Shown here one piece after another: positions 1 to 64,000 of a stretch of 64,000 nt of DNA. Source of the stretch: Rhodanobacter sp. OK091 (GTDB lineage Bacteria > Pseudomonadota > Gammaproteobacteria > Xanthomonadales > Rhodanobacteraceae). The position numbers and the translations under genes were made by a program. Numbering within the stretch: the first letter of the stretch is position 1; every line of letters begins with the position of its first letter. The notes below the pieces were generated by a model. That model was not told the origin of the DNA, searched no databases, and saw only the letters and a list, made by a program, of their open reading frames with translations. The stretch lies in assembly GCF_900142825.1 (NCBI RefSeq), contig NZ_FRCH01000001.1, positions 992,001-1,056,000 on the forward strand, written 5' to 3'.

Positions 1-1
1 C

Positions 2-1027
2 GGCGTGTTGAGCGGATTCGGCATCGGAGTGCTGGTGGTGCTGGCGACACTGACCTTGCGTTATCGCGTGTCGATACCGCTGCGGGACCTGCAGCGTTCG
101 CTCGACGCCTTGCTCGACGGCGACGACGAAGAAGTGAGTACGGATGGACTTCAACCCCATGGCGAATTCGCACGGCTGCATGCGAGTACCGCGGCACTGG
201 CCCGACAGCTGGAGACGCATCGTGCCGACTGGGCATCGATCAAGCAGACCACGGCGATCGATGCGCTGGACCAGTTGCGCCAAAGCCAGGCGGCGGAGCG
301 GGGAAAATCGCAGTTCATGGCGCTCGTCGGCCACCACTTCCGCCAGCCGGTGCAGGCATTGCAGTTGATCGCGGCCAGCCTGCATCCGGGCATCGACGCC
401 GAGCAAAGCGCCTTGCTGGCACAGATGCGAGCCAGTGTGGCCACGATGACCCGGCTGCTGGATGCCTTGCTCGATATCTCGCGACTGGACGCCGGCGTAG
501 TCGCTGCAACGCCTGCTCCATTCAGCGTGGCGGGTCTGTTCCTGCGTAGTCGCGCAGCGCTGGCGGAGGATGCGCGCCAGCATGGGGTGCGCCTGGCGTG
601 GCACCCGGGCCACTGGCTTGTGCATGGCGATGTCCAACTCGTCAGTGATCTGCTGCAGCAGCTGATCACCAACGCCATTGCGCACACCGGTTCACCCGGG
701 CGCGTGTTGATCGCGGCACGACGGCGAGCCGCGGGAGTACGCATCGAAGTACGCGACAGCGGGCCGGGCATCCCGACGATCCATCAGCAACGCATTTTCG
801 AAGAGTTCGTGCAGCTGTATGGCGAAGGCGAGCGCCATGAAGGCTATGGACTCGGCCTGGCCATCGCCGCACGGCAGGCCAAGTTGCTGGGCACGCAGAT
901 CGGGCTGTGCTCCGAACCGGGACACGGCAGCACGTTCTGGTTCGAGCTGCCGCTGGCATCCATGGAGAACAGTGATGGCCAGACGGATACTCGGCAAGCA
1001 TCGCCGGCGATGCATCCGGTCAATTGA
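2..1027 (+). CDS. Sensor histidine kinase, C-terminal part (5' end outside window)
   Basis: This is the 3' part of a membrane sensor kinase; the open frame runs in from the left edge. The visible protein starts with a hydrophobic segment (about residues 3-20 of the visible part) followed by a HAMP-like stretch, a linker, and a HisKA dimerisation helix with the H-box GHHFRQPVQALQ, where the first His (about 110) is the likely phospho-acceptor. The RQPxQAL form is typical of hybrid and LuxR-partnered kinases in Xanthomonadales. The ATPase domain has the N box (LITNAIAHT), G1 (DSGPGIP) and G2 (GYGLGLAIA). No receiver domain follows. The partner regulator is not in the window. It lies 160 bp upstream of the CHAT/two-partner-secretion operon on the same strand, so control of that operon is possible but not shown. 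Confidence 0.9.
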   Translation, partial: GVLSGFGIGVLVVLATLTLRYRVSIPLRDLQRSLDALLDGDDEEVSTDGLQPHGEFARLHASTAALARQLETHRADWASIKQTTAIDALDQLRQSQAAERGKSQFMALVGHHFRQPVQALQLIAASLHPGIDAEQSALLAQMRASVATMTRLLDALLDISRLDAGVVAATPAPFSVAGLFLRSRAALAEDARQHGVRLAWHPGHWLVHGDVQLVSDLLQQLITNAIAHTGSPGRVLIAARRRAAGVRIEVRDSGPGIPTIHQQRIFEEFVQLYGEGERHEGYGLGLAIAARQAKLLGTQIGLCSEPGHGSTFWFELPLASMENSDGQTDTRQASPAMHPVN

Positions 1028-1187
1028 TCCCCGCATCTGATCGAACATCAGATCGCAATTCACGCGTCGTACGAACGGGCTATGCCCTAGTGCAAATAGG
1101 CCGTGGCTGCCTGGCTGCCTAGACTGCACGAGCTTCGAAAGACCGTCGGCATCACGCCCGCGGCTCGCAGTCTGGGAGGGACACCGC

Positions 1188-3320
1188 GTGCGCGCTCAGA
1201 TCATGTTGGTCCGGCTTGCCGCCGCCATTCTCGTCGCCATCACCGGCACGGCCGCCGCGCAGGACCTGCCGGCGTTGCGCAGCCACGACGCTGCCGCCAT
1301 CGACACATCAACCGCGCGCAACGCACAGGCACGCATGGACGATGCCGATACGGCGCTGGCGTTGAGCGCCGATGGCGCGCTGCTGTATGGCGCCAGCGCC
1401 GTGAAGATGGACGGCTACCAGTACTGCAGCCAGGCCGTTGCGCTGGCGGAAAAAGGCGAGCTTCGGCAAAGCGTGCGGGCCGCCAGCCAGGCGCTCTATC
1501 TCGCGCAACAAAGCAAAGACGACGAACTGCTGGCGCGCGCCTATCGCGACCTCGCGATCGTCTACGGCTACGGCGGTGATTTCGAGAAGGCTACCGCTTT
1601 CGCCAAAGCCGCACTGGCGCATCCGGTGAAGGATCCGACCAAGGTCGTCGGCCCCGCACACAAGGTGCTCGGCGACGCCGCCGCGCGACAGGGCGACTAC
1701 AACGCGGCCGTGGCCGAATACCAGCTCGCCATGGCGAGCAGCTCCGATCACTACCGTCCGCTGGTGCAGCTGTCGCTGGCCAATGCGCTGATCGGCCAGG
1801 GCGACGTTGCCGGTGCGCGCAAGCAACTCGATGCGATGAAGACCATGACGGCCGATCCCACGCTCGCCATCCAGCTCAAGCGCACCGAGGCGAAACTGTT
1901 GCTGGCGGAAAACAAACCCAACGATGCGCTGGCGTTGTATCGCGAGCTGCAGACTTCCGCCGCCGGCAGCGATGCCGGCTACCAGCGTTTCTGGGCCGAG
2001 GACGGCATCGCGCGCAGCCAGTTGGCGCTGGGCGACAAGGCGCAGGGCGCCGCCACATGGAAGCAGGCACTGGACGGGCTCGACCAGGTGCGTGCGCAGT
2101 TCCACAGCGAAGAATTCAAGATGGGCCTGTTCTCCGACGTGCAGACCGTGTTCGAGCAGGCGATCGATCTGTACTCGCAGATGGGCGACAGTGCGCAGGC
2201 CTTCGACCTGTCCGAGCGCAGCCGTGCACGTGCGCTGCTGGACGATGTACGCGACCGCGCAAAGGTTCAGCCGGGGGTCGCCTCGACCATTCCGGTCGCG
2301 GAACTGCAGAAGCAACTGCACGCCGACGAACGCGTGATCGAGTTTCACACCCTGCCTGAGCGGCTGCTGGTGTGGGTGGTCGGCGGCGATGGCATCCACG
2401 AGCAGAGCTACCCGATTCCGCGCAAGGATCTGGTGCGGCTGGTCGATGCGTTCCGCCAGTCGATCATCGATGGCCGGCGCAGCGCGGTGGGCGGAGCCGA
2501 TCAGCTTGGCGAACTGCTGATCAAGCCGCTGAACCTGCCAGCGGATGTGCGGCTGATTGTGGTGCCGAGCGGCCCGTTGCATTACCTGCCGTTCCAGACG
2601 CTGCGCGTGGACGGCCACTATCTGGTCGAGTCGCATCCGGTGTCGGTGACTCCCTCGGTCAGCATTGCCATGCAACTGATCCAGCGCGGCAGCGCGGTGC
2701 AAGGCACGCTCACCGCCTTCGGCAACCCGGACGTGGCCCCGCAATATGCCTTGCCCGGCTCGGAGGCCGAAGTGAAAGTGCTGGCCGCGGCCTTTCCCGG
2801 CAGCCAGCTGTTTCTGCATGGCGACGCCACCAAGACTCGCTTCATGGCCAGCGCCGACAAGACTTCGCTAATCCACGTGGCCGCGCATGCGCAGGCCGAC
2901 ACGATCGACCCCCTCTACTCGCGCATCCTGCTCGCGTCGGAGAACGGCAAGGTCAATTTTCTCGAGGCGCACGAGGTGCTCGGCCTCAACCTCGACAAGG
3001 TGTCGCTGGTGACATTGTCGGCGTGCGAATCCGGACTCGGCCGCGTGGCCAATGGCGACGAGGTGCTCGGCTTCACCCGCTCTTTCCTCGCCGCCGGCGC
3101 ATCCAGCCTGATCGTGTCGCTGTGGCCGGTCTCGGACGATGCCACGAAATTGCTGATGTCCACTCTCTACGGCGAACTGGCCAAGGGCACCGATGTGCAG
3201 GTGGCCATGCAGCATGCGCAACTGGCCGTACTGCGCAGCAAGGGCATGGATCACCCGTTCTTCTGGGCGCCGTTCAATGTGATCGGCGACTGGCGCCTCA
3301 CCGCTGGAGCCAAACCATGA
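1188..3320 (+). CDS. Exported TPR/CHAT-domain protease-like protein
   Basis: The protein has 710 residues and starts at GTG behind a strong ribosome binding site (GGGAGGGA). Residues 1-25 form a signal peptide ending in TAAAQ, so the protein should leave the cytoplasm. The middle (about 85-330) is alpha-helical TPR repeat. The C-terminal third is a CHAT domain (caspase-like clan CD peptidase fold) with the expected dyad: His567 in HVAAHAQ and Cys613 in LSACESG, followed by the GFTRSFLAAGA and SLWPVSDDAT segments. CHAT proteins act as proteases or scaffolds in several systems. Its stop codon overlaps the start of the translocator gene (ATGA), so the two are translationally coupled and it probably works with the secretion system, for example in processing or surface release of the exoprotein. 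That role is inferred. Confidence 0.88.
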   Translation: MRAQIMLVRLAAAILVAITGTAAAQDLPALRSHDAAAIDTSTARNAQARMDDADTALALSADGALLYGASAVKMDGYQYCSQAVALAEKGELRQSVRAASQALYLAQQSKDDELLARAYRDLAIVYGYGGDFEKATAFAKAALAHPVKDPTKVVGPAHKVLGDAAARQGDYNAAVAEYQLAMASSSDHYRPLVQLSLANALIGQGDVAGARKQLDAMKTMTADPTLAIQLKRTEAKLLLAENKPNDALALYRELQTSAAGSDAGYQRFWAEDGIARSQLALGDKAQGAATWKQALDGLDQVRAQFHSEEFKMGLFSDVQTVFEQAIDLYSQMGDSAQAFDLSERSRARALLDDVRDRAKVQPGVASTIPVAELQKQLHADERVIEFHTLPERLLVWVVGGDGIHEQSYPIPRKDLVRLVDAFRQSIIDGRRSAVGGADQLGELLIKPLNLPADVRLIVVPSGPLHYLPFQTLRVDGHYLVESHPVSVTPSVSIAMQLIQRGSAVQGTLTAFGNPDVAPQYALPGSEAEVKVLAAAFPGSQLFLHGDATKTRFMASADKTSLIHVAAHAQADTIDPLYSRILLASENGKVNFLEAHEVLGLNLDKVSLVTLSACESGLGRVANGDEVLGFTRSFLAAGASSLIVSLWPVSDDATKLLMSTLYGELAKGTDVQVAMQHAQLAVLRSKGMDHPFFWAPFNVIGDWRLTAGAKP

Positions 3321-5011
3321 CATGCCTCGCAAGGATCGCGGCGCAGCCGCGACGTCTTCCGCTGGCGATCGCGCTAGGGCTGATTGCCCTGCCCGCATTT
3401 GCCCAGTCGACCAGCCAGGGCCTGCAGTCGCAGGCCACTCCGCAGATTCCGGCAGACCAGCAGGCGGCGCCGCTGCCGCAGCCGCAGAACACACCCGCCC
3501 CGCCGCCGGTGACCGCGCCGCAATCCAGCTTTGTATTGCGCCGGGTAGTGTTCACCGGGGCCAGCGTGTTTCCCGCAGCGCAGCTCGATGCGCTGGCGGC
3601 GGAGCACATCGGCAAGCCGGTGACGCTGGACGATCTGAACAAACTGGCGCAACAGGTCACCGCGCTCTATCACAAGGCCGGCTACATCTTCGCCACCGCG
3701 GTGGTACCGGTGCAGGAAGTGAAAGACGGCGCGGTCGAGATCAGCGTGATCGAAGGCCGCCTCGGCCAGATGAAAGTCGAGGTCGATCCCGCCGCGCCGA
3801 TCACGGAAGCACGCATCCGCGCGATGCTGGCGCCGCTGATGCCGGGCCAGCCGCTCAGCGGCAAAGTCTACGAGCGCACCATGCTGCTGCTGTCCGACCT
3901 GCCCGGCATCAAGGCGCAGTCCTCGCTGTCCTCCGGAGCCGAGGCCGGCACCACCGACCTCGTGGTGAAGGTCGGCCGCGCCGCGCCGATCACCGCCTCG
4001 CTGGGCGTCGACAACTTCGGCACACGCGAATCCGGCATCTTGCGCGCGGGAGGCTCGCTGCGCTGGAACAGCCCGTTCGGCATCGGCGACAACCTAGATG
4101 CGCGCGGGCTGGTTTCGGAGCGTGGCGGCACCACCTTCGGACGGCTGTCGTACGAGGCGCCACTCGGTTACAACGGCGTTCGTGCCGGCGCCGGCATTGC
4201 CCGCGTGCACTACAGCCTCGGCGGTGCATTCGAACCGCTCGACGCGCTGGGCACCTCGCGCATCGCCGACGCGTCGCTGACTTTCCCGGTGCTGCGCCAG
4301 CGCGACCAGAACCTGTTCCTTCGCCTATCGGTAGATCGCAAGCTGCTCACCGACGAACTTCGCGCCGTGGACTACACCTCGCACAAGCGCGTGCAAGGTG
4401 TGGGCATCGGCTGGGCCTGGGAGCGGCGCGACAACTTCGGCGGCGGCGGCTACTTCAGCAGCAATGGCGTGCTGTATCAGGGTGACCTGCACATCCGCGA
4501 TCCGAATGCGCGCGCCTACGACCAGAGTATTTACGGCAACCACACCGAGGGCGGCTTCACCAAACTCACCTTCCAGTTTTCCCGACTGCAGGCGCTGGCG
4601 CCGAAACAGACGCTGTTCCTCGGCATCGGCGGGCAGCTGAGCAACGGCAACCTGGATGCGTCGGAAAAACTCTCACTGGGCGGCCACGATGCCGTACGCG
4701 CCTACCCGCAGGGCGAAGTGCTGGTGGATCGGGGTTTCATCGCCCACTTTGAATACCGCTATTCGCTGAGCCAGGACGTCACCCCGTATGCGTTTTACGA
4801 CGCGTCCCGCGGCTGGGTCAACCGTTCGCACGAATCGCCAGGTGGTCGTGTCATCCGCAATCTGCGCGGCCCCGGCCTGGGCGTGAACTGGGCGCGACCG
4901 GGCAATTTCTCGCTGGACCTGACGGTGGCCTGGCGCACGTCGCGTCCCGCCGTCACCAGTGACGGCGACAAGCGGCCGCGGGTGTTCTTCCAGATCCAGA
5001 AATTTTTCTGA
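3317..5011 (+). CDS. Two-partner secretion translocator, ShlB/FhaC/HecB family
   Basis: This is an outer-membrane TpsB transporter of 564 residues. The ATG at 3317 overlaps the preceding stop. A signal peptide ends at about residue 30 (LPAFAQ), and a Pro/Gln-rich linker of about 40 residues follows. POTRA_2 starts at SFVLRRVVFTGASVF and extends through the GYIFATAVVPVQEV segment; a second POTRA follows, then the ShlB-type beta-barrel. The protein ends in Phe-Phe, as expected for a BAM-inserted barrel. TpsB proteins move a TpsA exoprotein from periplasm to surface through the barrel, recognising its N-terminal TPS domain. The gene lies 55 bp before such an exoprotein, which is the obvious substrate. 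Longer upstream reading in this frame runs through the CHAT gene and is not coding. Confidence 0.93.
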   Translation: MTCLARIAAQPRRLPLAIALGLIALPAFAQSTSQGLQSQATPQIPADQQAAPLPQPQNTPAPPPVTAPQSSFVLRRVVFTGASVFPAAQLDALAAEHIGKPVTLDDLNKLAQQVTALYHKAGYIFATAVVPVQEVKDGAVEISVIEGRLGQMKVEVDPAAPITEARIRAMLAPLMPGQPLSGKVYERTMLLLSDLPGIKAQSSLSSGAEAGTTDLVVKVGRAAPITASLGVDNFGTRESGILRAGGSLRWNSPFGIGDNLDARGLVSERGGTTFGRLSYEAPLGYNGVRAGAGIARVHYSLGGAFEPLDALGTSRIADASLTFPVLRQRDQNLFLRLSVDRKLLTDELRAVDYTSHKRVQGVGIGWAWERRDNFGGGGYFSSNGVLYQGDLHIRDPNARAYDQSIYGNHTEGGFTKLTFQFSRLQALAPKQTLFLGIGGQLSNGNLDASEKLSLGGHDAVRAYPQGEVLVDRGFIAHFEYRYSLSQDVTPYAFYDASRGWVNRSHESPGGRVIRNLRGPGLGVNWARPGNFSLDLTVAWRTSRPAVTSDGDKRPRVFFQIQKFF

Positions 5012-5066
5012 TGCACGGGTCGCTGCCACGACCTGCACGGCATGGCTGCCGCCACGGAGACTCGAC

Positions 5067-8000
5067 ATGAACGCGCAACCCATTACCTGCCCGCGCCGTC
5101 CGCTGCGTCTGTTGCATCGACCGCTCGCTGCCGCATTGGCCCTGCTGCTGGCGCCGGCGGCGTTCGCGCAGAACCTGCCCGATGGCTTCACGCTGAAATC
5201 CGGCAGCGTCGATCTGCCCAGCACTGTCGGCCAGACCATGACGATCGGCCAGCACAGCAAGGGCGCGATCATCGAGTGGAACGGCTTCAACATCGCCAAT
5301 GGCTATCACGTCGACTTCCGGCAGCCGGGCGTGGACAGCGTCACGCTCAATCGCGTTACCGGCGCCGGCATGTCGCAGATCGACGGCATGCTCAGCGCCA
5401 ACGGCCGCGTGTTCGTCGTCAATACCGCCGGCGTGCTGTTCGGCAGCAACGCGCAGGTCAACGTGGGTGGCCTGGTGGCTTCCACGCTGAGCATCAGCGA
5501 CGCGGATTTCAATGCCGGCGTCGACAGCGGGCACTTCGTATTTGCCGGTGACGGCAACGCCACGATCAGCAACCTCGGCAGCCTTGCAACCGCGGCCGGA
5601 GGCACCATCGCGCTCCTCAGCGGGGGAAGCATTTCGAACAGCGGCACCATCAACGCGCCTGGAGGCACCGTGGCGCTGGGCTGGGGCCATGCGATCACGC
5701 TGGACATCGGCGGCGATGGCCTGACCAATCTCATCCTCGCCCCCAGCAGCAACCACGGCGGGGTCGCCACTATCGTCAACAGCGGAACCCTGCAGGCCGA
5801 TGGCGGCCAGGTGGTGCTGCGCGCGGATCTTGGCAACATCAGCGGCGTGGTGAATCAGTCCGGCATCGTGCGCGCGCGATCGCTGCAGAACCGCGGCGGC
5901 CAGATCGTGCTGGACGCCGGCGCCAACGAACTCGACATCACCGGCAGCAACGATGCCGCCGCCGGCGATGCCGGCGTCGCCGGCGGCACCATCACGGCCA
6001 GTGCCAATCGCCTGCTGGCGAACACCGGCGCCGCATTCAACGCCGGCGGCGGCAGCGGCGGCGCGAATGGCAACCTTACGATCAACTCCGTCAGCGACAT
6101 CGTGATCGCCAGTGCCGGACAGATCACCACGGATCTGGGCAACAACCTGCATGCCTCCGCTTCCCATCTGCTCGACAGCGCCTTGGGTGGCGCACTCGGC
6201 AACGGCACCAACGTCACGCTGAACGGTCTGGGCCAGACAAGCGGCAGCGGATATCTCGGCGGTGCGGTATCGATGCTCGATGGCATCACCTTTCCATACA
6301 CCCCGCAACAGATCACCGATGCGCCGGCGCAAATCGTCAAGAACGCCGGCGTCGATGCCCAGCTCACCATCAATGCCAACCGCGATATCGTGATGGGAAC
6401 CGGTACGGCGATCACCGCCAGCAGCGGCGCGCTCGGCATCGACCTCAATGCCGACAGCCACGGACAGCCGGCACCGATACCCAACAACCCTACCCTTTTT
6501 CAGAGCGGTGGCCACATCGAGCTGGACGGTGCGAACATCGCCAGCAACGGCGGCGCTATCCGTTTTTACGGGCAGAGCGACGCCGTCAACGGTCGCGCCA
6601 CCGGTAGCGTGAACTACGTCATCGGCGGCAGCGCGGTCTTCACTGTCGTTGCTCCCGACGGCTTCAACCTCAACGACAGCACGCTGGATGCCTGCGCTTA
6701 CGCCGGAGCAAGCTGCGGCGGTAGCGGCAGCATCAGTCTGCGTGGGCAGGGCATCGACAATCCCTCCATCACGCCGAAGATCGGTGGCATGGGCATCCTG
6801 GCGCTTGGCAGCACGCTGCGCAGCGGCAGCGGAGCGATCACCCTCGACGGCATCGGCGGCATCGTCGCCAGTGGCGTGTGGTTCGGCAACGACATCAACT
6901 CCGACACCGGCCAGCTGATCAGCGCTGGCGTCATCCAGTCGGCCAGCGGCACGATCGGCATCACCGGCCGCGCCGGCGACGAGGCCACGGCGGGAAGCGC
7001 GGCGTACTACGACACCGCCAGTGGCGTGCTGCTCGGCTCCGTGCCGATCGGCACCGGTGGATCCATCGACGTGCAAGGTACGGGCGCCATGCGCAGCACG
7101 GCCGGCGCCACGCAGTCGATCGCATCGAGCGATGGCGTGGACATCCTGGGCGCCAGCTTGAATGCCGGCACCGGCCAGAGCATCACGATTTCCGGTCAGG
7201 CCGGCTCGGCCGGCGCGAACGTCGATCCCGCCACCGGCCTCAGTACGCCGACACCGGTATATGGCATCAAGGCAAGCAGCAGCGGAGACCTCGTGCGCGC
7301 CACGCCCGGCGGGCTCGTCAGCCATGGCGGAACGCTCGCCGTGCACGGGTTGGCCGGCAGCGACCTGTATGTCGATACCACGCTCGATGCTTCGGCAACG
7401 GCTGGTATCGGCGGCCCGATCACACTCGATGGCAACAACATCCAGCTCACCGGCGGTTCGCATCTCGACGCCGATGGCAACGGTGGCGGCGCGCTGAGTG
7501 TCAATGCCGCCGGCGTGCTGGCGATGGATGCCGGCAGCACGGCTTCGGCGAATGCACTTGCGAACGGCAACGGCGGCAGCGTCCGCCTGTTCGGCAGCCA
7601 GGGCCTGTACGCCTACGGCAGTGCCAGCGCACACGGCGGCAGCGCCAGCGGCAACGGCGGCAGCGTCGATACCTCGAGCGCCGGCGGCATCAGCCTCAAC
7701 GGCTTTCGCGTGGATGCCGGCGCGTCGAACGGCAACGCCGGGCAATGGATCATCGACCCCTACGACGTCGTCATCACGAACGGCAGCGCCTCCGGTTCGC
7801 TGACCAGCAATCCTTTCGTTCCGCTCGCCAACAGCACCATCCAGGATGGCGACATCAACGCGGCCCTGAATGGCGGCACCAGTGTCACCATCACCACCGG
7901 CACCAGCGGCAGCACGACCAACGGCAGCATCACCATCAACAGCGGCGTGGACATCCTGCGCACCGTGGGCACCGTGCCGTTGACCTTCCGCCTCGACGCC

Positions 8001-10382
8001 AACACGAACATCTCCGGCAACAACCCGTTCACCATCCAGTCCACGGCCGGTGCGTTGAATCTGGTGTTCGACAGCAATGCCGGCAGCGTCAACACCAACA
8101 ACGGCAACATTTCGTTCAACGGCGCGAATCTGCTGACCAACGGCGGCAGTATCGCCATGTTCGGGCAGAACGATCCGGTGAATGGCTTCGCCCAATCCTT
8201 CATCACCGGCATTTCCTTGTCTCAGAGCACGCTCGATACACGCGTCGCAGGCAACGACGCAAACCCGGGTGGCGCGATCAGCCTGCGCGGCAGTGCCGGA
8301 TATTATGGCGGAGGTACAGGAGTGTCCCTGGGACAGACCGACCTGCACAGCTCTACCGGCAATATCGACATCTTTGGCGTGGGCATAGGCGGCGGCAGCG
8401 GCGTTTCCCTGACCGCCAGCACCTTGGGCAGTGCAAGTCAGATCACGACCACCAGCGGCAGCCTCGCGATTACCGGCATCGGCAGCACCAGCGGGTTCCA
8501 GTTCGGCAGCCTCGATGGCTTGTCGACCGTCAATTACACGCTGCAAAGCACGACCGGGACGATCGACCTGCGCGGCTACGGCGCGGTGAACGGCAGCAAC
8601 GGCAACACCGCCGTATCCAACGACGGACTGGTGCTCGACAGCCTGACCACGGTGAGCAGCGTCAGCGGGGATATCTACCTGAGCGGCATGTCGGCCGGCA
8701 GTGGAGCCGGCGTCAGTCTGGTCGGCACACAAGGAGCGCCGCCGACCATCGACAGTGGCAGCGGCAGCATGGTGGTACGCGCGCACAACGATGGCTCCAC
8801 CGATGCACTGGTGGTGGATGGCACGCTGGCCAGCACCGGCACGATCGACCTGCGCCCGGGCGGGGTCGATGCCAATGGCGCACTGACTGAAAACCCGAAC
8901 GATGCGATCACCCTGGGTGGTTCGACTGGATTCGCCTTGAGCGCGCCTGAAATCGGCAACATCGCCGCGCATGACCTGGTGCTTGGCAGCGACATGCAGG
9001 CCGGTACAACCACCGTTTCCGCACCGATTACCTACACCCACAATCTCACGCTCGACAGCGGTGCCGGCGGCGGCATTGGCGTCAACGGCGCACTCGACGT
9101 CGGCACGAATACGCTGGCGCTGATCAGTGCGGGCGACATCACCCAGACCGCGCCGGTCACCGCGGCATCCCTGCTCGCGCAATCCGGCGCTGGCCTGGTG
9201 AACCTCGGCAACGCCGGCAACAACGTCTCGTCGGCCACGCTGGCCGGCTCGGCGAGCGGCGACTTCACTTTCGTCAACGCCGGCACTGTCGGTATCGGCA
9301 ACGTTACCGCCACCGGTTTCGGCGCCGCCGGCAACACGCCTACCGTGCTGGCCGGAGCCGGCGTCAGCGGCAACAACGTGCTGGTACGCGCGCTCACCGG
9401 CAACATGATCCTCAACGCCAACGTCAGCGGCAACACCGTGAATCTGGTCGCTGACGGCCCCACCGGCCTGTTCCTCAACAACACCGGCGCATCGATTGCC
9501 ACCGGCAGTTACTGGCATGTGTGGGCATCCACCTGGGTCGGCGAGAACCGTGGCGGCCTGGCCGGCGCGGGCACACTGCCCAACCTGTACGGCTGCGCCT
9601 TCAGCGCCACTTGCACAGTGACGCCACTGAACACCGCGAATCAGTTCATCTACATCGCGCAGCCGGTGGCTACCATCGCGATCGACAACCTCAGCCGCGA
9701 ATACGGCCTGCCCAACCCGGCGCTGACCTATGTGACCAGCGGTTTGATCCTTGGAGATCAGGCGGTCAATGCGATCAGCGGGAGTCCCGCCACGATCGCA
9801 ACCCAGGCCAGCAACGTCGGCAGCTACGCCATCAACGGCAACTTCACCTCGCCGGCGGGTTACGTACTGAATATCGCCAACGGCGCACTGGCTGTCACTC
9901 CGGCCACACTGACGTATGTCGCCAACCCGCAGCAGCGTCTTGTCGGCACCCCGAACGGTACGTTCAGCGGCAGCGTCAACGGCTTCCGCAACGGTGACAC
10001 GCTGACCAGCGCCACGACTGGCACGCTCGGTTTCCAGAGTCCGGCCGACATCAACTCGCCAATCGGCGTTTACGGCATCTTTGGCAACGGCTTGGGCGCG
10101 ACCAACTACGTGTTTGTGCAGGCCAACGGCAATGCGACCGCCTTGACTATCATGCCGCCGCTGGGTACCTACACGCTCGACGTGATTCGCGACACGCCGG
10201 TGACCTATGTCTACGACCGCAACTTCGGCATGGTCGGACTGTGTCCGGCCACCGATCTCACCTCCAGCAGCCGCGACCAGGATGGCGACACGCTGGCACG
10301 CGAGTGGTCCCGCGTGCGTTCGCGTCCCAACCTGGCCAACTGCGTCTCGACCAAACAGAAAAACAGCTGCGGCGATTTCTGA
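5067..10382 (+). CDS. Two-partner secretion exoprotein, filamentous haemagglutinin-like, with MBG/YDG-type domain
   Basis: The product has 1771 residues. The ATG at 5067 has GGAGA upstream and is followed by a signal peptide (residues 1-35, ending AAFAQ); a longer upstream frame has no support. The TPS/haemagglutination-activity domain (about 36-300) holds the expected NTAGVLFGSNAQV motif. The body is Gly/Ser/Asn/Thr-rich beta-helix repeat with very few Cys. Near residues 1540-1710 there is an MBG/YDG-like segment (IDNLSREYGLPNPALTY followed by GYVLNIANGALAVTPATL), as in large surface adhesins. The short C-terminal tail contains three Cys (GLCPATDL, LANCVST, KNSCGDF). It is probably a surface adhesin or aggregation factor, secreted by the ShlB-like protein just upstream. 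No toxin domain is visible at the C-terminus. No terminator follows directly. Confidence 0.9.
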   Translation: MNAQPITCPRRPLRLLHRPLAAALALLLAPAAFAQNLPDGFTLKSGSVDLPSTVGQTMTIGQHSKGAIIEWNGFNIANGYHVDFRQPGVDSVTLNRVTGAGMSQIDGMLSANGRVFVVNTAGVLFGSNAQVNVGGLVASTLSISDADFNAGVDSGHFVFAGDGNATISNLGSLATAAGGTIALLSGGSISNSGTINAPGGTVALGWGHAITLDIGGDGLTNLILAPSSNHGGVATIVNSGTLQADGGQVVLRADLGNISGVVNQSGIVRARSLQNRGGQIVLDAGANELDITGSNDAAAGDAGVAGGTITASANRLLANTGAAFNAGGGSGGANGNLTINSVSDIVIASAGQITTDLGNNLHASASHLLDSALGGALGNGTNVTLNGLGQTSGSGYLGGAVSMLDGITFPYTPQQITDAPAQIVKNAGVDAQLTINANRDIVMGTGTAITASSGALGIDLNADSHGQPAPIPNNPTLFQSGGHIELDGANIASNGGAIRFYGQSDAVNGRATGSVNYVIGGSAVFTVVAPDGFNLNDSTLDACAYAGASCGGSGSISLRGQGIDNPSITPKIGGMGILALGSTLRSGSGAITLDGIGGIVASGVWFGNDINSDTGQLISAGVIQSASGTIGITGRAGDEATAGSAAYYDTASGVLLGSVPIGTGGSIDVQGTGAMRSTAGATQSIASSDGVDILGASLNAGTGQSITISGQAGSAGANVDPATGLSTPTPVYGIKASSSGDLVRATPGGLVSHGGTLAVHGLAGSDLYVDTTLDASATAGIGGPITLDGNNIQLTGGSHLDADGNGGGALSVNAAGVLAMDAGSTASANALANGNGGSVRLFGSQGLYAYGSASAHGGSASGNGGSVDTSSAGGISLNGFRVDAGASNGNAGQWIIDPYDVVITNGSASGSLTSNPFVPLANSTIQDGDINAALNGGTSVTITTGTSGSTTNGSITINSGVDILRTVGTVPLTFRLDANTNISGNNPFTIQSTAGALNLVFDSNAGSVNTNNGNISFNGANLLTNGGSIAMFGQNDPVNGFAQSFITGISLSQSTLDTRVAGNDANPGGAISLRGSAGYYGGGTGVSLGQTDLHSSTGNIDIFGVGIGGGSGVSLTASTLGSASQITTTSGSLAITGIGSTSGFQFGSLDGLSTVNYTLQSTTGTIDLRGYGAVNGSNGNTAVSNDGLVLDSLTTVSSVSGDIYLSGMSAGSGAGVSLVGTQGAPPTIDSGSGSMVVRAHNDGSTDALVVDGTLASTGTIDLRPGGVDANGALTENPNDAITLGGSTGFALSAPEIGNIAAHDLVLGSDMQAGTTTVSAPITYTHNLTLDSGAGGGIGVNGALDVGTNTLALISAGDITQTAPVTAASLLAQSGAGLVNLGNAGNNVSSATLAGSASGDFTFVNAGTVGIGNVTATGFGAAGNTPTVLAGAGVSGNNVLVRALTGNMILNANVSGNTVNLVADGPTGLFLNNTGASIATGSYWHVWASTWVGENRGGLAGAGTLPNLYGCAFSATCTVTPLNTANQFIYIAQPVATIAIDNLSREYGLPNPALTYVTSGLILGDQAVNAISGSPATIATQASNVGSYAINGNFTSPAGYVLNIANGALAVTPATLTYVANPQQRLVGTPNGTFSGSVNGFRNGDTLTSATTGTLGFQSPADINSPIGVYGIFGNGLGATNYVFVQANGNATALTIMPPLGTYTLDVIRDTPVTYVYDRNFGMVGLCPATDLTSSSRDQDGDTLAREWSRVRSRPNLANCVSTKQKNSCGDF

Positions 10383-10574
10383 GCGCCTGCGCCGTATGCG
10401 CTGATACTTCAATGCCCACTTCGGCTCTCCCGTCACCCCGCGCGACGAACCATGGCAATCACCGGTGACGTTTGTCGTTATTGCCAGTCGAGCGGAACAC
10501 GCATCTGCTGAAACGGAGCAATTCACGCGCACTATGTACTACTACCCGGAGAGGACGTCCCTGGCTCTCGAAGC

Positions 10575-10601
10575 AAAAAAAGAGCGCCCCATGGGCGCTC
10601 T
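10575..10601 (-). terminator. Intrinsic terminator after tRNA-Lys
   Basis: On the minus strand a 9-bp stem (AGAGCGCCC / GGGCGCTCT) with a 3-base loop is followed by a run of T residues. It lies 8 bases after the CCA end of tRNA-Lys and probably ends the long minus-strand transcript. Confidence 0.9.
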
Positions 10602-10608
10602 GAAAAAC

Positions 10609-10684
10609 TGGTGGGTCGTCCGGGATTCGAACCCGGGACCAATAGATTAAAAGTCTACTGCTCTACCAACTGAGCTAACGACCC
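10609..10684 (-). tRNA. tRNA-Lys (UUU)
   Basis: The gene is 76 nt including an encoded CCA. The acceptor stem GGGTCGT pairs with ACGACCC, the D arm is AGCTCAGTTGGTAGAGC, the anticodon loop is CTTTTAA with anticodon TTT, and the T arm contains GGTTCGAATCC. It lies downstream of queC on the same strand, the usual place in Xanthomonadales. No repeat of its 3' end was seen nearby, so nothing suggests it has served as an integration site here. Confidence 0.98.
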
Positions 10685-10749
10685 ATCATTGAAAAACTCA
10701 AGCGGACAATTTTACGGGCTGGGCGGCAACGGCACAAGCAATCCTGCGC

Positions 10750-11436
10750 TCAGGCATACCGCGTGGGATCCGGCAGACCCGCTTCGCGAAACCCCTGCGC
10801 GCGCAATCGACACGCATCGCAATGACCGCAGGCGCGGCCTTCGTCGTCCGCCTTGTAGCAGCTCACCGTAGCGGAGAAGTCCACGCCGAGGCGCTGACCC
10901 TCGCGCGCAATATCCGCCTTGCCCATGCGCATCAGCGGTGCGTGGATACGGATGCCGGCGCCTTCGACACCTGCCTTTGTGGCCACGTTCGCCAGTACCT
11001 CGAATGCCTCGATGAAGGCGGGCCGGCAGTCCGGATAACCCGAGTAGTCGACCGCATTGACGCCGCACCAGATATCGCTGGAACCAAGCACCTCGGCCCA
11101 GCCCAGCGCGATCGACAACATGATCGTGTTGCGCGCCGGCACATAGGTCACCGGGATGTCGCCGCTGTCCACGGTATCCAGCGGCACGTCGATGTCGGCG
11201 GTGAGCGCGGAGCCGCCGATGCTGCGCAGGTCGATGCTGACCGTCTTGTGCTCGACCGCCCCCAGCATTTTCGACACGCGGTCGGAGGCGGCCAGCTCCG
11301 AGTTATGACGTTGACCATAGGCCACACTCAACGCATGTACCTGATAGCCCTGCTCGCGAGCCAGCGCGATGGTGACAGCCGAGTCCATGCCGCCGGAAAC
11401 CAGCACGACGGCTTTGCGCAATGTGTCTTGAGACAT
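10750..11436 (-). CDS. queC: 7-cyano-7-deazaguanine synthase QueC
   Basis: QueC converts 7-carboxy-7-deazaguanine to preQ0 with ATP and ammonia, a step in queuosine tRNA modification. The 228-residue protein starts at [20 protein letters not shown], with the PP-loop SGGMDS at residues 14-19. The C-terminal zinc site is present ([18 protein letters not shown]). A longer upstream frame reads through the palindromic repeat region and lacks conservation. It follows queE on the same strand, and the two form a queuosine pair behind the tol-pal cluster. A 157-bp gap holding a repeat element separates it from queE. Confidence 0.96.
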
Positions 11437-11510
11437 GATGTATTCCACTTCAGAGTGACCGGTCACCGGCCGCAAACGCCACCGGCAACACAGGCCGAAG
11501 CGCATGAAAC

Positions 11511-11582
11511 AGGAGTGAGTGGAGAGGAGTGAAAAACGAGTCGGCCTTGCCGCATTCACTCATCTTCCACTCCTCTCCACTC
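11511..11582. repeat. Dispersed palindromic element, copy A
   Basis: The element lies between queE and queC. It has perfect 15-bp inverted arms, GAGTGGAGAGGAGTG at 11517-11531 and its complement at 11568-11582, separated by 36 bases. The 31-base unit at 11511-11541 matches the reverse complement of 18909-18939 (between kup and ruvB) at 28 of 31 positions, so this is a repeated intergenic element rather than a one-off hairpin. No T-run follows the stem, so it is not a classic terminator. Confidence 0.8.
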
Positions 11583-11593
11583 GTTTCTCGCCA

Positions 11594-12286
11594 TCAATGC
11601 CCGGCCGCGTCATTCCACAGCAGCTTGTGCAGCTGCATCTGAAAACGCACCGGCAGCTTGTCGGCGATGATCCATTCGGCCAGCTCGCGCGGCTCCACTG
11701 CGCCGTGCACCGGCGAGAACAGCACCATGCAGCGATCCGCCAGCGCGTGTTCGACCAGCATCGCGCGCGCCCATTCGTAGTCGGCGCGGCTGGCGATCAC
11801 GATCTTGATCTGGTCGTGCGGCAGCAGGTGTTCGAGATTCGACCACAGGTTGCGCTTGCTTTCGCCCGAATCGGGCGCCTTCAAGTCCATCACCTTGCGC
11901 ACCCGCGGATCGACCGCGGAGACATCCAGCGCACCGGAGGTCTCCAGCGACACCTCGTAGCCGGCGTCGCACAGTTTCCGCAGCAGGATCAGACAGCGCT
12001 TCTGCGCCAGCGGCTCGCCACCGGTCACGCAGACGTGTTTCACGCCATGCGAAGCCACCTCGGCCAGAATGTCGTCGATCGCATGCCAGCCGCCGCCGTA
12101 GAACGAATACTCGGTATCGCACCACACGCAACGCAACGGGCAACCGGTGAGCCGCACGAACACCGTGCGCCAGCCGATCGCATCGGCCTCGCCCTGGATC
12201 GAGTGGAAGATCTCGGTGATCCGCAAGCGCTCGGCAACAACCGCAACCGGCGTGGTGGACGCCATGGATGCGTCGTTGTCGCTCAT
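11594..12286 (-). CDS. queE: 7-carboxy-7-deazaguanine synthase QueE (radical SAM)
   Basis: QueE rearranges 6-carboxytetrahydropterin to 7-carboxy-7-deazaguanine in the queuosine/preQ0 pathway. The protein has 230 residues. The radical-SAM cluster motif is C49-x3-C53-x2-C56 (GCPLRCVWCDTEYSF), and a substrate-binding HSIQGEADAIG segment and the VTGGEPLAQK glycine motif also fit. The start is 7 bp after the cpoB stop, so it is read with the tol-pal genes. queC, the next enzyme, follows. The queD and queF genes are not in the window. Confidence 0.95.
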   Translation of the reverse strand: MSDNDASMASTTPVAVVAERLRITEIFHSIQGEADAIGWRTVFVRLTGCPLRCVWCDTEYSFYGGGWHAIDDILAEVASHGVKHVCVTGGEPLAQKRCLILLRKLCDAGYEVSLETSGALDVSAVDPRVRKVMDLKAPDSGESKRNLWSNLEHLLPHDQIKIVIASRADYEWARAMLVEHALADRCMVLFSPVHGAVEPRELAEWIIADKLPVRFQMQLHKLLWNDAAGH

Positions 12287-12293
12287 TGCCGTA

Positions 12294-13184
12294 CTACTGC
12301 TGCAGGCGCTGCAGGCGTTCCTGGGCCAGGCTGGCTGCCTTGGAACCCGGATACTGGGTGGTCACTTTCTTCAGCGTGGCCTTGGCCGCATCCACCTGCT
12401 TGAGCTCGAGCTGGCTGTAGCCCACCTTGAGCAGCGCATCGGACGCCTTGTCGCTCTGCGGAAACTGGCTGAGCAGCCGCTGGAACGACTCCTGCGCAAC
12501 CTGATAGTTGGTGGTGGCGTAGTAGGACTCGCCCAGCCAGTACCAGGCATTGGGCGCCAGCGCATGATTCGGGTATTGCTGGAGGAAACTGCGGAATTCG
12601 CGCGAGGCCTCCACGTAATTGCCCGCGCGAATCGCCTTGAAGGCTACGTCGTAGGCAGCCTGGGCACCGGCCGGATCGGCGGTGCCGCCAGCCGCCGCGG
12701 GCTGACCATTACCGGCAGCGGCCGCGTTGCCTGCTGCGGGAGCTGCGGCGGCGCCTGCGCCTGCCGCGGGAGTCGGATTAGCGACAGCCGGACCAGCCGG
12801 ACTGTTGACCTGGGCACCGGCCTGACCCTGCGGACGGTTGCCTGCGGCCGCACCAGCGCCTGCACCTTCGATACGTCCCATACGGGCATCGAGGTCGCCG
12901 TACTGGGCTTTGTTCTTGTCCTCGACCGTCTGCAGCTGATGCTGCAATTCCTCGAGTTGACCCTGCAACTGCTGCACCTGTGCCTGCAATTGCTGCATCT
13001 GGTTGACCGCGCCGATACCGGATTGGTCCTTGTTCTGTGCCTGCTGTTCCAGCCGCGCGACGCGATCGGCGAGGCTCAGCCGCGAGTCCTGCGCGAATGC
13101 CGGGAACGCGAACAGCATGGCGGACGCGACAGCGCCCGCCATGCTGATCCTGGCTGCAAAGCTGTTAGCCAGTCGCTTCATCAT
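12294..13184 (-). CDS. cpoB: Cell division coordinator CpoB (YbgF), Tol-Pal associated
   Basis: This periplasmic protein links Tol-Pal constriction with peptidoglycan synthesis by PBP1B. It has 296 residues if it starts at the ATG that overlaps the pal stop (TAATG); a second ATG three bases on is equally possible. A signal peptide ends at about residue 32 (FPAFAQ). A trimerising coiled coil follows (about 35-105, rich in QQLQAQVQQLQ heptads), then an Ala/Gly/Pro-rich linker of about 75 residues, longer than in E. coli, and a C-terminal block of three TPRs (AYDVAFKAIRAGNYVEA onward). It is the last gene of the tol-pal set before queE. Confidence 0.93.
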   Translation of the reverse strand: MMKRLANSFAARISMAGAVASAMLFAFPAFAQDSRLSLADRVARLEQQAQNKDQSGIGAVNQMQQLQAQVQQLQGQLEELQHQLQTVEDKNKAQYGDLDARMGRIEGAGAGAAAGNRPQGQAGAQVNSPAGPAVANPTPAAGAGAAAAPAAGNAAAAGNGQPAAAGGTADPAGAQAAYDVAFKAIRAGNYVEASREFRSFLQQYPNHALAPNAWYWLGESYYATTNYQVAQESFQRLLSQFPQSDKASDALLKVGYSQLELKQVDAAKATLKKVTTQYPGSKAASLAQERLQRLQQ

Positions 13185-13690
13185 TACTGCGCCGTGTAGA
13201 CGATCTCGACGCGACGGTTCTTGCCCCAGCAATCCTCGTTGTGCTCACGGCACACCGGCTTCTCTTTGCCGTAGCTGATCACTTCGAGCTGGCTGGCCGA
13301 ACCACCGGCAGCCTGCAGCGCGCTGGAGACGGCATTGGCACGACGCTCGCCGAGGCCCAGGTTGTACTCGCGCGTGCCGCGCTCGTCGGTGTTGCCTTCG
13401 AGACGGATGTGCGACATCGGACGATCCTGCAGGTACTTGGCGTGGCACGCCATGATCTGCTGGAATTCCGGCTTGATTTCGGTCTTGTCGAAATCGAAGT
13501 ACACGACGCGCTGACGCAGGCAGGCATCGGTATCGAGATCGGCAGGGGTGTACTTGCCATCCGAGGCCGGAGCCTGGGTCTGGGTGTTCTGCTCCATGGG
13601 GGGCTGCGGCTTGACTTCAGCCTTCTTGGAGCAAGCGGCCGCGCCTACGCAGAGCAGGGCAACCAGGGCGACGCGAACGGTCTTATTCAT
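13184..13690 (-). CDS. pal: Peptidoglycan-associated lipoprotein Pal
   Basis: Pal is an outer-membrane lipoprotein that binds peptidoglycan and TolB. It has 168 residues, a lipoprotein signal with acylated Cys at about 20 (VGAAACSKK), a Pro/Gln-rich linker and an OmpA-like domain starting at VYFDFDKTEIKPEF. The diaminopimelate-binding Asp and Arg are kept in EGNTDERGTREYNLGLGERR. A 250-bp gap separates it from tolB, more than between the other tol genes, and that gap holds a stem-loop and a 14-bp palindrome, so pal may have its own promoter or be attenuated. Confidence 0.96.
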   Translation of the reverse strand: MNKTVRVALVALLCVGAAACSKKAEVKPQPPMEQNTQTQAPASDGKYTPADLDTDACLRQRVVYFDFDKTEIKPEFQQIMACHAKYLQDRPMSHIRLEGNTDERGTREYNLGLGERRANAVSSALQAAGGSASQLEVISYGKEKPVCREHNEDCWGKNRRVEIVYTAQ

Positions 13691-13755
13691 GGTGACGTTC
13701 CTTAACGAGTTGAGTTCCGACGAACAATGACGATTGAGGTTACGGGGCAGCTCAC

Positions 13756-13819
13756 GCCGGTTAACCGGCTGTTATTTTGACACTTGAAAGACCGACTGTG
13801 CGAGATATTGCACAATCGG
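13756..13819 (-). promoter_or_regulatory. Stem-loop and palindrome in the tolB-pal gap
   Basis: Read on the minus strand after tolB, the arms at 13810-13819 and 13792-13801 (CCGATTGTGC / GCACAGTCGG, one mismatch) form a 10-bp hairpin followed by TCTTTC. Closer to pal is a perfect 14-bp palindrome GCCGGTTAACCGGC at 13756-13769. The hairpin could be a weak terminator or attenuator, and the palindrome a protein-binding site for pal-cpoB expression. Both roles are inferred from structure only. Confidence 0.4.
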
Positions 13820-13940
13820 CCTGACTGGCGATGGCGCAGCAAAGCGTCACCGCCGGAAACCGAAACGCGCCGGAAAGGCGCTGTTCGGGCCCAGTCCCTG
13901 GGCATCGCGCTGCCGCACTTGCGTGCAGCAGCGTGGAAAA

Positions 13941-15269
13941 TCAACGTTGCCGGTACGGACCCCAAGCCGGTTCGCGCACATCGCCATCGGTAAGTACCAG
14001 GCGCTGGCGAACCAGACCATCGGCCGAGGCGGCATACAGTACGCCGCGACGTCCTTCGGTAGCGGCGTACAGCAGCATGCTGGCATTTGGTGCAAAACTC
14101 GGGGATTCGTCAATCGGACCCGGCGAGAGGGGTCGCACCTGGTCACCCAGACTGCGATCCATGACGACTATACGATACACGTTCCCGTTGGCCTGCACCA
14201 TCGCGATCTGCTTGCCGTCGTAGCTCACCGAGGCATTGTAGTTGCTCTGGCCCTGGAAGGTGATCCGCTGGGCGCTGCCGCCGCTGGCTCCAATCTGGTA
14301 GATCTGCGGCCGGCCGGAACGGTCGGAAGTGAAGTACAGACTCTGGCCGTCCGGCGCCCAGACCGGCTCGGTATCGATCGACAAGCTGTTGGTCAGCCGG
14401 GTTTCCTGGCGGCTGGCAATGTCGAGCACATACAGCTCCAGATTGCCCACATAGGACAGCGCCACGGCCAGCTTGCTGCCATCCGGCGACCACGCCGGCG
14501 CACCGTTGATGCCCTTGGCATGCGACTCCACCAGCTGGCGCGAGCCGGTGGTGATGTCCTGCACGTAGATGTTCGAATTGCCGCTCTCGAACGAGACGTA
14601 GGCGATCTTCTTGCCATCCGGCGACCACGATGGCGACAGCAACGACTCCTTGGAGCGGGCCACCACCTGCGGGTTGAAGCCATCCGAATCGGCTACCAGC
14701 AGGGAATACGTCGTGTTGTTACCCAGGCCCACGGCGGTGATGTAGGCAATCCGCGTCCAGAACGCGCCGCGCACACCGGTGATCTTTTCGTAGATCTGAT
14801 CCGCAATCTGGTGCGCCACACCGCGCAGGTCACCGGCCGGCACGGTGAAGGCCTGCGCCAACAGGCTCTGCTGCTTGTTGACGTCCCACAGCTCGTACTC
14901 GATCCGCAGCATGCCGCCGCCGGCGTCACTGATGCGGCCAACGGTGATGTAGTCCTGCTTGAGCAGCCGCCAGGTCGCGAACTTGATGTCCGCACCCTTG
15001 GCCGGGAATTCAACGATGTCGCTCTTGGCCAGCGAGCGGAATTTGCCGGAACGGTTGAAGTCGTTGCGGATCACGTCGGCGACGTCGGTCGACAGCGGCG
15101 CCCCGCCCGCCTGGGCGAACGGCACCACCACGATCGGAGTGGCGGTCTTGACGCCGCCGACGATGTCGACGTTCAACGATTGGGCAGCGGCGGGGCCGGC
15201 GAACAACGCCGCCACGGCCAGCAGGACGACGGCGAAGCTTGAGCTGAGTTTGCGCATGGGCTTGATCAT
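13941..15269 (-). CDS. tolB: Tol-Pal system protein TolB
   Basis: TolB is a periplasmic protein that shuttles between Pal and the TolQRA motor during outer-membrane constriction. It has 442 residues and starts at an ATG overlapping the tolA stop (ATGA). The signal peptide ends at about residue 30 (GPAAAQS). The N-terminal TolB domain contains PIVVVPFAQAG, and the C-terminal six-bladed propeller shows PD40 repeats such as PSWSPDGKKIAYVS, PAWSPDGSKLAV and PVWAPDGQSLYFTS. It is followed by an unusually long gap before pal. Confidence 0.97.
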   Translation of the reverse strand: MIKPMRKLSSSFAVVLLAVAALFAGPAAAQSLNVDIVGGVKTATPIVVVPFAQAGGAPLSTDVADVIRNDFNRSGKFRSLAKSDIVEFPAKGADIKFATWRLLKQDYITVGRISDAGGGMLRIEYELWDVNKQQSLLAQAFTVPAGDLRGVAHQIADQIYEKITGVRGAFWTRIAYITAVGLGNNTTYSLLVADSDGFNPQVVARSKESLLSPSWSPDGKKIAYVSFESGNSNIYVQDITTGSRQLVESHAKGINGAPAWSPDGSKLAVALSYVGNLELYVLDIASRQETRLTNSLSIDTEPVWAPDGQSLYFTSDRSGRPQIYQIGASGGSAQRITFQGQSNYNASVSYDGKQIAMVQANGNVYRIVVMDRSLGDQVRPLSPGPIDESPSFAPNASMLLYAATEGRRGVLYAASADGLVRQRLVLTDGDVREPAWGPYRQR

Positions 15270-16196
15270 TGCGGCCTGAAGGTGAAGGTAAGGTTGCGCT
15301 GGAACACGCTTTCAAAACCCTTGTATGGCAGGGTTTTCGTTCGCAGCACCGCGTTTTCGACCGAGCGCCGGCCGGCATCATCGTAGGGGCAGCTGGAATC
15401 GACGGTGGCACTCATCACGTCACCACCGGGTGATTGGACGATGTGAACCTGGCACGGAACCGCGGGTATGTTATCCGGCCGCAGCCAGTTCGGCGTGACC
15501 GCATTCTGAATGGCGGCGGCATATTCGTCGGCCAAACTGCTGTTCTGGCTGTTGTTGCCGGTCTGGCGCTGCGCCGCCGCGGGCAGATCGGGCTGGCCGT
15601 CATCCTGCGCGTTCTTCAGGTCTTCCATCTGCTGCTTGGCCTGTTTGGCCTTGTTGTCCAGCTGCTTGGTCTGAGCCGAGGCCGCGTCCATCTGGGCGAA
15701 CAGCTTGTCGATCTTTTTCTTCTCTTCCTCTTTCTTCTTGGCCGCCTGCGCATCGATTTCGGATTGCCGTTGGCGATCTTTTTCTTCCTGCAGCTTCTTG
15801 GCGTCCTCGGCTTTCAGCGCGGCATCCTCGACTATCTTTTCCTGATCCACCACGTCGACATGCTCGGGGGGCGGCGGCAGTGTCTTGATCACCGGCGGTT
15901 CGGTTTGCGGCGGCGTGGGCGGCGGCACCGTCGGCGGTGGCGGCACGGTATCGGGGACCGGCTTGGCCTTCACCGCCTTCGGTGGCGGGCTGCCGGTGGG
16001 GCCGATCAGGGTCGCTTCGATGATCTGTCCCTTCAGCTCCAGCGGCTTCGAGCAGGTGATCGGGTTCATCCACGCAGGCAGGTGCAGCGCCTCGAAGGCG
16101 CTTTCGTAGCTTGAACACGGCAGGATCGCGAGGAACAGAAACCCCACGATGCCGATGTGCAGGACGGCGGAAAGTACGACCGCCTTCGGCGTCGCC

Positions 16197-16210
<14 letters not shown>
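15266..16210 (-). CDS. tolA: Tol-Pal system protein TolA
   Basis: TolA transmits energy from TolQR in the inner membrane to Pal/TolB. The protein has 314 residues with one N-terminal membrane helix (about 9-30), a Pro-rich hinge (VPPPPTVPPPTPP), a long Lys/Glu/Ala/Gln helical domain (about 125-200) and a C-terminal TolA/TonB_C domain (about 225-314) ending in the NLTFTFRPQ strand. The first 14 bases overlap the end of tolR and its stop overlaps the tolB start, so it is tightly coupled within the operon. Confidence 0.95.
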
Positions 16211-16649
<439 letters not shown>

Positions 16650-16663
16650 GGCTGCTGCTCCGC

Positions 16664-17350
16664 TCAGGCTACGTCGTCGGTCTGGATCTGCCGCTGCAGC
16701 ACGGAGGAGAACTCTTCCTGGAACACGTCGTAGCGCGAGGCGATCCGCTCGACCTTGGTGGCGTAGCGGTTGTATGCCCACTGCGCCGGGATCGCCGCGA
16801 ACAAGCCCATCGCGGTCGCGATGAGGGCCTCAGAGATATGCGGCGCGACCACCGCGATGGTGACGTCCTTCATCTCGCCCAGGCCCTGGAACGCGCCCAT
16901 GATGCCCCACACGGTGCCGAACAGGCCGACATACGGGCTGATCGAGCCGACGTTGGCGAGAAACTCCAGGTTGCGCTCGAGCAGGCCGATTTCGCGCGTG
17001 CCAGTTACCTGCATCGCGCGCTCGGAACTCTCCATCACGCTGCGCACGTCATGCGTCTTGCGCTGGCGCTGGCGGGCGAATTCGCGGAAGCCGGATTCGA
17101 AGATGTTCTCGATACCGCCGTTGTCGGCACCGCGGCCGCTGACCTCGCGGAACAGCTGGGCCAGGTCGCCGCCGGACCAGAAGCGCTCCTCGAATGCCTC
17201 GGCATCTTCCATCGCCGCTTTGGTCTGCGTGTACTTGCGGATGATGATCACCCAGGACAGGAACGAGAACACCAGCAGCACCAGCAGCACCAGTTGCACT
17301 GGCAGACTCGAGTCCGCGATCAGCGAAAAAATGTTCAGTCCACCGTTCAT
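16664..17350 (-). CDS. tolQ: Tol-Pal system protein TolQ
   Basis: TolQ is the ExbB/MotA-type membrane channel subunit of the Tol motor. The protein has 228 residues with three predicted membrane helices (about 17-38, 135-160 and 170-195) and a large cytoplasmic loop. The family signature GLFGTVWGIMGAFQGLG and the helix ISEALIATAMGLFAAIPA are clear. It starts 34 bp after the ybgC stop and is followed by tolR 14 bp later. Confidence 0.96.
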   Translation of the reverse strand: MNGGLNIFSLIADSSLPVQLVLLVLLVFSFLSWVIIIRKYTQTKAAMEDAEAFEERFWSGGDLAQLFREVSGRGADNGGIENIFESGFREFARQRQRKTHDVRSVMESSERAMQVTGTREIGLLERNLEFLANVGSISPYVGLFGTVWGIMGAFQGLGEMKDVTIAVVAPHISEALIATAMGLFAAIPAQWAYNRYATKVERIASRYDVFQEEFSSVLQRQIQTDDVA

Positions 17351-17384
17351 TGCTTGAAGGTTCTCCGCCAGTTGGCTTGGTTGT

Positions 17385-17799
17385 CTAGGGTGCGGGTTCG
17401 GGAATCAGACCAGCTGGAATCAGATCCGCAGGAATCGGTGCCGGACGCATGCGCTGCAGATCCACGCAGGCCACCCGCACTTGCGCGCGAATCAGGCAGC
17501 TGCCGTCCGTCTTCGTGATCGTCTGGGTGAACAGGATACTGGCTGCGCGCCGTTCTTTGACTTCAACCGTTACCGACAGTTCATCATCCAGCAGGGCGGC
17601 CTTGAGGAAGTCGATCTGCATGTCGCGCACCATGAAGGCCAGCCCGGTGGCCTCTTTGAATGCCATCTGGTCGACGCCCAGCGCGCGCATCCACTCGCTG
17701 CGGGCGCGCTCCATGAAACGCAGGTAGCCGGCGTGATAGACCACGCCGCCGGCGTCGGTATCCTCCCAGTACACCCGCACCGGCCAGCTGAAGGGCGAC

Positions 17800-17807
<8 letters not shown>
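17385..17807 (-). CDS. ybgC: Tol-Pal-associated acyl-CoA thioesterase YbgC
   Basis: YbgC is a cytoplasmic hot-dog thioesterase commonly first in the tol-pal operon; it hydrolyses acyl-CoA and is linked to phospholipid metabolism. It has 140 residues starting at [20 protein letters not shown]. The catalytic Asp lies in the signature [20 protein letters not shown]. The start overlaps the end of ruvB by 8 bases, so the ruvB and tol transcripts are joined here. Confidence 0.95.
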
Positions 17808-18846
<1,039 letters not shown>

Positions 18847-18872
18847 GTCGCCATTATGGCGGCAGAAACGGG

Positions 18873-18939
18873 CGGAGAGGAGTGAGAAGTGAGCGAGATA
18901 CGGTTTTTACTCGTTTCTCACGCCTCCCCACTCACTCCT
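18873..18939. repeat. Dispersed palindromic element, copy B
   Basis: This fills the kup-ruvB gap. The right half (18909-18939) is, in reverse complement, 28/31 identical to 11511-11541 in the queE-queC gap. The left half carries the inverted partner GGAGAGGAGTGAGAAGTGAG, so the element can fold into a long imperfect hairpin around a TACGGTTTTTAC centre. It overlaps the last bases of kup, including part of its TAG stop. Confidence 0.8.
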
Positions 18940-20836
18940 AGATTTCGACCTGCGCGCCCAGCTCGATCAGCCGGTTGCCGGGAATGTGGAAGAACGCCGT
19001 GGCGGGCAAGGCATTGCGCGCCATGAAAACGAACAGCTTGTCGCGCCACAACGCCATGCCAGGGCGATCGGTGGCGACGATGGTTTCGCGCGACAGAAAG
19101 AACGTAGTGTCCATCATGTCGAATGGCAGGTTCGCGCGGGCGCAACGTGTCAGAGCCTGCGGAATGTTCGGGTCTTCGGCGAATCCGAAGCGCAGCTCGA
19201 GGCCGTAGAACTCACCGTGCATCGGCGTGATCTCGATGCGTTCATACTCTTCGGCGAGCGGCGTTTCCAGTATCGCTACCGTCAGCATCACATTGCGCTG
19301 GTGCAGCACCTTGTTGTGCTTGAGGTTGTGCAGCAGAGCATGCGGCACCGCCTGCACGTTGCCGGTGAGGAATACCGCCGTGCCCGGCACGCGCAGTGGC
19401 GGATGCTGGACGATGTTCTCGATGAACGGCGCCAGCGCGAGGCCGCCCTGCTTGATCTCGCGCACCACCAGCTCGCGGCCGCGTCGCCAGGTGGTCATCA
19501 TGATGAATACGCCCAGACCCATCGCCAGCGGGAACCAACCGCCGTGCTCGACCTTGATCAGGTTGGCGCTGAAGAACGCCACGTCGACGGTGAGGAACAG
19601 CAGGCCGAGGCCGACCACCTGCAGCAGATTCCATTTCCACTGATAGCGCGCGACGATCAACGCAAGCATCGTGGTGATCACCATCGTGCCGGTCACTGCA
19701 ATTCCGTACGCCGCGGCCAGATTCGCCGATGAGCGGAACCCGATCACCGCGCCGACGATCAGCACCAGCAGCATGCGGTTGATCCACGGCACGAAAATCT
19801 GCCCGGACATCTCACGCGAGGTATGCACGATGCGCATGCGCGGCACATAACCGAGCTGCATCGCTTCGCGCGTCATCGAGAACGCGCCGGAGATCACCGC
19901 CTGCGAGGCGATTACCGTCGCTGCGCAGGCGAGCACTATCATCGGATAGAGCAAGGGTTGCGGCACCAGCAGATAGAATGGATTCGCCGCCGCTTTGGGA
20001 TTCTCCAGCACCAGCGCGCCCTGGCCGAAGTAGTTCAGCAACAGCGCCGGCAGCACGAAGAAAGCCCAGGCGAGACGAATCGGCCGGCGGCCGAAATGCC
20101 CCATGTCCGCATACAGCGCCTCGGTACCGGTCACTGCCAGCACTACCGCGCCGAGCGCGAAGAACCCTCGCGCATGATTGTGCAGGAAGAACTCCACGCC
20201 ATAAGTCGGGCTGAGCGCCCAGAGCACCTGCGGGTGGTGCACGATGCCGTTGACACCCAGCGCCGCGATGCTCAGGAACCACACCACGCACACCGGACCG
20301 AACACCACGCCGATCTTGTCGGTGCCGTGCTTCTGCAGCCAGAACAAGCCGAGGATCACCACGATGGTGATCGGCACCACCCAATGTTCCAGCCCCGGCG
20401 CGGCGATTTCCAGACCCTCCACCGCGGAGAGCACCGAGATCGCCGGCGTGATCACGCCATCGCCATAGAACAGCGCCGCACCGAAGATCGCCAGCACCGC
20501 GATGACCCAGCGGAGCCGCGGAATGTCCCGCACACTGCGCTGCGCCAGTGCCATCAGCGCCATGATGCCGCCTTCGCCCTTGTTGTCGGCACGCATGATG
20601 AACAGCACGTACTTGATCGACACCACAATGATCAGCGCCCAGAAGATCAGGCTCAGTCCGCCCAGCACATTCACCGGGTCCGGCGTGATGCCGCGCTCGC
20701 CGAGCACTGTCTGCAGCGTGTACAGCGGGCTGGTGCCGATGTCGCCGTAAACCACGCCGATCGCGCCGAGCGCAAGTGCGGTGAGGCGTTTTTTCGAGTC
20801 CAGCGACGGATCGGTATGCAGGTTGTCGTGACTCAC
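18938..20836 (-). CDS. kup: Low-affinity potassium transporter Kup
   Basis: Kup is an inner-membrane K+/H+ symporter. The protein has 632 residues. The family signature GVVYGDIGTSPLYTL lies in the first membrane helix, about twelve hydrophobic helices fill residues 20-455, and a C-terminal soluble domain of about 170 residues follows (VPGTAVFLTG onward). It sits inside the ruvC-ruvA / ruvB run on the same strand, with 39 bp to ruvA and a 91-bp repeat-bearing gap to ruvB. Confidence 0.96.
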   Translation of the reverse strand: MSHDNLHTDPSLDSKKRLTALALGAIGVVYGDIGTSPLYTLQTVLGERGITPDPVNVLGGLSLIFWALIIVVSIKYVLFIMRADNKGEGGIMALMALAQRSVRDIPRLRWVIAVLAIFGAALFYGDGVITPAISVLSAVEGLEIAAPGLEHWVVPITIVVILGLFWLQKHGTDKIGVVFGPVCVVWFLSIAALGVNGIVHHPQVLWALSPTYGVEFFLHNHARGFFALGAVVLAVTGTEALYADMGHFGRRPIRLAWAFFVLPALLLNYFGQGALVLENPKAAANPFYLLVPQPLLYPMIVLACAATVIASQAVISGAFSMTREAMQLGYVPRMRIVHTSREMSGQIFVPWINRMLLVLIVGAVIGFRSSANLAAAYGIAVTGTMVITTMLALIVARYQWKWNLLQVVGLGLLFLTVDVAFFSANLIKVEHGGWFPLAMGLGVFIMMTTWRRGRELVVREIKQGGLALAPFIENIVQHPPLRVPGTAVFLTGNVQAVPHALLHNLKHNKVLHQRNVMLTVAILETPLAEEYERIEITPMHGEFYGLELRFGFAEDPNIPQALTRCARANLPFDMMDTTFFLSRETIVATDRPGMALWRDKLFVFMARNALPATAFFHIPGNRLIELGAQVEI

Positions 20837-20875
20837 GGGATCAACTCCATTACAGAATGTCCGGCAGGGTTGTCA

Positions 20876-21469
20876 TCAACCTGCCAGCGCGGCGCGCAGC
20901 GCCTTGCGAATGATGGCTTCGGCGTTGTCGCCTTCGGCGGCAACCTTCTGAACCAGCCGGGTGACTTCGACCGGTTTGTAGCCGAGCTGCTGCAGCGCCA
21001 CGGTGGCCTCGCCAGCCGCGTCCAGCGGAGCACCGTTTCGGACGGTTGCGCCCGGCAGACTGGACACGCCGTCGAGACGATCACGCAGTTCCACCACGAT
21101 GCGCTCGGCGGTCTTCTTGCCAATGCCGGGAATCTTGGTCAACGCAGCCACGTCGCCCGCGTGCACCAGCCGCGCGAAGTGGTCGGTGGCGACACCGGAC
21201 AGCACCGCCAGCGCAATCTTGCCGCCGATCCCGCTGACCTTGAGCAGGTTGCGGAACAGCGCGCGTTCGCTCTCATGCAGGAAACCGTACAGCGTCACGC
21301 CGTCTTCCTTCACCGCATGATGGGTGAGCAGGATCACTTCCTTGCCGACGCCGGGCAGGTCGTAGATCGTCGACATCGGCGCTTCGACTTCGTAACCGAC
21401 GCCGGCGACCTCGACCAGCAGCGAGGGCGGCTGCTTGGAGATCAGGATGCCACGCAGACGTCCGATCAT
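20876..21469 (-). CDS. ruvA: Holliday junction branch migration protein RuvA
   Basis: RuvA is the tetrameric Holliday junction binding protein that loads RuvB. The chosen start gives 197 residues beginning [12 protein letters not shown], the universal RuvA N-terminus; longer frames upstream extend into non-conserved sequence. Domain I (OB fold, about 1-64), the helix-hairpin-helix pair with [19 protein letters not shown], and the C-terminal RuvB-binding three-helix domain (about 150-197) are visible. Start-proximal GGAG lies at a usable distance. Confidence 0.96.
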
Positions 21470-21530
21470 CGGCAGCGTCTCCATGCTTGTTTCGTCGTCG
21501 CCTTCATCAGCGACGGCGTCATTACCGGCT

Positions 21531-22052
21531 TCATCGGCGGCGCTTCCAGGCCGTGCGCGGAATGCCGACGCGGGCCAGGCTGGCGCGAGTGTGTGCATGG
21601 GTGACCGCGATCGCCAGCGCATCGGCAGCATCGGCTTGCAACGGACCCTTCAGTCCGAGCAGTACGCCGATCATGTGCTGTACCTGGGTCTTGTCGCTGC
21701 GGCCGCTGCCGACCACGGACTGCTTCACTTCGGTTGCTGCATATTCGTGCACCGCAATTCCCCGGCTGACCACCGCGCAAATCGCGGCACCACGTGCCTG
21801 GCCAAGCTTCAGCGCCGAGTCCGGGTTGCGCGCCATGAACACGCGCTCGATACCGCACTCGGCCGGCTGATGCGCGGCGATGATGTCACACAGTTCATCA
21901 AAAATGCGTTTCAGGCGCAGTGGAAACGTGGCCTCGCCAGCCACCACCAGCGCAGCGTGAAAGACATGGGTGAGCTTGCCGGCATCGTCGACGTCGATGA
22001 TGCCCACGCCGGTGCGCTGACTGCCCGGGTCGATGCCTAGAATTCGGGTCAT
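21531..22052 (-). CDS. ruvC: Crossover junction endodeoxyribonuclease RuvC
   Basis: RuvC resolves Holliday junctions. It has 173 residues starting [15 protein letters not shown], with the first catalytic Asp in IDPGS, the second acidic residue in the ECGIERVF region and the last acidic residues in [14 protein letters not shown]. It is followed by ruvA 61 bp later and preceded by yebC 36 bp upstream, the standard yebC-ruvC-ruvA order. Confidence 0.97.
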
Positions 22053-22088
22053 CTCGGATGCGATGCGAAAGGCCGTTGGCCTTCCGAC

Positions 22089-22823
22089 TTATTCGGCGGC
22101 CTCGGGCGGCAGCACGGCGTTGTGATAGATCTCGTGCACGTCGTCGAGCTCTTCCAGCCAGTCGATCAGGTCGAGCAGGGTCTCCTGCGCCTCGGCGGGA
22201 ATCGCGACCCGATTGGCCGGGCGCATCACCACTTCCGCATGCGTCGGCTTGAGGCCGGCGGCAAGCAGCGCCTGCTGCACTGCCTCGAAGCTTTCCGGGG
22301 CGCACAGCACGGTGCTCTCGCCGGCCTCGTTCACCACGTCGTCGGCGCCGGCATCGAGTGCGGCCTCGAGGATCTTTTCCTCCAGCGCCGCATCACCCGC
22401 CGTGGCGAACACCAACTCGCCGCAGCGATGAAACTGGAACGCCACCGAGCCGCTGGTACCGAGGTTGCCACCATGCTTGGTCAGCCCGTGGCGCACGTCG
22501 GCGACGGTCCGCACCGGATTGTCGGTGACGCAGTCGATGATGAGGGCGATGCCGGCCGGGCCGTAGCCTTCATAGCGCATCTCGTGCATGTCGGCACCGC
22601 CATCCGCACCGGAACCGCGCTTGATCGCACGGTCGATCGTGTCACGAGTCATGTTCGCCGACAGCGCCTTGTCCACCGCCGATCGCAGCCGCGGATTGGC
22701 AGCCGGATCAGCGACCCCGGCGCGCGTGGCGACAGTGATTTCGCGGATCAGCTTGGTGAACACCTTGGCGCGCTTGGCGTCCTCGGCATTCTTGCGACCT
22801 TCGATGGACGGACCTCTACCCAT
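22089..22823 (-). CDS. yebC: YebC/PmpR family regulatory protein
   Basis: The protein has 244 residues and starts MGRGPSIEGRKNAEDAKRAK, close to the family consensus MAGHSKW...K..D.KR.K. The Gly/Ala-rich YEGYGPAGIALIIDCVTDNP segment is the family signature, and the three-domain length is normal. YebC-type proteins are DNA-binding regulators and, more recently, ribosome-associated factors that relieve stalling. The gene heads the ruv cluster. Confidence 0.94.
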   Translation of the reverse strand: MGRGPSIEGRKNAEDAKRAKVFTKLIREITVATRAGVADPAANPRLRSAVDKALSANMTRDTIDRAIKRGSGADGGADMHEMRYEGYGPAGIALIIDCVTDNPVRTVADVRHGLTKHGGNLGTSGSVAFQFHRCGELVFATAGDAALEEKILEAALDAGADDVVNEAGESTVLCAPESFEAVQQALLAAGLKPTHAEVVMRPANRVAIPAEAQETLLDLIDWLEELDDVHEIYHNAVLPPEAAE

Positions 22824-22927
22824 GACAGTGCCTGCACTCGATCAGCTGAACGAACCGGGAATTTTACCTGATTTCGGATCGCGTGCCGGAATCCCGCCGT
22901 GAGGCAGAACAGCGCAGTTCGTGTCGA

Positions 22928-23557
22928 TCAATCGGCCTCGAACCGGCCCTGGCGCAGGAAACGGGCGACACGCTGGGCTACTTCGGCAGAAAACAGCAGG
23001 CCGGTATGGTTCGCTTCCACGACGCAATGAGCGGTCAGGCCGGCCAGCCGGGTTTCCTCGACCGCCACGGTGCCATCGTGCTCACCGACAAAATGGCCCA
23101 GCATGGCACCGAGGCCGAGCGGCATGCTGCCGGCGATCATGCCGACTTCGCGCGGCCCGTCCCAACGCTCGAAACCCTGTTCCAGCAATTCGCGGTTGTG
23201 TCCCAGCAGCACTTCGCCGCCGCGGCCCCAGGCGGCGAAACCGCGCGCAGCCGCACTGCCCTTCAGTGGCGAGCCCAGACAGACGATGCGGCCGGGCGGC
23301 GGGTCGCCTTCGAGGCAGGCGCGCAAAGCCAGCAGGCCGCCGAGGCTGTGACCGACCAGATGCACAGCGTCTCCCTCCGTCGCCAGTCCGGTCATGCGTG
23401 CTTGCAGCCGATCGAGAATGCGCTGCTGAGTGGCCGCCACACTGAGGTAATCGAAGCGGTGCACGCGAAAGCCGGCCTCGATCAACCGACGATGCAGCAT
23501 GGACAACGCGAAGCCTCGCATCCATAAGCCGTGCAGCAGGATTACGTGGTCGCTCAT
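22928..23557 (-). CDS. Alpha/beta-fold hydrolase (lipase/esterase-like)
   Basis: A small cytoplasmic serine hydrolase of 209 residues starting MSDHVILLHGLWMRG; a longer frame upstream overlaps the aspS stop region without a good start. The oxyanion segment is LLHGLWM, the nucleophile elbow is VGHSLGG (Ser71), and the late acidic residue (GEHDGTV) and His (EANHTGLL) fit a catalytic triad. It lacks a signal peptide. The gene lies 40 bp after aspS. The substrate is unknown. Confidence 0.85.
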   Translation of the reverse strand: MSDHVILLHGLWMRGFALSMLHRRLIEAGFRVHRFDYLSVAATQQRILDRLQARMTGLATEGDAVHLVGHSLGGLLALRACLEGDPPPGRIVCLGSPLKGSAAARGFAAWGRGGEVLLGHNRELLEQGFERWDGPREVGMIAGSMPLGLGAMLGHFVGEHDGTVAVEETRLAGLTAHCVVEANHTGLLFSAEVAQRVARFLRQGRFEAD

Positions 23558-23597
23558 GGCATGCCGCCTGGAAGTCGCGCAGGGCGCTGTCGGCGAA

Positions 23598-25370
<1,773 letters not shown>

Positions 25371-25447
25371 GCGCTTGAAACTCCGGGCAAGCCGCAGTGC
25401 GGCTGAAGCAGATGGAAAAGACCGGGAATATTAGCACTGCGATGCCC

Positions 25448-25468
25448 GCCGGCGGGTTTCCCGCCGGC
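25448..25468. repeat. Perfect 9-bp-arm palindrome upstream of aspS
   Basis: GCCGGCGGG and CCCGCCGGC flank TTT. Neither side has a T-run, so it is not a normal intrinsic terminator; it could still terminate or slow transcription between the DUF3011 gene and aspS. Confidence 0.45.
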
Positions 25469-25516
25469 CAGCAGCTGCGGGGCTGAGCGCCTCCGCAGCA
25501 GCCGGACGGAAAGCGG

Positions 25517-26077
<561 letters not shown>

Positions 26078-26175
26078 GTGCGTATCTCCTGGTCGAAGTC
26101 ATCGGCCCGCTCGTACCGGCCGAACCCTGTGAATGCCCTGTACAACCTTTCATCCACGGCGACCCACAACGGTGA

Positions 26176-26508
26176 TCAGTCGGGACTCTTGCTGCCCGAT
26201 GCCACCGGAGCTGCAGCCGGTGCCGGCGAGGCTGCAGGCGGCGTGGCCGTTGTGCCCGCACTGGCAGCAGGCCGGGTTTCGCCGCTGCCACCCGAGGCCT
26301 CGGCCAGATTACGCTTCTTGTCGCCGTCCTTCTTGAAATCGGTTTCGTACCAGCCGCTTCCGGCCAATCGGAACGACGGCGCGCTGACCATCCTCCGCAG
26401 ATGGGGTGCATCGCAGGCGGGACAGATCGAGGGATCGGTATCGGACAACTTCTGCAGGCGATCGAAGCGGTGACCGCAATGGCTGCATTCAAATTCGTAG
26501 ATGGGCAT
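26176..26508 (-). CDS. FmdB-family zinc-ribbon protein
   Basis: A small protein of 110 residues. It starts MPIYEFECSHCGHRFDRLQ, the canonical FmdB/CxxC_CxxC_SSSS start, with two CxxC pairs (CSHC and CPAC) forming a zinc ribbon. The segment SAPSFRLAGSGWYETDFKK is also typical. The last 45 residues are Ala/Pro/Ser-rich and low in complexity. FmdB-like genes often sit just upstream of aspS; here the DUF3011 gene lies between them. The role is a putative regulatory or nucleic-acid-binding protein, not proven. Confidence 0.88.
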   Translation of the reverse strand: MPIYEFECSHCGHRFDRLQKLSDTDPSICPACDAPHLRRMVSAPSFRLAGSGWYETDFKKDGDKKRNLAEASGGSGETRPAASAGTTATPPAASPAPAAAPVASGSKSPD

Positions 26509-26661
26509 GAAAACTCCGGACGGTCCAGCCAACGTGGGGCTGGCAGCGGGTCATTATCGGCGCGTTCGCAAGGAATTCAATGTCCCAACCGGCGCGTGGC
26601 GCCGGCCGTACCGCGGGAGTAGCCTGCAGCCAGGGGCAAAACGTTCCGGGCATCCCATCGA

Positions 26662-26704
26662 TCACGGTAAATCCGTGAGTTGGACGTATAGACGTCTATA
26701 CGTC
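26662..26704. promoter_or_regulatory. Palindromic operator, tandem met-box-like
   Basis: A perfect 22-bp palindrome, GACGTATAGAC and its complement, covers 26683-26704. Read in 8-base steps from 26682 it gives GGACGTAT, AGACGTCT, ATACGTCT, which match the MetJ met box AGACGTCT at 6, 8 and 7 of 8 bases. A second, smaller inverted repeat (TCACGG, 5 bases, CCGTGA) lies at 26662-26678. The palindrome ends two bases before the -35 of the promoter described next, a position suited to repression. MetJ control is inferred from the box alone. Confidence 0.65.
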
Positions 26705-26706
26705 TA

Positions 26707-26735
26707 TTGACGTAATCATGATGCGCCACTAATCT
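26707..26735 (+). promoter_or_regulatory. Sigma-70-type promoter of TonB receptor gene
   Basis: TTGACG at 26707-26712, a 17-base spacer and TAATCT at 26730-26735 form a near-consensus promoter. It is about 43 bases from the start codon and directly abuts the palindromic operator. Confidence 0.7.
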
Positions 26736-26777
26736 GCAATTGTTGCGACGCAGCAACCCATGAAATGGAGAGTTCCA

Positions 26778-29261
26778 ATGAGCAAACGTTCCAAACCGAT
26801 CGTACTGGCGTGGCTGCCCGCTGCCGTGCTGCTGGCTTTGTCCGGCACCGCGGCCGCGCAGGATGCCGGCACGCCGCCGGCGACCAAGAAGGCCAAGGAG
26901 CTGAGCACCGTGATCGTCACCGGCACCCGCTCCGACAGTCGCACCGAAAGCAGCTCGCTGACCCCGATCGACGTGGTCTCGGCCAAGGTGCTGCAGCAGA
27001 CCGGCACCAACGACCTGCCGACGGCGCTGGCACGCATCATCCCCTCATTGAACTTTCCGCGCCCGGCGGCAGCCGACACCGCCGACACCCAGCGCCCGGC
27101 GCAGCTGCGTGGCCTGTCGCCCGACCAGGTGCTGGTGCTGGTGAACGGCAAGCGCTGGCACCCCGGCGCCATCCTGCTCAACAACGGCGTGATCGGCCGC
27201 GGCTCGCAGCCAGTAGATCTCAACACCATCCCGATCTCGGCCATCGACCATATCGAGGTGCTGCGCGACGGCGCTTCGGCGCAATACGGCTCCGACGCGA
27301 TCGCCGGCGTGATCAACGTCATCCTCAAGAAGGGCGCCAAAGGCGGCGACGTGGAAGTGAGCGGCGGCCAGTACTCCGCCGGCGACGGGCGCCAGTGGCT
27401 GGGTTCGGCCAACTTCGGCATCCCCCTGAGCGGCGACCGCGGCTGGCTGCGCCTCGCGCTGGAAAGCAGCAACGAGGACCACACCAACCGCGCCGGCCCG
27501 GACAACCGCTCGCCGGCATGGGCAGCGCTGGGCGTGAACTTCCGCCAGGGCGACCCCTCCGTGCACAGCAGCAACCTGCTGCTCAACGCGCAGTACGACA
27601 TCACGCCCAACGTGGAGTTCTACGCGTTCGGCCACTTCAGCCACCGCGACAGCGTCTCGCCGGCGTTCTTCCGCTATGGCCTCAATAGCCCCAAGCCCAA
27701 CAACCCGCTGATGGCCTCGGTATACCCGGACGGCTTCCTGCCGCTGGAAAACGCCGACTCCAACGACCAGTCGCTGGTGGCCGGGCTGCGCGGCACCGTC
27801 GACGGCTGGCGCTGGGACGTGAGCGGCAACTACGGCGGCAACCGCGTGCGCTACGAGACGCGCAACAGCCTCAACTACGCCTACCTGCACGACTTCGGCA
27901 CCACGCCGACGGTGTTCCGCGACGGCATCCTGAAGGCCACCCAGCAGTCCTTCGACATCGACATCGCCAAGGACCTCAGGCCCGGCTGGCTGCCCAACCC
28001 GGTCACGATGGCCTTCGGCACCGAGTACCTGCGCCAGACCTACGCCATCCGGGCGGGCGACCTGCCCTCCTGGTACGTGGGCACCTCTGGCGTCTCCGGC
28101 GGCGCGCAGGGCTTCGCCGGCTGGCAGCCCGCCAATGCGGTGAACGCCTCGCGCCACGACGTGGCCGAGTACCTCGACTTCGAGACCAATCTCACCGACA
28201 AGCTAGGCACCTCGCTGGCGGTGCGCCACGAGGACTACTCCGACTTCGGCAACACCACCTCGGGCGCACTGGCCGCGCGCTACGATTTCACCGACAGCTT
28301 CGCCCTGCGCGGCAGCGCATCCACCGGCTTCCGCGCGCCCTCGCTGGGACAGGAATACTTCTCGCAGATCGGATCGCTGTTCTACGGCAACGGAGCCTTG
28401 CCCGGCCTTCCCGCAGGCATCTACAACCGCGGCCTGGTCCCGGTGGGCAGCCAGATCGCCACCCTCCTGGGTGCCGAGCCGCTGAAGCCGGAAAAATCGA
28501 AGAACTTCACGCTGGGCGCGGTGTGGAACGCCACCGACGCGCTCAACCTGAGCCTGGATCTCTACCAGATCGACATCACGAACCGCATCGCGCTGTCCGG
28601 TGCGATCTCCACCACCACCCCGGCGGTGGTCAGCTATCTGGCCGCCCACGGCGTCACCAACCTCAACTACAGCAGCGTCAACTACTTCACCAACGCGGGC
28701 GACACGCGCACCCGCGGCGTCGATTTCGTGGGCACTTACCTGGCGGACTTCGGCGGCGCCGGCACCCTGACCACGACGCTCAGCGCCAACTACAACCAGA
28801 ACAAGGTCACCAGCATCAAGCCCAACCCTGCGGTACTGAGCAGCCTGGGCAACACGGGCTTTGTGCGCCTCAACCGCCAGGACATCAAAGGCTATCTTGG
28901 CAACTCCTCGCCGCGCAGCAAGCTGATCCTCAACGAGCAGTACGAGATCGGTCAGTGGAGCTTCACCGGCACGCTCACCCGCTACGGCAGGTACACCAGC
29001 TACGTGAGCAGCCTCGCCACCTACAACCCGGCGAAGGGCATCGTCGATCAGACCTTCAACCCCAAGTGGATCCTGGACCTGGCAGGCAACTACCACTGGC
29101 AGAACTGGGCTTTCACGCTGGGCGTGGACAACGCGCTGAACATCCACCCCGACAAGAACATCGCCAACAACAGCAACAATGGCACGCTGCCGTATTCGAC
29201 CTTCTCGCCGTTCGGCTACAACGGCGCCTACGTGTACGGCAAGGTGCGCTACAGCTGGTGA
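26778..29261 (+). CDS. TonB-dependent outer-membrane receptor
   Basis: The ATG at 26778 has GGAGAG upstream and gives 827 residues; an in-frame ATG at 26760 lacks such a site. A signal peptide ends at about 28 (GTAAAQD). The TonB box region is ELSTVIVTGTRSDS, then a plug domain (about 55-170, with IPISAIDHIEVLRDGASAQYG and AIAGVINVILKKG) and a 22-strand barrel with the usual receptor segment LRGSASTGFRAPSLGQEYF. It ends in Trp. The ligand is not readable; the met-box-like operator hints at a sulfur/methionine- or cobalamin-related ligand. It stands alone, closed by a strong terminator. Confidence 0.93.
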   Translation: MSKRSKPIVLAWLPAAVLLALSGTAAAQDAGTPPATKKAKELSTVIVTGTRSDSRTESSSLTPIDVVSAKVLQQTGTNDLPTALARIIPSLNFPRPAAADTADTQRPAQLRGLSPDQVLVLVNGKRWHPGAILLNNGVIGRGSQPVDLNTIPISAIDHIEVLRDGASAQYGSDAIAGVINVILKKGAKGGDVEVSGGQYSAGDGRQWLGSANFGIPLSGDRGWLRLALESSNEDHTNRAGPDNRSPAWAALGVNFRQGDPSVHSSNLLLNAQYDITPNVEFYAFGHFSHRDSVSPAFFRYGLNSPKPNNPLMASVYPDGFLPLENADSNDQSLVAGLRGTVDGWRWDVSGNYGGNRVRYETRNSLNYAYLHDFGTTPTVFRDGILKATQQSFDIDIAKDLRPGWLPNPVTMAFGTEYLRQTYAIRAGDLPSWYVGTSGVSGGAQGFAGWQPANAVNASRHDVAEYLDFETNLTDKLGTSLAVRHEDYSDFGNTTSGALAARYDFTDSFALRGSASTGFRAPSLGQEYFSQIGSLFYGNGALPGLPAGIYNRGLVPVGSQIATLLGAEPLKPEKSKNFTLGAVWNATDALNLSLDLYQIDITNRIALSGAISTTTPAVVSYLAAHGVTNLNYSSVNYFTNAGDTRTRGVDFVGTYLADFGGAGTLTTTLSANYNQNKVTSIKPNPAVLSSLGNTGFVRLNRQDIKGYLGNSSPRSKLILNEQYEIGQWSFTGTLTRYGRYTSYVSSLATYNPAKGIVDQTFNPKWILDLAGNYHWQNWAFTLGVDNALNIHPDKNIANNSNNGTLPYSTFSPFGYNGAYVYGKVRYSW

Positions 29262-29281
29262 GGTCCGCCATCCGGACACCC

Positions 29282-29313
29282 AAAAAAATCCCGGCTCGCG
29301 CCGGGATTTTTTT
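29282..29313. terminator. Bidirectional intrinsic terminator
   Basis: A7, stem TCCCGGC, loop TCGC, stem GCCGGGA, T7. The A-run and T-run make it work for the receptor gene on the plus strand and for clpB on the minus strand. Confidence 0.95.
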
Positions 29314-29322
29314 GGCGCCACT

Positions 29323-31920
29323 TCAACCCTGCTTGAATTCCAGATGGCCGCCGACGGCATCCACTGCGACGGTGCTGCCGGACGGGTAGCGGCCTTCGAG
29401 AATCTCCCGCGCCAGCGGGTTCTCCAGCTGTTGTTGGATCGCCCGCTTCAAGGGCCGTGCACCGTAGACCGGGTCGAAACCCGTGTTGCCAAGCAGCGCC
29501 AGCGCAGCATCGCTTATCTCCAGTTTCACCTGGCGCTCGGCCAGACGCTTCTCCAGATAGGCCAGCTGGATCCTGGCGATCGCGCGAATCTGCGTCTTGT
29601 CGAGCGGACGGAACACCACGATCTCGTCGAGCCGGTTGATGAACTCCGGACGGAAGTGAGCCTGCACCACGCCCATCACCGACGCCTTCATCTGCGTGTA
29701 CTGCTCCTCGGCATCGCCGCCTTCGCTGTTCTCGGAGGCGTCCTGGATCATCTGCGAACCGAGGTTCGAGGTCATCACGATCACGGTGTTGCGGAAATCG
29801 ACCGTGCGACCCTGGCCATCGGTGAGTCGGCCGTCGTCGAGCACCTGCAGCAGGATGTTGAACACGTCCGGGTGTGCCTTCTCCACTTCATCGAGCAGGA
29901 TGACGCTGTACGGCCGGCGGCGCACCGCCTCGGTGAGATAACCACCTTCCTCATAGCCGACGTAACCCGGCGGTGCACCGACCAGCCGGCTCACCGAATG
30001 CTTCTCCATGAACTCGCTCATGTCGATGCGCACCATCGCATCGGTGGTGTCGAACATGAACTCGGCCAGCGCCTTGCACAGCTCGGTCTTGCCCACACCG
30101 GTGGGGCCGAGGAACAGGAACGAGCCGTTCGGCCGATTCGGATCGGACAGGCCGGCGCGGGAACGGCGGATCGCATCGGAGACCGCGTGCACCGCCTCGT
30201 CCTGGCCGACCACGCGCTTGTGCAGCTGATCCTCCATGTGCAGCAGCTTGTCCCGCTCGCCCTCGAGCATCTTGTTGACCGGGATGCCGGTCCAGCGGCT
30301 CACCACCTCGGCGATTTCCTCGGCGGTGACCTTGTCCTGCAGCAGCTTGAAATCCTGCGTCTCGGCCGCCTGCGCGGCAGCGAGCTGCTTCTCCAGCTCC
30401 GGCAGCCTGCCGTACTGGATCTCGCTCATCTTCGCGTAGTCCTGCCGACGCTGGGCTGCGTCGAGTTCCTGCCGGGCCTGCTCGATCTGCTCCTTCACCT
30501 TGGTCGCGCCCTGCAGCGCGGCCTTCTCGGACTTCCAGATTTCGTTGAGATCGGAGAACTCGCGCTCCAGCTTCTCGATATCGGTTTCAAGATCGGCCAG
30601 ACGCTGCTTCGATTCGCTGTCCTTTTCCTTCTTCAGCATCTCGCGCTGAATCTTCAGCTGGATCAGCCGGCGCTCCAGCCGATCGAGTTCCTCCGGCTTG
30701 GAGTCGATCTCCATGCGGATGCGCGAAGCCGCTTCATCCATCAGGTCGATCGCCTTGTCCGGCAGCTGCCGGTCGGCGATGTAGCGGTGCGACAGCGTGG
30801 CGGCGGCAACGATCGCCGGGTCGGTGATCTCGACACCGTGATGCACCGCGTAGCGCTCCTTCAGCCCGCGCAGGATCGCGATGGTGTCTTCGACACTCGG
30901 CTCGCCCACGAAGACTTTCTGGAAGCGGCGCTCCAGCGCGGCGTCCTTCTCGATGTACTTGCGGTATTCGTCCAGCGTGGTGGCGCCGATGCAGTGCAGC
31001 TCGCCGCGCGCCAGCGCCGGCTTGAGCATGTTGCCCGCATCCATCGCGCCCTCGGCCTTGCCGGCACCCACCATGGTGTGCAATTCGTCGATGAACAGGA
31101 TGATCTGGCCTTCGTTCTTGGCCAGATCATTGAGCACGGCCTTCAGGCGCTCCTCGAACTCGCCGCGGAATTTCGCACCGGCGATCAGCGCACCCATGTC
31201 CAGCGCCAGCACTCGCCGATCACGCAGGCCTTCGGGCACCTCGCCCTTGATGATGCGCTGGGCCAGCCCTTCGACGATGGCGGTCTTGCCCACGCCTGGC
31301 TCGCCGATCAGCACCGGGTTGTTCTTGGTGCGCCGCTGCAGCACCTGGATCGTGCGGCGGATCTCTTCGTCGCGGCCGATCACCGGATCGAGCTTGCCCG
31401 ATTCGGCACGCGCGGTGAGGTCGATGCAGTATTTTTCCAGCGCCTGGCGCTGCTCCTCGGCATTTTCGCTCTGCACTTTCTCGCCGCCGCGAAGCTTGTC
31501 GATCGCCGCTTCCAGATTCGGCTTGGTGGCACCGGCCGCCTTCAGTGCGGTACCCAACTCGCCCTTGTCCTCCAGCGCCGCCAGCACGAACAGCTCACTG
31601 GCGATGAACTGATCGCCGCGCTGCTGCGCCAGCTTGTCGGTGAGGTTGAGCAACCGGTTCAGATCGTTACCCAGGTTGATGTTGCCTTCCTGTCCGCTGA
31701 CCTTGGGCAGGCGCTCCAGCAAGTCATTGACGCGTTGCTGCAGCGCCGGCACGTTGACCTGCGCCTGGGTCAGCATCGGCGCGGTCGAGCCGCCCTGCTG
31801 ATTGAGCAGCGCCGCCATCACGTGCACTGGCTCGAGCATGTTGTTGTCGCGGCCCACGGCCAGCGACTGGGCGTCGGCCAGCGCCTGCTGGAAACGCGAA
31901 GTGAGTTTGTCCATGCGCAT
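29323..31920 (-). CDS. clpB: ATP-dependent disaggregase ClpB
   Basis: ClpB is a hexameric AAA+ chaperone that, with DnaK, rescues aggregated proteins. With the start [18 protein letters not shown] it has 865 residues; GGCGGGA lies about 9 bases upstream, and starting at the second Met (two codons on) is also possible. The Clp-N domain, NBD1 (Walker [10 protein letters not shown]), coiled-coil M-domain (about 405-530), NBD2 (Walker [10 protein letters not shown]) and C-terminal domain are in order. No clear sigma-32 promoter was recognised upstream. Confidence 0.97.
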
Positions 31921-32090
31921 GTCGATGATCCCGCCTGGTGATTTGCGTCCGAGGAATTGACGGCAGCCCCGCCACTGCCTGCAACGTGCGGGCGCCGCAC
32001 AACGAATCAAGATCGCCACGCCCCAATGTATCCGCATTGAACACAGGCGGCACAGGCGATTTTCACATTCGGTTTGTTAGGGTCATGACG

Positions 32091-32948
32091 ATGTCTACGG
32101 CCACACCCGCTATCGCCTTGGCACCTCGCAATCCGCTCCCGCCACCGCCGTTGCCCGACGCCGGCACGCGCTGGGCAGTCTTTCTCGACGTCGACGGCAC
32201 CTTGCTCGACTTTGCCGACGACCCGCTGGCGGTTCGACCCGGCGCTCCGCTGCTGGCGCTGCTGCATGCGTTGCGCCAGGCGCTAGACGGTGCGCTGGCG
32301 CTGGTCAGCGGCCGCACGCTGGCCGACCTCGACCGCCTGTTCGCCGCTTCGCACTGGGCCGCCGCCGGGTTGCACGGATTGCAGTTGCGCCACGCCGACG
32401 GCAGCTGCCGGCATTTCACCGTAGTTCCCACGCAACAAGCGCGCATGCGCGACGTCGCGCGCACGCTGGCCGCACGCTTCGATGGCGTGCAGGTGGAAGA
32501 CAAGCACGCTGCGGTGGCCTTGCATTGCCGCCGCTCGCCGGCGCAGCTGCCGGCTCTGCACGAAGCGGCCATCGCCGTGATCGCGCAGCTGCCCGGCTAC
32601 GAACTGCAGCCGGGCAATCTGGTGCTGGAGTTCAAACCGTCCGGCATGGACAAGGGCCGCGCGGTGCTGGAGTTGCTGCAGCGCGCGCCGTTTGCCGGTC
32701 GCCAACCGGTGTACCTGGGCGACGACCTTACCGACGAACATGCGTTCGCCAGCGTCAACGCCCGACACGGGCTCAGCGTACGGATCGGCGCGCGCGAACC
32801 GAGCCTGGCCACATTCACCCTGGCTGGCCCCGCCGCAGCGGAAGCCTGGCTGACCCGCGTCCTGGACGCCCTCACGCACGGAGCCTCCACCCATGTCCGA
32901 ATCCCCCGAGGATATCCCTCAAAAGGAGATCCAACCCGCCAGCCTTGA
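32091..32948 (+). CDS. otsB: Trehalose-6-phosphate phosphatase OtsB
   Basis: OtsB removes phosphate from trehalose 6-phosphate. The start at 32091 (8 bases after AGGG) gives 285 residues; an ATG two codons earlier is too close to that site. The HAD motif I is FLDVDGTLLDFADDP (nucleophile and acid Asp pair), motif II is LVSGRT, and motifs III/IV lie in KPSGMDKG and YLGDDLTDEHAF. The 3' end overlaps the next gene by 56 bases. It is the first gene of an otsB-GH15-otsA operon for trehalose synthesis. Confidence 0.94.
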   Translation: MSTATPAIALAPRNPLPPPPLPDAGTRWAVFLDVDGTLLDFADDPLAVRPGAPLLALLHALRQALDGALALVSGRTLADLDRLFAASHWAAAGLHGLQLRHADGSCRHFTVVPTQQARMRDVARTLAARFDGVQVEDKHAAVALHCRRSPAQLPALHEAAIAVIAQLPGYELQPGNLVLEFKPSGMDKGRAVLELLQRAPFAGRQPVYLGDDLTDEHAFASVNARHGLSVRIGAREPSLATFTLAGPAAAEAWLTRVLDALTHGASTHVRIPRGYPSKGDPTRQP

Positions 32949-34709
32949 GCTTGGCGTGATCGGCAACGGCAGTGTCGCCGCCCTGATCGACAACCAGGCG
33001 CGCATCGTCTGGTGCTGCCTGCCGCGTTTCGATGCCGACGCGAGCTTCTGCGCTCTGCTTTCACCGACGACTGAGGGCGGCGACTGGGCGATCGAGCTGG
33101 AGGATTTCGAACGCGCGGAACAGTTCTATCTGGCCAACACGGCAGTGCTGGTGACACGCTTGTTCGACCACCACGGTGGCGCCATCGAGATCACCGACTT
33201 CGCGCCGCGCTATCGCTCGAACGGGCGTTTCTACCATCCGGAAATGCTGACGCGCCGGGTGGCCCCGATCAGCGGATCGCCACGCCTTCGTATCCGGATG
33301 CGCCCATTGTGCGACTACGGCGCAAGAGTCGCGCAGACGACCTCCGGCAGCAATCACATCCGCTACCTGCTCAGCGACGTAGTGCAACGACTGACCAGTG
33401 ACGTGGCCACGCCGCTGATCGAGCGCGGCCTGACGTTCGGTCTCGATCGGCCCGCGCATTTCGTGTTTGGTCCGGACGAGACCCTCAACGACAACGTGGC
33501 CGACTTCGTCCACCTGGCGCTGGAGCGCACGCTGGACTATTGGCGTGAATGGGTGCGCAACCTGTCGATACCGTACGAATGGCAGGCCGCAGTGATCCGT
33601 GCGGCCATCACGTTGAAACTGTGCCAGTACGAAGCCACCGGCGCGATCGTGGCCGCGCTGACCACATCGATCCCGGAATCGGAAGGCACCGCACGCAACT
33701 GGGATTACCGATACTGCTGGCTGCGCGATGCCGCCTTCACCGTGCGCGCGCTCAACCGGCTGGGCGCAACGCGCACGATGGAGGAGTACATCCGCTTCGC
33801 CTTCAACCTGGTCGCCAACAAGGACACCAGCGAGCTTGGCCCGGTGTTCGGCATCACCTTCGAGGACGAACTGCCCGAGCGCCAGGTGGACACGCTCAGG
33901 GGTTATCGCGGCATGGGCCCGGTGCGGGTGGGCAACGATGCCTGGCGGCAGCGCCAGAACGATGTCTACGGGTCGGTGGTACTCGCTTCGGCACAACTGT
34001 TCTTCGACGTCCGGCTCGAACATCGCGGCGACGAGGTGATGTTTCGGCGGCTCGAGCGGATGGGCACGATGGCGCTGCACATGGCCGAGCAGACCGACGC
34101 CGGGCTGTGGGAATACCGCGGCCGCTCCGCCGTGCATACCTATTCCGCCGCGATGTGCTGGGCCGCCTGCGACCGCCTGGCGCACATAGCCACCGAACTG
34201 GGGCTGGGCGACCGCGCGCGGTACTGGCATGAGGAGGCCGTGCAACTGCATGCCCGGATCGAGGCGCGCGCATGGAACGAACAGCTCGGCTACTTCGTCG
34301 ATGCCTACGATGGCGAACACCTCGATGCCAGCCTGCTGCTGCTAGCCGACATCGGCTTCATCGACGCGGCCGATCCACGCTTCGTCGCCACCGTCGATGC
34401 GATCGGCGCGGCCCTGGGCCGGGGCGATTATCTGTTCCGCTATATCGCACCGGACGACTTCGGCGCGCCTGAGACCAGCTTCAACATCTGCACGTTCTGG
34501 TACATCGAGGCACTCGCCGCCACCGGCCGCAAGGAGCGGGCGCGAATGATGTTCGAGCACATGCTGAAACAGCGCAACGCACTGGGCCTGCTGTCCGAGG
34601 ACATCGCGCCCGGCAGCGGCGAGCACTGGGGCAATTATCCGCAGACCTATTCGTTGGTCGGCCTGATCCAGGCAGCGATGCGACTGTCGCGGCGCTGGGA
34701 GGACGCGCT

Positions 34710-34713
<4 letters not shown>
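32893..34713 (+). CDS. GH15 glucoamylase/trehalase-like glycoside hydrolase
   Basis: The protein has 606 residues and no signal peptide, so it is cytoplasmic. The N-terminal beta-sandwich (SLELGVIGNGSVAALIDNQ) and the (alpha/alpha)6 barrel with EGTARNWDYRYCWLRDAAFT, plus late GLLSEDIAPGSGEHWGNYPQ, are typical of GH15. Known activities of this branch include glucoamylase and trehalase. Located between otsB and otsA with overlaps on both sides, it most likely acts on trehalose or a related glucan, for instance as a trehalase balancing synthesis. Substrate is inferred from context. Confidence 0.9.
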
Positions 34714-36095
<1,382 letters not shown>

Positions 36096-36120
36096 CTGTG
36101 TCGTTTAGAGATGCCCGTGC

Positions 36121-36867
36121 CTACGCCGCCAGCCAGATCAGGCTGGCGAAACGGCCGCTGTGGGCGCCATCGCGACGATAGGAATAAAACCTCGGGTCGG
36201 CGTAGGTGTCGAAGCTGCCGCCGTGGATCCGCAAGACGCCGGCCGCCGCCAGGCGCTGTCGCGCCAGTCCCGCCAGATCGCAATGCCAGTGACCGGGCCG
36301 GCTCGACACGAAACAGTCCGCCGCTGTCGGGTCATGCGCCACGAACGCCGCGCGGACTTCCTCGCCCACTTCGTACGAAGCCGCGCCGATACACGGCCCC
36401 AGCCATGCCAGCAATCGCGCCGGCGACGTCTGCAACTGTTCCACCGTCGCCTCCAGCACACCGCCGGCCAGGCCGCGCCAGCCGGCATGCGCCGCGGCAA
36501 TCTCACTGCCGTCGTCCGTACAGAACAGCACCGGCAGGCAGTCGGCGGTGAGGATCGAAAGCACGGTGCCCGGGATGTGGGATACCGCGGCATCCGCCTG
36601 CGGTTCGTCCGGGCTGGGCAGCGGCCCCAGCTCGGCCACCGTGACACCATGTACCTGGTGCAGCCAGCGCGGCAGCGCCGGCAACGCCAGCGCCTGCTGC
36701 AGCGCGCTGCGATTGGAATGCACCGCATCGGCCGAATCGCCGCTGCGCAAGCCGAGATTGAAGCGTTCGAACGGCCCCGTCGACAGGCCCGGCCCCAGCC
36801 GCGTGGTGACGGCTGCATGCACCCGGGGCGGAGCCGGCCAGTCGGGAAAGATCCAGATGTCGGTCAT
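36121..36867 (-). CDS. pgeF: Peptidoglycan editing factor PgeF (YfiH, laccase-fold)
   Basis: A 248-residue DUF152/YfiH protein starting MTDIWIFPDWPAP. The metal site residues are His73 (HQVHG), Cys110 (LTADCLPV) and His127 (AAHAGWRGL). Members cleave L-Ser from wrongly made UDP-MurNAc-L-Ser and also act on purine nucleosides. The next gene on the strand, upstream, is rluD, the standard rluD-pgeF order; the gap of 79 bp has no clear terminator. Confidence 0.94.
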   Translation of the reverse strand: MTDIWIFPDWPAPPRVHAAVTTRLGPGLSTGPFERFNLGLRSGDSADAVHSNRSALQQALALPALPRWLHQVHGVTVAELGPLPSPDEPQADAAVSHIPGTVLSILTADCLPVLFCTDDGSEIAAAHAGWRGLAGGVLEATVEQLQTSPARLLAWLGPCIGAASYEVGEEVRAAFVAHDPTAADCFVSSRPGHWHCDLAGLARQRLAAAGVLRIHGGSFDTYADPRFYSYRRDGAHSGRFASLIWLAA

Positions 36868-36946
36868 GATCGCGGGGGAATCGCTGAGCGGGGATAGCAC
36901 AGCTTAAACGAAGCCTGCCACGCAGCGGCACTTCCCGCCGCGTGGA

Positions 36947-37921
36947 TCAGTAATGGTCCGGGCCGTGTTCGAGCAGATCCGCCCGCAGCGCTTCGATCAA
37001 CGCCCATTGATCGGCCGGCCGCTCGGCTGCGAACGACAACGCTTCGCCGCTGATCGGATGGACGAACGACAGTTTCTCGGCATGCAATGCCTGCCGGCGG
37101 AATCCGCGCAGCATGGCGATCAGCTCCGTACCGGCACCCTTGGGCAGCTTCAGGCCGCCGCCGTATAACGGGTCGCCGATCAGGGGATGGCCGATATGTG
37201 CCAGGTGCACGCGGATCTGATGGGTGCGGCCGGTCTCCAGCTGGCATTGCAGCAGGCTGTGCGCCCGAAAACGTTCGCGCAGCCGGTAATGGGTCACGGC
37301 ACGCTTGCCGTCCTCTTCGTCGCGCACCGCCTGGCGCAGGCGGTCGCCCATGCTGCGGCCAATCGGCTCGTCGACCGTGCCGCCGGCCACCATCGTGCCC
37401 AGCACCACCGCCTCGTATTGCCGCTCCACCTCGTGCCGCGACAGCAGATCGACCAGCGCCGTATACGTCGGCAGTGTCTTTGCCACCACCATCAGGCCGG
37501 AAGTGTCCTTGTCCAGCCGGTGGACGATGCCGGCCCGCGGCAACTCGGCCAGCTTGGGATCGTGATGCAGCAACGCATTGAGCAAGGTGCCCGCCGGATT
37601 GCCGGCGCCTGGATGCACCACCAGCCCGGCCGGCTTGTTCAGCACCAGCAGGTGCTCATCCTCATGCACGATGTCCAGCCCGATGTCTTCCGGCGCACTG
37701 GTCACCTCGTTTTCCAGCTCGACCTGCAGCCGCACCTGCTCGCCGCCGCGCAGCAACTGCCGCGGCGGCGCCTGCGCCCCGTCCAGGGTCACCGCGCCGG
37801 ACTTGATCCAGCCGCTGAGCCGCGAACGTGAATAATCAGGGAACATCTCGGCCAAAGCCTGGTCGAACCTGCGTCCTGCCGCGGCCAGCGGTACCTCCGC
37901 CTCGTGCCGGATCGTGGTCAT
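36947..37921 (-). CDS. rluD: 23S rRNA pseudouridine synthase RluD
   Basis: RluD makes pseudouridines at 1911, 1915 and 1917 of 23S rRNA helix 69. It has 324 residues: an N-terminal S4 domain (about 18-70, [19 protein letters not shown]) and the catalytic domain with [15 protein letters not shown], where Asp137 is the expected catalytic residue. It is divergent from bamD with a 71-bp shared upstream region, an arrangement kept across gammaproteobacteria. Confidence 0.96.
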
Positions 37922-37992
37922 GCCGCGCTCCGCGGGCTGTGGCCGGTTTCGGCTATCATGCCTTTTCGTTCAAACATACTGAATTCATTCCT

Positions 37993-38859
37993 ATGCGCCT
38001 ATCAATGGGCTTGTCCAAGCTGCCGATGTTCAAATTGCCTGCCCTGAAAGTGCTCGCGGTGCTCGCGCTCGTGGTGTCCATGAGTGCCTGTTCGATGTTC
38101 AGATCGAAGCAAGCCACCATCGACAACATGCCACTGGAAGCGCTGTACAACAACGCGCATGCCTCACTGCAGAATGCCGACTACTCGGCGGCCAGCAAGG
38201 CCTACCAGCGCCTGATCGCGCGCTTCCCGTCGGGCGAGTACAACGAACAGGCCCAGCTCGATCTGGCCTACTCGCAGTACAAGGACAACCAGCCGGATGA
38301 TGCGTTGTCGACCGTGAACCGCTTCATCAAGACCTATCCGACCCACAAACACGTTGATTATGCCTACTACCTGCGCGGTCTGATCAATTTTGATCGCACC
38401 AGCGGCGTGATCGAGCGCTATATCAGCCGGCAAGGTTCGCAGGCCCGTCGCGATCAGGGCTACAACCTGCAGGCGTTCGACGACTTCTCCGAACTGTCGC
38501 GGCGCTTCCCCGACAGCGCATACACCGCCGACGCACGCCAGCGCATGATCTACCTGCGCAACGTGCTGGCGCAGTACGAAATCAACGTGGCCGAGTTCTA
38601 CCTGCGCAACAAGGCCTATATCGCTGCGGCCGATCGCTCGCAGTACGTGGTCGAGCATTACCAGGAGGCGCCGCAGGCCGGCGACGCACTGGCCATCCTC
38701 ACCCGCAGCTATCTGGCGCTGGATCAGAAGACCCTCGCCGACCAGACCCGCCAGGTGCTGGCACTGAACTACCCGAACCATCCCTACCTGACCGATGCCA
38801 AATGGCCGCATGCGCCGTCCACCTTGCGCAAGATGGTGCCGTTCTCGGGCCATCATTGA
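37993..38859 (+). CDS. bamD: Outer-membrane assembly lipoprotein BamD
   Basis: BamD is an essential lipoprotein of the BAM complex that inserts outer-membrane barrels. The chosen ATG gives 288 residues; MGLSKLP four codons later is an alternative. The lipobox is VVSMSAC, with Cys at about 35, followed by five TPRs (PLEALYNNAHASLQNADYSAA onward, SYLALDQKTLADQTRQVLA at the end). It is divergent from rluD and closed by an intrinsic terminator 30 bp after the stop. Confidence 0.95.
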   Translation: MRLSMGLSKLPMFKLPALKVLAVLALVVSMSACSMFRSKQATIDNMPLEALYNNAHASLQNADYSAASKAYQRLIARFPSGEYNEQAQLDLAYSQYKDNQPDDALSTVNRFIKTYPTHKHVDYAYYLRGLINFDRTSGVIERYISRQGSQARRDQGYNLQAFDDFSELSRRFPDSAYTADARQRMIYLRNVLAQYEINVAEFYLRNKAYIAAADRSQYVVEHYQEAPQAGDALAILTRSYLALDQKTLADQTRQVLALNYPNHPYLTDAKWPHAPSTLRKMVPFSGHH

Positions 38860-38888
38860 GCTTTATCGATCCATCCGTCACAAGAGAG

Positions 38889-38913
38889 CCGGCGCACACG
38901 CGCCGGTTTTTTT
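38889..38913 (+). terminator. Intrinsic terminator after bamD
   Basis: Stem CCGGCGC / GCGCCGG with loop ACAC, followed by seven T. Confidence 0.93.
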
Positions 38914-38933
38914 ATGAGGATTTCGCAAGCCCC

Positions 38934-38972
38934 GCACCCTCACCCCAACCCTCTCCCCAAGGGAGAGGGGGC
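38934..38972. repeat. Intergenic CCCTCACCCCAACCCTCTCC-type repeat
   Basis: The sequence contains a perfect hairpin CCCTCTCCC / GGGAGAGGG (38949-38969) preceded by CCCTCACCCCAA. This form is a widespread short intergenic repeat in high-GC gamma- and betaproteobacteria. It lies between the convergent bamD and nadE genes. Confidence 0.7.
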
Positions 38973-39029
38973 GAACGTGCCATGCAGGTTCGGCTTCGTT
39001 GATATCGTGGTGCCCCTTCGCGTCGAGGC

Positions 39030-40661
39030 TTAACGCCAACCGGAAGTGATGGGATAGCGCCGCTCGCGCCCGAACGCCCGCGTGGTCACGCGCGGCCCCG
39101 GAGCCGACTGCCGGCGCTTGAACTCGTTCAGCAGCACCAGCCGCACCACGCGACGCACGGTGTCGGCAGGAAAACCCTGCGCGGCAATCTCCGCCTGCGA
39201 CTGCTCGGCTTCGATGAAACGGGCAAGTATCGCGTCCAGCTCGTCGTACGGCGGCAGCGAATCCTGGTCGGTCTGGTTGTCGCGCAGCTCGGCCGAGGGC
39301 GGACGGTCGATCACCGCGGAGGGAATCGCCTCGGGCTCGCCCAGGCGGGCCGCATGCGCATTGCGCCAGCGCGACAAGCGATAGACCACGGTCTTGTAGA
39401 CGTCCTTCAGCGGCGCGTAGGCGCCGCACATGTCGCCATACAGAGTGGCGTAGCCCACCGCCATCTCGCTCTTGTTTCCGGTAGCCAAAAGCAGCCGGCC
39501 GTGCTTGTTGGAGAGCGCCATCAGCGACACGCCGCGGGTGCGCGATTGCAGGTTCTCCTCGGTGGTATCGGCCGGCTTGCCGGCGAACGCAGGCGCCAGC
39601 GCGCCGAGGAAGGCATCGACCATCGGCTCGATGTCGATGATGTGGTATTCCACGCCCAACTGCTCGGCCTGCGCGCGGGCGCCGTCCAGCGACAGCTGCG
39701 AGGTATAGCGTGTAGGCATCATGACTGCCGTCACGCGCTGCGGGCCCAGCGCGTCCACCGCCAGCGCGAGTGTCAGCGCCGAATCGATACCGCCGGAAAG
39801 GCCGAGCAGCACGCCCGGAAAACCGTTCTTGTCGATGTAGTCGCGGATACCGCGCACCAGTGCGGCATACAGCGTGGCCTCGGGCGACGTATCGGGCACG
39901 CTGGGCCAGCCATCGGCTTGCAGTGTGCGTGTCTCGCTGTCGAACTCCGCCCACAGCATCGCGTCGACGAAGTTGGGCGCGCGCGCCGCGATGCTGCCGT
40001 CGCCGTTCACCAGCAGCGAACCGCCGTCGTAGACCACCTCGTCCTGGCCGCCGATCAGGTTGAGATAGATGATGGCGCAGCCGGTTTCCTGCGCACGTGC
40101 CGTCAGCACCTGTTCGCGCTCGCCCTGCTTGGCGTCGTCCCATGGCGAGGCGTTGATCACCACGATCAGCTCGGCGCCGGCGCCGGCGGCTTTCGCCGCG
40201 GGCTCCGGCTCCCAGATGTCTTCGCAGATAAGCACGCCCACGCGTACGCCGTCGATCAGCGCGACGGCGCTGTCGCTGCCGGGGCGGAAGTAACGCTTGT
40301 CGTCGAACACGCCGTAGTTGGGCAGCGCCTGCTTGTGCGTGGTGAACTCGATGCGGCCGCCGCGCAGCAGGCTGGCGGCGTTGTACACCTCGCCCTCGCT
40401 GTGCGGATGACCTACCAGCACCGCCACACCATTGGTGGCGCCGGCCAGCGCATTGAGCTCGCACTGGCAGGCGGCGAGAAAACTCGGACGCAGCAGCAGG
40501 TCTTCCGGCGGATAACCGCTCAACGTCAGCTCGGGAAACACCGCCAGCGCCGCGCCACCTTCACGCGCCTGCACCATCAGATCGCCCACCTTGGCCGCGT
40601 TGGCCGCGACGGCGCCGACCGGGAAATCGAGCTGCGCAAGCGCGAGGCGTAGGGAGGACAT
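39030..40661 (-). CDS. nadE: Glutamine-dependent NAD+ synthase
   Basis: The enzyme amidates deamido-NAD+ to NAD+, using glutamine. It has 543 residues: an N-terminal CN-hydrolase (nitrilase) glutaminase domain with the Glu (FPELTLSGYPPEDLLL), Lys (GVFDDKRYF) and Cys (VLICEDIWEPEP) triad, then an ATP-pyrophosphatase domain with LGLSGGIDSALTLALAVDAL and the NKSEMAVGYATLYGDMCGAY signature. No neighbour is functionally linked. Confidence 0.97.
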   Translation of the reverse strand: MSSLRLALAQLDFPVGAVAANAAKVGDLMVQAREGGAALAVFPELTLSGYPPEDLLLRPSFLAACQCELNALAGATNGVAVLVGHPHSEGEVYNAASLLRGGRIEFTTHKQALPNYGVFDDKRYFRPGSDSAVALIDGVRVGVLICEDIWEPEPAAKAAGAGAELIVVINASPWDDAKQGEREQVLTARAQETGCAIIYLNLIGGQDEVVYDGGSLLVNGDGSIAARAPNFVDAMLWAEFDSETRTLQADGWPSVPDTSPEATLYAALVRGIRDYIDKNGFPGVLLGLSGGIDSALTLALAVDALGPQRVTAVMMPTRYTSQLSLDGARAQAEQLGVEYHIIDIEPMVDAFLGALAPAFAGKPADTTEENLQSRTRGVSLMALSNKHGRLLLATGNKSEMAVGYATLYGDMCGAYAPLKDVYKTVVYRLSRWRNAHAARLGEPEAIPSAVIDRPPSAELRDNQTDQDSLPPYDELDAILARFIEAEQSQAEIAAQGFPADTVRRVVRLVLLNEFKRRQSAPGPRVTTRAFGRERRYPITSGWR

Positions 40662-40726
40662 GCCGATGAATCCGTATTCCGGGGTAGCTCCCTATGATAC
40701 CCGAGGCGCTCATGCACCCTGGGAAT

Positions 40727-41344
40727 TCAGCCTACCCGCTGGACCAGCAACAGCGCCGCCAGCGCGAGCATGAAGGCCGCCACGGCCACGTCGAACACGC
40801 GCCATGCCACAGGGCTGCGGAACACCGGCAGGAGCACGCGCGCGCCATAGCCCAACGAGAGAAACCACAGCACGCTAGCCGTGGATGCGCCTGCGGCGAA
40901 CGCCCAGCGTCCGTCGCCGCCGTATTGGGTGGACAGGCTTCCCAGCAGCACCACCGTGTCGAGGTATACGTGCGGGTTGAGCAAGGTGAAACCCAGACAG
41001 GCGAGCACGACCCGCCGCCGGCTCCCCGCACCGTCGCTGACCGGCTGCAGACCGCTCTCGCCTCGCCAGGCGCGCCATAGCGCCAATACCGCGTAGGCAG
41101 TCAGGAACATCGCGCCGGCATAGCGCAGCCACTGCAGCAAGCCGGGATGCTGCTGCACCGCCAGCCCCATGCCCGTCACCCCCAGCAGGATCAGGCAGAT
41201 ATCCGCCAGGATGCATACCAGCACCACGGCACCGACGTGGTTGCGCTGCAGCCCCTGCCGAAGCACGAAGGCATTCTGCGCGCCGATGGCGATGATCAGG
41301 CCCGCGCCGGCGCCAAGCCCGGCCAGGTAAGCCGTAGAAAACAT
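40727..41344 (-). CDS. argO: LysE-family amino-acid exporter, ArgO-like
   Basis: A membrane protein of 205 residues starting MFSTAYLAGLGAGAGLIIAI with GAGAGA upstream; a longer frame upstream enters the promoter region. Six hydrophobic segments and the family signature IGAQNAFVLRQGLQRNHV with LGFTLLNPHVYLDTVVLLG identify LysE/ArgO. These export L-arginine or L-lysine. It is divergent from an ArgP-type LysR regulator, the known arrangement for such exporters. Confidence 0.92.
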   Translation of the reverse strand: MFSTAYLAGLGAGAGLIIAIGAQNAFVLRQGLQRNHVGAVVLVCILADICLILLGVTGMGLAVQQHPGLLQWLRYAGAMFLTAYAVLALWRAWRGESGLQPVSDGAGSRRRVVLACLGFTLLNPHVYLDTVVLLGSLSTQYGGDGRWAFAAGASTASVLWFLSLGYGARVLLPVFRSPVAWRVFDVAVAAFMLALAALLLVQRVG

Positions 41345-41391
41345 GGGGATATCTCTCGGGAAAGAACCGCCACCCTGGCGCACATGCACGA

Positions 41392-41408
41392 TTTAGTAAA
41401 ACTAAATA
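41392..41408. promoter_or_regulatory. Candidate LysR-type (ArgP) binding site
   Basis: ATTTAG and CTAAAT flank TAAAA, a 17-base dyad that contains the T-N11-A core (41394 to 41406) typical of LysR-type regulators. It lies in the AT-rich argO-argP intergenic region, about 50 bases before argO and about 140 bases before argP. Confidence 0.6.
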
Positions 41409-41545
41409 TTCTTAAGTCTGTTTAGTTCTTCTAATGCTCCCGACGAAATCACCGTGAAGGCGTACATGCAGTGCGTCTATGGGCCTGCCCTTCGTCAACG
41501 GCTCGCGTGCTGGAGGCGTTTTCCCAACCCAACGAGTGCCCGCCC

Positions 41546-42442
41546 ATGAGTCTTCTCAATCCCCAACTCGCCGCCTTTGCCGCCGTGTTGGAGGAGGGCA
41601 GCTTCGACGGAGCAGCCCAGCGGCTCGCGCTGACGCCATCGGCGATCTCGCAACGGATCAAGGCGCTGGAGGATCGCCTGGGCCAGGTGCTGATCCTGCG
41701 CCGCACGCCGTGCACGGCCACGCCCGCTGGCGAGCAGCTGTTGCGCAGCGTGCAGCAGATGCGACTGCTGGAGACCGAAACGCTGAAGGCCTTCCATGTG
41801 GAGTCGGCCAGCACCGGACCGGCCTCCGTCGCGATCGCCGTCAATGCCGATTCGCTCGCCACCTGGTTCGTGTCCGCGCTGGCGGACCTGCACGAGCGGC
41901 ACGGGATGCTGTTCGACGTGCGAGTGGAAGACCAGGACCATTCCACCGATCTGTTGCGCGACGGTTCGGTGCTTGGTGCCATCACCGCCATCGCCCGGCC
42001 GGTGCAGGGCTGCAGCGTGAAGAAGCTGGGAGTGATGCGCTACCTGCCGGTCGCTTCGCCCGCCTTCGTCGCGCGACACTTCGCGCGGGGCGTCGACGCC
42101 GCCTCGCTGGGCAAGACGCCGATGCTGGTGTTCAATCGCAAGGACGCGCTGCAATGGCGCTTCATCCACAGCGTGACGCGCGCGCGGCTGGCGCCGCCGA
42201 TGCATTACCTGCCCTCCTCCACGGCCTTCGTGGAAGGTGCAGCGCTGGGCATGGGCTGGGCGATGGCGCCCGAGAGCATGCTTGAACAACCGTTCGCCGA
42301 AGGAACGCTCAAAGCGATCGCTCCCGGCCGCTGGCTGGATGTACCGCTGTACTGGCAGCACTGGTCGATCCGATCCGCCACGCTGTCGACGGTGACGGCG
42401 GCGTTGCTGCTGGCCGCCCGCCAGGGCCTGCGAAACCCATAG
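41546..42442 (+). CDS. argP: LysR-family regulator, ArgP/IciA-like
   Basis: The regulator has 298 residues with a start at MSLLNPQLAAFAAVLEEG, the normal ArgP N-terminus. The winged HTH covers residues 1-60 (SFDGAAQRLALTPSAISQRIKALEDRLG) and the effector-binding domain follows (SVAIAVNADSLATWFVSAL). ArgP activates argO in response to arginine or lysine analogues, and here the exporter is divergent and adjacent, which supports the pairing. Confidence 0.93.
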   Translation: MSLLNPQLAAFAAVLEEGSFDGAAQRLALTPSAISQRIKALEDRLGQVLILRRTPCTATPAGEQLLRSVQQMRLLETETLKAFHVESASTGPASVAIAVNADSLATWFVSALADLHERHGMLFDVRVEDQDHSTDLLRDGSVLGAITAIARPVQGCSVKKLGVMRYLPVASPAFVARHFARGVDAASLGKTPMLVFNRKDALQWRFIHSVTRARLAPPMHYLPSSTAFVEGAALGMGWAMAPESMLEQPFAEGTLKAIAPGRWLDVPLYWQHWSIRSATLSTVTAALLLAARQGLRNP

Positions 42443-42470
42443 CGCGCTTGATCGCGGGACTGCCCTAAAG

Positions 42471-42496
42471 AAAAAGGGCCGCGTCACCGCGGCCCT
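42471..42496 (-). terminator. Intrinsic terminator after sucD
   Basis: On the minus strand the stem AGGGCCGCG / CGCGGCCCT with a 4-base loop is followed by TTTTTCTTT. It lies 25 bases after the sucD stop. The weaker GTTCTT on the other side may also serve argP. Confidence 0.9.
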
Positions 42497-42521
42497 GTTC
42501 TTGCCGTTCGTGCCGACCCGG

Positions 42522-43397
42522 TTACTTCTTCATCAGGCCCGCAAGGGTCTTGCCAAGATCGGCCGGCGACTTCACCGTGGTGACGCCCGCCTTCTCCAGC
42601 GCAGCGAACTTCGCCGCGGCGGTACCCTTGCCGCCGGAGATGATCGCGCCGGCATGGCCCATGCGCTTGCCGGCCGGAGCCGAGGCGCCCGCGATGAACG
42701 AGACCACCGGCTTCTTGACGTACTCGCCGATGAACTCGGCCGCATCTTCCTCGGCGCTGCCGCCGATTTCGCCGACCATGATGATGCCTTCGGTCTGCGG
42801 GTCGTCCTGGAACAATTTCAGGCAGTCGATGAAGCTGAGGCCGTTGATCGGGTCGCCGCCGATGCCGATGCAGGTGGACTGGCCCAGGCCTTCGTTGGTG
42901 GTCTGGAACACGGCTTCATAGGTCAGCGTGCCCGAGCGCGACACGATACCGACCTTGCCCGGCATGTGGATGTGGCCCGGCATGATGCCGATCTTGCACT
43001 CGCCCGGGGTGATGATGCCGGGGCAGTTCGGCCCGATCAGCACGATCTCCGGATGCTGCTGCAGCACGTTCTTCACGCGCAGCATGTCGAGCACCGGGAT
43101 GCCTTCGGTGATCGCCACGATCACCTTGATGCCGGCGTCGATCGCTTCGAGGATCGAATCGGCCGCGTACGGCGGCGGCACGAAGATCACCGACGCATCG
43201 GCGCCGGTTTCGAGCACGGCCTCATCGACCGAGTTGAAGACCGGCAGCCCGATGTGTTCGGAACCGCCCTTGCCCGGGGTCACGCCGCCGACGACCTTGG
43301 TGCCGTAGTCGAGGCACTGCTGTGCATGGAAGGTGCCCTGCTGGCCGGTGAAGCCCTGCACGATCACCTTGGTGTTCTTGTTGACCAAAACGCTCAT
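42522..43397 (-). CDS. sucD: Succinate-CoA ligase, alpha subunit
   Basis: SucD is the CoA-binding, phosphohistidine-carrying subunit of the TCA-cycle enzyme. It has 291 residues. The CoA-binding Rossmann part has [15 protein letters not shown], and the active His248 lies in [16 protein letters not shown]. It follows sucC by 11 bp. Confidence 0.98.
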
Positions 43398-43408
43398 TCG
43401 TTTGCTCC

Positions 43409-44572
43409 TCAGCCCTTGGCCGCAGCCACGGCTTTCTGGGCCGCGTCGTTGAGATCATCGGCCGGCGTGATCGCCAGGCCGGAATTGGCCAGCAGTTCGC
43501 GGCCCTGATCGACATTGGTGCCCTGCAGGCGCACCACCACGGGAATCTTCAGGCCCACTTCCTTGACCGCGGCGATGATGCCCTCGGCGATCAGGTCGCA
43601 GCGCACGATGCCGCCGAAGATGTTGACCAGGATGCAGTTGACCTTGTCCGAGGACAGGATCAGCTTGAACGCCTCGGTGACGCGCTCCTTGGTGGCGCCG
43701 CCGCCGACGTCGAGGAAGTTGGCCGGCTCGCCGCCCGCCAGCTTGATCACGTCCATCGTGGCCATCGCCAGACCGGCGCCGTTGACCATGCAGCCGATGG
43801 TGCCGTCCATCGTCACGTAGTTGAGGTTGTTCTGCAGCGCGGCCGCTTCGGCGGCGTCTTCCTGGGTCAGGTCGCGCATCGCGGCCAGGTTCGGATGACG
43901 GAACTCGGCGTTGTCGTCGGAGTTCACCTTGCCGTCGAGCGCGGCGAGGTTGCCGTCTTCCAGCACGGCGAGCGGGTTCAGCTCGACCAGCGCCAGGTCC
44001 TGTTCGTTGAACAGCTTGTACAGGCCCAGCATGATTTTCGTCAGCTGGTTGACCTGCTTGCCATTCAGGTCCATCGCGAATCCGAGCTGGCGGCACTGGT
44101 ACGGCTGCAGGCCCTCGACGAAGTCGATCACGATGGTGTGGATGTCTTCCGGAGTCTCTTTGGCGACCTGCTCGATGTCGACGCCGCCATGCTTGGAGGC
44201 GATGAACGAGATGGCCTTGCTGTCGCGGTCGACCAGGATCGACAGGTACAGCTCGCGGGCGATATTGGTGGCATCGGTCACCAGCACCAGGTTCACCGGC
44301 AGCGCGCGGCCAGCCGACTGATAGGTTTCCATGTGGGTGCCGAGCATGCCCTTGGCGGCAGCACGCACATCGTCAAAGCTGCGGCAGAACTTGACGCCAC
44401 CGGACTTGCCGCGGCCGCCGGCATGAATCTGCGCCTTGACCATCCACTGGGTGCCACCCAGCGCCTTGGCGGCATCGACGGCGGCGTCGGGGGAGTTGGC
44501 GATCTTGCCCGGCGGCACGGCGATGCCGTACTGCGCAAACAGTTCTTTGGCCTGGTATTCGTGGAAATTCAT
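43409..44572 (-). CDS. sucC: Succinate-CoA ligase, beta subunit
   Basis: SucC holds the ATP-grasp domain and the succinate site. It has 387 residues starting at [16 protein letters not shown], the universal N-terminus; a frame open further upstream is not conserved. Motifs include [16 protein letters not shown], and near the C-terminus [17 protein letters not shown]. The upstream 289 bp separate it from pilS on the other strand and hold no recognisable feature beyond promoter space. Confidence 0.98.
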
Positions 44573-44861
44573 TCGATACCTCGAGCGAACGGAAAAACAA
44601 TGGCGACTGCACGCGTGTAAAACAGCGTGGGTCAGTAAGGTCGGACGGCGGAGTGACGCGCGGCCGGGAGGCCATGCGCCTGCCACGCGAACTGGCAGAA
44701 ACCGCGCAATACGGCCGCTCATTTTCGCGGAAGCGGGCGGCAATGGAAAGAGCGGCCTGTTCTGGCGCCCGCGCGGGCCGATTTCATGCGGTTTCACGCA
44801 CGGCACAGCGCCGATCAGCCCGTCTATACTCGGCTGGAACCGCCACAGAGTGCCCAGCCAC

Positions 44862-46514
44862 GTGTCCAGCACAGCACCTTTCAGTGCCTCGTCCGCAAGC
44901 CCGGCAACGATTCGTCACGAGCTGTCGTTCCTCAATCTATTCCGCCTGGTGCAGGCTCTGGTGTACACCGGTCTGGCGTTCGGTCCGTCCGGCATGGGCT
45001 GGCCGCAACTGGCGGAACCCGGCTTTGCCCGCACCGTCACCACCGGGTACTTGATCTTCGCGCTGCTGGCGCTGCTGCTGAACCGGCGCAGCATGCCGTA
45101 TGCCCGGGCAGCCGTGGCGACGGCCCTGGTGGTGGACATTGCCGCCGCCGTTCTGACGATTACCGCGATGAACGACGCGCGCATCGGCATCGCGATGATG
45201 CTGGCGGTAAACCTCAGCGCCGGCGCACTGATCCTGCCGCTGAGGCTGTCCAGCTTCTTCGCGGCCCTGGCTACGCTGGGCATGCTCGGGCATACCTTCT
45301 TCGACACCTCGGCGAGCAACCGCGGCGACCGCGACCTTCTCGAGGCGGCCTTGTTCGGCCTCGCCTACTTCGCCACCACCACCTTGTGCCACGTGCTGGG
45401 CCGGCAACTGCGCGCCACCGAGGCGCTGGCCGAGCAGCGCAGCACCGACCTGGCCAACCTGGCCCAGGTCAACGAGCTGATCATCCGGCGCATGAAGACC
45501 GGCGTACTGCTGGTCGACGACGCCAACCGCATCCACCAGATCAACGAATCGGCGTGGATGCTGATGGGCAACCCGGGCGCCGACCAGCGCGACCTGGGCC
45601 AGCTGGCGCCGGAACTGTCGCGCCGGCTTTATCACTGGATGACTTCCGGCAAGCTGGACGAAACCGCCACCCAACTCGCCGACGGCGTGCCCGAAGTGGT
45701 GCCGCGCTTCACCCGGCTGGCACCGAACGACGACTCGCATGTGTTGATCTTCCTGGACGACACCTCGCTGTTGTCGCGCCGCGCGGAGGAACTCACGCTG
45801 ACCTCGCTGGGCCGCCTGTCTGCCTCGATCGCGCACGAGATCCGCAATCCGCTGGCGGCGATCCGCTATTCGGCGCAGTTGCTGGCCGAGTCGAAAAGCA
45901 TGGATTCCACCGACCAGCGCATGGTGGAAATCATCAACAACCACTGTATCCGGCTCAACGAGATCATCGAGAACATCCTGCAGTTGTCGCGGCGCGAGCG
46001 CTCGCGGCCGGAAACGCTGGATCTCGGTCACTGGGCGCAAGTCTTCGTCGAGGAATACAGCCAGGGCAACGACCTCGGCGCCGATTCGCTGCGGGCGATC
46101 GCCAGCAGCGGCACGCCGGTGGCGGCAGTGGCCGATCCGCAACAGTTGCAGCAGGTGGTGTGGAACCTGGTGCAGAACGCGCTGCGCTACGGCCGCCTGC
46201 CCGGCGAGCCGGCGCGGGTGATGGTGGTGACCCGGCAAGGCGAGCACGGCGTGCCGATTCTGGAAGTGATCGACCGCGGCCCCGGCATCGCGCCAAAAGT
46301 GGCCGCGCAGATTTTCGAACCGTTTTACACCACTCACGAATACGGCACCGGCCTGGGCTTGTATCTGGCCCGGCAGATGAGCGATGCCAACCAGGCCGCG
46401 CTGGAATACGTGCGCGTAGCCGGCGGCGGCAGCTGTTTCCGGCTGGTGCTGACACCACCGGCGCGCAGTCCCACCGACTCCGCCGAAACCGCCCAGACCA
46501 CCGCCACGCGCTGA
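44862..46514 (+). CDS. pilS: Type IV pilus two-component sensor kinase PilS
   Basis: PilS is the inner-membrane histidine kinase that controls pilin expression through PilR. No ATG lies near the conserved start, so GTG at 44862 is chosen (550 residues); GTG at 44850 is also possible. Six hydrophobic helices fill about 30-190 ([16 protein letters not shown] onward), then a PAS domain ([19 protein letters not shown]), HisKA with the H-box [20 protein letters not shown], and the ATPase domain with the N box [21 protein letters not shown] and [10 protein letters not shown]. Its partner pilR is 14.5 kb away instead of adjacent. Confidence 0.93.
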
Positions 46515-46570
46515 ACCGGATCTCGTTGAGCCGGGTCTCGTTGAGCCGGATCCTGTTGAACCGGACCTTA
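46511..46570 (+). repeat. 15-bp tandem repeat, four units, across the pilS stop
   Basis: Four consecutive 15-base units: CTGAACCGGATCTCG, TTGAGCCGGGTCTCG, TTGAGCCGGATCCTG, TTGAACCGGACCTTA. Each carries TGA in the pilS frame, so the pilS stop is repeated every five codons. It marks the point where pilS ends and the alpha-glucoside locus begins. Confidence 0.9.
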
Positions 46571-46593
46571 TCTAGCCGCCCGGTTGAACCTGA

Positions 46594-47598
46594 TCAGGTC
46601 GAGCGCACGATCAGGCTCACCGGCAGGCTTTCCGAACTGGCTCGTTCGCCGTCGATCAACGCCAGCACCTTGCGCGCCAGCAGCATGCCGCCTTCTTGCC
46701 AGTCCTGCCGCACCGAACTCAGCGGCGGCAGGAAGCTGGCGCCGAGCGGCATGTCGTCGTAGCCGACTACCGAGACATCGGCCGGCACCGAGCGCCCCAG
46801 GTCCAGCGTGGCGCGGATCGCACCCATGGCCAGCAGATCGTTGCACGCGAAGATCGCATCGAAACCCACCTTGCGCGCATGCAGCGAGCGCACCGCGTCC
46901 ATCCCCGAGTCCAGGGTGAACTCGTCGCGCCGCATCAGCAACGGCTTGATACCGTGCACCGCCAGCGCGTCGACGAAACCATTCAGGCGCGCGAAGATCT
47001 CCGGATGGCTGGGGTTGCCGATGAACACCGGGCGGCGCCGGCCCAGCGCGATGAAGTGCCGGGCCACCACTGTGCCGCCGAGGCGATTGTCGCTGCCTAC
47101 CACCACATGTGTATCGCTGGCCGATTGCGCGCCCCACACCACCATCGGCAGGTGCAGCTTGTCGAATCGGCGCACGGCATCCTGGTGCACGCCCTGGCCC
47201 AGCAGGATCAACCCGTCGGCAGCCTGTACCGCTGCCGCAGTGGCGCCCTGGCGCGTGGTCAGCAACACACTGTAGCCGGCCGCGGTCAGCTCCTGCGAGA
47301 TGCCGCCCAGCAGTATCAGCGGGTACGGGTCGAGCATGGTGCGATCGGTGGACGGCTTCATCTCGACGATCACCGCCACCGTATGGCTGCGGCGCAGGCG
47401 CAGGTTGCGCGCGCTGATGTTGAGCTTGTAGCCGTGCTCTCGGGCCAGCGCCTGAATCCGTTCGCTGGTTTCCGGGTTGACCAGCGGGCTATCGCCCAGC
47501 GCACGCGAGACCGTGATCTTGGATACCCCAGCCAGTTGCGCCAGGTCGGCCATGGTCAGGCTGCCTGACGCATGCTTGCGCGCGCCTTTCTTGCTCAA
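46594..47598 (-). CDS. LacI-family transcriptional regulator of the sugar locus
   Basis: The regulator has 334 residues. The start is taken as TTG (47598), preceded by GGGG at 8-12 bases, with residues 15-45 the LacI HTH (TMADLAQLAGVSKITVSRAL) and hinge helix NISARNLRLRR; ATG 15 codons later would cut into the HTH approach and lacks a ribosome site. The periplasmic-binding-protein-like sensor domain follows (HTVAVIVEMK; FACNDLLAMGAIRA; VVGYDDMPLG). It is divergent from the GH65-PGM gene, whose upstream region carries a CG-centred operator pair, so it is the probable local regulator. Confidence 0.92.
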   Translation of the reverse strand: MSKKGARKHASGSLTMADLAQLAGVSKITVSRALGDSPLVNPETSERIQALAREHGYKLNISARNLRLRRSHTVAVIVEMKPSTDRTMLDPYPLILLGGISQELTAAGYSVLLTTRQGATAAAVQAADGLILLGQGVHQDAVRRFDKLHLPMVVWGAQSASDTHVVVGSDNRLGGTVVARHFIALGRRRPVFIGNPSHPEIFARLNGFVDALAVHGIKPLLMRRDEFTLDSGMDAVRSLHARKVGFDAIFACNDLLAMGAIRATLDLGRSVPADVSVVGYDDMPLGASFLPPLSSVRQDWQEGGMLLARKVLALIDGERASSESLPVSLIVRST

Positions 47599-47834
47599 CT
47601 ATCTGACCCCTGCTGGCTGACCCGTGTTGGTCTGGCCGATCCGGTGCCGCCGCGCTGCCGAACTGCAGCGCTGATCCGAACCGGCGCCAGCAGTGTGTCG
47701 ACATTCGCCCCGTCGATGCAACCTCGTTCCGCACCGTCATGACATGGCACCGCCAAACGGGCCCAGGCTGTCCAGATGAACGGATTCACTCCCTTCGACT
47801 CCCGGAAAATGTCTTTTCCCTAGCCCGACTAACA
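47599..47834. other. Intergenic region upstream of lacI-type regulator
   Basis: This is the lacI side of the 346-bp divergent region. The only structure seen is a small inverted repeat GGAAAA-TGTC-TTTTCC at 47804-47819. No gene, operator copy or clear promoter was recognised in the rest. Confidence 0.5.
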
Positions 47835-47868
47835 AAATGTTATCGATATCTTGATACCGATAACATTT
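47835..47868. promoter_or_regulatory. Double LacI-type operator before the GH65-PGM gene
   Basis: An inverted repeat with 11-bp arms (AAATGTTATCG at 47835-47845, complement at 47858-47868). Within it lie two abutting 14-bp sites: TGTTATCGATATCT (47838-47851) and TGATACCGATAACA (47852-47865); the first matches the reverse complement of the second at 12 of 14 bases. The central CG and half-sites are typical of LacI-family operators. An ATG immediately after it (47870) would put the operator on the start codon, which favours the downstream GTG start for the enzyme. Confidence 0.75.
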
Positions 47869-47944
47869 AATGCCAAGCTCGCCGCCAGCCGCAGCCTTGC
47901 GGGCCGACCGGCCTGATGCGTCAGGCGGAAAGAGAGAGCAAATC

Positions 47945-50900
47945 GTGGATCACTACGCAGCGGTGCCGCTCGATGCCGAAGCGCCGACAATCGGGGGAAA
48001 GGCAGCGGCCGATCCCTGGCTGCTGACCCGTCACGGCACCGATCCGGCCGGTTTCGCGCAGGACGAAAGCCTGTTTGCACTGGCCAACGGCACCCTCGGC
48101 GTACGCGGCAACCTGGAAGAGAGCGACAGCGACAGCCAGGCCACCTTGCTGTCCGCGGTGTGGGAACGCACCCCGATCGATTACCACGAGCGGTTCCCCG
48201 GCTTCGCCAGTCACACCGACACGCGCATCCCGGTCGCAGACGCCGCACGCATCCATTTGCGCCTGGGCGACACGCCAGTGCGGCTCGACCAGGGTGAATG
48301 GCTGTATTTCGAGCGCACGCTCGACCTGCGCAGCGGCTGCTACCGCCGCCGACTGTGCTGGCGGTCGCCGGAAGGCGCCACGCTGGAGATCGAGGCCGAG
48401 CGCATCGTGAGCCTGGAGGACGCCGGACTGCTGGCGATCCACTATCGCGTGCGCTCGCTGGATTACAGCGGCCCGATAACGCTGGAATCGTCGATCAGCA
48501 CCGCCCGCGAAGCTGCCGAACAAGGCTCCGATCCGCGCATCGGCAGCCATATCGATGGCGGTCTCAGCACCTACGACGCCCGAGCCGAGGAAGACCTCGC
48601 CTGGGTCGGCCAGCAAACCACCCACAGCGGCATCCGACTGATCTGCGCGCAACGGCACCAGCACGGCGACGACTTGCAATTCCGCTACGCGAATCTGGCG
48701 CCGCACGGCGTCACCCAGGTCTACGAGGGCGTCCTCGCGCCGGGCCAGACGGTCGCTCTCGACAAATACGTCGCGTATACCTTCACCGCCCCGTTCGCCA
48801 GTGATCAGGTCGAGGATCAGACAAACGACTTGCTCACGCGCGCGCAGGCCTCGCTGGATACGGCGATCGCATTCGGCTACCCGGCGCTGCTGGCACGGCA
48901 GGTTCAGGTGCTGTCGGCGCTCTGGGCGCAAGCCGATCTCGCCATCGAAGGCGACCCGGCGATCGAGCAGGCGCTGCGCTTCAACCTGTTCCATGTGTTC
49001 CAGTCGAGCAGCCGCGACAGCCACGGCACTACCGCCGCCAAAGGCCTCACCGGCGAAGGCTACGAAGGTCACTATTTCTGGGACGCCGAGGTGTTCATGC
49101 TGCCGGTGCTGGCCACTCTGGCGCCGGAACTGGTACGCGCGATGCTGACCTATCGCCATCGCACACTGGACAACGCGCGCCGCCATGCACGCGAGCTCAA
49201 CCATCCGCGCGGCGCGCTCTATGCGTGGCGCACGATCAGCGGCGACGAGTGCTCCTCCTATTTTCCCAGCGGCTCGGCGCAATACCACATCAATGCGGCG
49301 GTGGCGTGGGCGATCCGGCTCTACGTCGACGCCAGCGGCGATGAGGCGTTTCTGCGCGAACGCGGCGCCGAGATGATCATCGAGACCGCGCGGATCTGGC
49401 TGGAGATCGGACATTTCAGCGCACGCCACGGCGGCGCGTTCTGCATTCATGAAGTGACCGGACCGGACGAATACTCCGCCCTGGTCGACAACAACCATTA
49501 CACCAACCGGCTGGCGCAGCGGCACCTGCAGGACGCCGCCAACGTCGCCGACTGGATGGCGCTGACGTATCCGGCCGAACATGCCGCCCTCAGCGCCAGG
49601 ATCGTCCTGCAAGCGGACGAGGCTGCCCAGTGGCGCCGCGCTGCCCAGGCGATGCATCTGCCGGTCGACGGTGCGCTCGGCATCTTTCCGCAAGACGACG
49701 GCTTCCTCGACAAGCCCTTCCTGCCGGCCAGACTCGCCGCCACGTCAAACCGGCAGCCGCTGCTGCTGCGCCTGCATCCGCTCACCATCTATCGCCACCA
49801 GGTATGCAAGCAGGCCGACACGCTGCTCGCCCTGGTGCTGGCAGGCGAGCAGGTCGACGTCGCCGCCAAGCGCCGCAACTTCGATTACTACGAAGGCGTC
49901 ACCGTCCATGACTCCACGTTGTCGGCATCCACCTTCGCGGTGCTCGCCGCCGAAGTGGGTCATGCGGACAAGGCCTATGGCTATTTCCTGGATACGTTGC
50001 GCGTCGACCTGGACGACCTGCACGGCAATGCGGCGCACGGCCTGCACATGGCAGCGATGGCCGGCAGCTGGCTGGCACTGACCTGGGGCTTCGGCGGCCT
50101 GCGCGTGCATGGCGGCATGCCGGCACTGGCGCCAAGGTTGCCGGCGGCATGGAAGGGCTACCGCTTCGGCCTGCGCTGGCGCGATGCGCATCTGCGCATC
50201 GAGGTCGACCGCGACGGGGTGCTGTACACACTGACCGACGGCAGCGCCCTCACCTTCCTGCATGACGGCCTGCCGCAGCGTCTGCATGCGGGCCAGCCCT
50301 TGCGGCTGAAGTGCGCTGGCTTCGTCGAAGCCGCAGCGGTGCCGCTGAAGGCGGTGATCTTCGACCTCGACGGCGTGATCGCCGACACCGCGGTGGTCCA
50401 TCACGCCGCCTGGAAAAGGCTGGCTGACGAGATCGGCGTGCCGTTCGACGACGCCACCGGCGAGCGCATGAAAGGCGTCGACCGCCTCGGCTCGCTGGAG
50501 ATCCTGCTGCAGGCCGCGACGCGCACCTACACGGACGGCGAGAAACACACGCTGGCTGCACACAAGAACGATTATTACCGGCAACAAATCGAGCGTTTCG
50601 GGCCGCGGGATCTGCTGCCCGGCGCGCGTATGGCGATCGAACAGGTACGCCGGGCCGGGCTCAAGGTGGCGCTGGCTTCAGCGAGCCGCAATGCCGGTCT
50701 GCTGCTGGAGCGGCTTGGCATCGCCGACCTGTTCGACGTCGTCGTCGACGCCAATCGGATCAGCCGTTCCAAGCCCGATCCGGAAATTTTCCTCGCCGCC
50801 GCAAGCGCTCTGGGCGTGGCGACGGATGAGTGCATTGGCGTCGAAGACGCTGCGGCTGGCATCGCCAGCATTCGCGCCGCGGGGATGGCGGCGGTGGGAA

Positions 50901-51061
50901 TTGGCCAACGCCAGGTATTGGCCGAGGCAGATCTGGTGTTACCGAGTATCGCGGCATTCGACATCGACATTTTTACGACAACCCGAACGACGAACTGGCG
51001 TGGACCTGTCACCAGGCAGGCCTCGACCCAAACTGAAACTGATGGGGAGGAAGTGACATGA
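47945..51061 (+). CDS. Fusion of GH65 disaccharide phosphorylase and beta-phosphoglucomutase
   Basis: With GTG at 47945 (preceded by GGAAAGAGAGAG) the protein has 1038 residues; ATG at 47870 would add 25. There is no signal peptide, so it is cytoplasmic. Residues about 20-795 are GH65: FWDAEVFMLPVL, then HEVTGPDEYSALVDNNHYTN with general acid Glu509, and VCKQADTLLALVL (Lys622), the phosphate-handling KQAD motif of phosphorylases. Residues about 802-1010 are a HAD beta-phosphoglucomutase: AVIFDLDGVIADT (Asp807 nucleophile, Asp809 acid/base), ASASRN, SKPDPEIFL and VEDAAAGI. The first domain would give beta-glucose 1-phosphate, the second glucose 6-phosphate. Trehalose, kojibiose, nigerose or maltose are all possible substrates. 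Confidence 0.9.
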   Translation: MDHYAAVPLDAEAPTIGGKAAADPWLLTRHGTDPAGFAQDESLFALANGTLGVRGNLEESDSDSQATLLSAVWERTPIDYHERFPGFASHTDTRIPVADAARIHLRLGDTPVRLDQGEWLYFERTLDLRSGCYRRRLCWRSPEGATLEIEAERIVSLEDAGLLAIHYRVRSLDYSGPITLESSISTAREAAEQGSDPRIGSHIDGGLSTYDARAEEDLAWVGQQTTHSGIRLICAQRHQHGDDLQFRYANLAPHGVTQVYEGVLAPGQTVALDKYVAYTFTAPFASDQVEDQTNDLLTRAQASLDTAIAFGYPALLARQVQVLSALWAQADLAIEGDPAIEQALRFNLFHVFQSSSRDSHGTTAAKGLTGEGYEGHYFWDAEVFMLPVLATLAPELVRAMLTYRHRTLDNARRHARELNHPRGALYAWRTISGDECSSYFPSGSAQYHINAAVAWAIRLYVDASGDEAFLRERGAEMIIETARIWLEIGHFSARHGGAFCIHEVTGPDEYSALVDNNHYTNRLAQRHLQDAANVADWMALTYPAEHAALSARIVLQADEAAQWRRAAQAMHLPVDGALGIFPQDDGFLDKPFLPARLAATSNRQPLLLRLHPLTIYRHQVCKQADTLLALVLAGEQVDVAAKRRNFDYYEGVTVHDSTLSASTFAVLAAEVGHADKAYGYFLDTLRVDLDDLHGNAAHGLHMAAMAGSWLALTWGFGGLRVHGGMPALAPRLPAAWKGYRFGLRWRDAHLRIEVDRDGVLYTLTDGSALTFLHDGLPQRLHAGQPLRLKCAGFVEAAAVPLKAVIFDLDGVIADTAVVHHAAWKRLADEIGVPFDDATGERMKGVDRLGSLEILLQAATRTYTDGEKHTLAAHKNDYYRQQIERFGPRDLLPGARMAIEQVRRAGLKVALASASRNAGLLLERLGIADLFDVVVDANRISRSKPDPEIFLAAASALGVATDECIGVEDAAAGIASIRAAGMAAVGIGQRQVLAEADLVLPSIAAFDIDIFTTTRTTNWRGPVTRQASTQTETDGEEVT

Positions 51062-53601
51062 ACAACAACAAGCAAATGACCCGATTGATGCTGTCGGCGG
51101 CTATCGCAGGCATCCTGATGTCCGCGACGGCTATGGCGCAGGACAGCACGCAGAACACCTCGACAGCCCCCGCACCAGCGACCACCAAGAAGACGCCGCA
51201 GCGGCAGGCCAACGCCAAGACCACCACGACCCTGCAACAGGTCGTGGTGACCGGCTCGGCCACCGGAGTGAAGAAGATCGACGCCAGCTATACGCTGACC
51301 ACTGCCAGTGCCGAACAGATCAAGCAGTCCAATCCCAAGAGCACGGCCGACCTGCTGAAGATCGCGCCCGGCCTGTGGCCGGAATCCACGGGCGGCCAGA
51401 CCGGCGCCAACGTCGAGATCGCCGGCTTCCCGGGTGGCGGCGACGCGCCGTTCAACACGGTGCAGTTGATGGGCTCGCCGCTGTACGGCATGCCGACCCT
51501 GTCGTTCTTCGAGCAGACCTCGATCTTCCGCCTCGACGACACGATCGAACGCGTCGAGATCCTGCAGGGCGGCCCGTCGGTGGTCTTTGCGGACGGCCAG
51601 ATCGGCGCCACCGAAAACTTCATCCTGAAACAGGGCACCGAGGTACCGTCGGGCAGCATCGGCGTCACCTACGGCTCGGAAAACCTGAAGCGCGTCGACG
51701 GCTTCTATGGCTTCCAGCTGGCTCCCAATTGGTACAGCAGCGTGGGCGGCTTCTATCGCGACTCGAAAGGCGTACGCGACCCGCAGTTCCCGGCCGACAA
51801 GGGTGGCCAGTTCACCGCCACGCTGACCCATGACTCGGACAACGGCACGATGACGCTATATGCGCGTGCACTGAACGACAAGAACCAGTTCATCACGCCG
51901 ATCCCGCTGATCCAGAACGGCACCGACAAGTTCAGTGCCTACCCGGGCTTCGACCCGCTCACTGACACCTATAACAGCAAGTACATCCAGCATGTGTTTC
52001 TGGCCGGCTATCCGGGCGGCGGCACCAACGCCAACCTCGCGAACGGCCGCGGCGCGAAGATGAATTTCTTCGGCGGCAACTTCGACTATGACCTGGGCGG
52101 CTGGACGATCAGCGACAAGTTCCTCATCGATGCGGGCGACGTCGACACCAACGCGCTGTTCTCTGGCTCGAATCCGGCGACATTGAACGACGAGCTGTAC
52201 AACACCCCGACCAGCCAGGGCGGCTTCGCGCTGCCGGCCGGTTCGGCGACGGCAACTTACGCCGGCCCGGGTGGCGGCGGCATGGTCGATCCAAACCAGA
52301 GCGTGATCCACCAGGGCTGGTGGTACATCCACAAGCATCTGAAGAACATCAACAACGACTTCCGCGTCAGCAAGGAGATCTTCGACGGCAATACGCTGAC
52401 CGCGGGCGTGTACCTGGCGCACTACACCGACGACGACAAGTGGGCACTGGGCAACCAGATGCTGATGACCAACACGCCGAACGCGCGTCCGATCGCGGTG
52501 AGTTACGTCGACGCCGGCCAGACCAAGCAGTTGACCGATAGCCAAGGCTTCCTCGACAACGGCGGCTACAACATCACCGAGCGCGGCAAGGCCACCAACA
52601 AGGCGTTCTACCTGTCCGACTCGTGGCACCTCGGCAAGTGGCTGTTCGACGCGTCGGCCCGTCTGGAAAACCAGGATGCCTCCAATACCGTCTGCAACCT
52701 GACCAATGTCGACCTCGATAAGAACCCGCTCACGCTGTACAACAACAGCGTTCCGGTCTGCAACGGCACGTACTCGCGTACCGACTACAACAAGACCCAT
52801 ACCTCATGGACCGTCGGCGCGAACTACGAGTTGGCCGACAACATGAGCGTCTACGTGCGCGGCAACAAGGGCGTGCACTTCGGCGACTTCGACAACGCTC
52901 TGCGCGGCAACACCACCGGCAACACGGCCCCGCTGCAGAAGATCCAGAACATCGAAGCGGGCTTCAAGTACCAGTCGGAACTGGTCTACGCCGACATCAG
53001 CGTCTATCACAAGCAGTTCAATGGCCTCACCTTCCAGCCCACCAACGGCGCCGGCGTGCCGATCGGCAGCCAGCAGCTGTACGGCTCGGACTCCAAGGGC
53101 ATCAACGTCAGCGGTGCGCTCACCCCGGTCGAGAACCTGAAGCTGTCGCTGGTGGCGAACTACCTGGATGGCCACTACACGCACAACAGCTCGTGCTTCC
53201 CCTACACCAACGTGGTCACCGGTGTGGCCGGCTGCGCGGCGATCAACGGGGTGCAGTTGCAGCGCCAGCCGAAGGTTCGCTACATGTTCACGCCGAGCTA
53301 TCGGATCCCGTTCGCGTGGGGTGACGTGACTGCCTTCGTAACCTATACGCACGTCGGCCCGCACACCCAGGACCAGTCCGGCCTGCAGCAATTGGGCACC
53401 TACCACACGTTCGACTTCGGTGTGATCGCCAACATAGAAAAGAACTGGCAGCTGCGTCTGCAGGGCACCAACATCACCAACGAACTGGGCCTGACCGAGA
53501 GCAATTCGCGCATCTTCGGTACCGGCGTTTCCGGCGGTGTGATCCTGGCCCGTCCGCTGGAAGGCCGCGAGGTCAATTTCCAGGTGAAGTATCTGTTCTA
53601 G
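51058..53601 (+). CDS. TonB-dependent receptor of the alpha-glucoside locus
   Basis: The protein has 847 residues. The ATG overlaps the stop of the fusion gene (ATGA) and is preceded by GGGGAGG, so it is cotranscribed. A signal peptide ends at about 28 (ATAMAQD), a TonB box region is LQQVVVTGSATG, the plug follows (LLKIAPGLWPESTGG; IERVEILQGGPSVVFADGQ), then the barrel ending VNFQVKYLF with the usual C-terminal Phe. Coupling to a sugar enzyme makes an oligosaccharide the likely ligand, as in other TonB-receptor sugar loci of Xanthomonadales. Confidence 0.93.
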   Translation: MNNNKQMTRLMLSAAIAGILMSATAMAQDSTQNTSTAPAPATTKKTPQRQANAKTTTTLQQVVVTGSATGVKKIDASYTLTTASAEQIKQSNPKSTADLLKIAPGLWPESTGGQTGANVEIAGFPGGGDAPFNTVQLMGSPLYGMPTLSFFEQTSIFRLDDTIERVEILQGGPSVVFADGQIGATENFILKQGTEVPSGSIGVTYGSENLKRVDGFYGFQLAPNWYSSVGGFYRDSKGVRDPQFPADKGGQFTATLTHDSDNGTMTLYARALNDKNQFITPIPLIQNGTDKFSAYPGFDPLTDTYNSKYIQHVFLAGYPGGGTNANLANGRGAKMNFFGGNFDYDLGGWTISDKFLIDAGDVDTNALFSGSNPATLNDELYNTPTSQGGFALPAGSATATYAGPGGGGMVDPNQSVIHQGWWYIHKHLKNINNDFRVSKEIFDGNTLTAGVYLAHYTDDDKWALGNQMLMTNTPNARPIAVSYVDAGQTKQLTDSQGFLDNGGYNITERGKATNKAFYLSDSWHLGKWLFDASARLENQDASNTVCNLTNVDLDKNPLTLYNNSVPVCNGTYSRTDYNKTHTSWTVGANYELADNMSVYVRGNKGVHFGDFDNALRGNTTGNTAPLQKIQNIEAGFKYQSELVYADISVYHKQFNGLTFQPTNGAGVPIGSQQLYGSDSKGINVSGALTPVENLKLSLVANYLDGHYTHNSSCFPYTNVVTGVAGCAAINGVQLQRQPKVRYMFTPSYRIPFAWGDVTAFVTYTHVGPHTQDQSGLQQLGTYHTFDFGVIANIEKNWQLRLQGTNITNELGLTESNSRIFGTGVSGGVILARPLEGREVNFQVKYLF

Positions 53602-53898
53602 CACGGTGTTGAATGGCGGGGCCACGGATGGCCCACCGCCGATCGGCATCACAGGCGCTTGATCGGCGTAGCAAACAGGGACCATTCCGTCTGGAATCTA
53701 TTTGTACAACCACAGGCCGGCCCCGGGTTTATTCCATGGACAGGACGAACACGCGGGCCGGACTGGCGCCTTGTTGAGCGCAGAACCGCCTTCAACAACA
53801 ATCCGATAGCTCAGCGGCATGCGCAGTCCGGGGTATGCCTCAGAGGGTACGGACCGCGTTTTTCCTGAAGTCGCACATGCCGTACCACCGGGGATGAC
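53602..53898. other. Gap between TonB receptor and MFS genes
   Basis: These 297 bp hold no recognisable gene. A 7-bp inverted repeat TTGTTGA / TCAACAA (53771-53798) is present, without a T-run. No copy of the LacI-type operator was found. An own promoter for the MFS gene is likely but was not recognised. Confidence 0.45.
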
Positions 53899-55164
53899 AT
53901 GAACCGAATTCGCATGATTGTCGCACTGGCGCTGATCTACATGATCTTCGCGATCCTGCTCAACAGCGTCGGCACGGTGATCCTGCAGTCGATCGCCACC
54001 TTCGGCATCGACAAGCCCGAGGCCAGTGCGCTGGAGCGCTACAAAGATCTCACGATCGCGTTCACCTCGTTTCTGGTCGCCTCATTCCTGCCGATGTTCG
54101 GCTACCGACGCTCGATGATGCTGGCCCTGGCCATCGTCGGCAGCGCCTGTTTACTGATGCCGCTCTATCCCGGTTTCCTGACCACGCGGCTGTTGTTCGC
54201 CTGTGTGGGCGTCGGCTTTGCTATGGCCAAGGTCTGCGTGTATTCCTCCATCGGCCTGCTCACCACCGACCGTGTCGCCCATTCGCGGCTGACCAATACC
54301 ATCGAGGGCTTGTTCATGGTCGGTGTACTCGGCGGCAACTGGATCTTCAGTGCGTTCGTCGACCCCCAGCACCCGGGCAACCCGGTGTGGTTCAACGTGT
54401 ATTGGCTGCTGGCCGGCGCGTGCGCGCTGGTGATCGTGCTGCTGGCCGGCAGCCGGCTCGACGAGAGCGCCGCGCATGCGCACGGGCACAACAATTCCTT
54501 CGCCGACTCGTTGATGGAGATGCTGCGGCTGTTCGTGCGGCCGCTGGTGTATGTATTCCTAGCCTCGGCGTTCCTGTACGTATTGATCGAGCAGAGCTTT
54601 GGTACCTGGCTGCCCACTTTCAACAGCGAGATCCTGAAGCTGCCCAATGCCATGAGCATCCAGTTCGCCAGCATCCTCGCCGGCATGACCGCACTGGGCC
54701 GCATCGGTGCAGGCGTCGTGCTCAAGCGCGTGCGCTGGCATGTACTTCTCAACGTGTGCGTGGTGGCGATGGGCGTGTTGGTGATGCTGGTGCTGCCGCT
54801 GGCGCGTGGCGTACAGGCGCGTCCGGACGTCGGCTGGTTCAATGCGCCGGCCGCCGCCTACCTGATCCCGCTGCTCGGTCTGCTGATGGCGCCGATCTAC
54901 CCGGTGATCAATTCGGTCGCGCTGAGCTCGCTGCCCAAGCCGATGCACGCGGCGATGACCGGGCTGATCGTGGTGTTCTCCGCGCTCGGCGGCACCATGG
55001 GTTCGTACATCACGGCACGGGTATTCGCCAGCTTCGACGGCATCCACGCGTTCTATTTCTCGCTGCTGCCGATGAGCTTGATCCTGATCACACTGTTCTT
55101 CTTCAAGCGCGAGACCGACCGTGCTGCCGTCTTGGCCGTCTCGCCGGCGGAAGCGCTGCCGTGA
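53899..55164 (+). CDS. MFS sugar transporter
   Basis: The protein has 421 residues with about twelve hydrophobic helices (MIVALALIYMIFAILLNSV onward; DRVAHSRLTNTIEG in the central region; MHAAMTGLIVVFSALGGTMG in the tenth or eleventh helix). It resembles the FucP/sugar-permease branch of MFS rather than drug exporters. Placed between the TonB receptor and the exported GH65 enzymes, it is the expected inner-membrane importer for glucose or a disaccharide released in the periplasm. Confidence 0.87.
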   Translation: MNRIRMIVALALIYMIFAILLNSVGTVILQSIATFGIDKPEASALERYKDLTIAFTSFLVASFLPMFGYRRSMMLALAIVGSACLLMPLYPGFLTTRLLFACVGVGFAMAKVCVYSSIGLLTTDRVAHSRLTNTIEGLFMVGVLGGNWIFSAFVDPQHPGNPVWFNVYWLLAGACALVIVLLAGSRLDESAAHAHGHNNSFADSLMEMLRLFVRPLVYVFLASAFLYVLIEQSFGTWLPTFNSEILKLPNAMSIQFASILAGMTALGRIGAGVVLKRVRWHVLLNVCVVAMGVLVMLVLPLARGVQARPDVGWFNAPAAAYLIPLLGLLMAPIYPVINSVALSSLPKPMHAAMTGLIVVFSALGGTMGSYITARVFASFDGIHAFYFSLLPMSLILITLFFFKRETDRAAVLAVSPAEALP

Positions 55165-55267
55165 ACCTCTGCCGCAGCGAGTTCCTCGCCATCGGGTTCG
55201 TTGCCACCGCGACCCGCACCGCATGCCGACTACCGCACCACACCTTGCCTCGAGGAGCCATGCCGAG

Positions 55268-57520
55268 ATGATTTCGCTACGCCACCACTTGCTTCCCGGC
55301 ATCGCGTTCACCCTGTTGCTGGCCAGTGCAGGTTCTCGCGCGGCCGCCACCGACCCCAGCTTCCTGCTCACCGGCACCGCCGAAAATTTCGGCACCTATT
55401 TCCCCAGCTATCTGGCCAACGGCTACTTCTCCACGATGACCTCGGTGCGCGGCACCGAGGGCAACCGCGCGTACATGGTCGCGTTCATGGACTATAAGCC
55501 CGGCGACATCGCGCGTCCCGCCGCGATCCCCGGCTGGAGCGAGATCGACTACAACCCCGGCGGCGGCTGGCTCAATTCGACCCGGCTGGGCGCGAATATT
55601 TTCACGGGATACAAGCAGACGCTGGACATGCATGGCGGCACGCTGTCGACCCGCTACCGCTTCGAGTACGCGAACAAGGCGACCGACGTCGAGGTCACCA
55701 CCTTCGTCAGCCAGGCATCGCCGCACCTGGCGGCGACCCGGCTTTCCATCACGCCGCAGTTCGACGGCAGCGTGCAGCTGACTTTCCCGATCAGGCTATG
55801 GTCGGAGCATCAGCCGCGCTTTCCGATCGGCAGCATGAGCGGCGACGAGATGATCGCGGCGGTGATCGCCAGCGGCCAGACACTGGACAACAAACCGGTA
55901 CCCACGCCCGACCGCGCCGCCGTGTGGTATCCCGGCTACACCCGTGTGGCGGCCAACGACGGCGATACCAAAGAGCTGACGCTGTGGCTGGACGGCCAGG
56001 CCGAACACGGCCTGACGATGGCCGAAGCCGCGGCGATCGGCCTGCCGCCCGGTCTGGTGGTCGAGGACGTGAAGCTGGAAAAAAGTCCCTACAAGCTGTC
56101 GCTGAACCTCATCGTCAAAGTGCAGAAGGGCAAGACCTATACCTTCACCAAGTACATCGCCACCTCGCGCCAGAACTGGGACGGCAAGGCCAGCGACGAC
56201 GTGGCGCTGGCCACGGCTGCGCGCCGGAAGGGCTTCGACAAGCTGCTGGCCGAACACCAGGCCGCCTGGCACGAGCTGTGGAAGTCCGACATCGTGGTCG
56301 ACGGCGACCCGCAAGTGCAGCGCGCCGTGCATTCGGATCTGTACTACCTGCTGTCCAACTCCACGGTCGGCACGGCGTGGCCGATGGGCGCTTGTGCGCT
56401 GACCCCGGGCTACGCCGGCCACGCGTTCTGGGACAGTGATTCGTGGGTCTTCCCTGCCCTGCTCCTGCTGCATCCGGAACGCGCCAAGCCGATCGTGATG
56501 TTCCGCTCGCGCACGATGCAGCCCGCGCGCGAGCGTGCGAAGCAGTACGGCGTGAAAGGCACGATGTATCCCTGGGAGGCCGATCCGGAGACCGGCGTCG
56601 ACCACACGCCGCACTTCGCCTATGGCGTGTTCCGCGAGATCCACGTCAACGCCGACATCGCCATCGCGCAATGGCAGTACTACCTCGCCAGCGGCGACGA
56701 CGCCTGGCTGAAGCAGCATGGCTGGCCGGTGATCCGCGAGATCGCACAGTTCTGGGTCAGCCGGGTGACCTACGACAAGGGCCAGGACCGCTACGAGATC
56801 GAGCACGTCACCTCGCCCGACGAGGCGTACGACGACGTGCCGAACGACTCGTTCACCAACGCCGCGGCACGCAAGGCGCTGCAGATCGCGATCAAGGCCG
56901 CCAAGCAGGTCGGCGCCACGCCCGATCCGCAATGGGCCACGATCGCCGCGAAGATGTACATCCCGTTCGACGAAAAGAATCAGCGCCATCTCGACTTCGA
57001 CGCCTCGGTGCCGCATGACAAGATCACCTGGATGGGTTCGTCGCTGGCCTGGCTGATGTATCCCAACCTCGACCTGCCGATGTCGCCGCAGGTGCGCCGC
57101 AACGACTTCGCGTTCCAGCTGCACGAACTGAAAGTGCACGGCGACGATCCCAACGAGATGATGATGGTGATGCTCGCCGTCGGCGCGGCCGAGCTGGGCG
57201 ACAGCAAGACCGCCGGCGAATGGATCCAGCGCAACCTGGTGGGCTTCCTGAAACCGCCGTTCAACGTGCGCACGGAAACCGTCGCCAACAACGCCGGCTA
57301 CATCCTCGCGACGTCGGCCGGCTTCGTGCAGAGCTTCGTCTACGGGTTCAGCGGCCTGCGCATCGAGGACGACGGCCTCACCGAAGCGTATGCGCCGGCG
57401 CTGCCGCCCGAATGGAAATCGCTGCAGCTGAAGGGCATCCATTTCCGCGGCAAGCAATACGACATCACCATCGAGCACGGCGCCGACGGCAAGGCCAAGC
57501 TCACCCGCAAGCCGTTGTAG
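55268..57520 (+). CDS. Exported GH65 glycoside hydrolase, kojibiose hydrolase/PGGHG-like (first copy)
   Basis: The protein has 750 residues, start at 55268 with GGAG upstream, and a signal peptide ending near 27 (GSRAAATD). It belongs to GH65: FWDSDSWVFPALLLLHPERA, MYPWEADPETG, REIHVNADIAIAQWQYYL, then HVTSPDEAYDDVPNDSFTN with general acid Glu519, and NVRTETVANNAGY with Glu670. The 151-residue spacing of these glutamates is close to that in the characterised bacterial kojibiose hydrolase of this family; phosphorylases lack the second Glu. A KQAD motif is absent. It should therefore hydrolyse, in the periplasm, an alpha-glucoside such as an alpha-1,2-linked one. It is followed 52 bp later by a paralogue. 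Confidence 0.85.
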   Translation: MISLRHHLLPGIAFTLLLASAGSRAAATDPSFLLTGTAENFGTYFPSYLANGYFSTMTSVRGTEGNRAYMVAFMDYKPGDIARPAAIPGWSEIDYNPGGGWLNSTRLGANIFTGYKQTLDMHGGTLSTRYRFEYANKATDVEVTTFVSQASPHLAATRLSITPQFDGSVQLTFPIRLWSEHQPRFPIGSMSGDEMIAAVIASGQTLDNKPVPTPDRAAVWYPGYTRVAANDGDTKELTLWLDGQAEHGLTMAEAAAIGLPPGLVVEDVKLEKSPYKLSLNLIVKVQKGKTYTFTKYIATSRQNWDGKASDDVALATAARRKGFDKLLAEHQAAWHELWKSDIVVDGDPQVQRAVHSDLYYLLSNSTVGTAWPMGACALTPGYAGHAFWDSDSWVFPALLLLHPERAKPIVMFRSRTMQPARERAKQYGVKGTMYPWEADPETGVDHTPHFAYGVFREIHVNADIAIAQWQYYLASGDDAWLKQHGWPVIREIAQFWVSRVTYDKGQDRYEIEHVTSPDEAYDDVPNDSFTNAAARKALQIAIKAAKQVGATPDPQWATIAAKMYIPFDEKNQRHLDFDASVPHDKITWMGSSLAWLMYPNLDLPMSPQVRRNDFAFQLHELKVHGDDPNEMMMVMLAVGAAELGDSKTAGEWIQRNLVGFLKPPFNVRTETVANNAGYILATSAGFVQSFVYGFSGLRIEDDGLTEAYAPALPPEWKSLQLKGIHFRGKQYDITIEHGADGKAKLTRKPL

Positions 57521-57571
57521 CCACTTTGCGAGCGGGTGCCGCTGCGGCGCCCGCTCGCTGCCAGGAAGGGA

Positions 57572-59845
57572 ATGACGATGCGTCGACGCCGTAGCCCGCT
57601 TCTCCTGACCGTCATCCTGGCCGGCCTGCTCGCCGCAGGCGCCGGCCAGGCCACAGACGCGAGCTTCCTGCTGACGGCGACCGCCAAGGCCCTGGGCAAC
57701 TATTTTCCGGGCCAGCTGGGCAACGGCTTTTTCTCCACGCTGACGTCGCCGCGCGGCACCGAGGGCAACCTCGCCTACATGATCGGCTTCATGGATTACG
57801 CCGAGGGCGACGTATCGCGCCCCGCAGCCATTCCCGGGTGGACCGCGATCGACTACAGCACCGGCCCGTCGCACGCGGGCCAGTTCTGGCTCAACCAGGT
57901 CGACGTGAACGCCGCGCGCTTTCGCGATTATCGGCAGGTGCTGGACATGTACGACGGCACGCTGACCACCCGTTACCGCTACCTCGACGGGGCCAGGTCC
58001 ACCGACGTGCGCGTGGTGACCCTGGTAAGCCAGGCCTCGCCGCATCTCGCGGCCAACCAGCTCACCATCACGCCGGACTTCGACGGCGAGGTACAGCTGT
58101 CCTTCGCGCTCGATCTGTGGGCGCCGCACCAGCCGCGCTTTGCGCTGGCGAAGCTCGACGGTCCGCAGATGCAGGAAGCGGTCGCCGCGAACAATCTGAA
58201 GTTCGAGGCGGTGCCGCCTGACGTGCCCGACCGTGCGCCGCTCTGGTACCACGGCTATACGCACGTGCTCGCCGCCGACGGCGACACGCAGGCGCTGACA
58301 CTCTGGCTCGACGGCAAGGCCGAACAAGGCGCCGGCATGGCCGAAGCCGTGGCGGTCGCGCTGCCTGCCGGCATGCGGCCGCGCGACGCCAAACTCCATC
58401 GCAGCGACTACAAGCTGTCGCTGGAGCTCCGCATCGAGGTGCGCAAAGGCCATAGCTACACCTTCACCAAGTTCGTGGCCGCCTCGCGCGAGCGCTGGGG
58501 CGGCGACGCCAAACAGGATCTCGCCCTGGCCACCGCCGCGCGCGACGCCGGCTTCGACGCGCTGCTGGCACGGCAGCGCGATGCGTGGCACACGCTGTGG
58601 CAGTCGGATATCGCCATCGACGGCGACCCGAAGGCGCAGCAGATCGTGCATTCGGACTTGTACTACTTGCTGATCAACGCGGCGCCCGGCACCAACTGGC
58701 CGATCGGCGCCTGCGGCATGACGCCGGGCTACAGCGGCCACGTGTTCTGGGACAGCGATACCTGGCTGTTCCCCGCGCTGTTGCTGCTGCACCCCGAACG
58801 CGCGAAGTCGCTGGTGATGTTCCGCAGCCATACCCTGCCCCAGGCCCAACAGCGCGCGAAGACGCGCGGCCTGCGCGGTGCGATGTACCCCTGGGAAGCG
58901 GACCCCGACAACGGCAGCTCGCAGACGCCGCATTTCGCCTGGGTGCTCGACGAGCGCGAGATCCACGTCAACGCCGACATCGCCATCGCGCAGTGGCAGT
59001 ACTACCTCGCCACCCAGGATCGCGACTGGCTGAAGCGGCATGGCTGGCCGGTGATCCGCGCCATCGCCGAGTTCTGGAGCAGCCGCGCCACCTACGTGCC
59101 GGCCACGCAGCGTTACGAGATCCTGCACGTCACCTCGGTGGACGAGGACTACAACGACGTGCCCAACGACACCTTCACCAATGCCTCGGCGCAAAAAGCC
59201 CTGCAGATCGCCACGCGAACCGCCCAGTTGCTGGGGGAGACCGCTGACCCGCAGTGGTCGCGCGTCGCCGCCGGCCTGCTGCTGCCCTACGACGACAAGG
59301 CAGGCCACCATCTCGATTTCGATGCCTCGGTGCCGCACGACATCAATTCATGGGGCGGCAGCTCGCTGCCGATGCTGAGCAATCCGTCGCTGGACCTGCC
59401 GATGGACGTCCAGACGCGCCGGCGCGACTACGCCTATGCCATCGCGCCGATCACCCAATCCAGCCGCGATCCCAACAGCATGGGCCTGATGCCGCTGTCG
59501 ATCGCTGCCGCCACCGCCGGCGACAGCGAGGCGGCCGGCGACTGGTTCCAGCGCAACATCACCGCCAACGTGCTGAAGCCGCCGTTCAACGTGCGCACGG
59601 AAACGGCCACCAACAACACCGGTTATTTCGCCACCGCCAGCGGCGGCCTGCTGCAGAACATCCTGTACGGCTTCACCGGTCTGCGCCTCGACGAGAACGG
59701 CTTGACGCAGGCCTATGCCCCGATGCTGCCGCCGCCGTGGAAGTCGTTCACGCTGAAACACATCAACTTGCGTGGCCGCTATTACGACATCACGGTCCGC
59801 CGCGCAGCCGACGGCAGGCCGGAGCTGGTACGCCACGCACTCTGA
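57572..59845 (+). CDS. Exported GH65 glycoside hydrolase, kojibiose hydrolase/PGGHG-like (second copy)
   Basis: The protein has 757 residues; the ATG at 57572 or two codons later both sit behind AGGAAGGG. A signal peptide ends near 30 (GAGQATD). It is a close paralogue of the preceding gene over the whole length (for example LHPERAKSLVMFRSHTLPQA, MYPWEADPDNG, REIHVNADIAIAQWQYYL, PPFNVRTETATNNTGY). General acid Glu525 lies in HVTSVDEDYNDVPNDTF, where Pro of the first copy is Val, and the candidate base is Glu677. Both glutamates are kept, so it is expected to be active. The difference near the acid may change specificity. Confidence 0.85.
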   Translation: MTMRRRRSPLLLTVILAGLLAAGAGQATDASFLLTATAKALGNYFPGQLGNGFFSTLTSPRGTEGNLAYMIGFMDYAEGDVSRPAAIPGWTAIDYSTGPSHAGQFWLNQVDVNAARFRDYRQVLDMYDGTLTTRYRYLDGARSTDVRVVTLVSQASPHLAANQLTITPDFDGEVQLSFALDLWAPHQPRFALAKLDGPQMQEAVAANNLKFEAVPPDVPDRAPLWYHGYTHVLAADGDTQALTLWLDGKAEQGAGMAEAVAVALPAGMRPRDAKLHRSDYKLSLELRIEVRKGHSYTFTKFVAASRERWGGDAKQDLALATAARDAGFDALLARQRDAWHTLWQSDIAIDGDPKAQQIVHSDLYYLLINAAPGTNWPIGACGMTPGYSGHVFWDSDTWLFPALLLLHPERAKSLVMFRSHTLPQAQQRAKTRGLRGAMYPWEADPDNGSSQTPHFAWVLDEREIHVNADIAIAQWQYYLATQDRDWLKRHGWPVIRAIAEFWSSRATYVPATQRYEILHVTSVDEDYNDVPNDTFTNASAQKALQIATRTAQLLGETADPQWSRVAAGLLLPYDDKAGHHLDFDASVPHDINSWGGSSLPMLSNPSLDLPMDVQTRRRDYAYAIAPITQSSRDPNSMGLMPLSIAAATAGDSEAAGDWFQRNITANVLKPPFNVRTETATNNTGYFATASGGLLQNILYGFTGLRLDENGLTQAYAPMLPPPWKSFTLKHINLRGRYYDITVRRAADGRPELVRHAL

Positions 59846-59881
59846 AACCCATCGCCACCCTGATCCACGAGGAGAAAGGCC

Positions 59882-60955
59882 ATGCCCGCAGCACGCGCCC
59901 AACGGCTGATACAAGCCACGTTGTTCTGTGCCGGCCTGTTCGGTGCTGCGGCGTTCGCGCAGACGCAGCGACCCAGCGTCGACAGTCGCGGCAACGTGAG
60001 CATGCCCGCCTTCGTGGTGCCTTACTCGGCGTACGCGTCACCCGAGGCGCAGCGGCAGTTCCAGCAGATGCTGGAACAAGGCCGGCATGCGCCGGGCATC
60101 GGCTCGATCGCCGCCAGCCGTGCCTACTACGACAGGATCAACACCGATCGCGCCGATCGCATGCGGAAAATTTATCCGGTGAGCATCCACGCCGAGACAG
60201 TAGGCGGCGTACCCACCGACGTGGTGCTGCCTGCGCAGGGCGTCGCCCCAAGGCAGCGGCACCGGGTGCTGATCAACCTGCACGGCGGCGCCTTCCTGTG
60301 GGGCGCGCACAGCGGCGGCCTGGTGGAGGCCATCCCGCTGGCCAGCCTGGGCCGGATCAAGGTGGTCAGCGTCGATTATCGGCAAGGACCGGAACATGTC
60401 TTCCCGGCCGCCAGCGAGGATGTCGAGGCGGTCTATCGTGCCCTGCTCAAACAGTATCCGGCGAAGAACATCGGCATCTATGGCTGCTCCGCCGGCGGTG
60501 TGCTCACCGGCGAGGCGGTGGCGCGCATCATCACCAGGAAGCTGCCGGTGCCGGGGGCGATCGGCACCTTCTGCGGCTCGGTCAGCGAGCTGGCCGGCGA
60601 TTCCACCTTCATGTCGCCCGTGCTGAGCGGCGATCCCCCGCCGGTCCGGCCGCTGCAGCTGGCCGACCTGCCGTACTTCAAAGGGGCCAAGGTCAACGAT
60701 TCCCTGGTATTCCCCGCCAACTCACCCGCGCTGCTGGCGAAATTCCCGCCGACCCTGCTGATCACCGGCACGCGCGATTTCACCATGAGCTCGGTCGTGC
60801 ACAGCCAGGCACTGCTGACTGCGGCCGGGGTGGACGCCGAGCTGCATGTCTGGGACGGCATGTGGCATTCGTTCTTCTCGGATCCGGAGATGCCCGAATC
60901 CCGCGAGGCGTACGCCGTGATGGTGGGCTTCTTCGACCGCAGGCTGGGGCGTTAG
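59882..60955 (+). CDS. Exported HSL-type alpha/beta hydrolase
   Basis: The protein has 357 residues, with a signal peptide ending at about 27 (AAFAQT). The HSL oxyanion motif is HGGAF (134-138), the nucleophile elbow is YGCSAGG with Ser203 (Cys replaces the usual Asp of GDSAGG), and Asp299 (ITGTRDF) and His329 (DGMWHSFF) complete the triad. It is 36 bp after the second GH65 gene, preceded by GGAGAAAGG, so it belongs to the same transcript. Removal of acyl groups from an acylated sugar is a possible role; this is inferred from context. Confidence 0.87.
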   Translation: MPAARAQRLIQATLFCAGLFGAAAFAQTQRPSVDSRGNVSMPAFVVPYSAYASPEAQRQFQQMLEQGRHAPGIGSIAASRAYYDRINTDRADRMRKIYPVSIHAETVGGVPTDVVLPAQGVAPRQRHRVLINLHGGAFLWGAHSGGLVEAIPLASLGRIKVVSVDYRQGPEHVFPAASEDVEAVYRALLKQYPAKNIGIYGCSAGGVLTGEAVARIITRKLPVPGAIGTFCGSVSELAGDSTFMSPVLSGDPPPVRPLQLADLPYFKGAKVNDSLVFPANSPALLAKFPPTLLITGTRDFTMSSVVHSQALLTAAGVDAELHVWDGMWHSFFSDPEMPESREAYAVMVGFFDRRLGR

Positions 60956-61030
60956 AAATGCGCGCACAGTCTTTGCCTCGCAACGCAGGGCCGGGTATTC
61001 TCTGCCGTATCGATAGCCACGCGACGTGCC

Positions 61031-62434
61031 ATGAACCCACAGACCGTCCTGGTCATTGACGACGAACGTGACATCCGCGAACTGCTGACCATCACGTTGG
61101 GTCGGATGGACCTTCAAGTCGATGCCGTGGGCACCGTGACCGAAGCGCGTCGCGCGCTGGCCGAACGCACCTACGACCTGTGCTTCACCGATATGCGGTT
61201 GCCCGACGGCAATGGCCATGAGGTGATCGAGCTGATCGCCGCGAACCATCCGGACATGCCAGTGGCGATGATCACCGCCTACGGCAACGTCGACGCCGCC
61301 GTGAACGCGCTGAAGGCCGGCGCATTCGACTTCGTCTCCAAGCCGGTCGACATCCAGATGCTGCGCGGACTGGTGCGTACCGCCTTGCGGCTGGCCGAAG
61401 AAAAACGCAGCGGCGCCGCCGCCGCGAAGACCGGCGATTCCAGCGAGCGCCTGATCGGCGACTCGGGGGCGATGCAGCTGGTACGCGCCACCATCCGCAA
61501 ATTGTCGCGCAATCAGGCGCCGGTCTATATCGCCGGCGAATCGGGCGTGGGCAAGGAGCTGGTGGCCCGGCTGATCCACGAACAAGGTCCGCGCGCCAGC
61601 GGACCGTTCGTGCCGGTCAACTGCGGCGCGATTCCGTCCGAGCTGATGGAAAGCGAGTTCTTCGGCCACCGCAAAGGCAGCTTCACCGGCGCCAGCGCCG
61701 ACAAGGAAGGCCTGTTCCAGGCTGCCCAGGGCGGCACGCTGTTCCTCGACGAAGTAGCCGAGCTGCCGCTGCACATGCAGGTGAAACTGCTGCGCGCGAT
61801 TCAGGAAAAGGCGGTGCGCCCGATCGGCGGCCGCGACGAAATCCCGGTGGATGTGCGCATTCTGTCGGCCACCCACAAGAATCTCGGCCAGCTGGTCGAA
61901 CAAGGCCAGTTCCGCCAGGATCTGTTCTACCGCATCAACGTGATCGAGTTGCGCGTACCGCCGCTGCGCGAACGCCGCGGCGACGTGCCGCAGCTGTCCA
62001 CCTTCATCCTCAAGGCGCTGGCCGGCAAGAGCGGCGACAGCGTCGGCCAGCTGTCGCCGGCGGCGCGCGATGCGCTGGAAGCGTACGATTTTCCCGGCAA
62101 CGTTCGCGAACTGGAGAACATCCTGGAACGCGCCATGGCGATGTGCGACGGCACCGTCATCGATGCAGCCGATCTGATGCTGCCACAGCGCGGTACGCGT
62201 GCCGGACATGAGGCGCCACCGGCAGCCGCGGCAGGCCATGAAGCCTCGGCTGCGCCAGCGTCCGCCAGCGCCAGCGCAAACGGCGGTCTCGACGACTACA
62301 TCAGCAATCTCGAACGCACTGCCATCGTCAAGGCGCTGGAAGAATCGCGCTACAACAAGACCGCTGCCGCCCGCAAACTCGGCATCACCTTCCGCGCCTT
62401 GCGCTACAAGCTGAAGAAGCTCGGCATCGACTGA
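61031..62434 (+). CDS. pilR: Type IV pilus response regulator PilR
   Basis: PilR is the sigma-54-dependent activator of pilin genes, phosphorylated by PilS. It has 467 residues: a receiver (1-125, phosphorylated Asp54 in CFTDMRLPDGNG), an AAA+ domain (Walker A GESGVGKE, the sigma-54 contact loop KGSFTGAS, FYRINVIELRVPPLRER), an Ala-rich linker (GHEAPPAAAAGHEASAAPAS) and a Fis-type HTH (ALEESRYNKTAAARKLGITF). It lacks a sensor beside it because the sugar locus lies between it and pilS. The 75 bp upstream hold room for a promoter but none was recognised. Confidence 0.94.
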   Translation: MNPQTVLVIDDERDIRELLTITLGRMDLQVDAVGTVTEARRALAERTYDLCFTDMRLPDGNGHEVIELIAANHPDMPVAMITAYGNVDAAVNALKAGAFDFVSKPVDIQMLRGLVRTALRLAEEKRSGAAAAKTGDSSERLIGDSGAMQLVRATIRKLSRNQAPVYIAGESGVGKELVARLIHEQGPRASGPFVPVNCGAIPSELMESEFFGHRKGSFTGASADKEGLFQAAQGGTLFLDEVAELPLHMQVKLLRAIQEKAVRPIGGRDEIPVDVRILSATHKNLGQLVEQGQFRQDLFYRINVIELRVPPLRERRGDVPQLSTFILKALAGKSGDSVGQLSPAARDALEAYDFPGNVRELENILERAMAMCDGTVIDAADLMLPQRGTRAGHEAPPAAAAGHEASAAPASASASANGGLDDYISNLERTAIVKALEESRYNKTAAARKLGITFRALRYKLKKLGID

Positions 62435-62472
62435 GCCCCGCTTCCCGTAGGAGCCCACCCTGCGGGCAATGC

Positions 62473-62549
62473 CCTTGTGGGAGCGACTTCAGTCGCGATG
62501 CCTTTTCGCCAAATTGAAGAGCATCGCGACTGAAGTCGCTCCCACAAGG
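62473..62549. repeat. REP-type element with perfect 29-bp arms
   Basis: Arms at 62473-62501 and 62521-62549 are exact inverted copies (start CCTTGTGGGAGCGACTTCAG), with a 19-base spacer. Each arm holds its own small hairpin GCGAC-TTCA-GTCGC, the hallmark of REP sequences. A half-unit like GTAGGAGCCCACCCTGCGGG lies just before it. The element sits between convergent pilR and the permease gene. Confidence 0.92.
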
Positions 62550-62562
62550 TGCAAATTACCGC

Positions 62563-63822
62563 TCACACCGAGCGCGTCGCCTCCACCGGTGGTACCGCGG
62601 CGGCTCGTCGCGCCGGGCCCAACACCGCCAGCTGGCCCAGCAGCCACAGCAGCACCGCGCCGACTCCGAGCACCCACAGCGGCATCCGCGGCAGTTCGTA
62701 GTGCGTCATCAACGACAGATTCGCGGCCACCCCGAGTATCACGCCCAGCACCACGCCGATGCCGACGATCAAGGCGTTCTCGGTCTGGAAATAACGCAGA
62801 ATGTCGCCACGCGTCGCGCCCAGTGCGCGCCGCACCCCGATGGATCGGCGCCGCTGGCCGACCCAGAAACTGCTCAGCCCCACGATGCCGCCAGCCGTCG
62901 CCAGCAGCAACAGCACGCAGATCGCCGCCATCATGATCGCCACGCCGCGATCGGTGCCGTAGGCCTTCGTGCGTGCCTGAGCCAGCGTGACCACGCCATC
63001 CTCCGGGCTGATCAAGCGCAGGCGACTCTGAGCAACCAAGGCAGCTGGTGCCGCATGCAGTACCGCGTCCAGTTGCCCCGGCTGCGCGCGCACCAGATAA
63101 ACCACCCCGCCGTTATAGGCTGCCCCGTCGTCGGGACTGGCGTAACGCGCCGGCACCAGCACCGTGTCCTCGTCGATCGAACGGGTCGAGCTACCGACGT
63201 AACCGCCTTCCAGCCGATCGATCATGCCGATGATCGTGCTCGGGCCGTCGTCATTGAGATAGACGCGCTGACCCACCGCCGCACCGCCAGGGAAGAGCTT
63301 ATGTGCCAGGTCGCGCGTAATGAGGATCACCGCCGGCATCAATTTGCTGTATGGACCGAGGCTGCCGATCTCGTCTGCACGGAAATTGCGGCCAGCCACC
63401 AGCGAGATGCCGAACGTGTCGAGCGCGTGCTCGTCGGCAAAATAGGAAAGCGCCAGCTGCGGCCTCGTCGTCTGCGCGACCTGATGCTTGATGCGCACCA
63501 GCCCGCCCCCGCCCTCTTCCATCGGATAGGCTTCGCTGGCAAATGCGTCGCGCACGCCCGGCAGGCTGCGCAAAGTCGCCAGGTCGGCGCCCATCTGCGC
63601 ATCGATATGCGGCACGTCCGGCTGGCCGATCCACTTGTTGTTGATCGCAAACAGATGTGCCTCGTCAGTGCCGGTCGGTCGCGACAGATGCACCACCCGC
63701 GTCTTGACGATGAACAGCGCGTTGCTGACCACCGCCAGGGTCAGCGCGATCTGCAGCACGATGAGCAGCGTGGCCATCTTGTGCCGGCGCAGCGCGGCGA
63801 GGATCGGTCGTATCTGGATCAT
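62563..63822 (-). CDS. FtsX/MacB-like ABC transporter permease
   Basis: The protein has 419 residues. It starts MIQIRPILAALRRHKMATLLIVLQIALTLA with one N-terminal membrane helix, a periplasmic MacB_PCD-like domain (about 45-275) and three C-terminal helices in the FtsX domain (VAIMMAAICVLLLLATAGG; IGVRRALGATRGDILRYF; LWVLGVGAVLLWLLGQLAVL). Such permeases work with a MacB-type ATPase, often in export of small molecules or peptides. Another permease of the same family lies 10 bp upstream, so the complex may use two different permeases. The ATPase is not in the window. Confidence 0.88.
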   Translation of the reverse strand: MIQIRPILAALRRHKMATLLIVLQIALTLAVVSNALFIVKTRVVHLSRPTGTDEAHLFAINNKWIGQPDVPHIDAQMGADLATLRSLPGVRDAFASEAYPMEEGGGGLVRIKHQVAQTTRPQLALSYFADEHALDTFGISLVAGRNFRADEIGSLGPYSKLMPAVILITRDLAHKLFPGGAAVGQRVYLNDDGPSTIIGMIDRLEGGYVGSSTRSIDEDTVLVPARYASPDDGAAYNGGVVYLVRAQPGQLDAVLHAAPAALVAQSRLRLISPEDGVVTLAQARTKAYGTDRGVAIMMAAICVLLLLATAGGIVGLSSFWVGQRRRSIGVRRALGATRGDILRYFQTENALIVGIGVVLGVILGVAANLSLMTHYELPRMPLWVLGVGAVLLWLLGQLAVLGPARRAAAVPPVEATRSV

Positions 63823-63832
63823 CCTGCTTTTT

Positions 63833-64000
63833 TCATCCGTTCGACTTCAGCTGCCACGCCGGCTGCACTTGGGCGGCGCGCCAGGTGGGATAAAGCGCGG
63901 CAATCAGTGTGGTGAGCACCGCGACCAGCACCGTCAGCAGCAGGAGCGACGCATCCAGTCGTGCCAGCCGGGCAACCGCCGGTTCGAACACCGAGCCGAC
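63833..64000 (-). CDS. FtsX/MacB-like ABC permease, C-terminal part (5' end outside window)
   Basis: The minus-strand frame is open from the window edge to the TGA at 63833 and encodes the last 55 residues of a permease: a hydrophobic helix LLLLTVLVAVLTTLIAALYP followed by TWRAAQVQPAWQLKSNG, the usual C-terminal FtsX-domain ending (YPTWRAAxxxPxxAL type). It ends 10 bp before the next permease gene, on the same strand. Confidence 0.85.
   Translation of the reverse strand, partial: VGSVFEPAVARLARLDASLLLLTVLVAVLTTLIAALYPTWRAAQVQPAWQLKSNG

Follow-up and report, generated by a model that had tools for sequence, protein, structure and literature searches.

A predicted alpha-glucoside utilisation island between pilS and pilR in Rhodanobacter and its relatives, and its probable history

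The sensor and regulator genes of a matched two-component pair are expected to stay together. In Rhodanobacter sp. OK091, pilS and pilR are 14,516 bp apart, which raises the question of what fills the gap, how it came to be there, and whether PilR can still be made in step with PilS. We addressed this using the surrounding 64,000 nucleotides (contig NZ_FRCH01000001.1, positions 992,001 to 1,056,000; "the window," in whose numbering all coordinates are given) and comparisons within the genus, family, and order.

Gene content and predicted sugar pathway

Gene identities were assigned from Pfam/NCBIfam profile scans of window ORFs. The conserved left flank comprises sucD (42522-43397, minus strand; CoA_binding/Ligase_CoA) and sucC (43409-44572, minus strand; ATP-grasp_2/Ligase_CoA), followed by the sensor kinase gene pilS (44862-46514, plus strand; 6TM_PilS, HisKA, HATPase_c) as the left border of the site. 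The right border is pilR (61031-62434, plus strand; Response_reg, Sigma54_activat, HTH_8), encoding a sigma-54-dependent response regulator with the motif GSFTGA. The domains defining a PilSR two-component system are present in both proteins (PF25323, PF00512, and PF02518 in PilS; PF00072, PF00158, and PF02954 in PilR). Convergent with pilS is a lacI-family regulator gene (46594-47598, minus strand; LacI HTH plus Peripla_BP_3), whose start is uncertain (47598 or 47553). The plus strand then encodes a GH65 phosphorylase-beta-phosphoglucomutase fusion (GH65-PGM; 47945-51061; GH65 N/m/C and HAD/beta-PGM domains in a single ORF), a TonB-dependent outer-membrane receptor (51058-53601; Plug and beta-barrel by Pfam) with an N-terminus that is signal-peptide-like as judged by eye, an MFS inner-membrane transporter (53899-55164; MFS_1 by Pfam), two likely periplasmic GH65 hydrolases, a (55268-57520) and b (57572-59845), and, at the right end of the island, an alpha/beta-hydrolase esterase of the GCSAG motif family (59882-60955; NF058650, 510 bits, cut-off 410). 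The profile scans bear out the initial annotation, which had described an alpha-glucoside module of these genes parting pilS from pilR. It had also seen no integrase or transposase, and none was found among the scanned ORFs, a subset of those in the window. No tRNA lies at the site, the only one in the window being tRNA-Lys at 10.6 kb; together with a by-eye inspection of the borders for direct repeats, these results do not place the island among integrative mobile elements.

The fusion protein has 1038 aa from a GTG start, or 1063 aa if read from 47870. Its PGM half (residues 826-1012 of the 1063-aa reading) scored 235.2 bits against TIGR01990 (cut-off 189.4), and its PDB relatives are bPGM and, as closest solved chains, maltose and kojibiose phosphorylases; relatives carry the source labels trehalose phosphorylase or beta-phosphoglucomutase. 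GH65 phosphorylases are marked by a Glu as catalytic acid and by Ser, His, and Lys residues that bind phosphate (PMC8626586), and the fusion can be counted among them on its acid E509 and phosphorylase-type HDSTLS motif (acid, Ser, His), which align with 1h54 and 3wiq. For both hydrolases the closest solved chain is 7fe3, the kojibiose hydrolase FjGH65A, in which Glu472 serves as catalytic acid and Glu616 as general base (PMC8626586; the chain numbering of 7fe3 is offset by 3 from the numbering there). Residues E519/E670 of hydrolase a and E525/E677 of hydrolase b align with this acid and base, as in an FjGH65A-type hydrolase. Their scores of 363 and 359 bits fall short of the 800-bit cut-off of the kojibiose hydrolase profile NF053734, and two of three kojibiose-contact residues are kept (W, E), the third apparently not.

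We regard the island as a predicted alpha-glucoside utilisation module with a TonB receptor. The receptor would take up alpha-gluco-oligosaccharides, the two hydrolases may shorten these at alpha-1,2- or similar linkages in the periplasm, and the MFS protein would carry a disaccharide across the inner membrane, to be phosphorolysed by the fusion to beta-glucose-1-phosphate and converted to glucose-6-phosphate. LacI would repress the pathway through a single operator, TTATCGRTATCTTGATACCGATAA. An operator-like palindrome, TTATCGATATCTTGATACCGATAA, lies 5' of the fusion gene (47840-47863, no strand). This type occurs in nine of 18 islands closed on one contig (a shorter related palindrome in three, none or another in six), was found at a single place in each of five island genomes scanned whole, and is absent from all three empty genomes scanned, with up to 3 mismatches allowed.

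In clustering a degradative enzyme and a regulator with a TonB-dependent receptor and a transporter of the inner membrane, all recognised by Pfam, the island has the gene content of the Xanthomonas CUT loci (carbohydrate utilisation loci that contain TonB-dependent receptors), such as sux (PMC1790865). The Rhodanobacter island differs in its GH65 enzymes, its phosphorylase-mutase fusion, and its address inside a two-component pair; "GH65" as a term is absent from the main text of that paper. The FjDexUL dextran locus with FjGH65A likewise combines a likely periplasmic GH65 hydrolase having the acid and base Glu with TonB-linked uptake of alpha-gluco-oligosaccharides, but it is a Bacteroidota SusCD system with GH31, GH66, and GH97, and no phosphorylase-mutase fusion is among the genes named there (PMC8626586, PMC10316084). 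In open-licence literature, GH65, phosphoglucomutase, and TonB appear together in work on marine bacteria.

Occupancy of the pilS-pilR site

Twenty-six of 36 congeneric genomes hold the island between pilS and pilR, 18 of them closed on one contig and eight seen from one flank (GH65-PGM on the same contig as pilS or pilR). The initial annotation had proposed looking for close relatives with adjacent pilS and pilR and no module, and these exist: the genes are adjacent in ten of the 36 (10 of 28 resolved). Identity to the window's pilS is 83-94% in 35 congeners. All 18 closed islands contain lacI, GH65-PGM, and the MFS gene, 17 the TonB receptor, 17 a GH65 hydrolase, and ten the esterase, and their pilS-pilR gaps run from 8.7 to 24.8 kb. 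The one genome counted without a TonB gene, G010, is a metagenome assembly probably containing a broken frame, the matching record L068 showing two TonB pieces. One genome (G004) carries the module at another place, its own pilS-pilR site being empty. The motif HEIRNP is present in PilS, and PilR has 460-472 aa, in 28 of 28 genomes in which a single contig carries both genes; both proteins look intact in island and empty genomes alike.

The arrangement extends well beyond the genus. GH65-PGM was found in 85 of 197 family genomes, and in 55 of the 75 carriers tested it lies <30 kb from pilR, across 11 genera including Rhodanobacter; where it is located elsewhere, pilS and pilR are adjacent (5/5 such genomes checked). 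Five regions read from three other genera have the module between pilS and pilR, one of them with the GH65-PGM gene alone. Among 80 named pilS loci, 52 contain module genes, 22 have an adjacent pilR, and six fall outside both groups (the contig is too short in four, L073 has a second-type island, and L126 has another cargo); all 80 have a sucC match of >70% identity somewhere in the locus. The 25 Dyella-named loci include 20 with the module and four adjacent pairs, with one left unassigned. The initial annotation had said that an insertion would be contradicted if the same genes separated the pair family-wide, and this largely proved so, with the phosphorylase gene <30 kb from pilR in ten further genera, which tells against a fresh insertion; empty sites exist too. 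As to its other reservation, a second pair elsewhere, no second pilS was found among the matches listed for the window's genome (any other would score worse than roughly E 1e-16), and the next pilR match there is 36% identical.

Of 24 genomes from other families of the order, 13 have their best pilS match no more than 600 bp from their best pilR match, and adjacency is likely the ancestral state. Adjacency in Luteibacter was considered as proof of a late insertion, and this argument was dropped: genus g31, with a more distant pilR (73-75% identity, vs. 78-79% for Luteibacter/Pinirhizobacter loci), has the island as well, and in two of the three regions read the esterase is the neighbour of pilR, so Luteibacter may represent a loss. 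A sucCD tree gave 15 Fitch changes among 73 labelled loci, which is only an indication since that tree is short, probably recombining, and a poor species tree.

Age, loss, and exchange of the island

The same block at the same place in so many relatives suggests an old resident that was trimmed, swapped, and lost. The space separating pilS from pilR is best read as a common address: a single arrival of the island, before the divergence of Rhodanobacter, Dyella, and their relatives, is likely, followed by loss, swapping, and rebuilding in place. Exchange would have proceeded through recombination within the pilS and pilR flanks, which are conserved, probably without a mobile element. The set of lacI, GH65-PGM, TonB, MFS, and GH65 genes is found at this place in several genera, and among 16 carriers of the first island type (type I), lacI and MFS distances track those of gyrB+aspS (r 0.94 and 0.90; ratios 1.00 and 1.13), a core-gene pace suggesting an old island. 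Vertical descent is not apparent for every island gene: correlations were r 0.02 for hydrolase a and 0.50 for hydrolase b, comparisons that probably mixed paralogues, and 0.79 for the esterase (7 genomes).

The GH65-PGM tree does not look vertical either, with g31, g40, and Rhodanobacter each split across it. In G003, G007, G016, and G028, GH65-PGM clusters with that of G097 and G177 (support 1.00 each), two genomes that have the module at another location. Judged from sequence, the phosphorylase half of these four islands is rearranged and of foreign lineage.

Empty sites are of more than one kind. That of Dyella subtropica L118 retains the 3' end of lacI (score 47 vs. 26-29 in three shuffles), which is, by this score, a deletion scar from loss of the island by internal deletion. 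At the remaining six of the seven F-type empty sites, no trustworthy remnant emerged against three shuffles each. A candidate in G029 scored 39 against 27-32 in shuffles and was rejected for lying far inside another genus' locus, and those in L109 and L111, barely above shuffles, were not trusted. A single type of junction (E type) is common to nine empty congeners, which belong to about six lineages in the gyrB+aspS tree; in eight of the nine, pilS and pilR are 53-57 bp apart. In six E genomes the first 60 nt of pilR are nearer to other E genomes than to the chosen island-bearing relative (6/6), and from nt 121 onward they are not (6/6). Fixed E/F differences number three in pilR (alignment nt 5, 1223, and 1238), one at the pilR start, and none in pilS; the recombining stretch is short, so the border signal rests on few sites. 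We infer two routes of loss: deletion within the site, and replacement through an imported empty allele common to several lineages. A similar junction would result if the empty allele were ancestral and islands were gained repeatedly through the same kind of recombination, and the exchange could run in either direction.

That possibility is the most serious alternative, although we consider it clearly less probable: the empty allele would be ancestral within Rhodanobacter, and the island would have entered many lineages separately through recombination between donor and recipient flanks. The E-type junction common to scattered lineages, a xenologous second island type with a GH65-PGM tree that splits genera, and the relocated module of G004 would all fit. 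Against it, type-I lacI and MFS follow core-gene distances, outgroups and deletion-type empties have the carrier kind of element upstream of pilR rather than the E type, and the module occupies most Dyella-named loci.

Under the preferred single arrival with later exchange, the site would resemble flexible genomic islands, hotspots between conserved genes where alternative cargo is exchanged by homologous recombination. Alternative contents between homologous, conserved flanks were seen here, with likely swaps by homologous recombination and a short border signal; the differences are that the flanks are the halves of one two-component system and that the cargo is mostly of one metabolic theme. 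Among the titles listed from open-licence literature, none concerns an island at the pilS-pilR site, and searches there for pilS and pilR with Dyella or for a split two-component pilS and pilR found nothing; the search with Rhodanobacter gave only work on Xanthomonas arboricola.

Expression of pilR and meaning of the split

The initial annotation held that the split removes cotranscription. This stands for the pilS-pilR pair itself; it does not extend to a loss of pilR expression. A promoter-like element, CTTTGCC - 18 nt - TATTCT, lies upstream of pilR (60971-61001, plus strand). Both boxes are conserved, with a variable spacer, in 19 congeneric genomes (18 with the island, one empty), and outgroups have related, less exact boxes 5' of pilR; the carrier-type element is absent from E-type empty sites. 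A strict sigma-70 scan scored no promoter upstream of pilR, the assignment resting on conservation of the two boxes. Because island carriers keep this element, the split need not silence pilR, which would still be expressed from its own promoter, leaving PilSR functional.

The position might instead be kept for function, with transcription of the sugar operon continuing into pilR; alpha-glucosides would then increase PilR and adjust the pili. We think this rather improbable. The gene beside pilR points into it in 18 of 18 closed islands, across a gap of 64-337 bp, and none of the 18 has a terminator-like site between island and pilR, so sugar-induced read-through is conceivable; the address is also common to several genera. 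However, the terminator test was without a positive control, and the scanning tool found 12 terminator-like sites vs. 9.2 in shuffles, about equal. Shared descent accounts for the orientation equally well, pilR has a promoter-like element of its own, and ten congeners without the island have an intact PilSR.

A recent insertion peculiar to this genome, as the initial annotation's reading would have it, draws on empty sites in close relatives such as G014 (pilS 94% identical), but is refuted by the genus and family comparison: 26 of 36 congeners have the island here, and in ten other genera the phosphorylase gene is close to pilR. An assembly artefact is refuted by the same arrangement in the single-contig genomes G025 and G031.

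In several genera, then, a catabolic island keeps a matched pair apart, with intact and orthologous proteins encoded 9-25 kb apart in the 18 closed island genomes compared with the short E-type spacing, and close relatives offer empty, deleted, swapped, and relocated states. Were the sugar operon to have captured the pilus regulator, an outcome to which we attach little weight, LacI-controlled read-through would set PilR dose by alpha-glucoside supply at constant PilS, and species with the empty allele would be back at a fixed ratio. The matched pair would thereby become one with diet-controlled stoichiometry, and a swap between island and empty allele would switch pilus control. These natural states provide a comparison for the balance of a split pair, for integrase-free island exchange, and for a link between nutrients and pilus control.

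Gene content and predicted function of the island

Domain scans bore out the gene order proposed in the initial annotation; with strands it reads sucD-sucC (-), pilS (+), lacI (-), GH65-PGM (a fused GH65 phosphorylase and beta-phosphoglucomutase, +), TonB receptor (+), MFS transporter (+), two further GH65 genes (hydrolases a and b, +), esterase (+) and pilR (+), and pilS (44862-46514) and pilR (61031-62434) indeed stand apart, with a gap of 14,516 bp. The genome (4.42 Mb) is assembled in 11 contigs; GC content dips to ~0.61–0.62 over the TonB/MFS part, vs. mostly 0.63–0.69 around it. About 9 kb to the left of pilS (32893-36095), a gene for a GH15-type glucohydrolase with a trehalase-like N-terminus adjoins a GT20 (OtsA-type) gene, and trehalose-related genes thus lie close to the island. 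Elsewhere in the window, a ShlB/FhaC-type transporter gene (2372-5011, +) is followed by an open frame of 1807 aa (4959-10382, +), which is perhaps the transporter's two-partner exoprotein.

Both GH65 hydrolases have N-termini that by eye resemble signal peptides, and Glu residues that align with the acid Glu472 and base Glu616 of the kojibiose hydrolase FjGH65A (chain 7fe3; residue roles from PMC8626586). In that enzyme Trp391 and Glu392 touch glucose at subsite +1; in our reading of the alignments, equivalents of both are retained, and that of Thr407 apparently is not. In the GH65-PGM fusion the acid Glu is present, as is a Ser/His motif characteristic of phosphorylases, and the beta-PGM domain scores above its cut-off. 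Together, the signal-like N-termini, Glu residues, phosphorylase motif and beta-PGM domain support a predicted route in which hydrolysis in the periplasm would precede the phosphorolysis, in the cytoplasm, of an alpha-glucobiose whose linkage these data do not fix.

Occupancy of the pilS-pilR site

Counting the window's own genome, there are 36 congeners; pilS was found in every one and pilR in 34, while in G005 and G030 no pilR candidate outscored other regulators. Both genes share a contig in 28 congeners, 18 with a gap of 8.7–24.8 kb and 10 with the genes adjacent. The 18 closed gaps (islands whole on one contig) have a module in common: lacI, GH65-PGM and MFS occur in all 18, TonB receptor and GH65 hydrolase in 17 each, and esterase in 10. 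Optional extras are a TPR-2OG-oxygenase (5), 2OG oxygenase (4), GH37 trehalase (4), GH36-like (3), GH125 (3), GH127 (2) and sulfatase (1). GH36-like, GH125 alpha-mannosidase and 2OG-Fe(II) oxygenase genes adjoin pilS in some islands (L156 2207-8384, from G007; also G003, G016 and L073), which suggests a broader glycan range in these carriers.

In the remaining 8 congeners GH65-PGM shares a contig with pilS or with pilR. The gene is thus present in 27 of 36 congeners, at the pilS-pilR site in 26. The 27th carrier, G004, has it on another contig amid unrelated genes, and its own pilS-pilR pair is adjacent; here the lacI/GH65-PGM/TonB/MFS/GH65 module (L253 5673-16484) is bordered at one end by a phosphoesterase gene and at the opposite end by genes for an OsmC-hydrolase and a thiolase.

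Genera follow taxonomy (g numbers), over several of which records named Rhodanobacter or Dyella are spread. Among 80 named pilS loci (Rhodanobacter, Dyella, Frateuria, Fulvimonas, Luteibacter and others), which overlap in part with the congeneric genomes, 52 have module genes (one by lacI alone) and 22 an adjacent pilR; of the other six, four have too little contig, L073 has a type II island (rearranged, with a foreign-lineage GH65-PGM) and L126 has different cargo. For 30 of the 80 records pilR was also placed: 26 have a gap of 11.3–22.9 kb, assuming that the numbered contig is the named one, L065 and L109 are adjacent, and in L103 and L126 pilR falls on a separate contig. Behind pilS, L126 (R. 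glycinis MO64 by record name) carries at 12422-20561 genes for a sugar MFS transporter, a GH3 beta-glucosidase-like protein, a lacI-family regulator and a TonB receptor; the usual alpha-glucoside island lies upstream of pilR on the other contig (L274), so that this assembly does not link pilS with pilR.

Across the family sample, GH65-PGM occurs in 85 of 197 genomes and 16 of 26 genera. Seventy-five of the 85 were tested for nearness to pilR, the ten omitted being congeners already studied: the gene lies ≤30 kb from pilR in 55 (11 genera, the window's counted), on another contig in 19 (some assemblies are fragmented) and far off on the same contig in one, and for most of the 75 this nearness is all that is shown. 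Fifteen regions from eleven genomes were read directly, and the order pilS - module - pilR was seen in five (g22, g31, g36). One of these five, a minimal island in G106 (L289 11220-17486), has GH65-PGM alone between pilS and pilR, ~12 bp behind pilS. Where the module lies elsewhere, pilS and pilR are adjacent (5/5; G097, G100, G122 and G218, read at both places, plus G004).

Empty sites and probable exchange of island genes

Adjacency of pilS and pilR is likely ancestral, since the best matches lie ≤600 bp apart in 13 of 24 genomes from other families of the order; the distance is ~1 kb in two and 4.5 kb in one, and the other eight have the genes on different contigs, in different order, or without convincing orthologues. 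The initial annotation's insertion into a conserved pair is partly supported, being consistent with this and with empty sites in 10 of the 28 congeners that have both genes on one contig; it does not hold as a one-off event, as the island occupies the site in 26 of 36 congeners and in other genera.

Empty sites are of two kinds. Nine of the 10 empty congeners have the same junction (E type, ...GCGTTGACCTTTTGGCCTGCCCTAGTAACCT...), with a gap of 71 bp in G023 and of 53–57 bp in the other eight, yet represent about six lineages; adjacent-site genomes are scattered over about seven places in a 30-genome gyrB+aspS tree. The F type (G029 and six named loci) keeps a pilR upstream element like that of the 18 closed-island carriers, with gaps of 91–274 bp. 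One further adjacent locus, L100, is not a clear case of either type.

Six E-type genomes were each compared with a nearby island-bearing genome (not always the sister). Over its first 60 nt, pilR is nearer to other E genomes than to the island-bearing partner (6/6), and from nt 121 it is nearer to the partner (6/6). The mean difference in 60-nt windows is +0.064 at the pilR start and ≤+0.003 elsewhere in pilR; in pilS it peaks at +0.021, in the last window, and a second window stands at +0.013. The simplest reading of these sequence comparisons is that a short empty-allele stretch passed between species, displacing the island; alternatively, the empty allele would be ancestral and the island gained repeatedly. 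At one F-type site, L118 (Dyella subtropica), the island was lost by deletion: the junction still carries a 3' end of lacI, for which the island-bearing L083 gives the best match (47 vs. 26–29 in three shuffles). The same remnant search against shuffles gave no trusted island remnant at the other six F-type sites.

Among 16 carriers of type I islands (the window's kind), distances for lacI (r 0.94, ratio 1.00) and MFS (r 0.90, ratio 1.13) track gyrB+aspS, with pilS (r 0.87) and pilR (r 0.86) for comparison. The fit is looser for GH65-PGM (r 0.88, ratio 1.62) and TonB (r 0.82, ratio 1.69); r is 0.79 for the esterase (7 genomes). For the hydrolases, probably because paralogues are mixed, r is 0.50 for b (15 genomes) and 0.02 for a. 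The lacI/GH65-PGM/TonB part is rearranged in the islands of G003, G007, G016 and G028, and their GH65-PGM, 54–59% identical to the window's, groups with those of G097 (g27) and G177 (g33; support 1.00 each), whose modules lie away from pilS-pilR. We read this as a probable in-place replacement of part of the island. The GH65-PGM tree also divides g31 and g40 and places G100 (g30) among the congeners (low support); exchange beyond these four islands is therefore likely.

Regulatory elements and significance

A 24-bp palindrome precedes GH65-PGM in nine of the 18 closed islands, including the window's, and a shorter related one (GATATCGATATC core) in three; the other six, type II islands among them, have none or another. 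Allowing up to three mismatches, whole-genome searches of five of the nine palindrome genomes found one place in each, and searches of three empty genomes found none in any, which fits a self-contained LacI regulon in the palindrome genomes.

Upstream of pilR, CTTTGCC and TATTCT boxes, mostly 18 nt apart, are kept in the 18 closed-island genomes and in G029, 19 in all, with a variable spacer; Luteibacter/Pinirhizobacter loci have related, less exact boxes, and E-type sites lack them. A strict sigma-70 consensus scan gives this element no score. Within the element (60971-61001 in the window), the spacer of many congeners forms a GC-rich inverted repeat (CCCCGC..GCGGGG), possibly a regulator site. 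The last island gene is directed toward pilR in all 18 closed islands, 64–337 bp off, and a simple test, run without a positive control, found no terminator-like site in these gaps.

A search of open-licence papers found no description of this island. The interest lies not in a single split pair but in a sugar island that can be exchanged and that, in several genera, sits at the genes of a two-component system.
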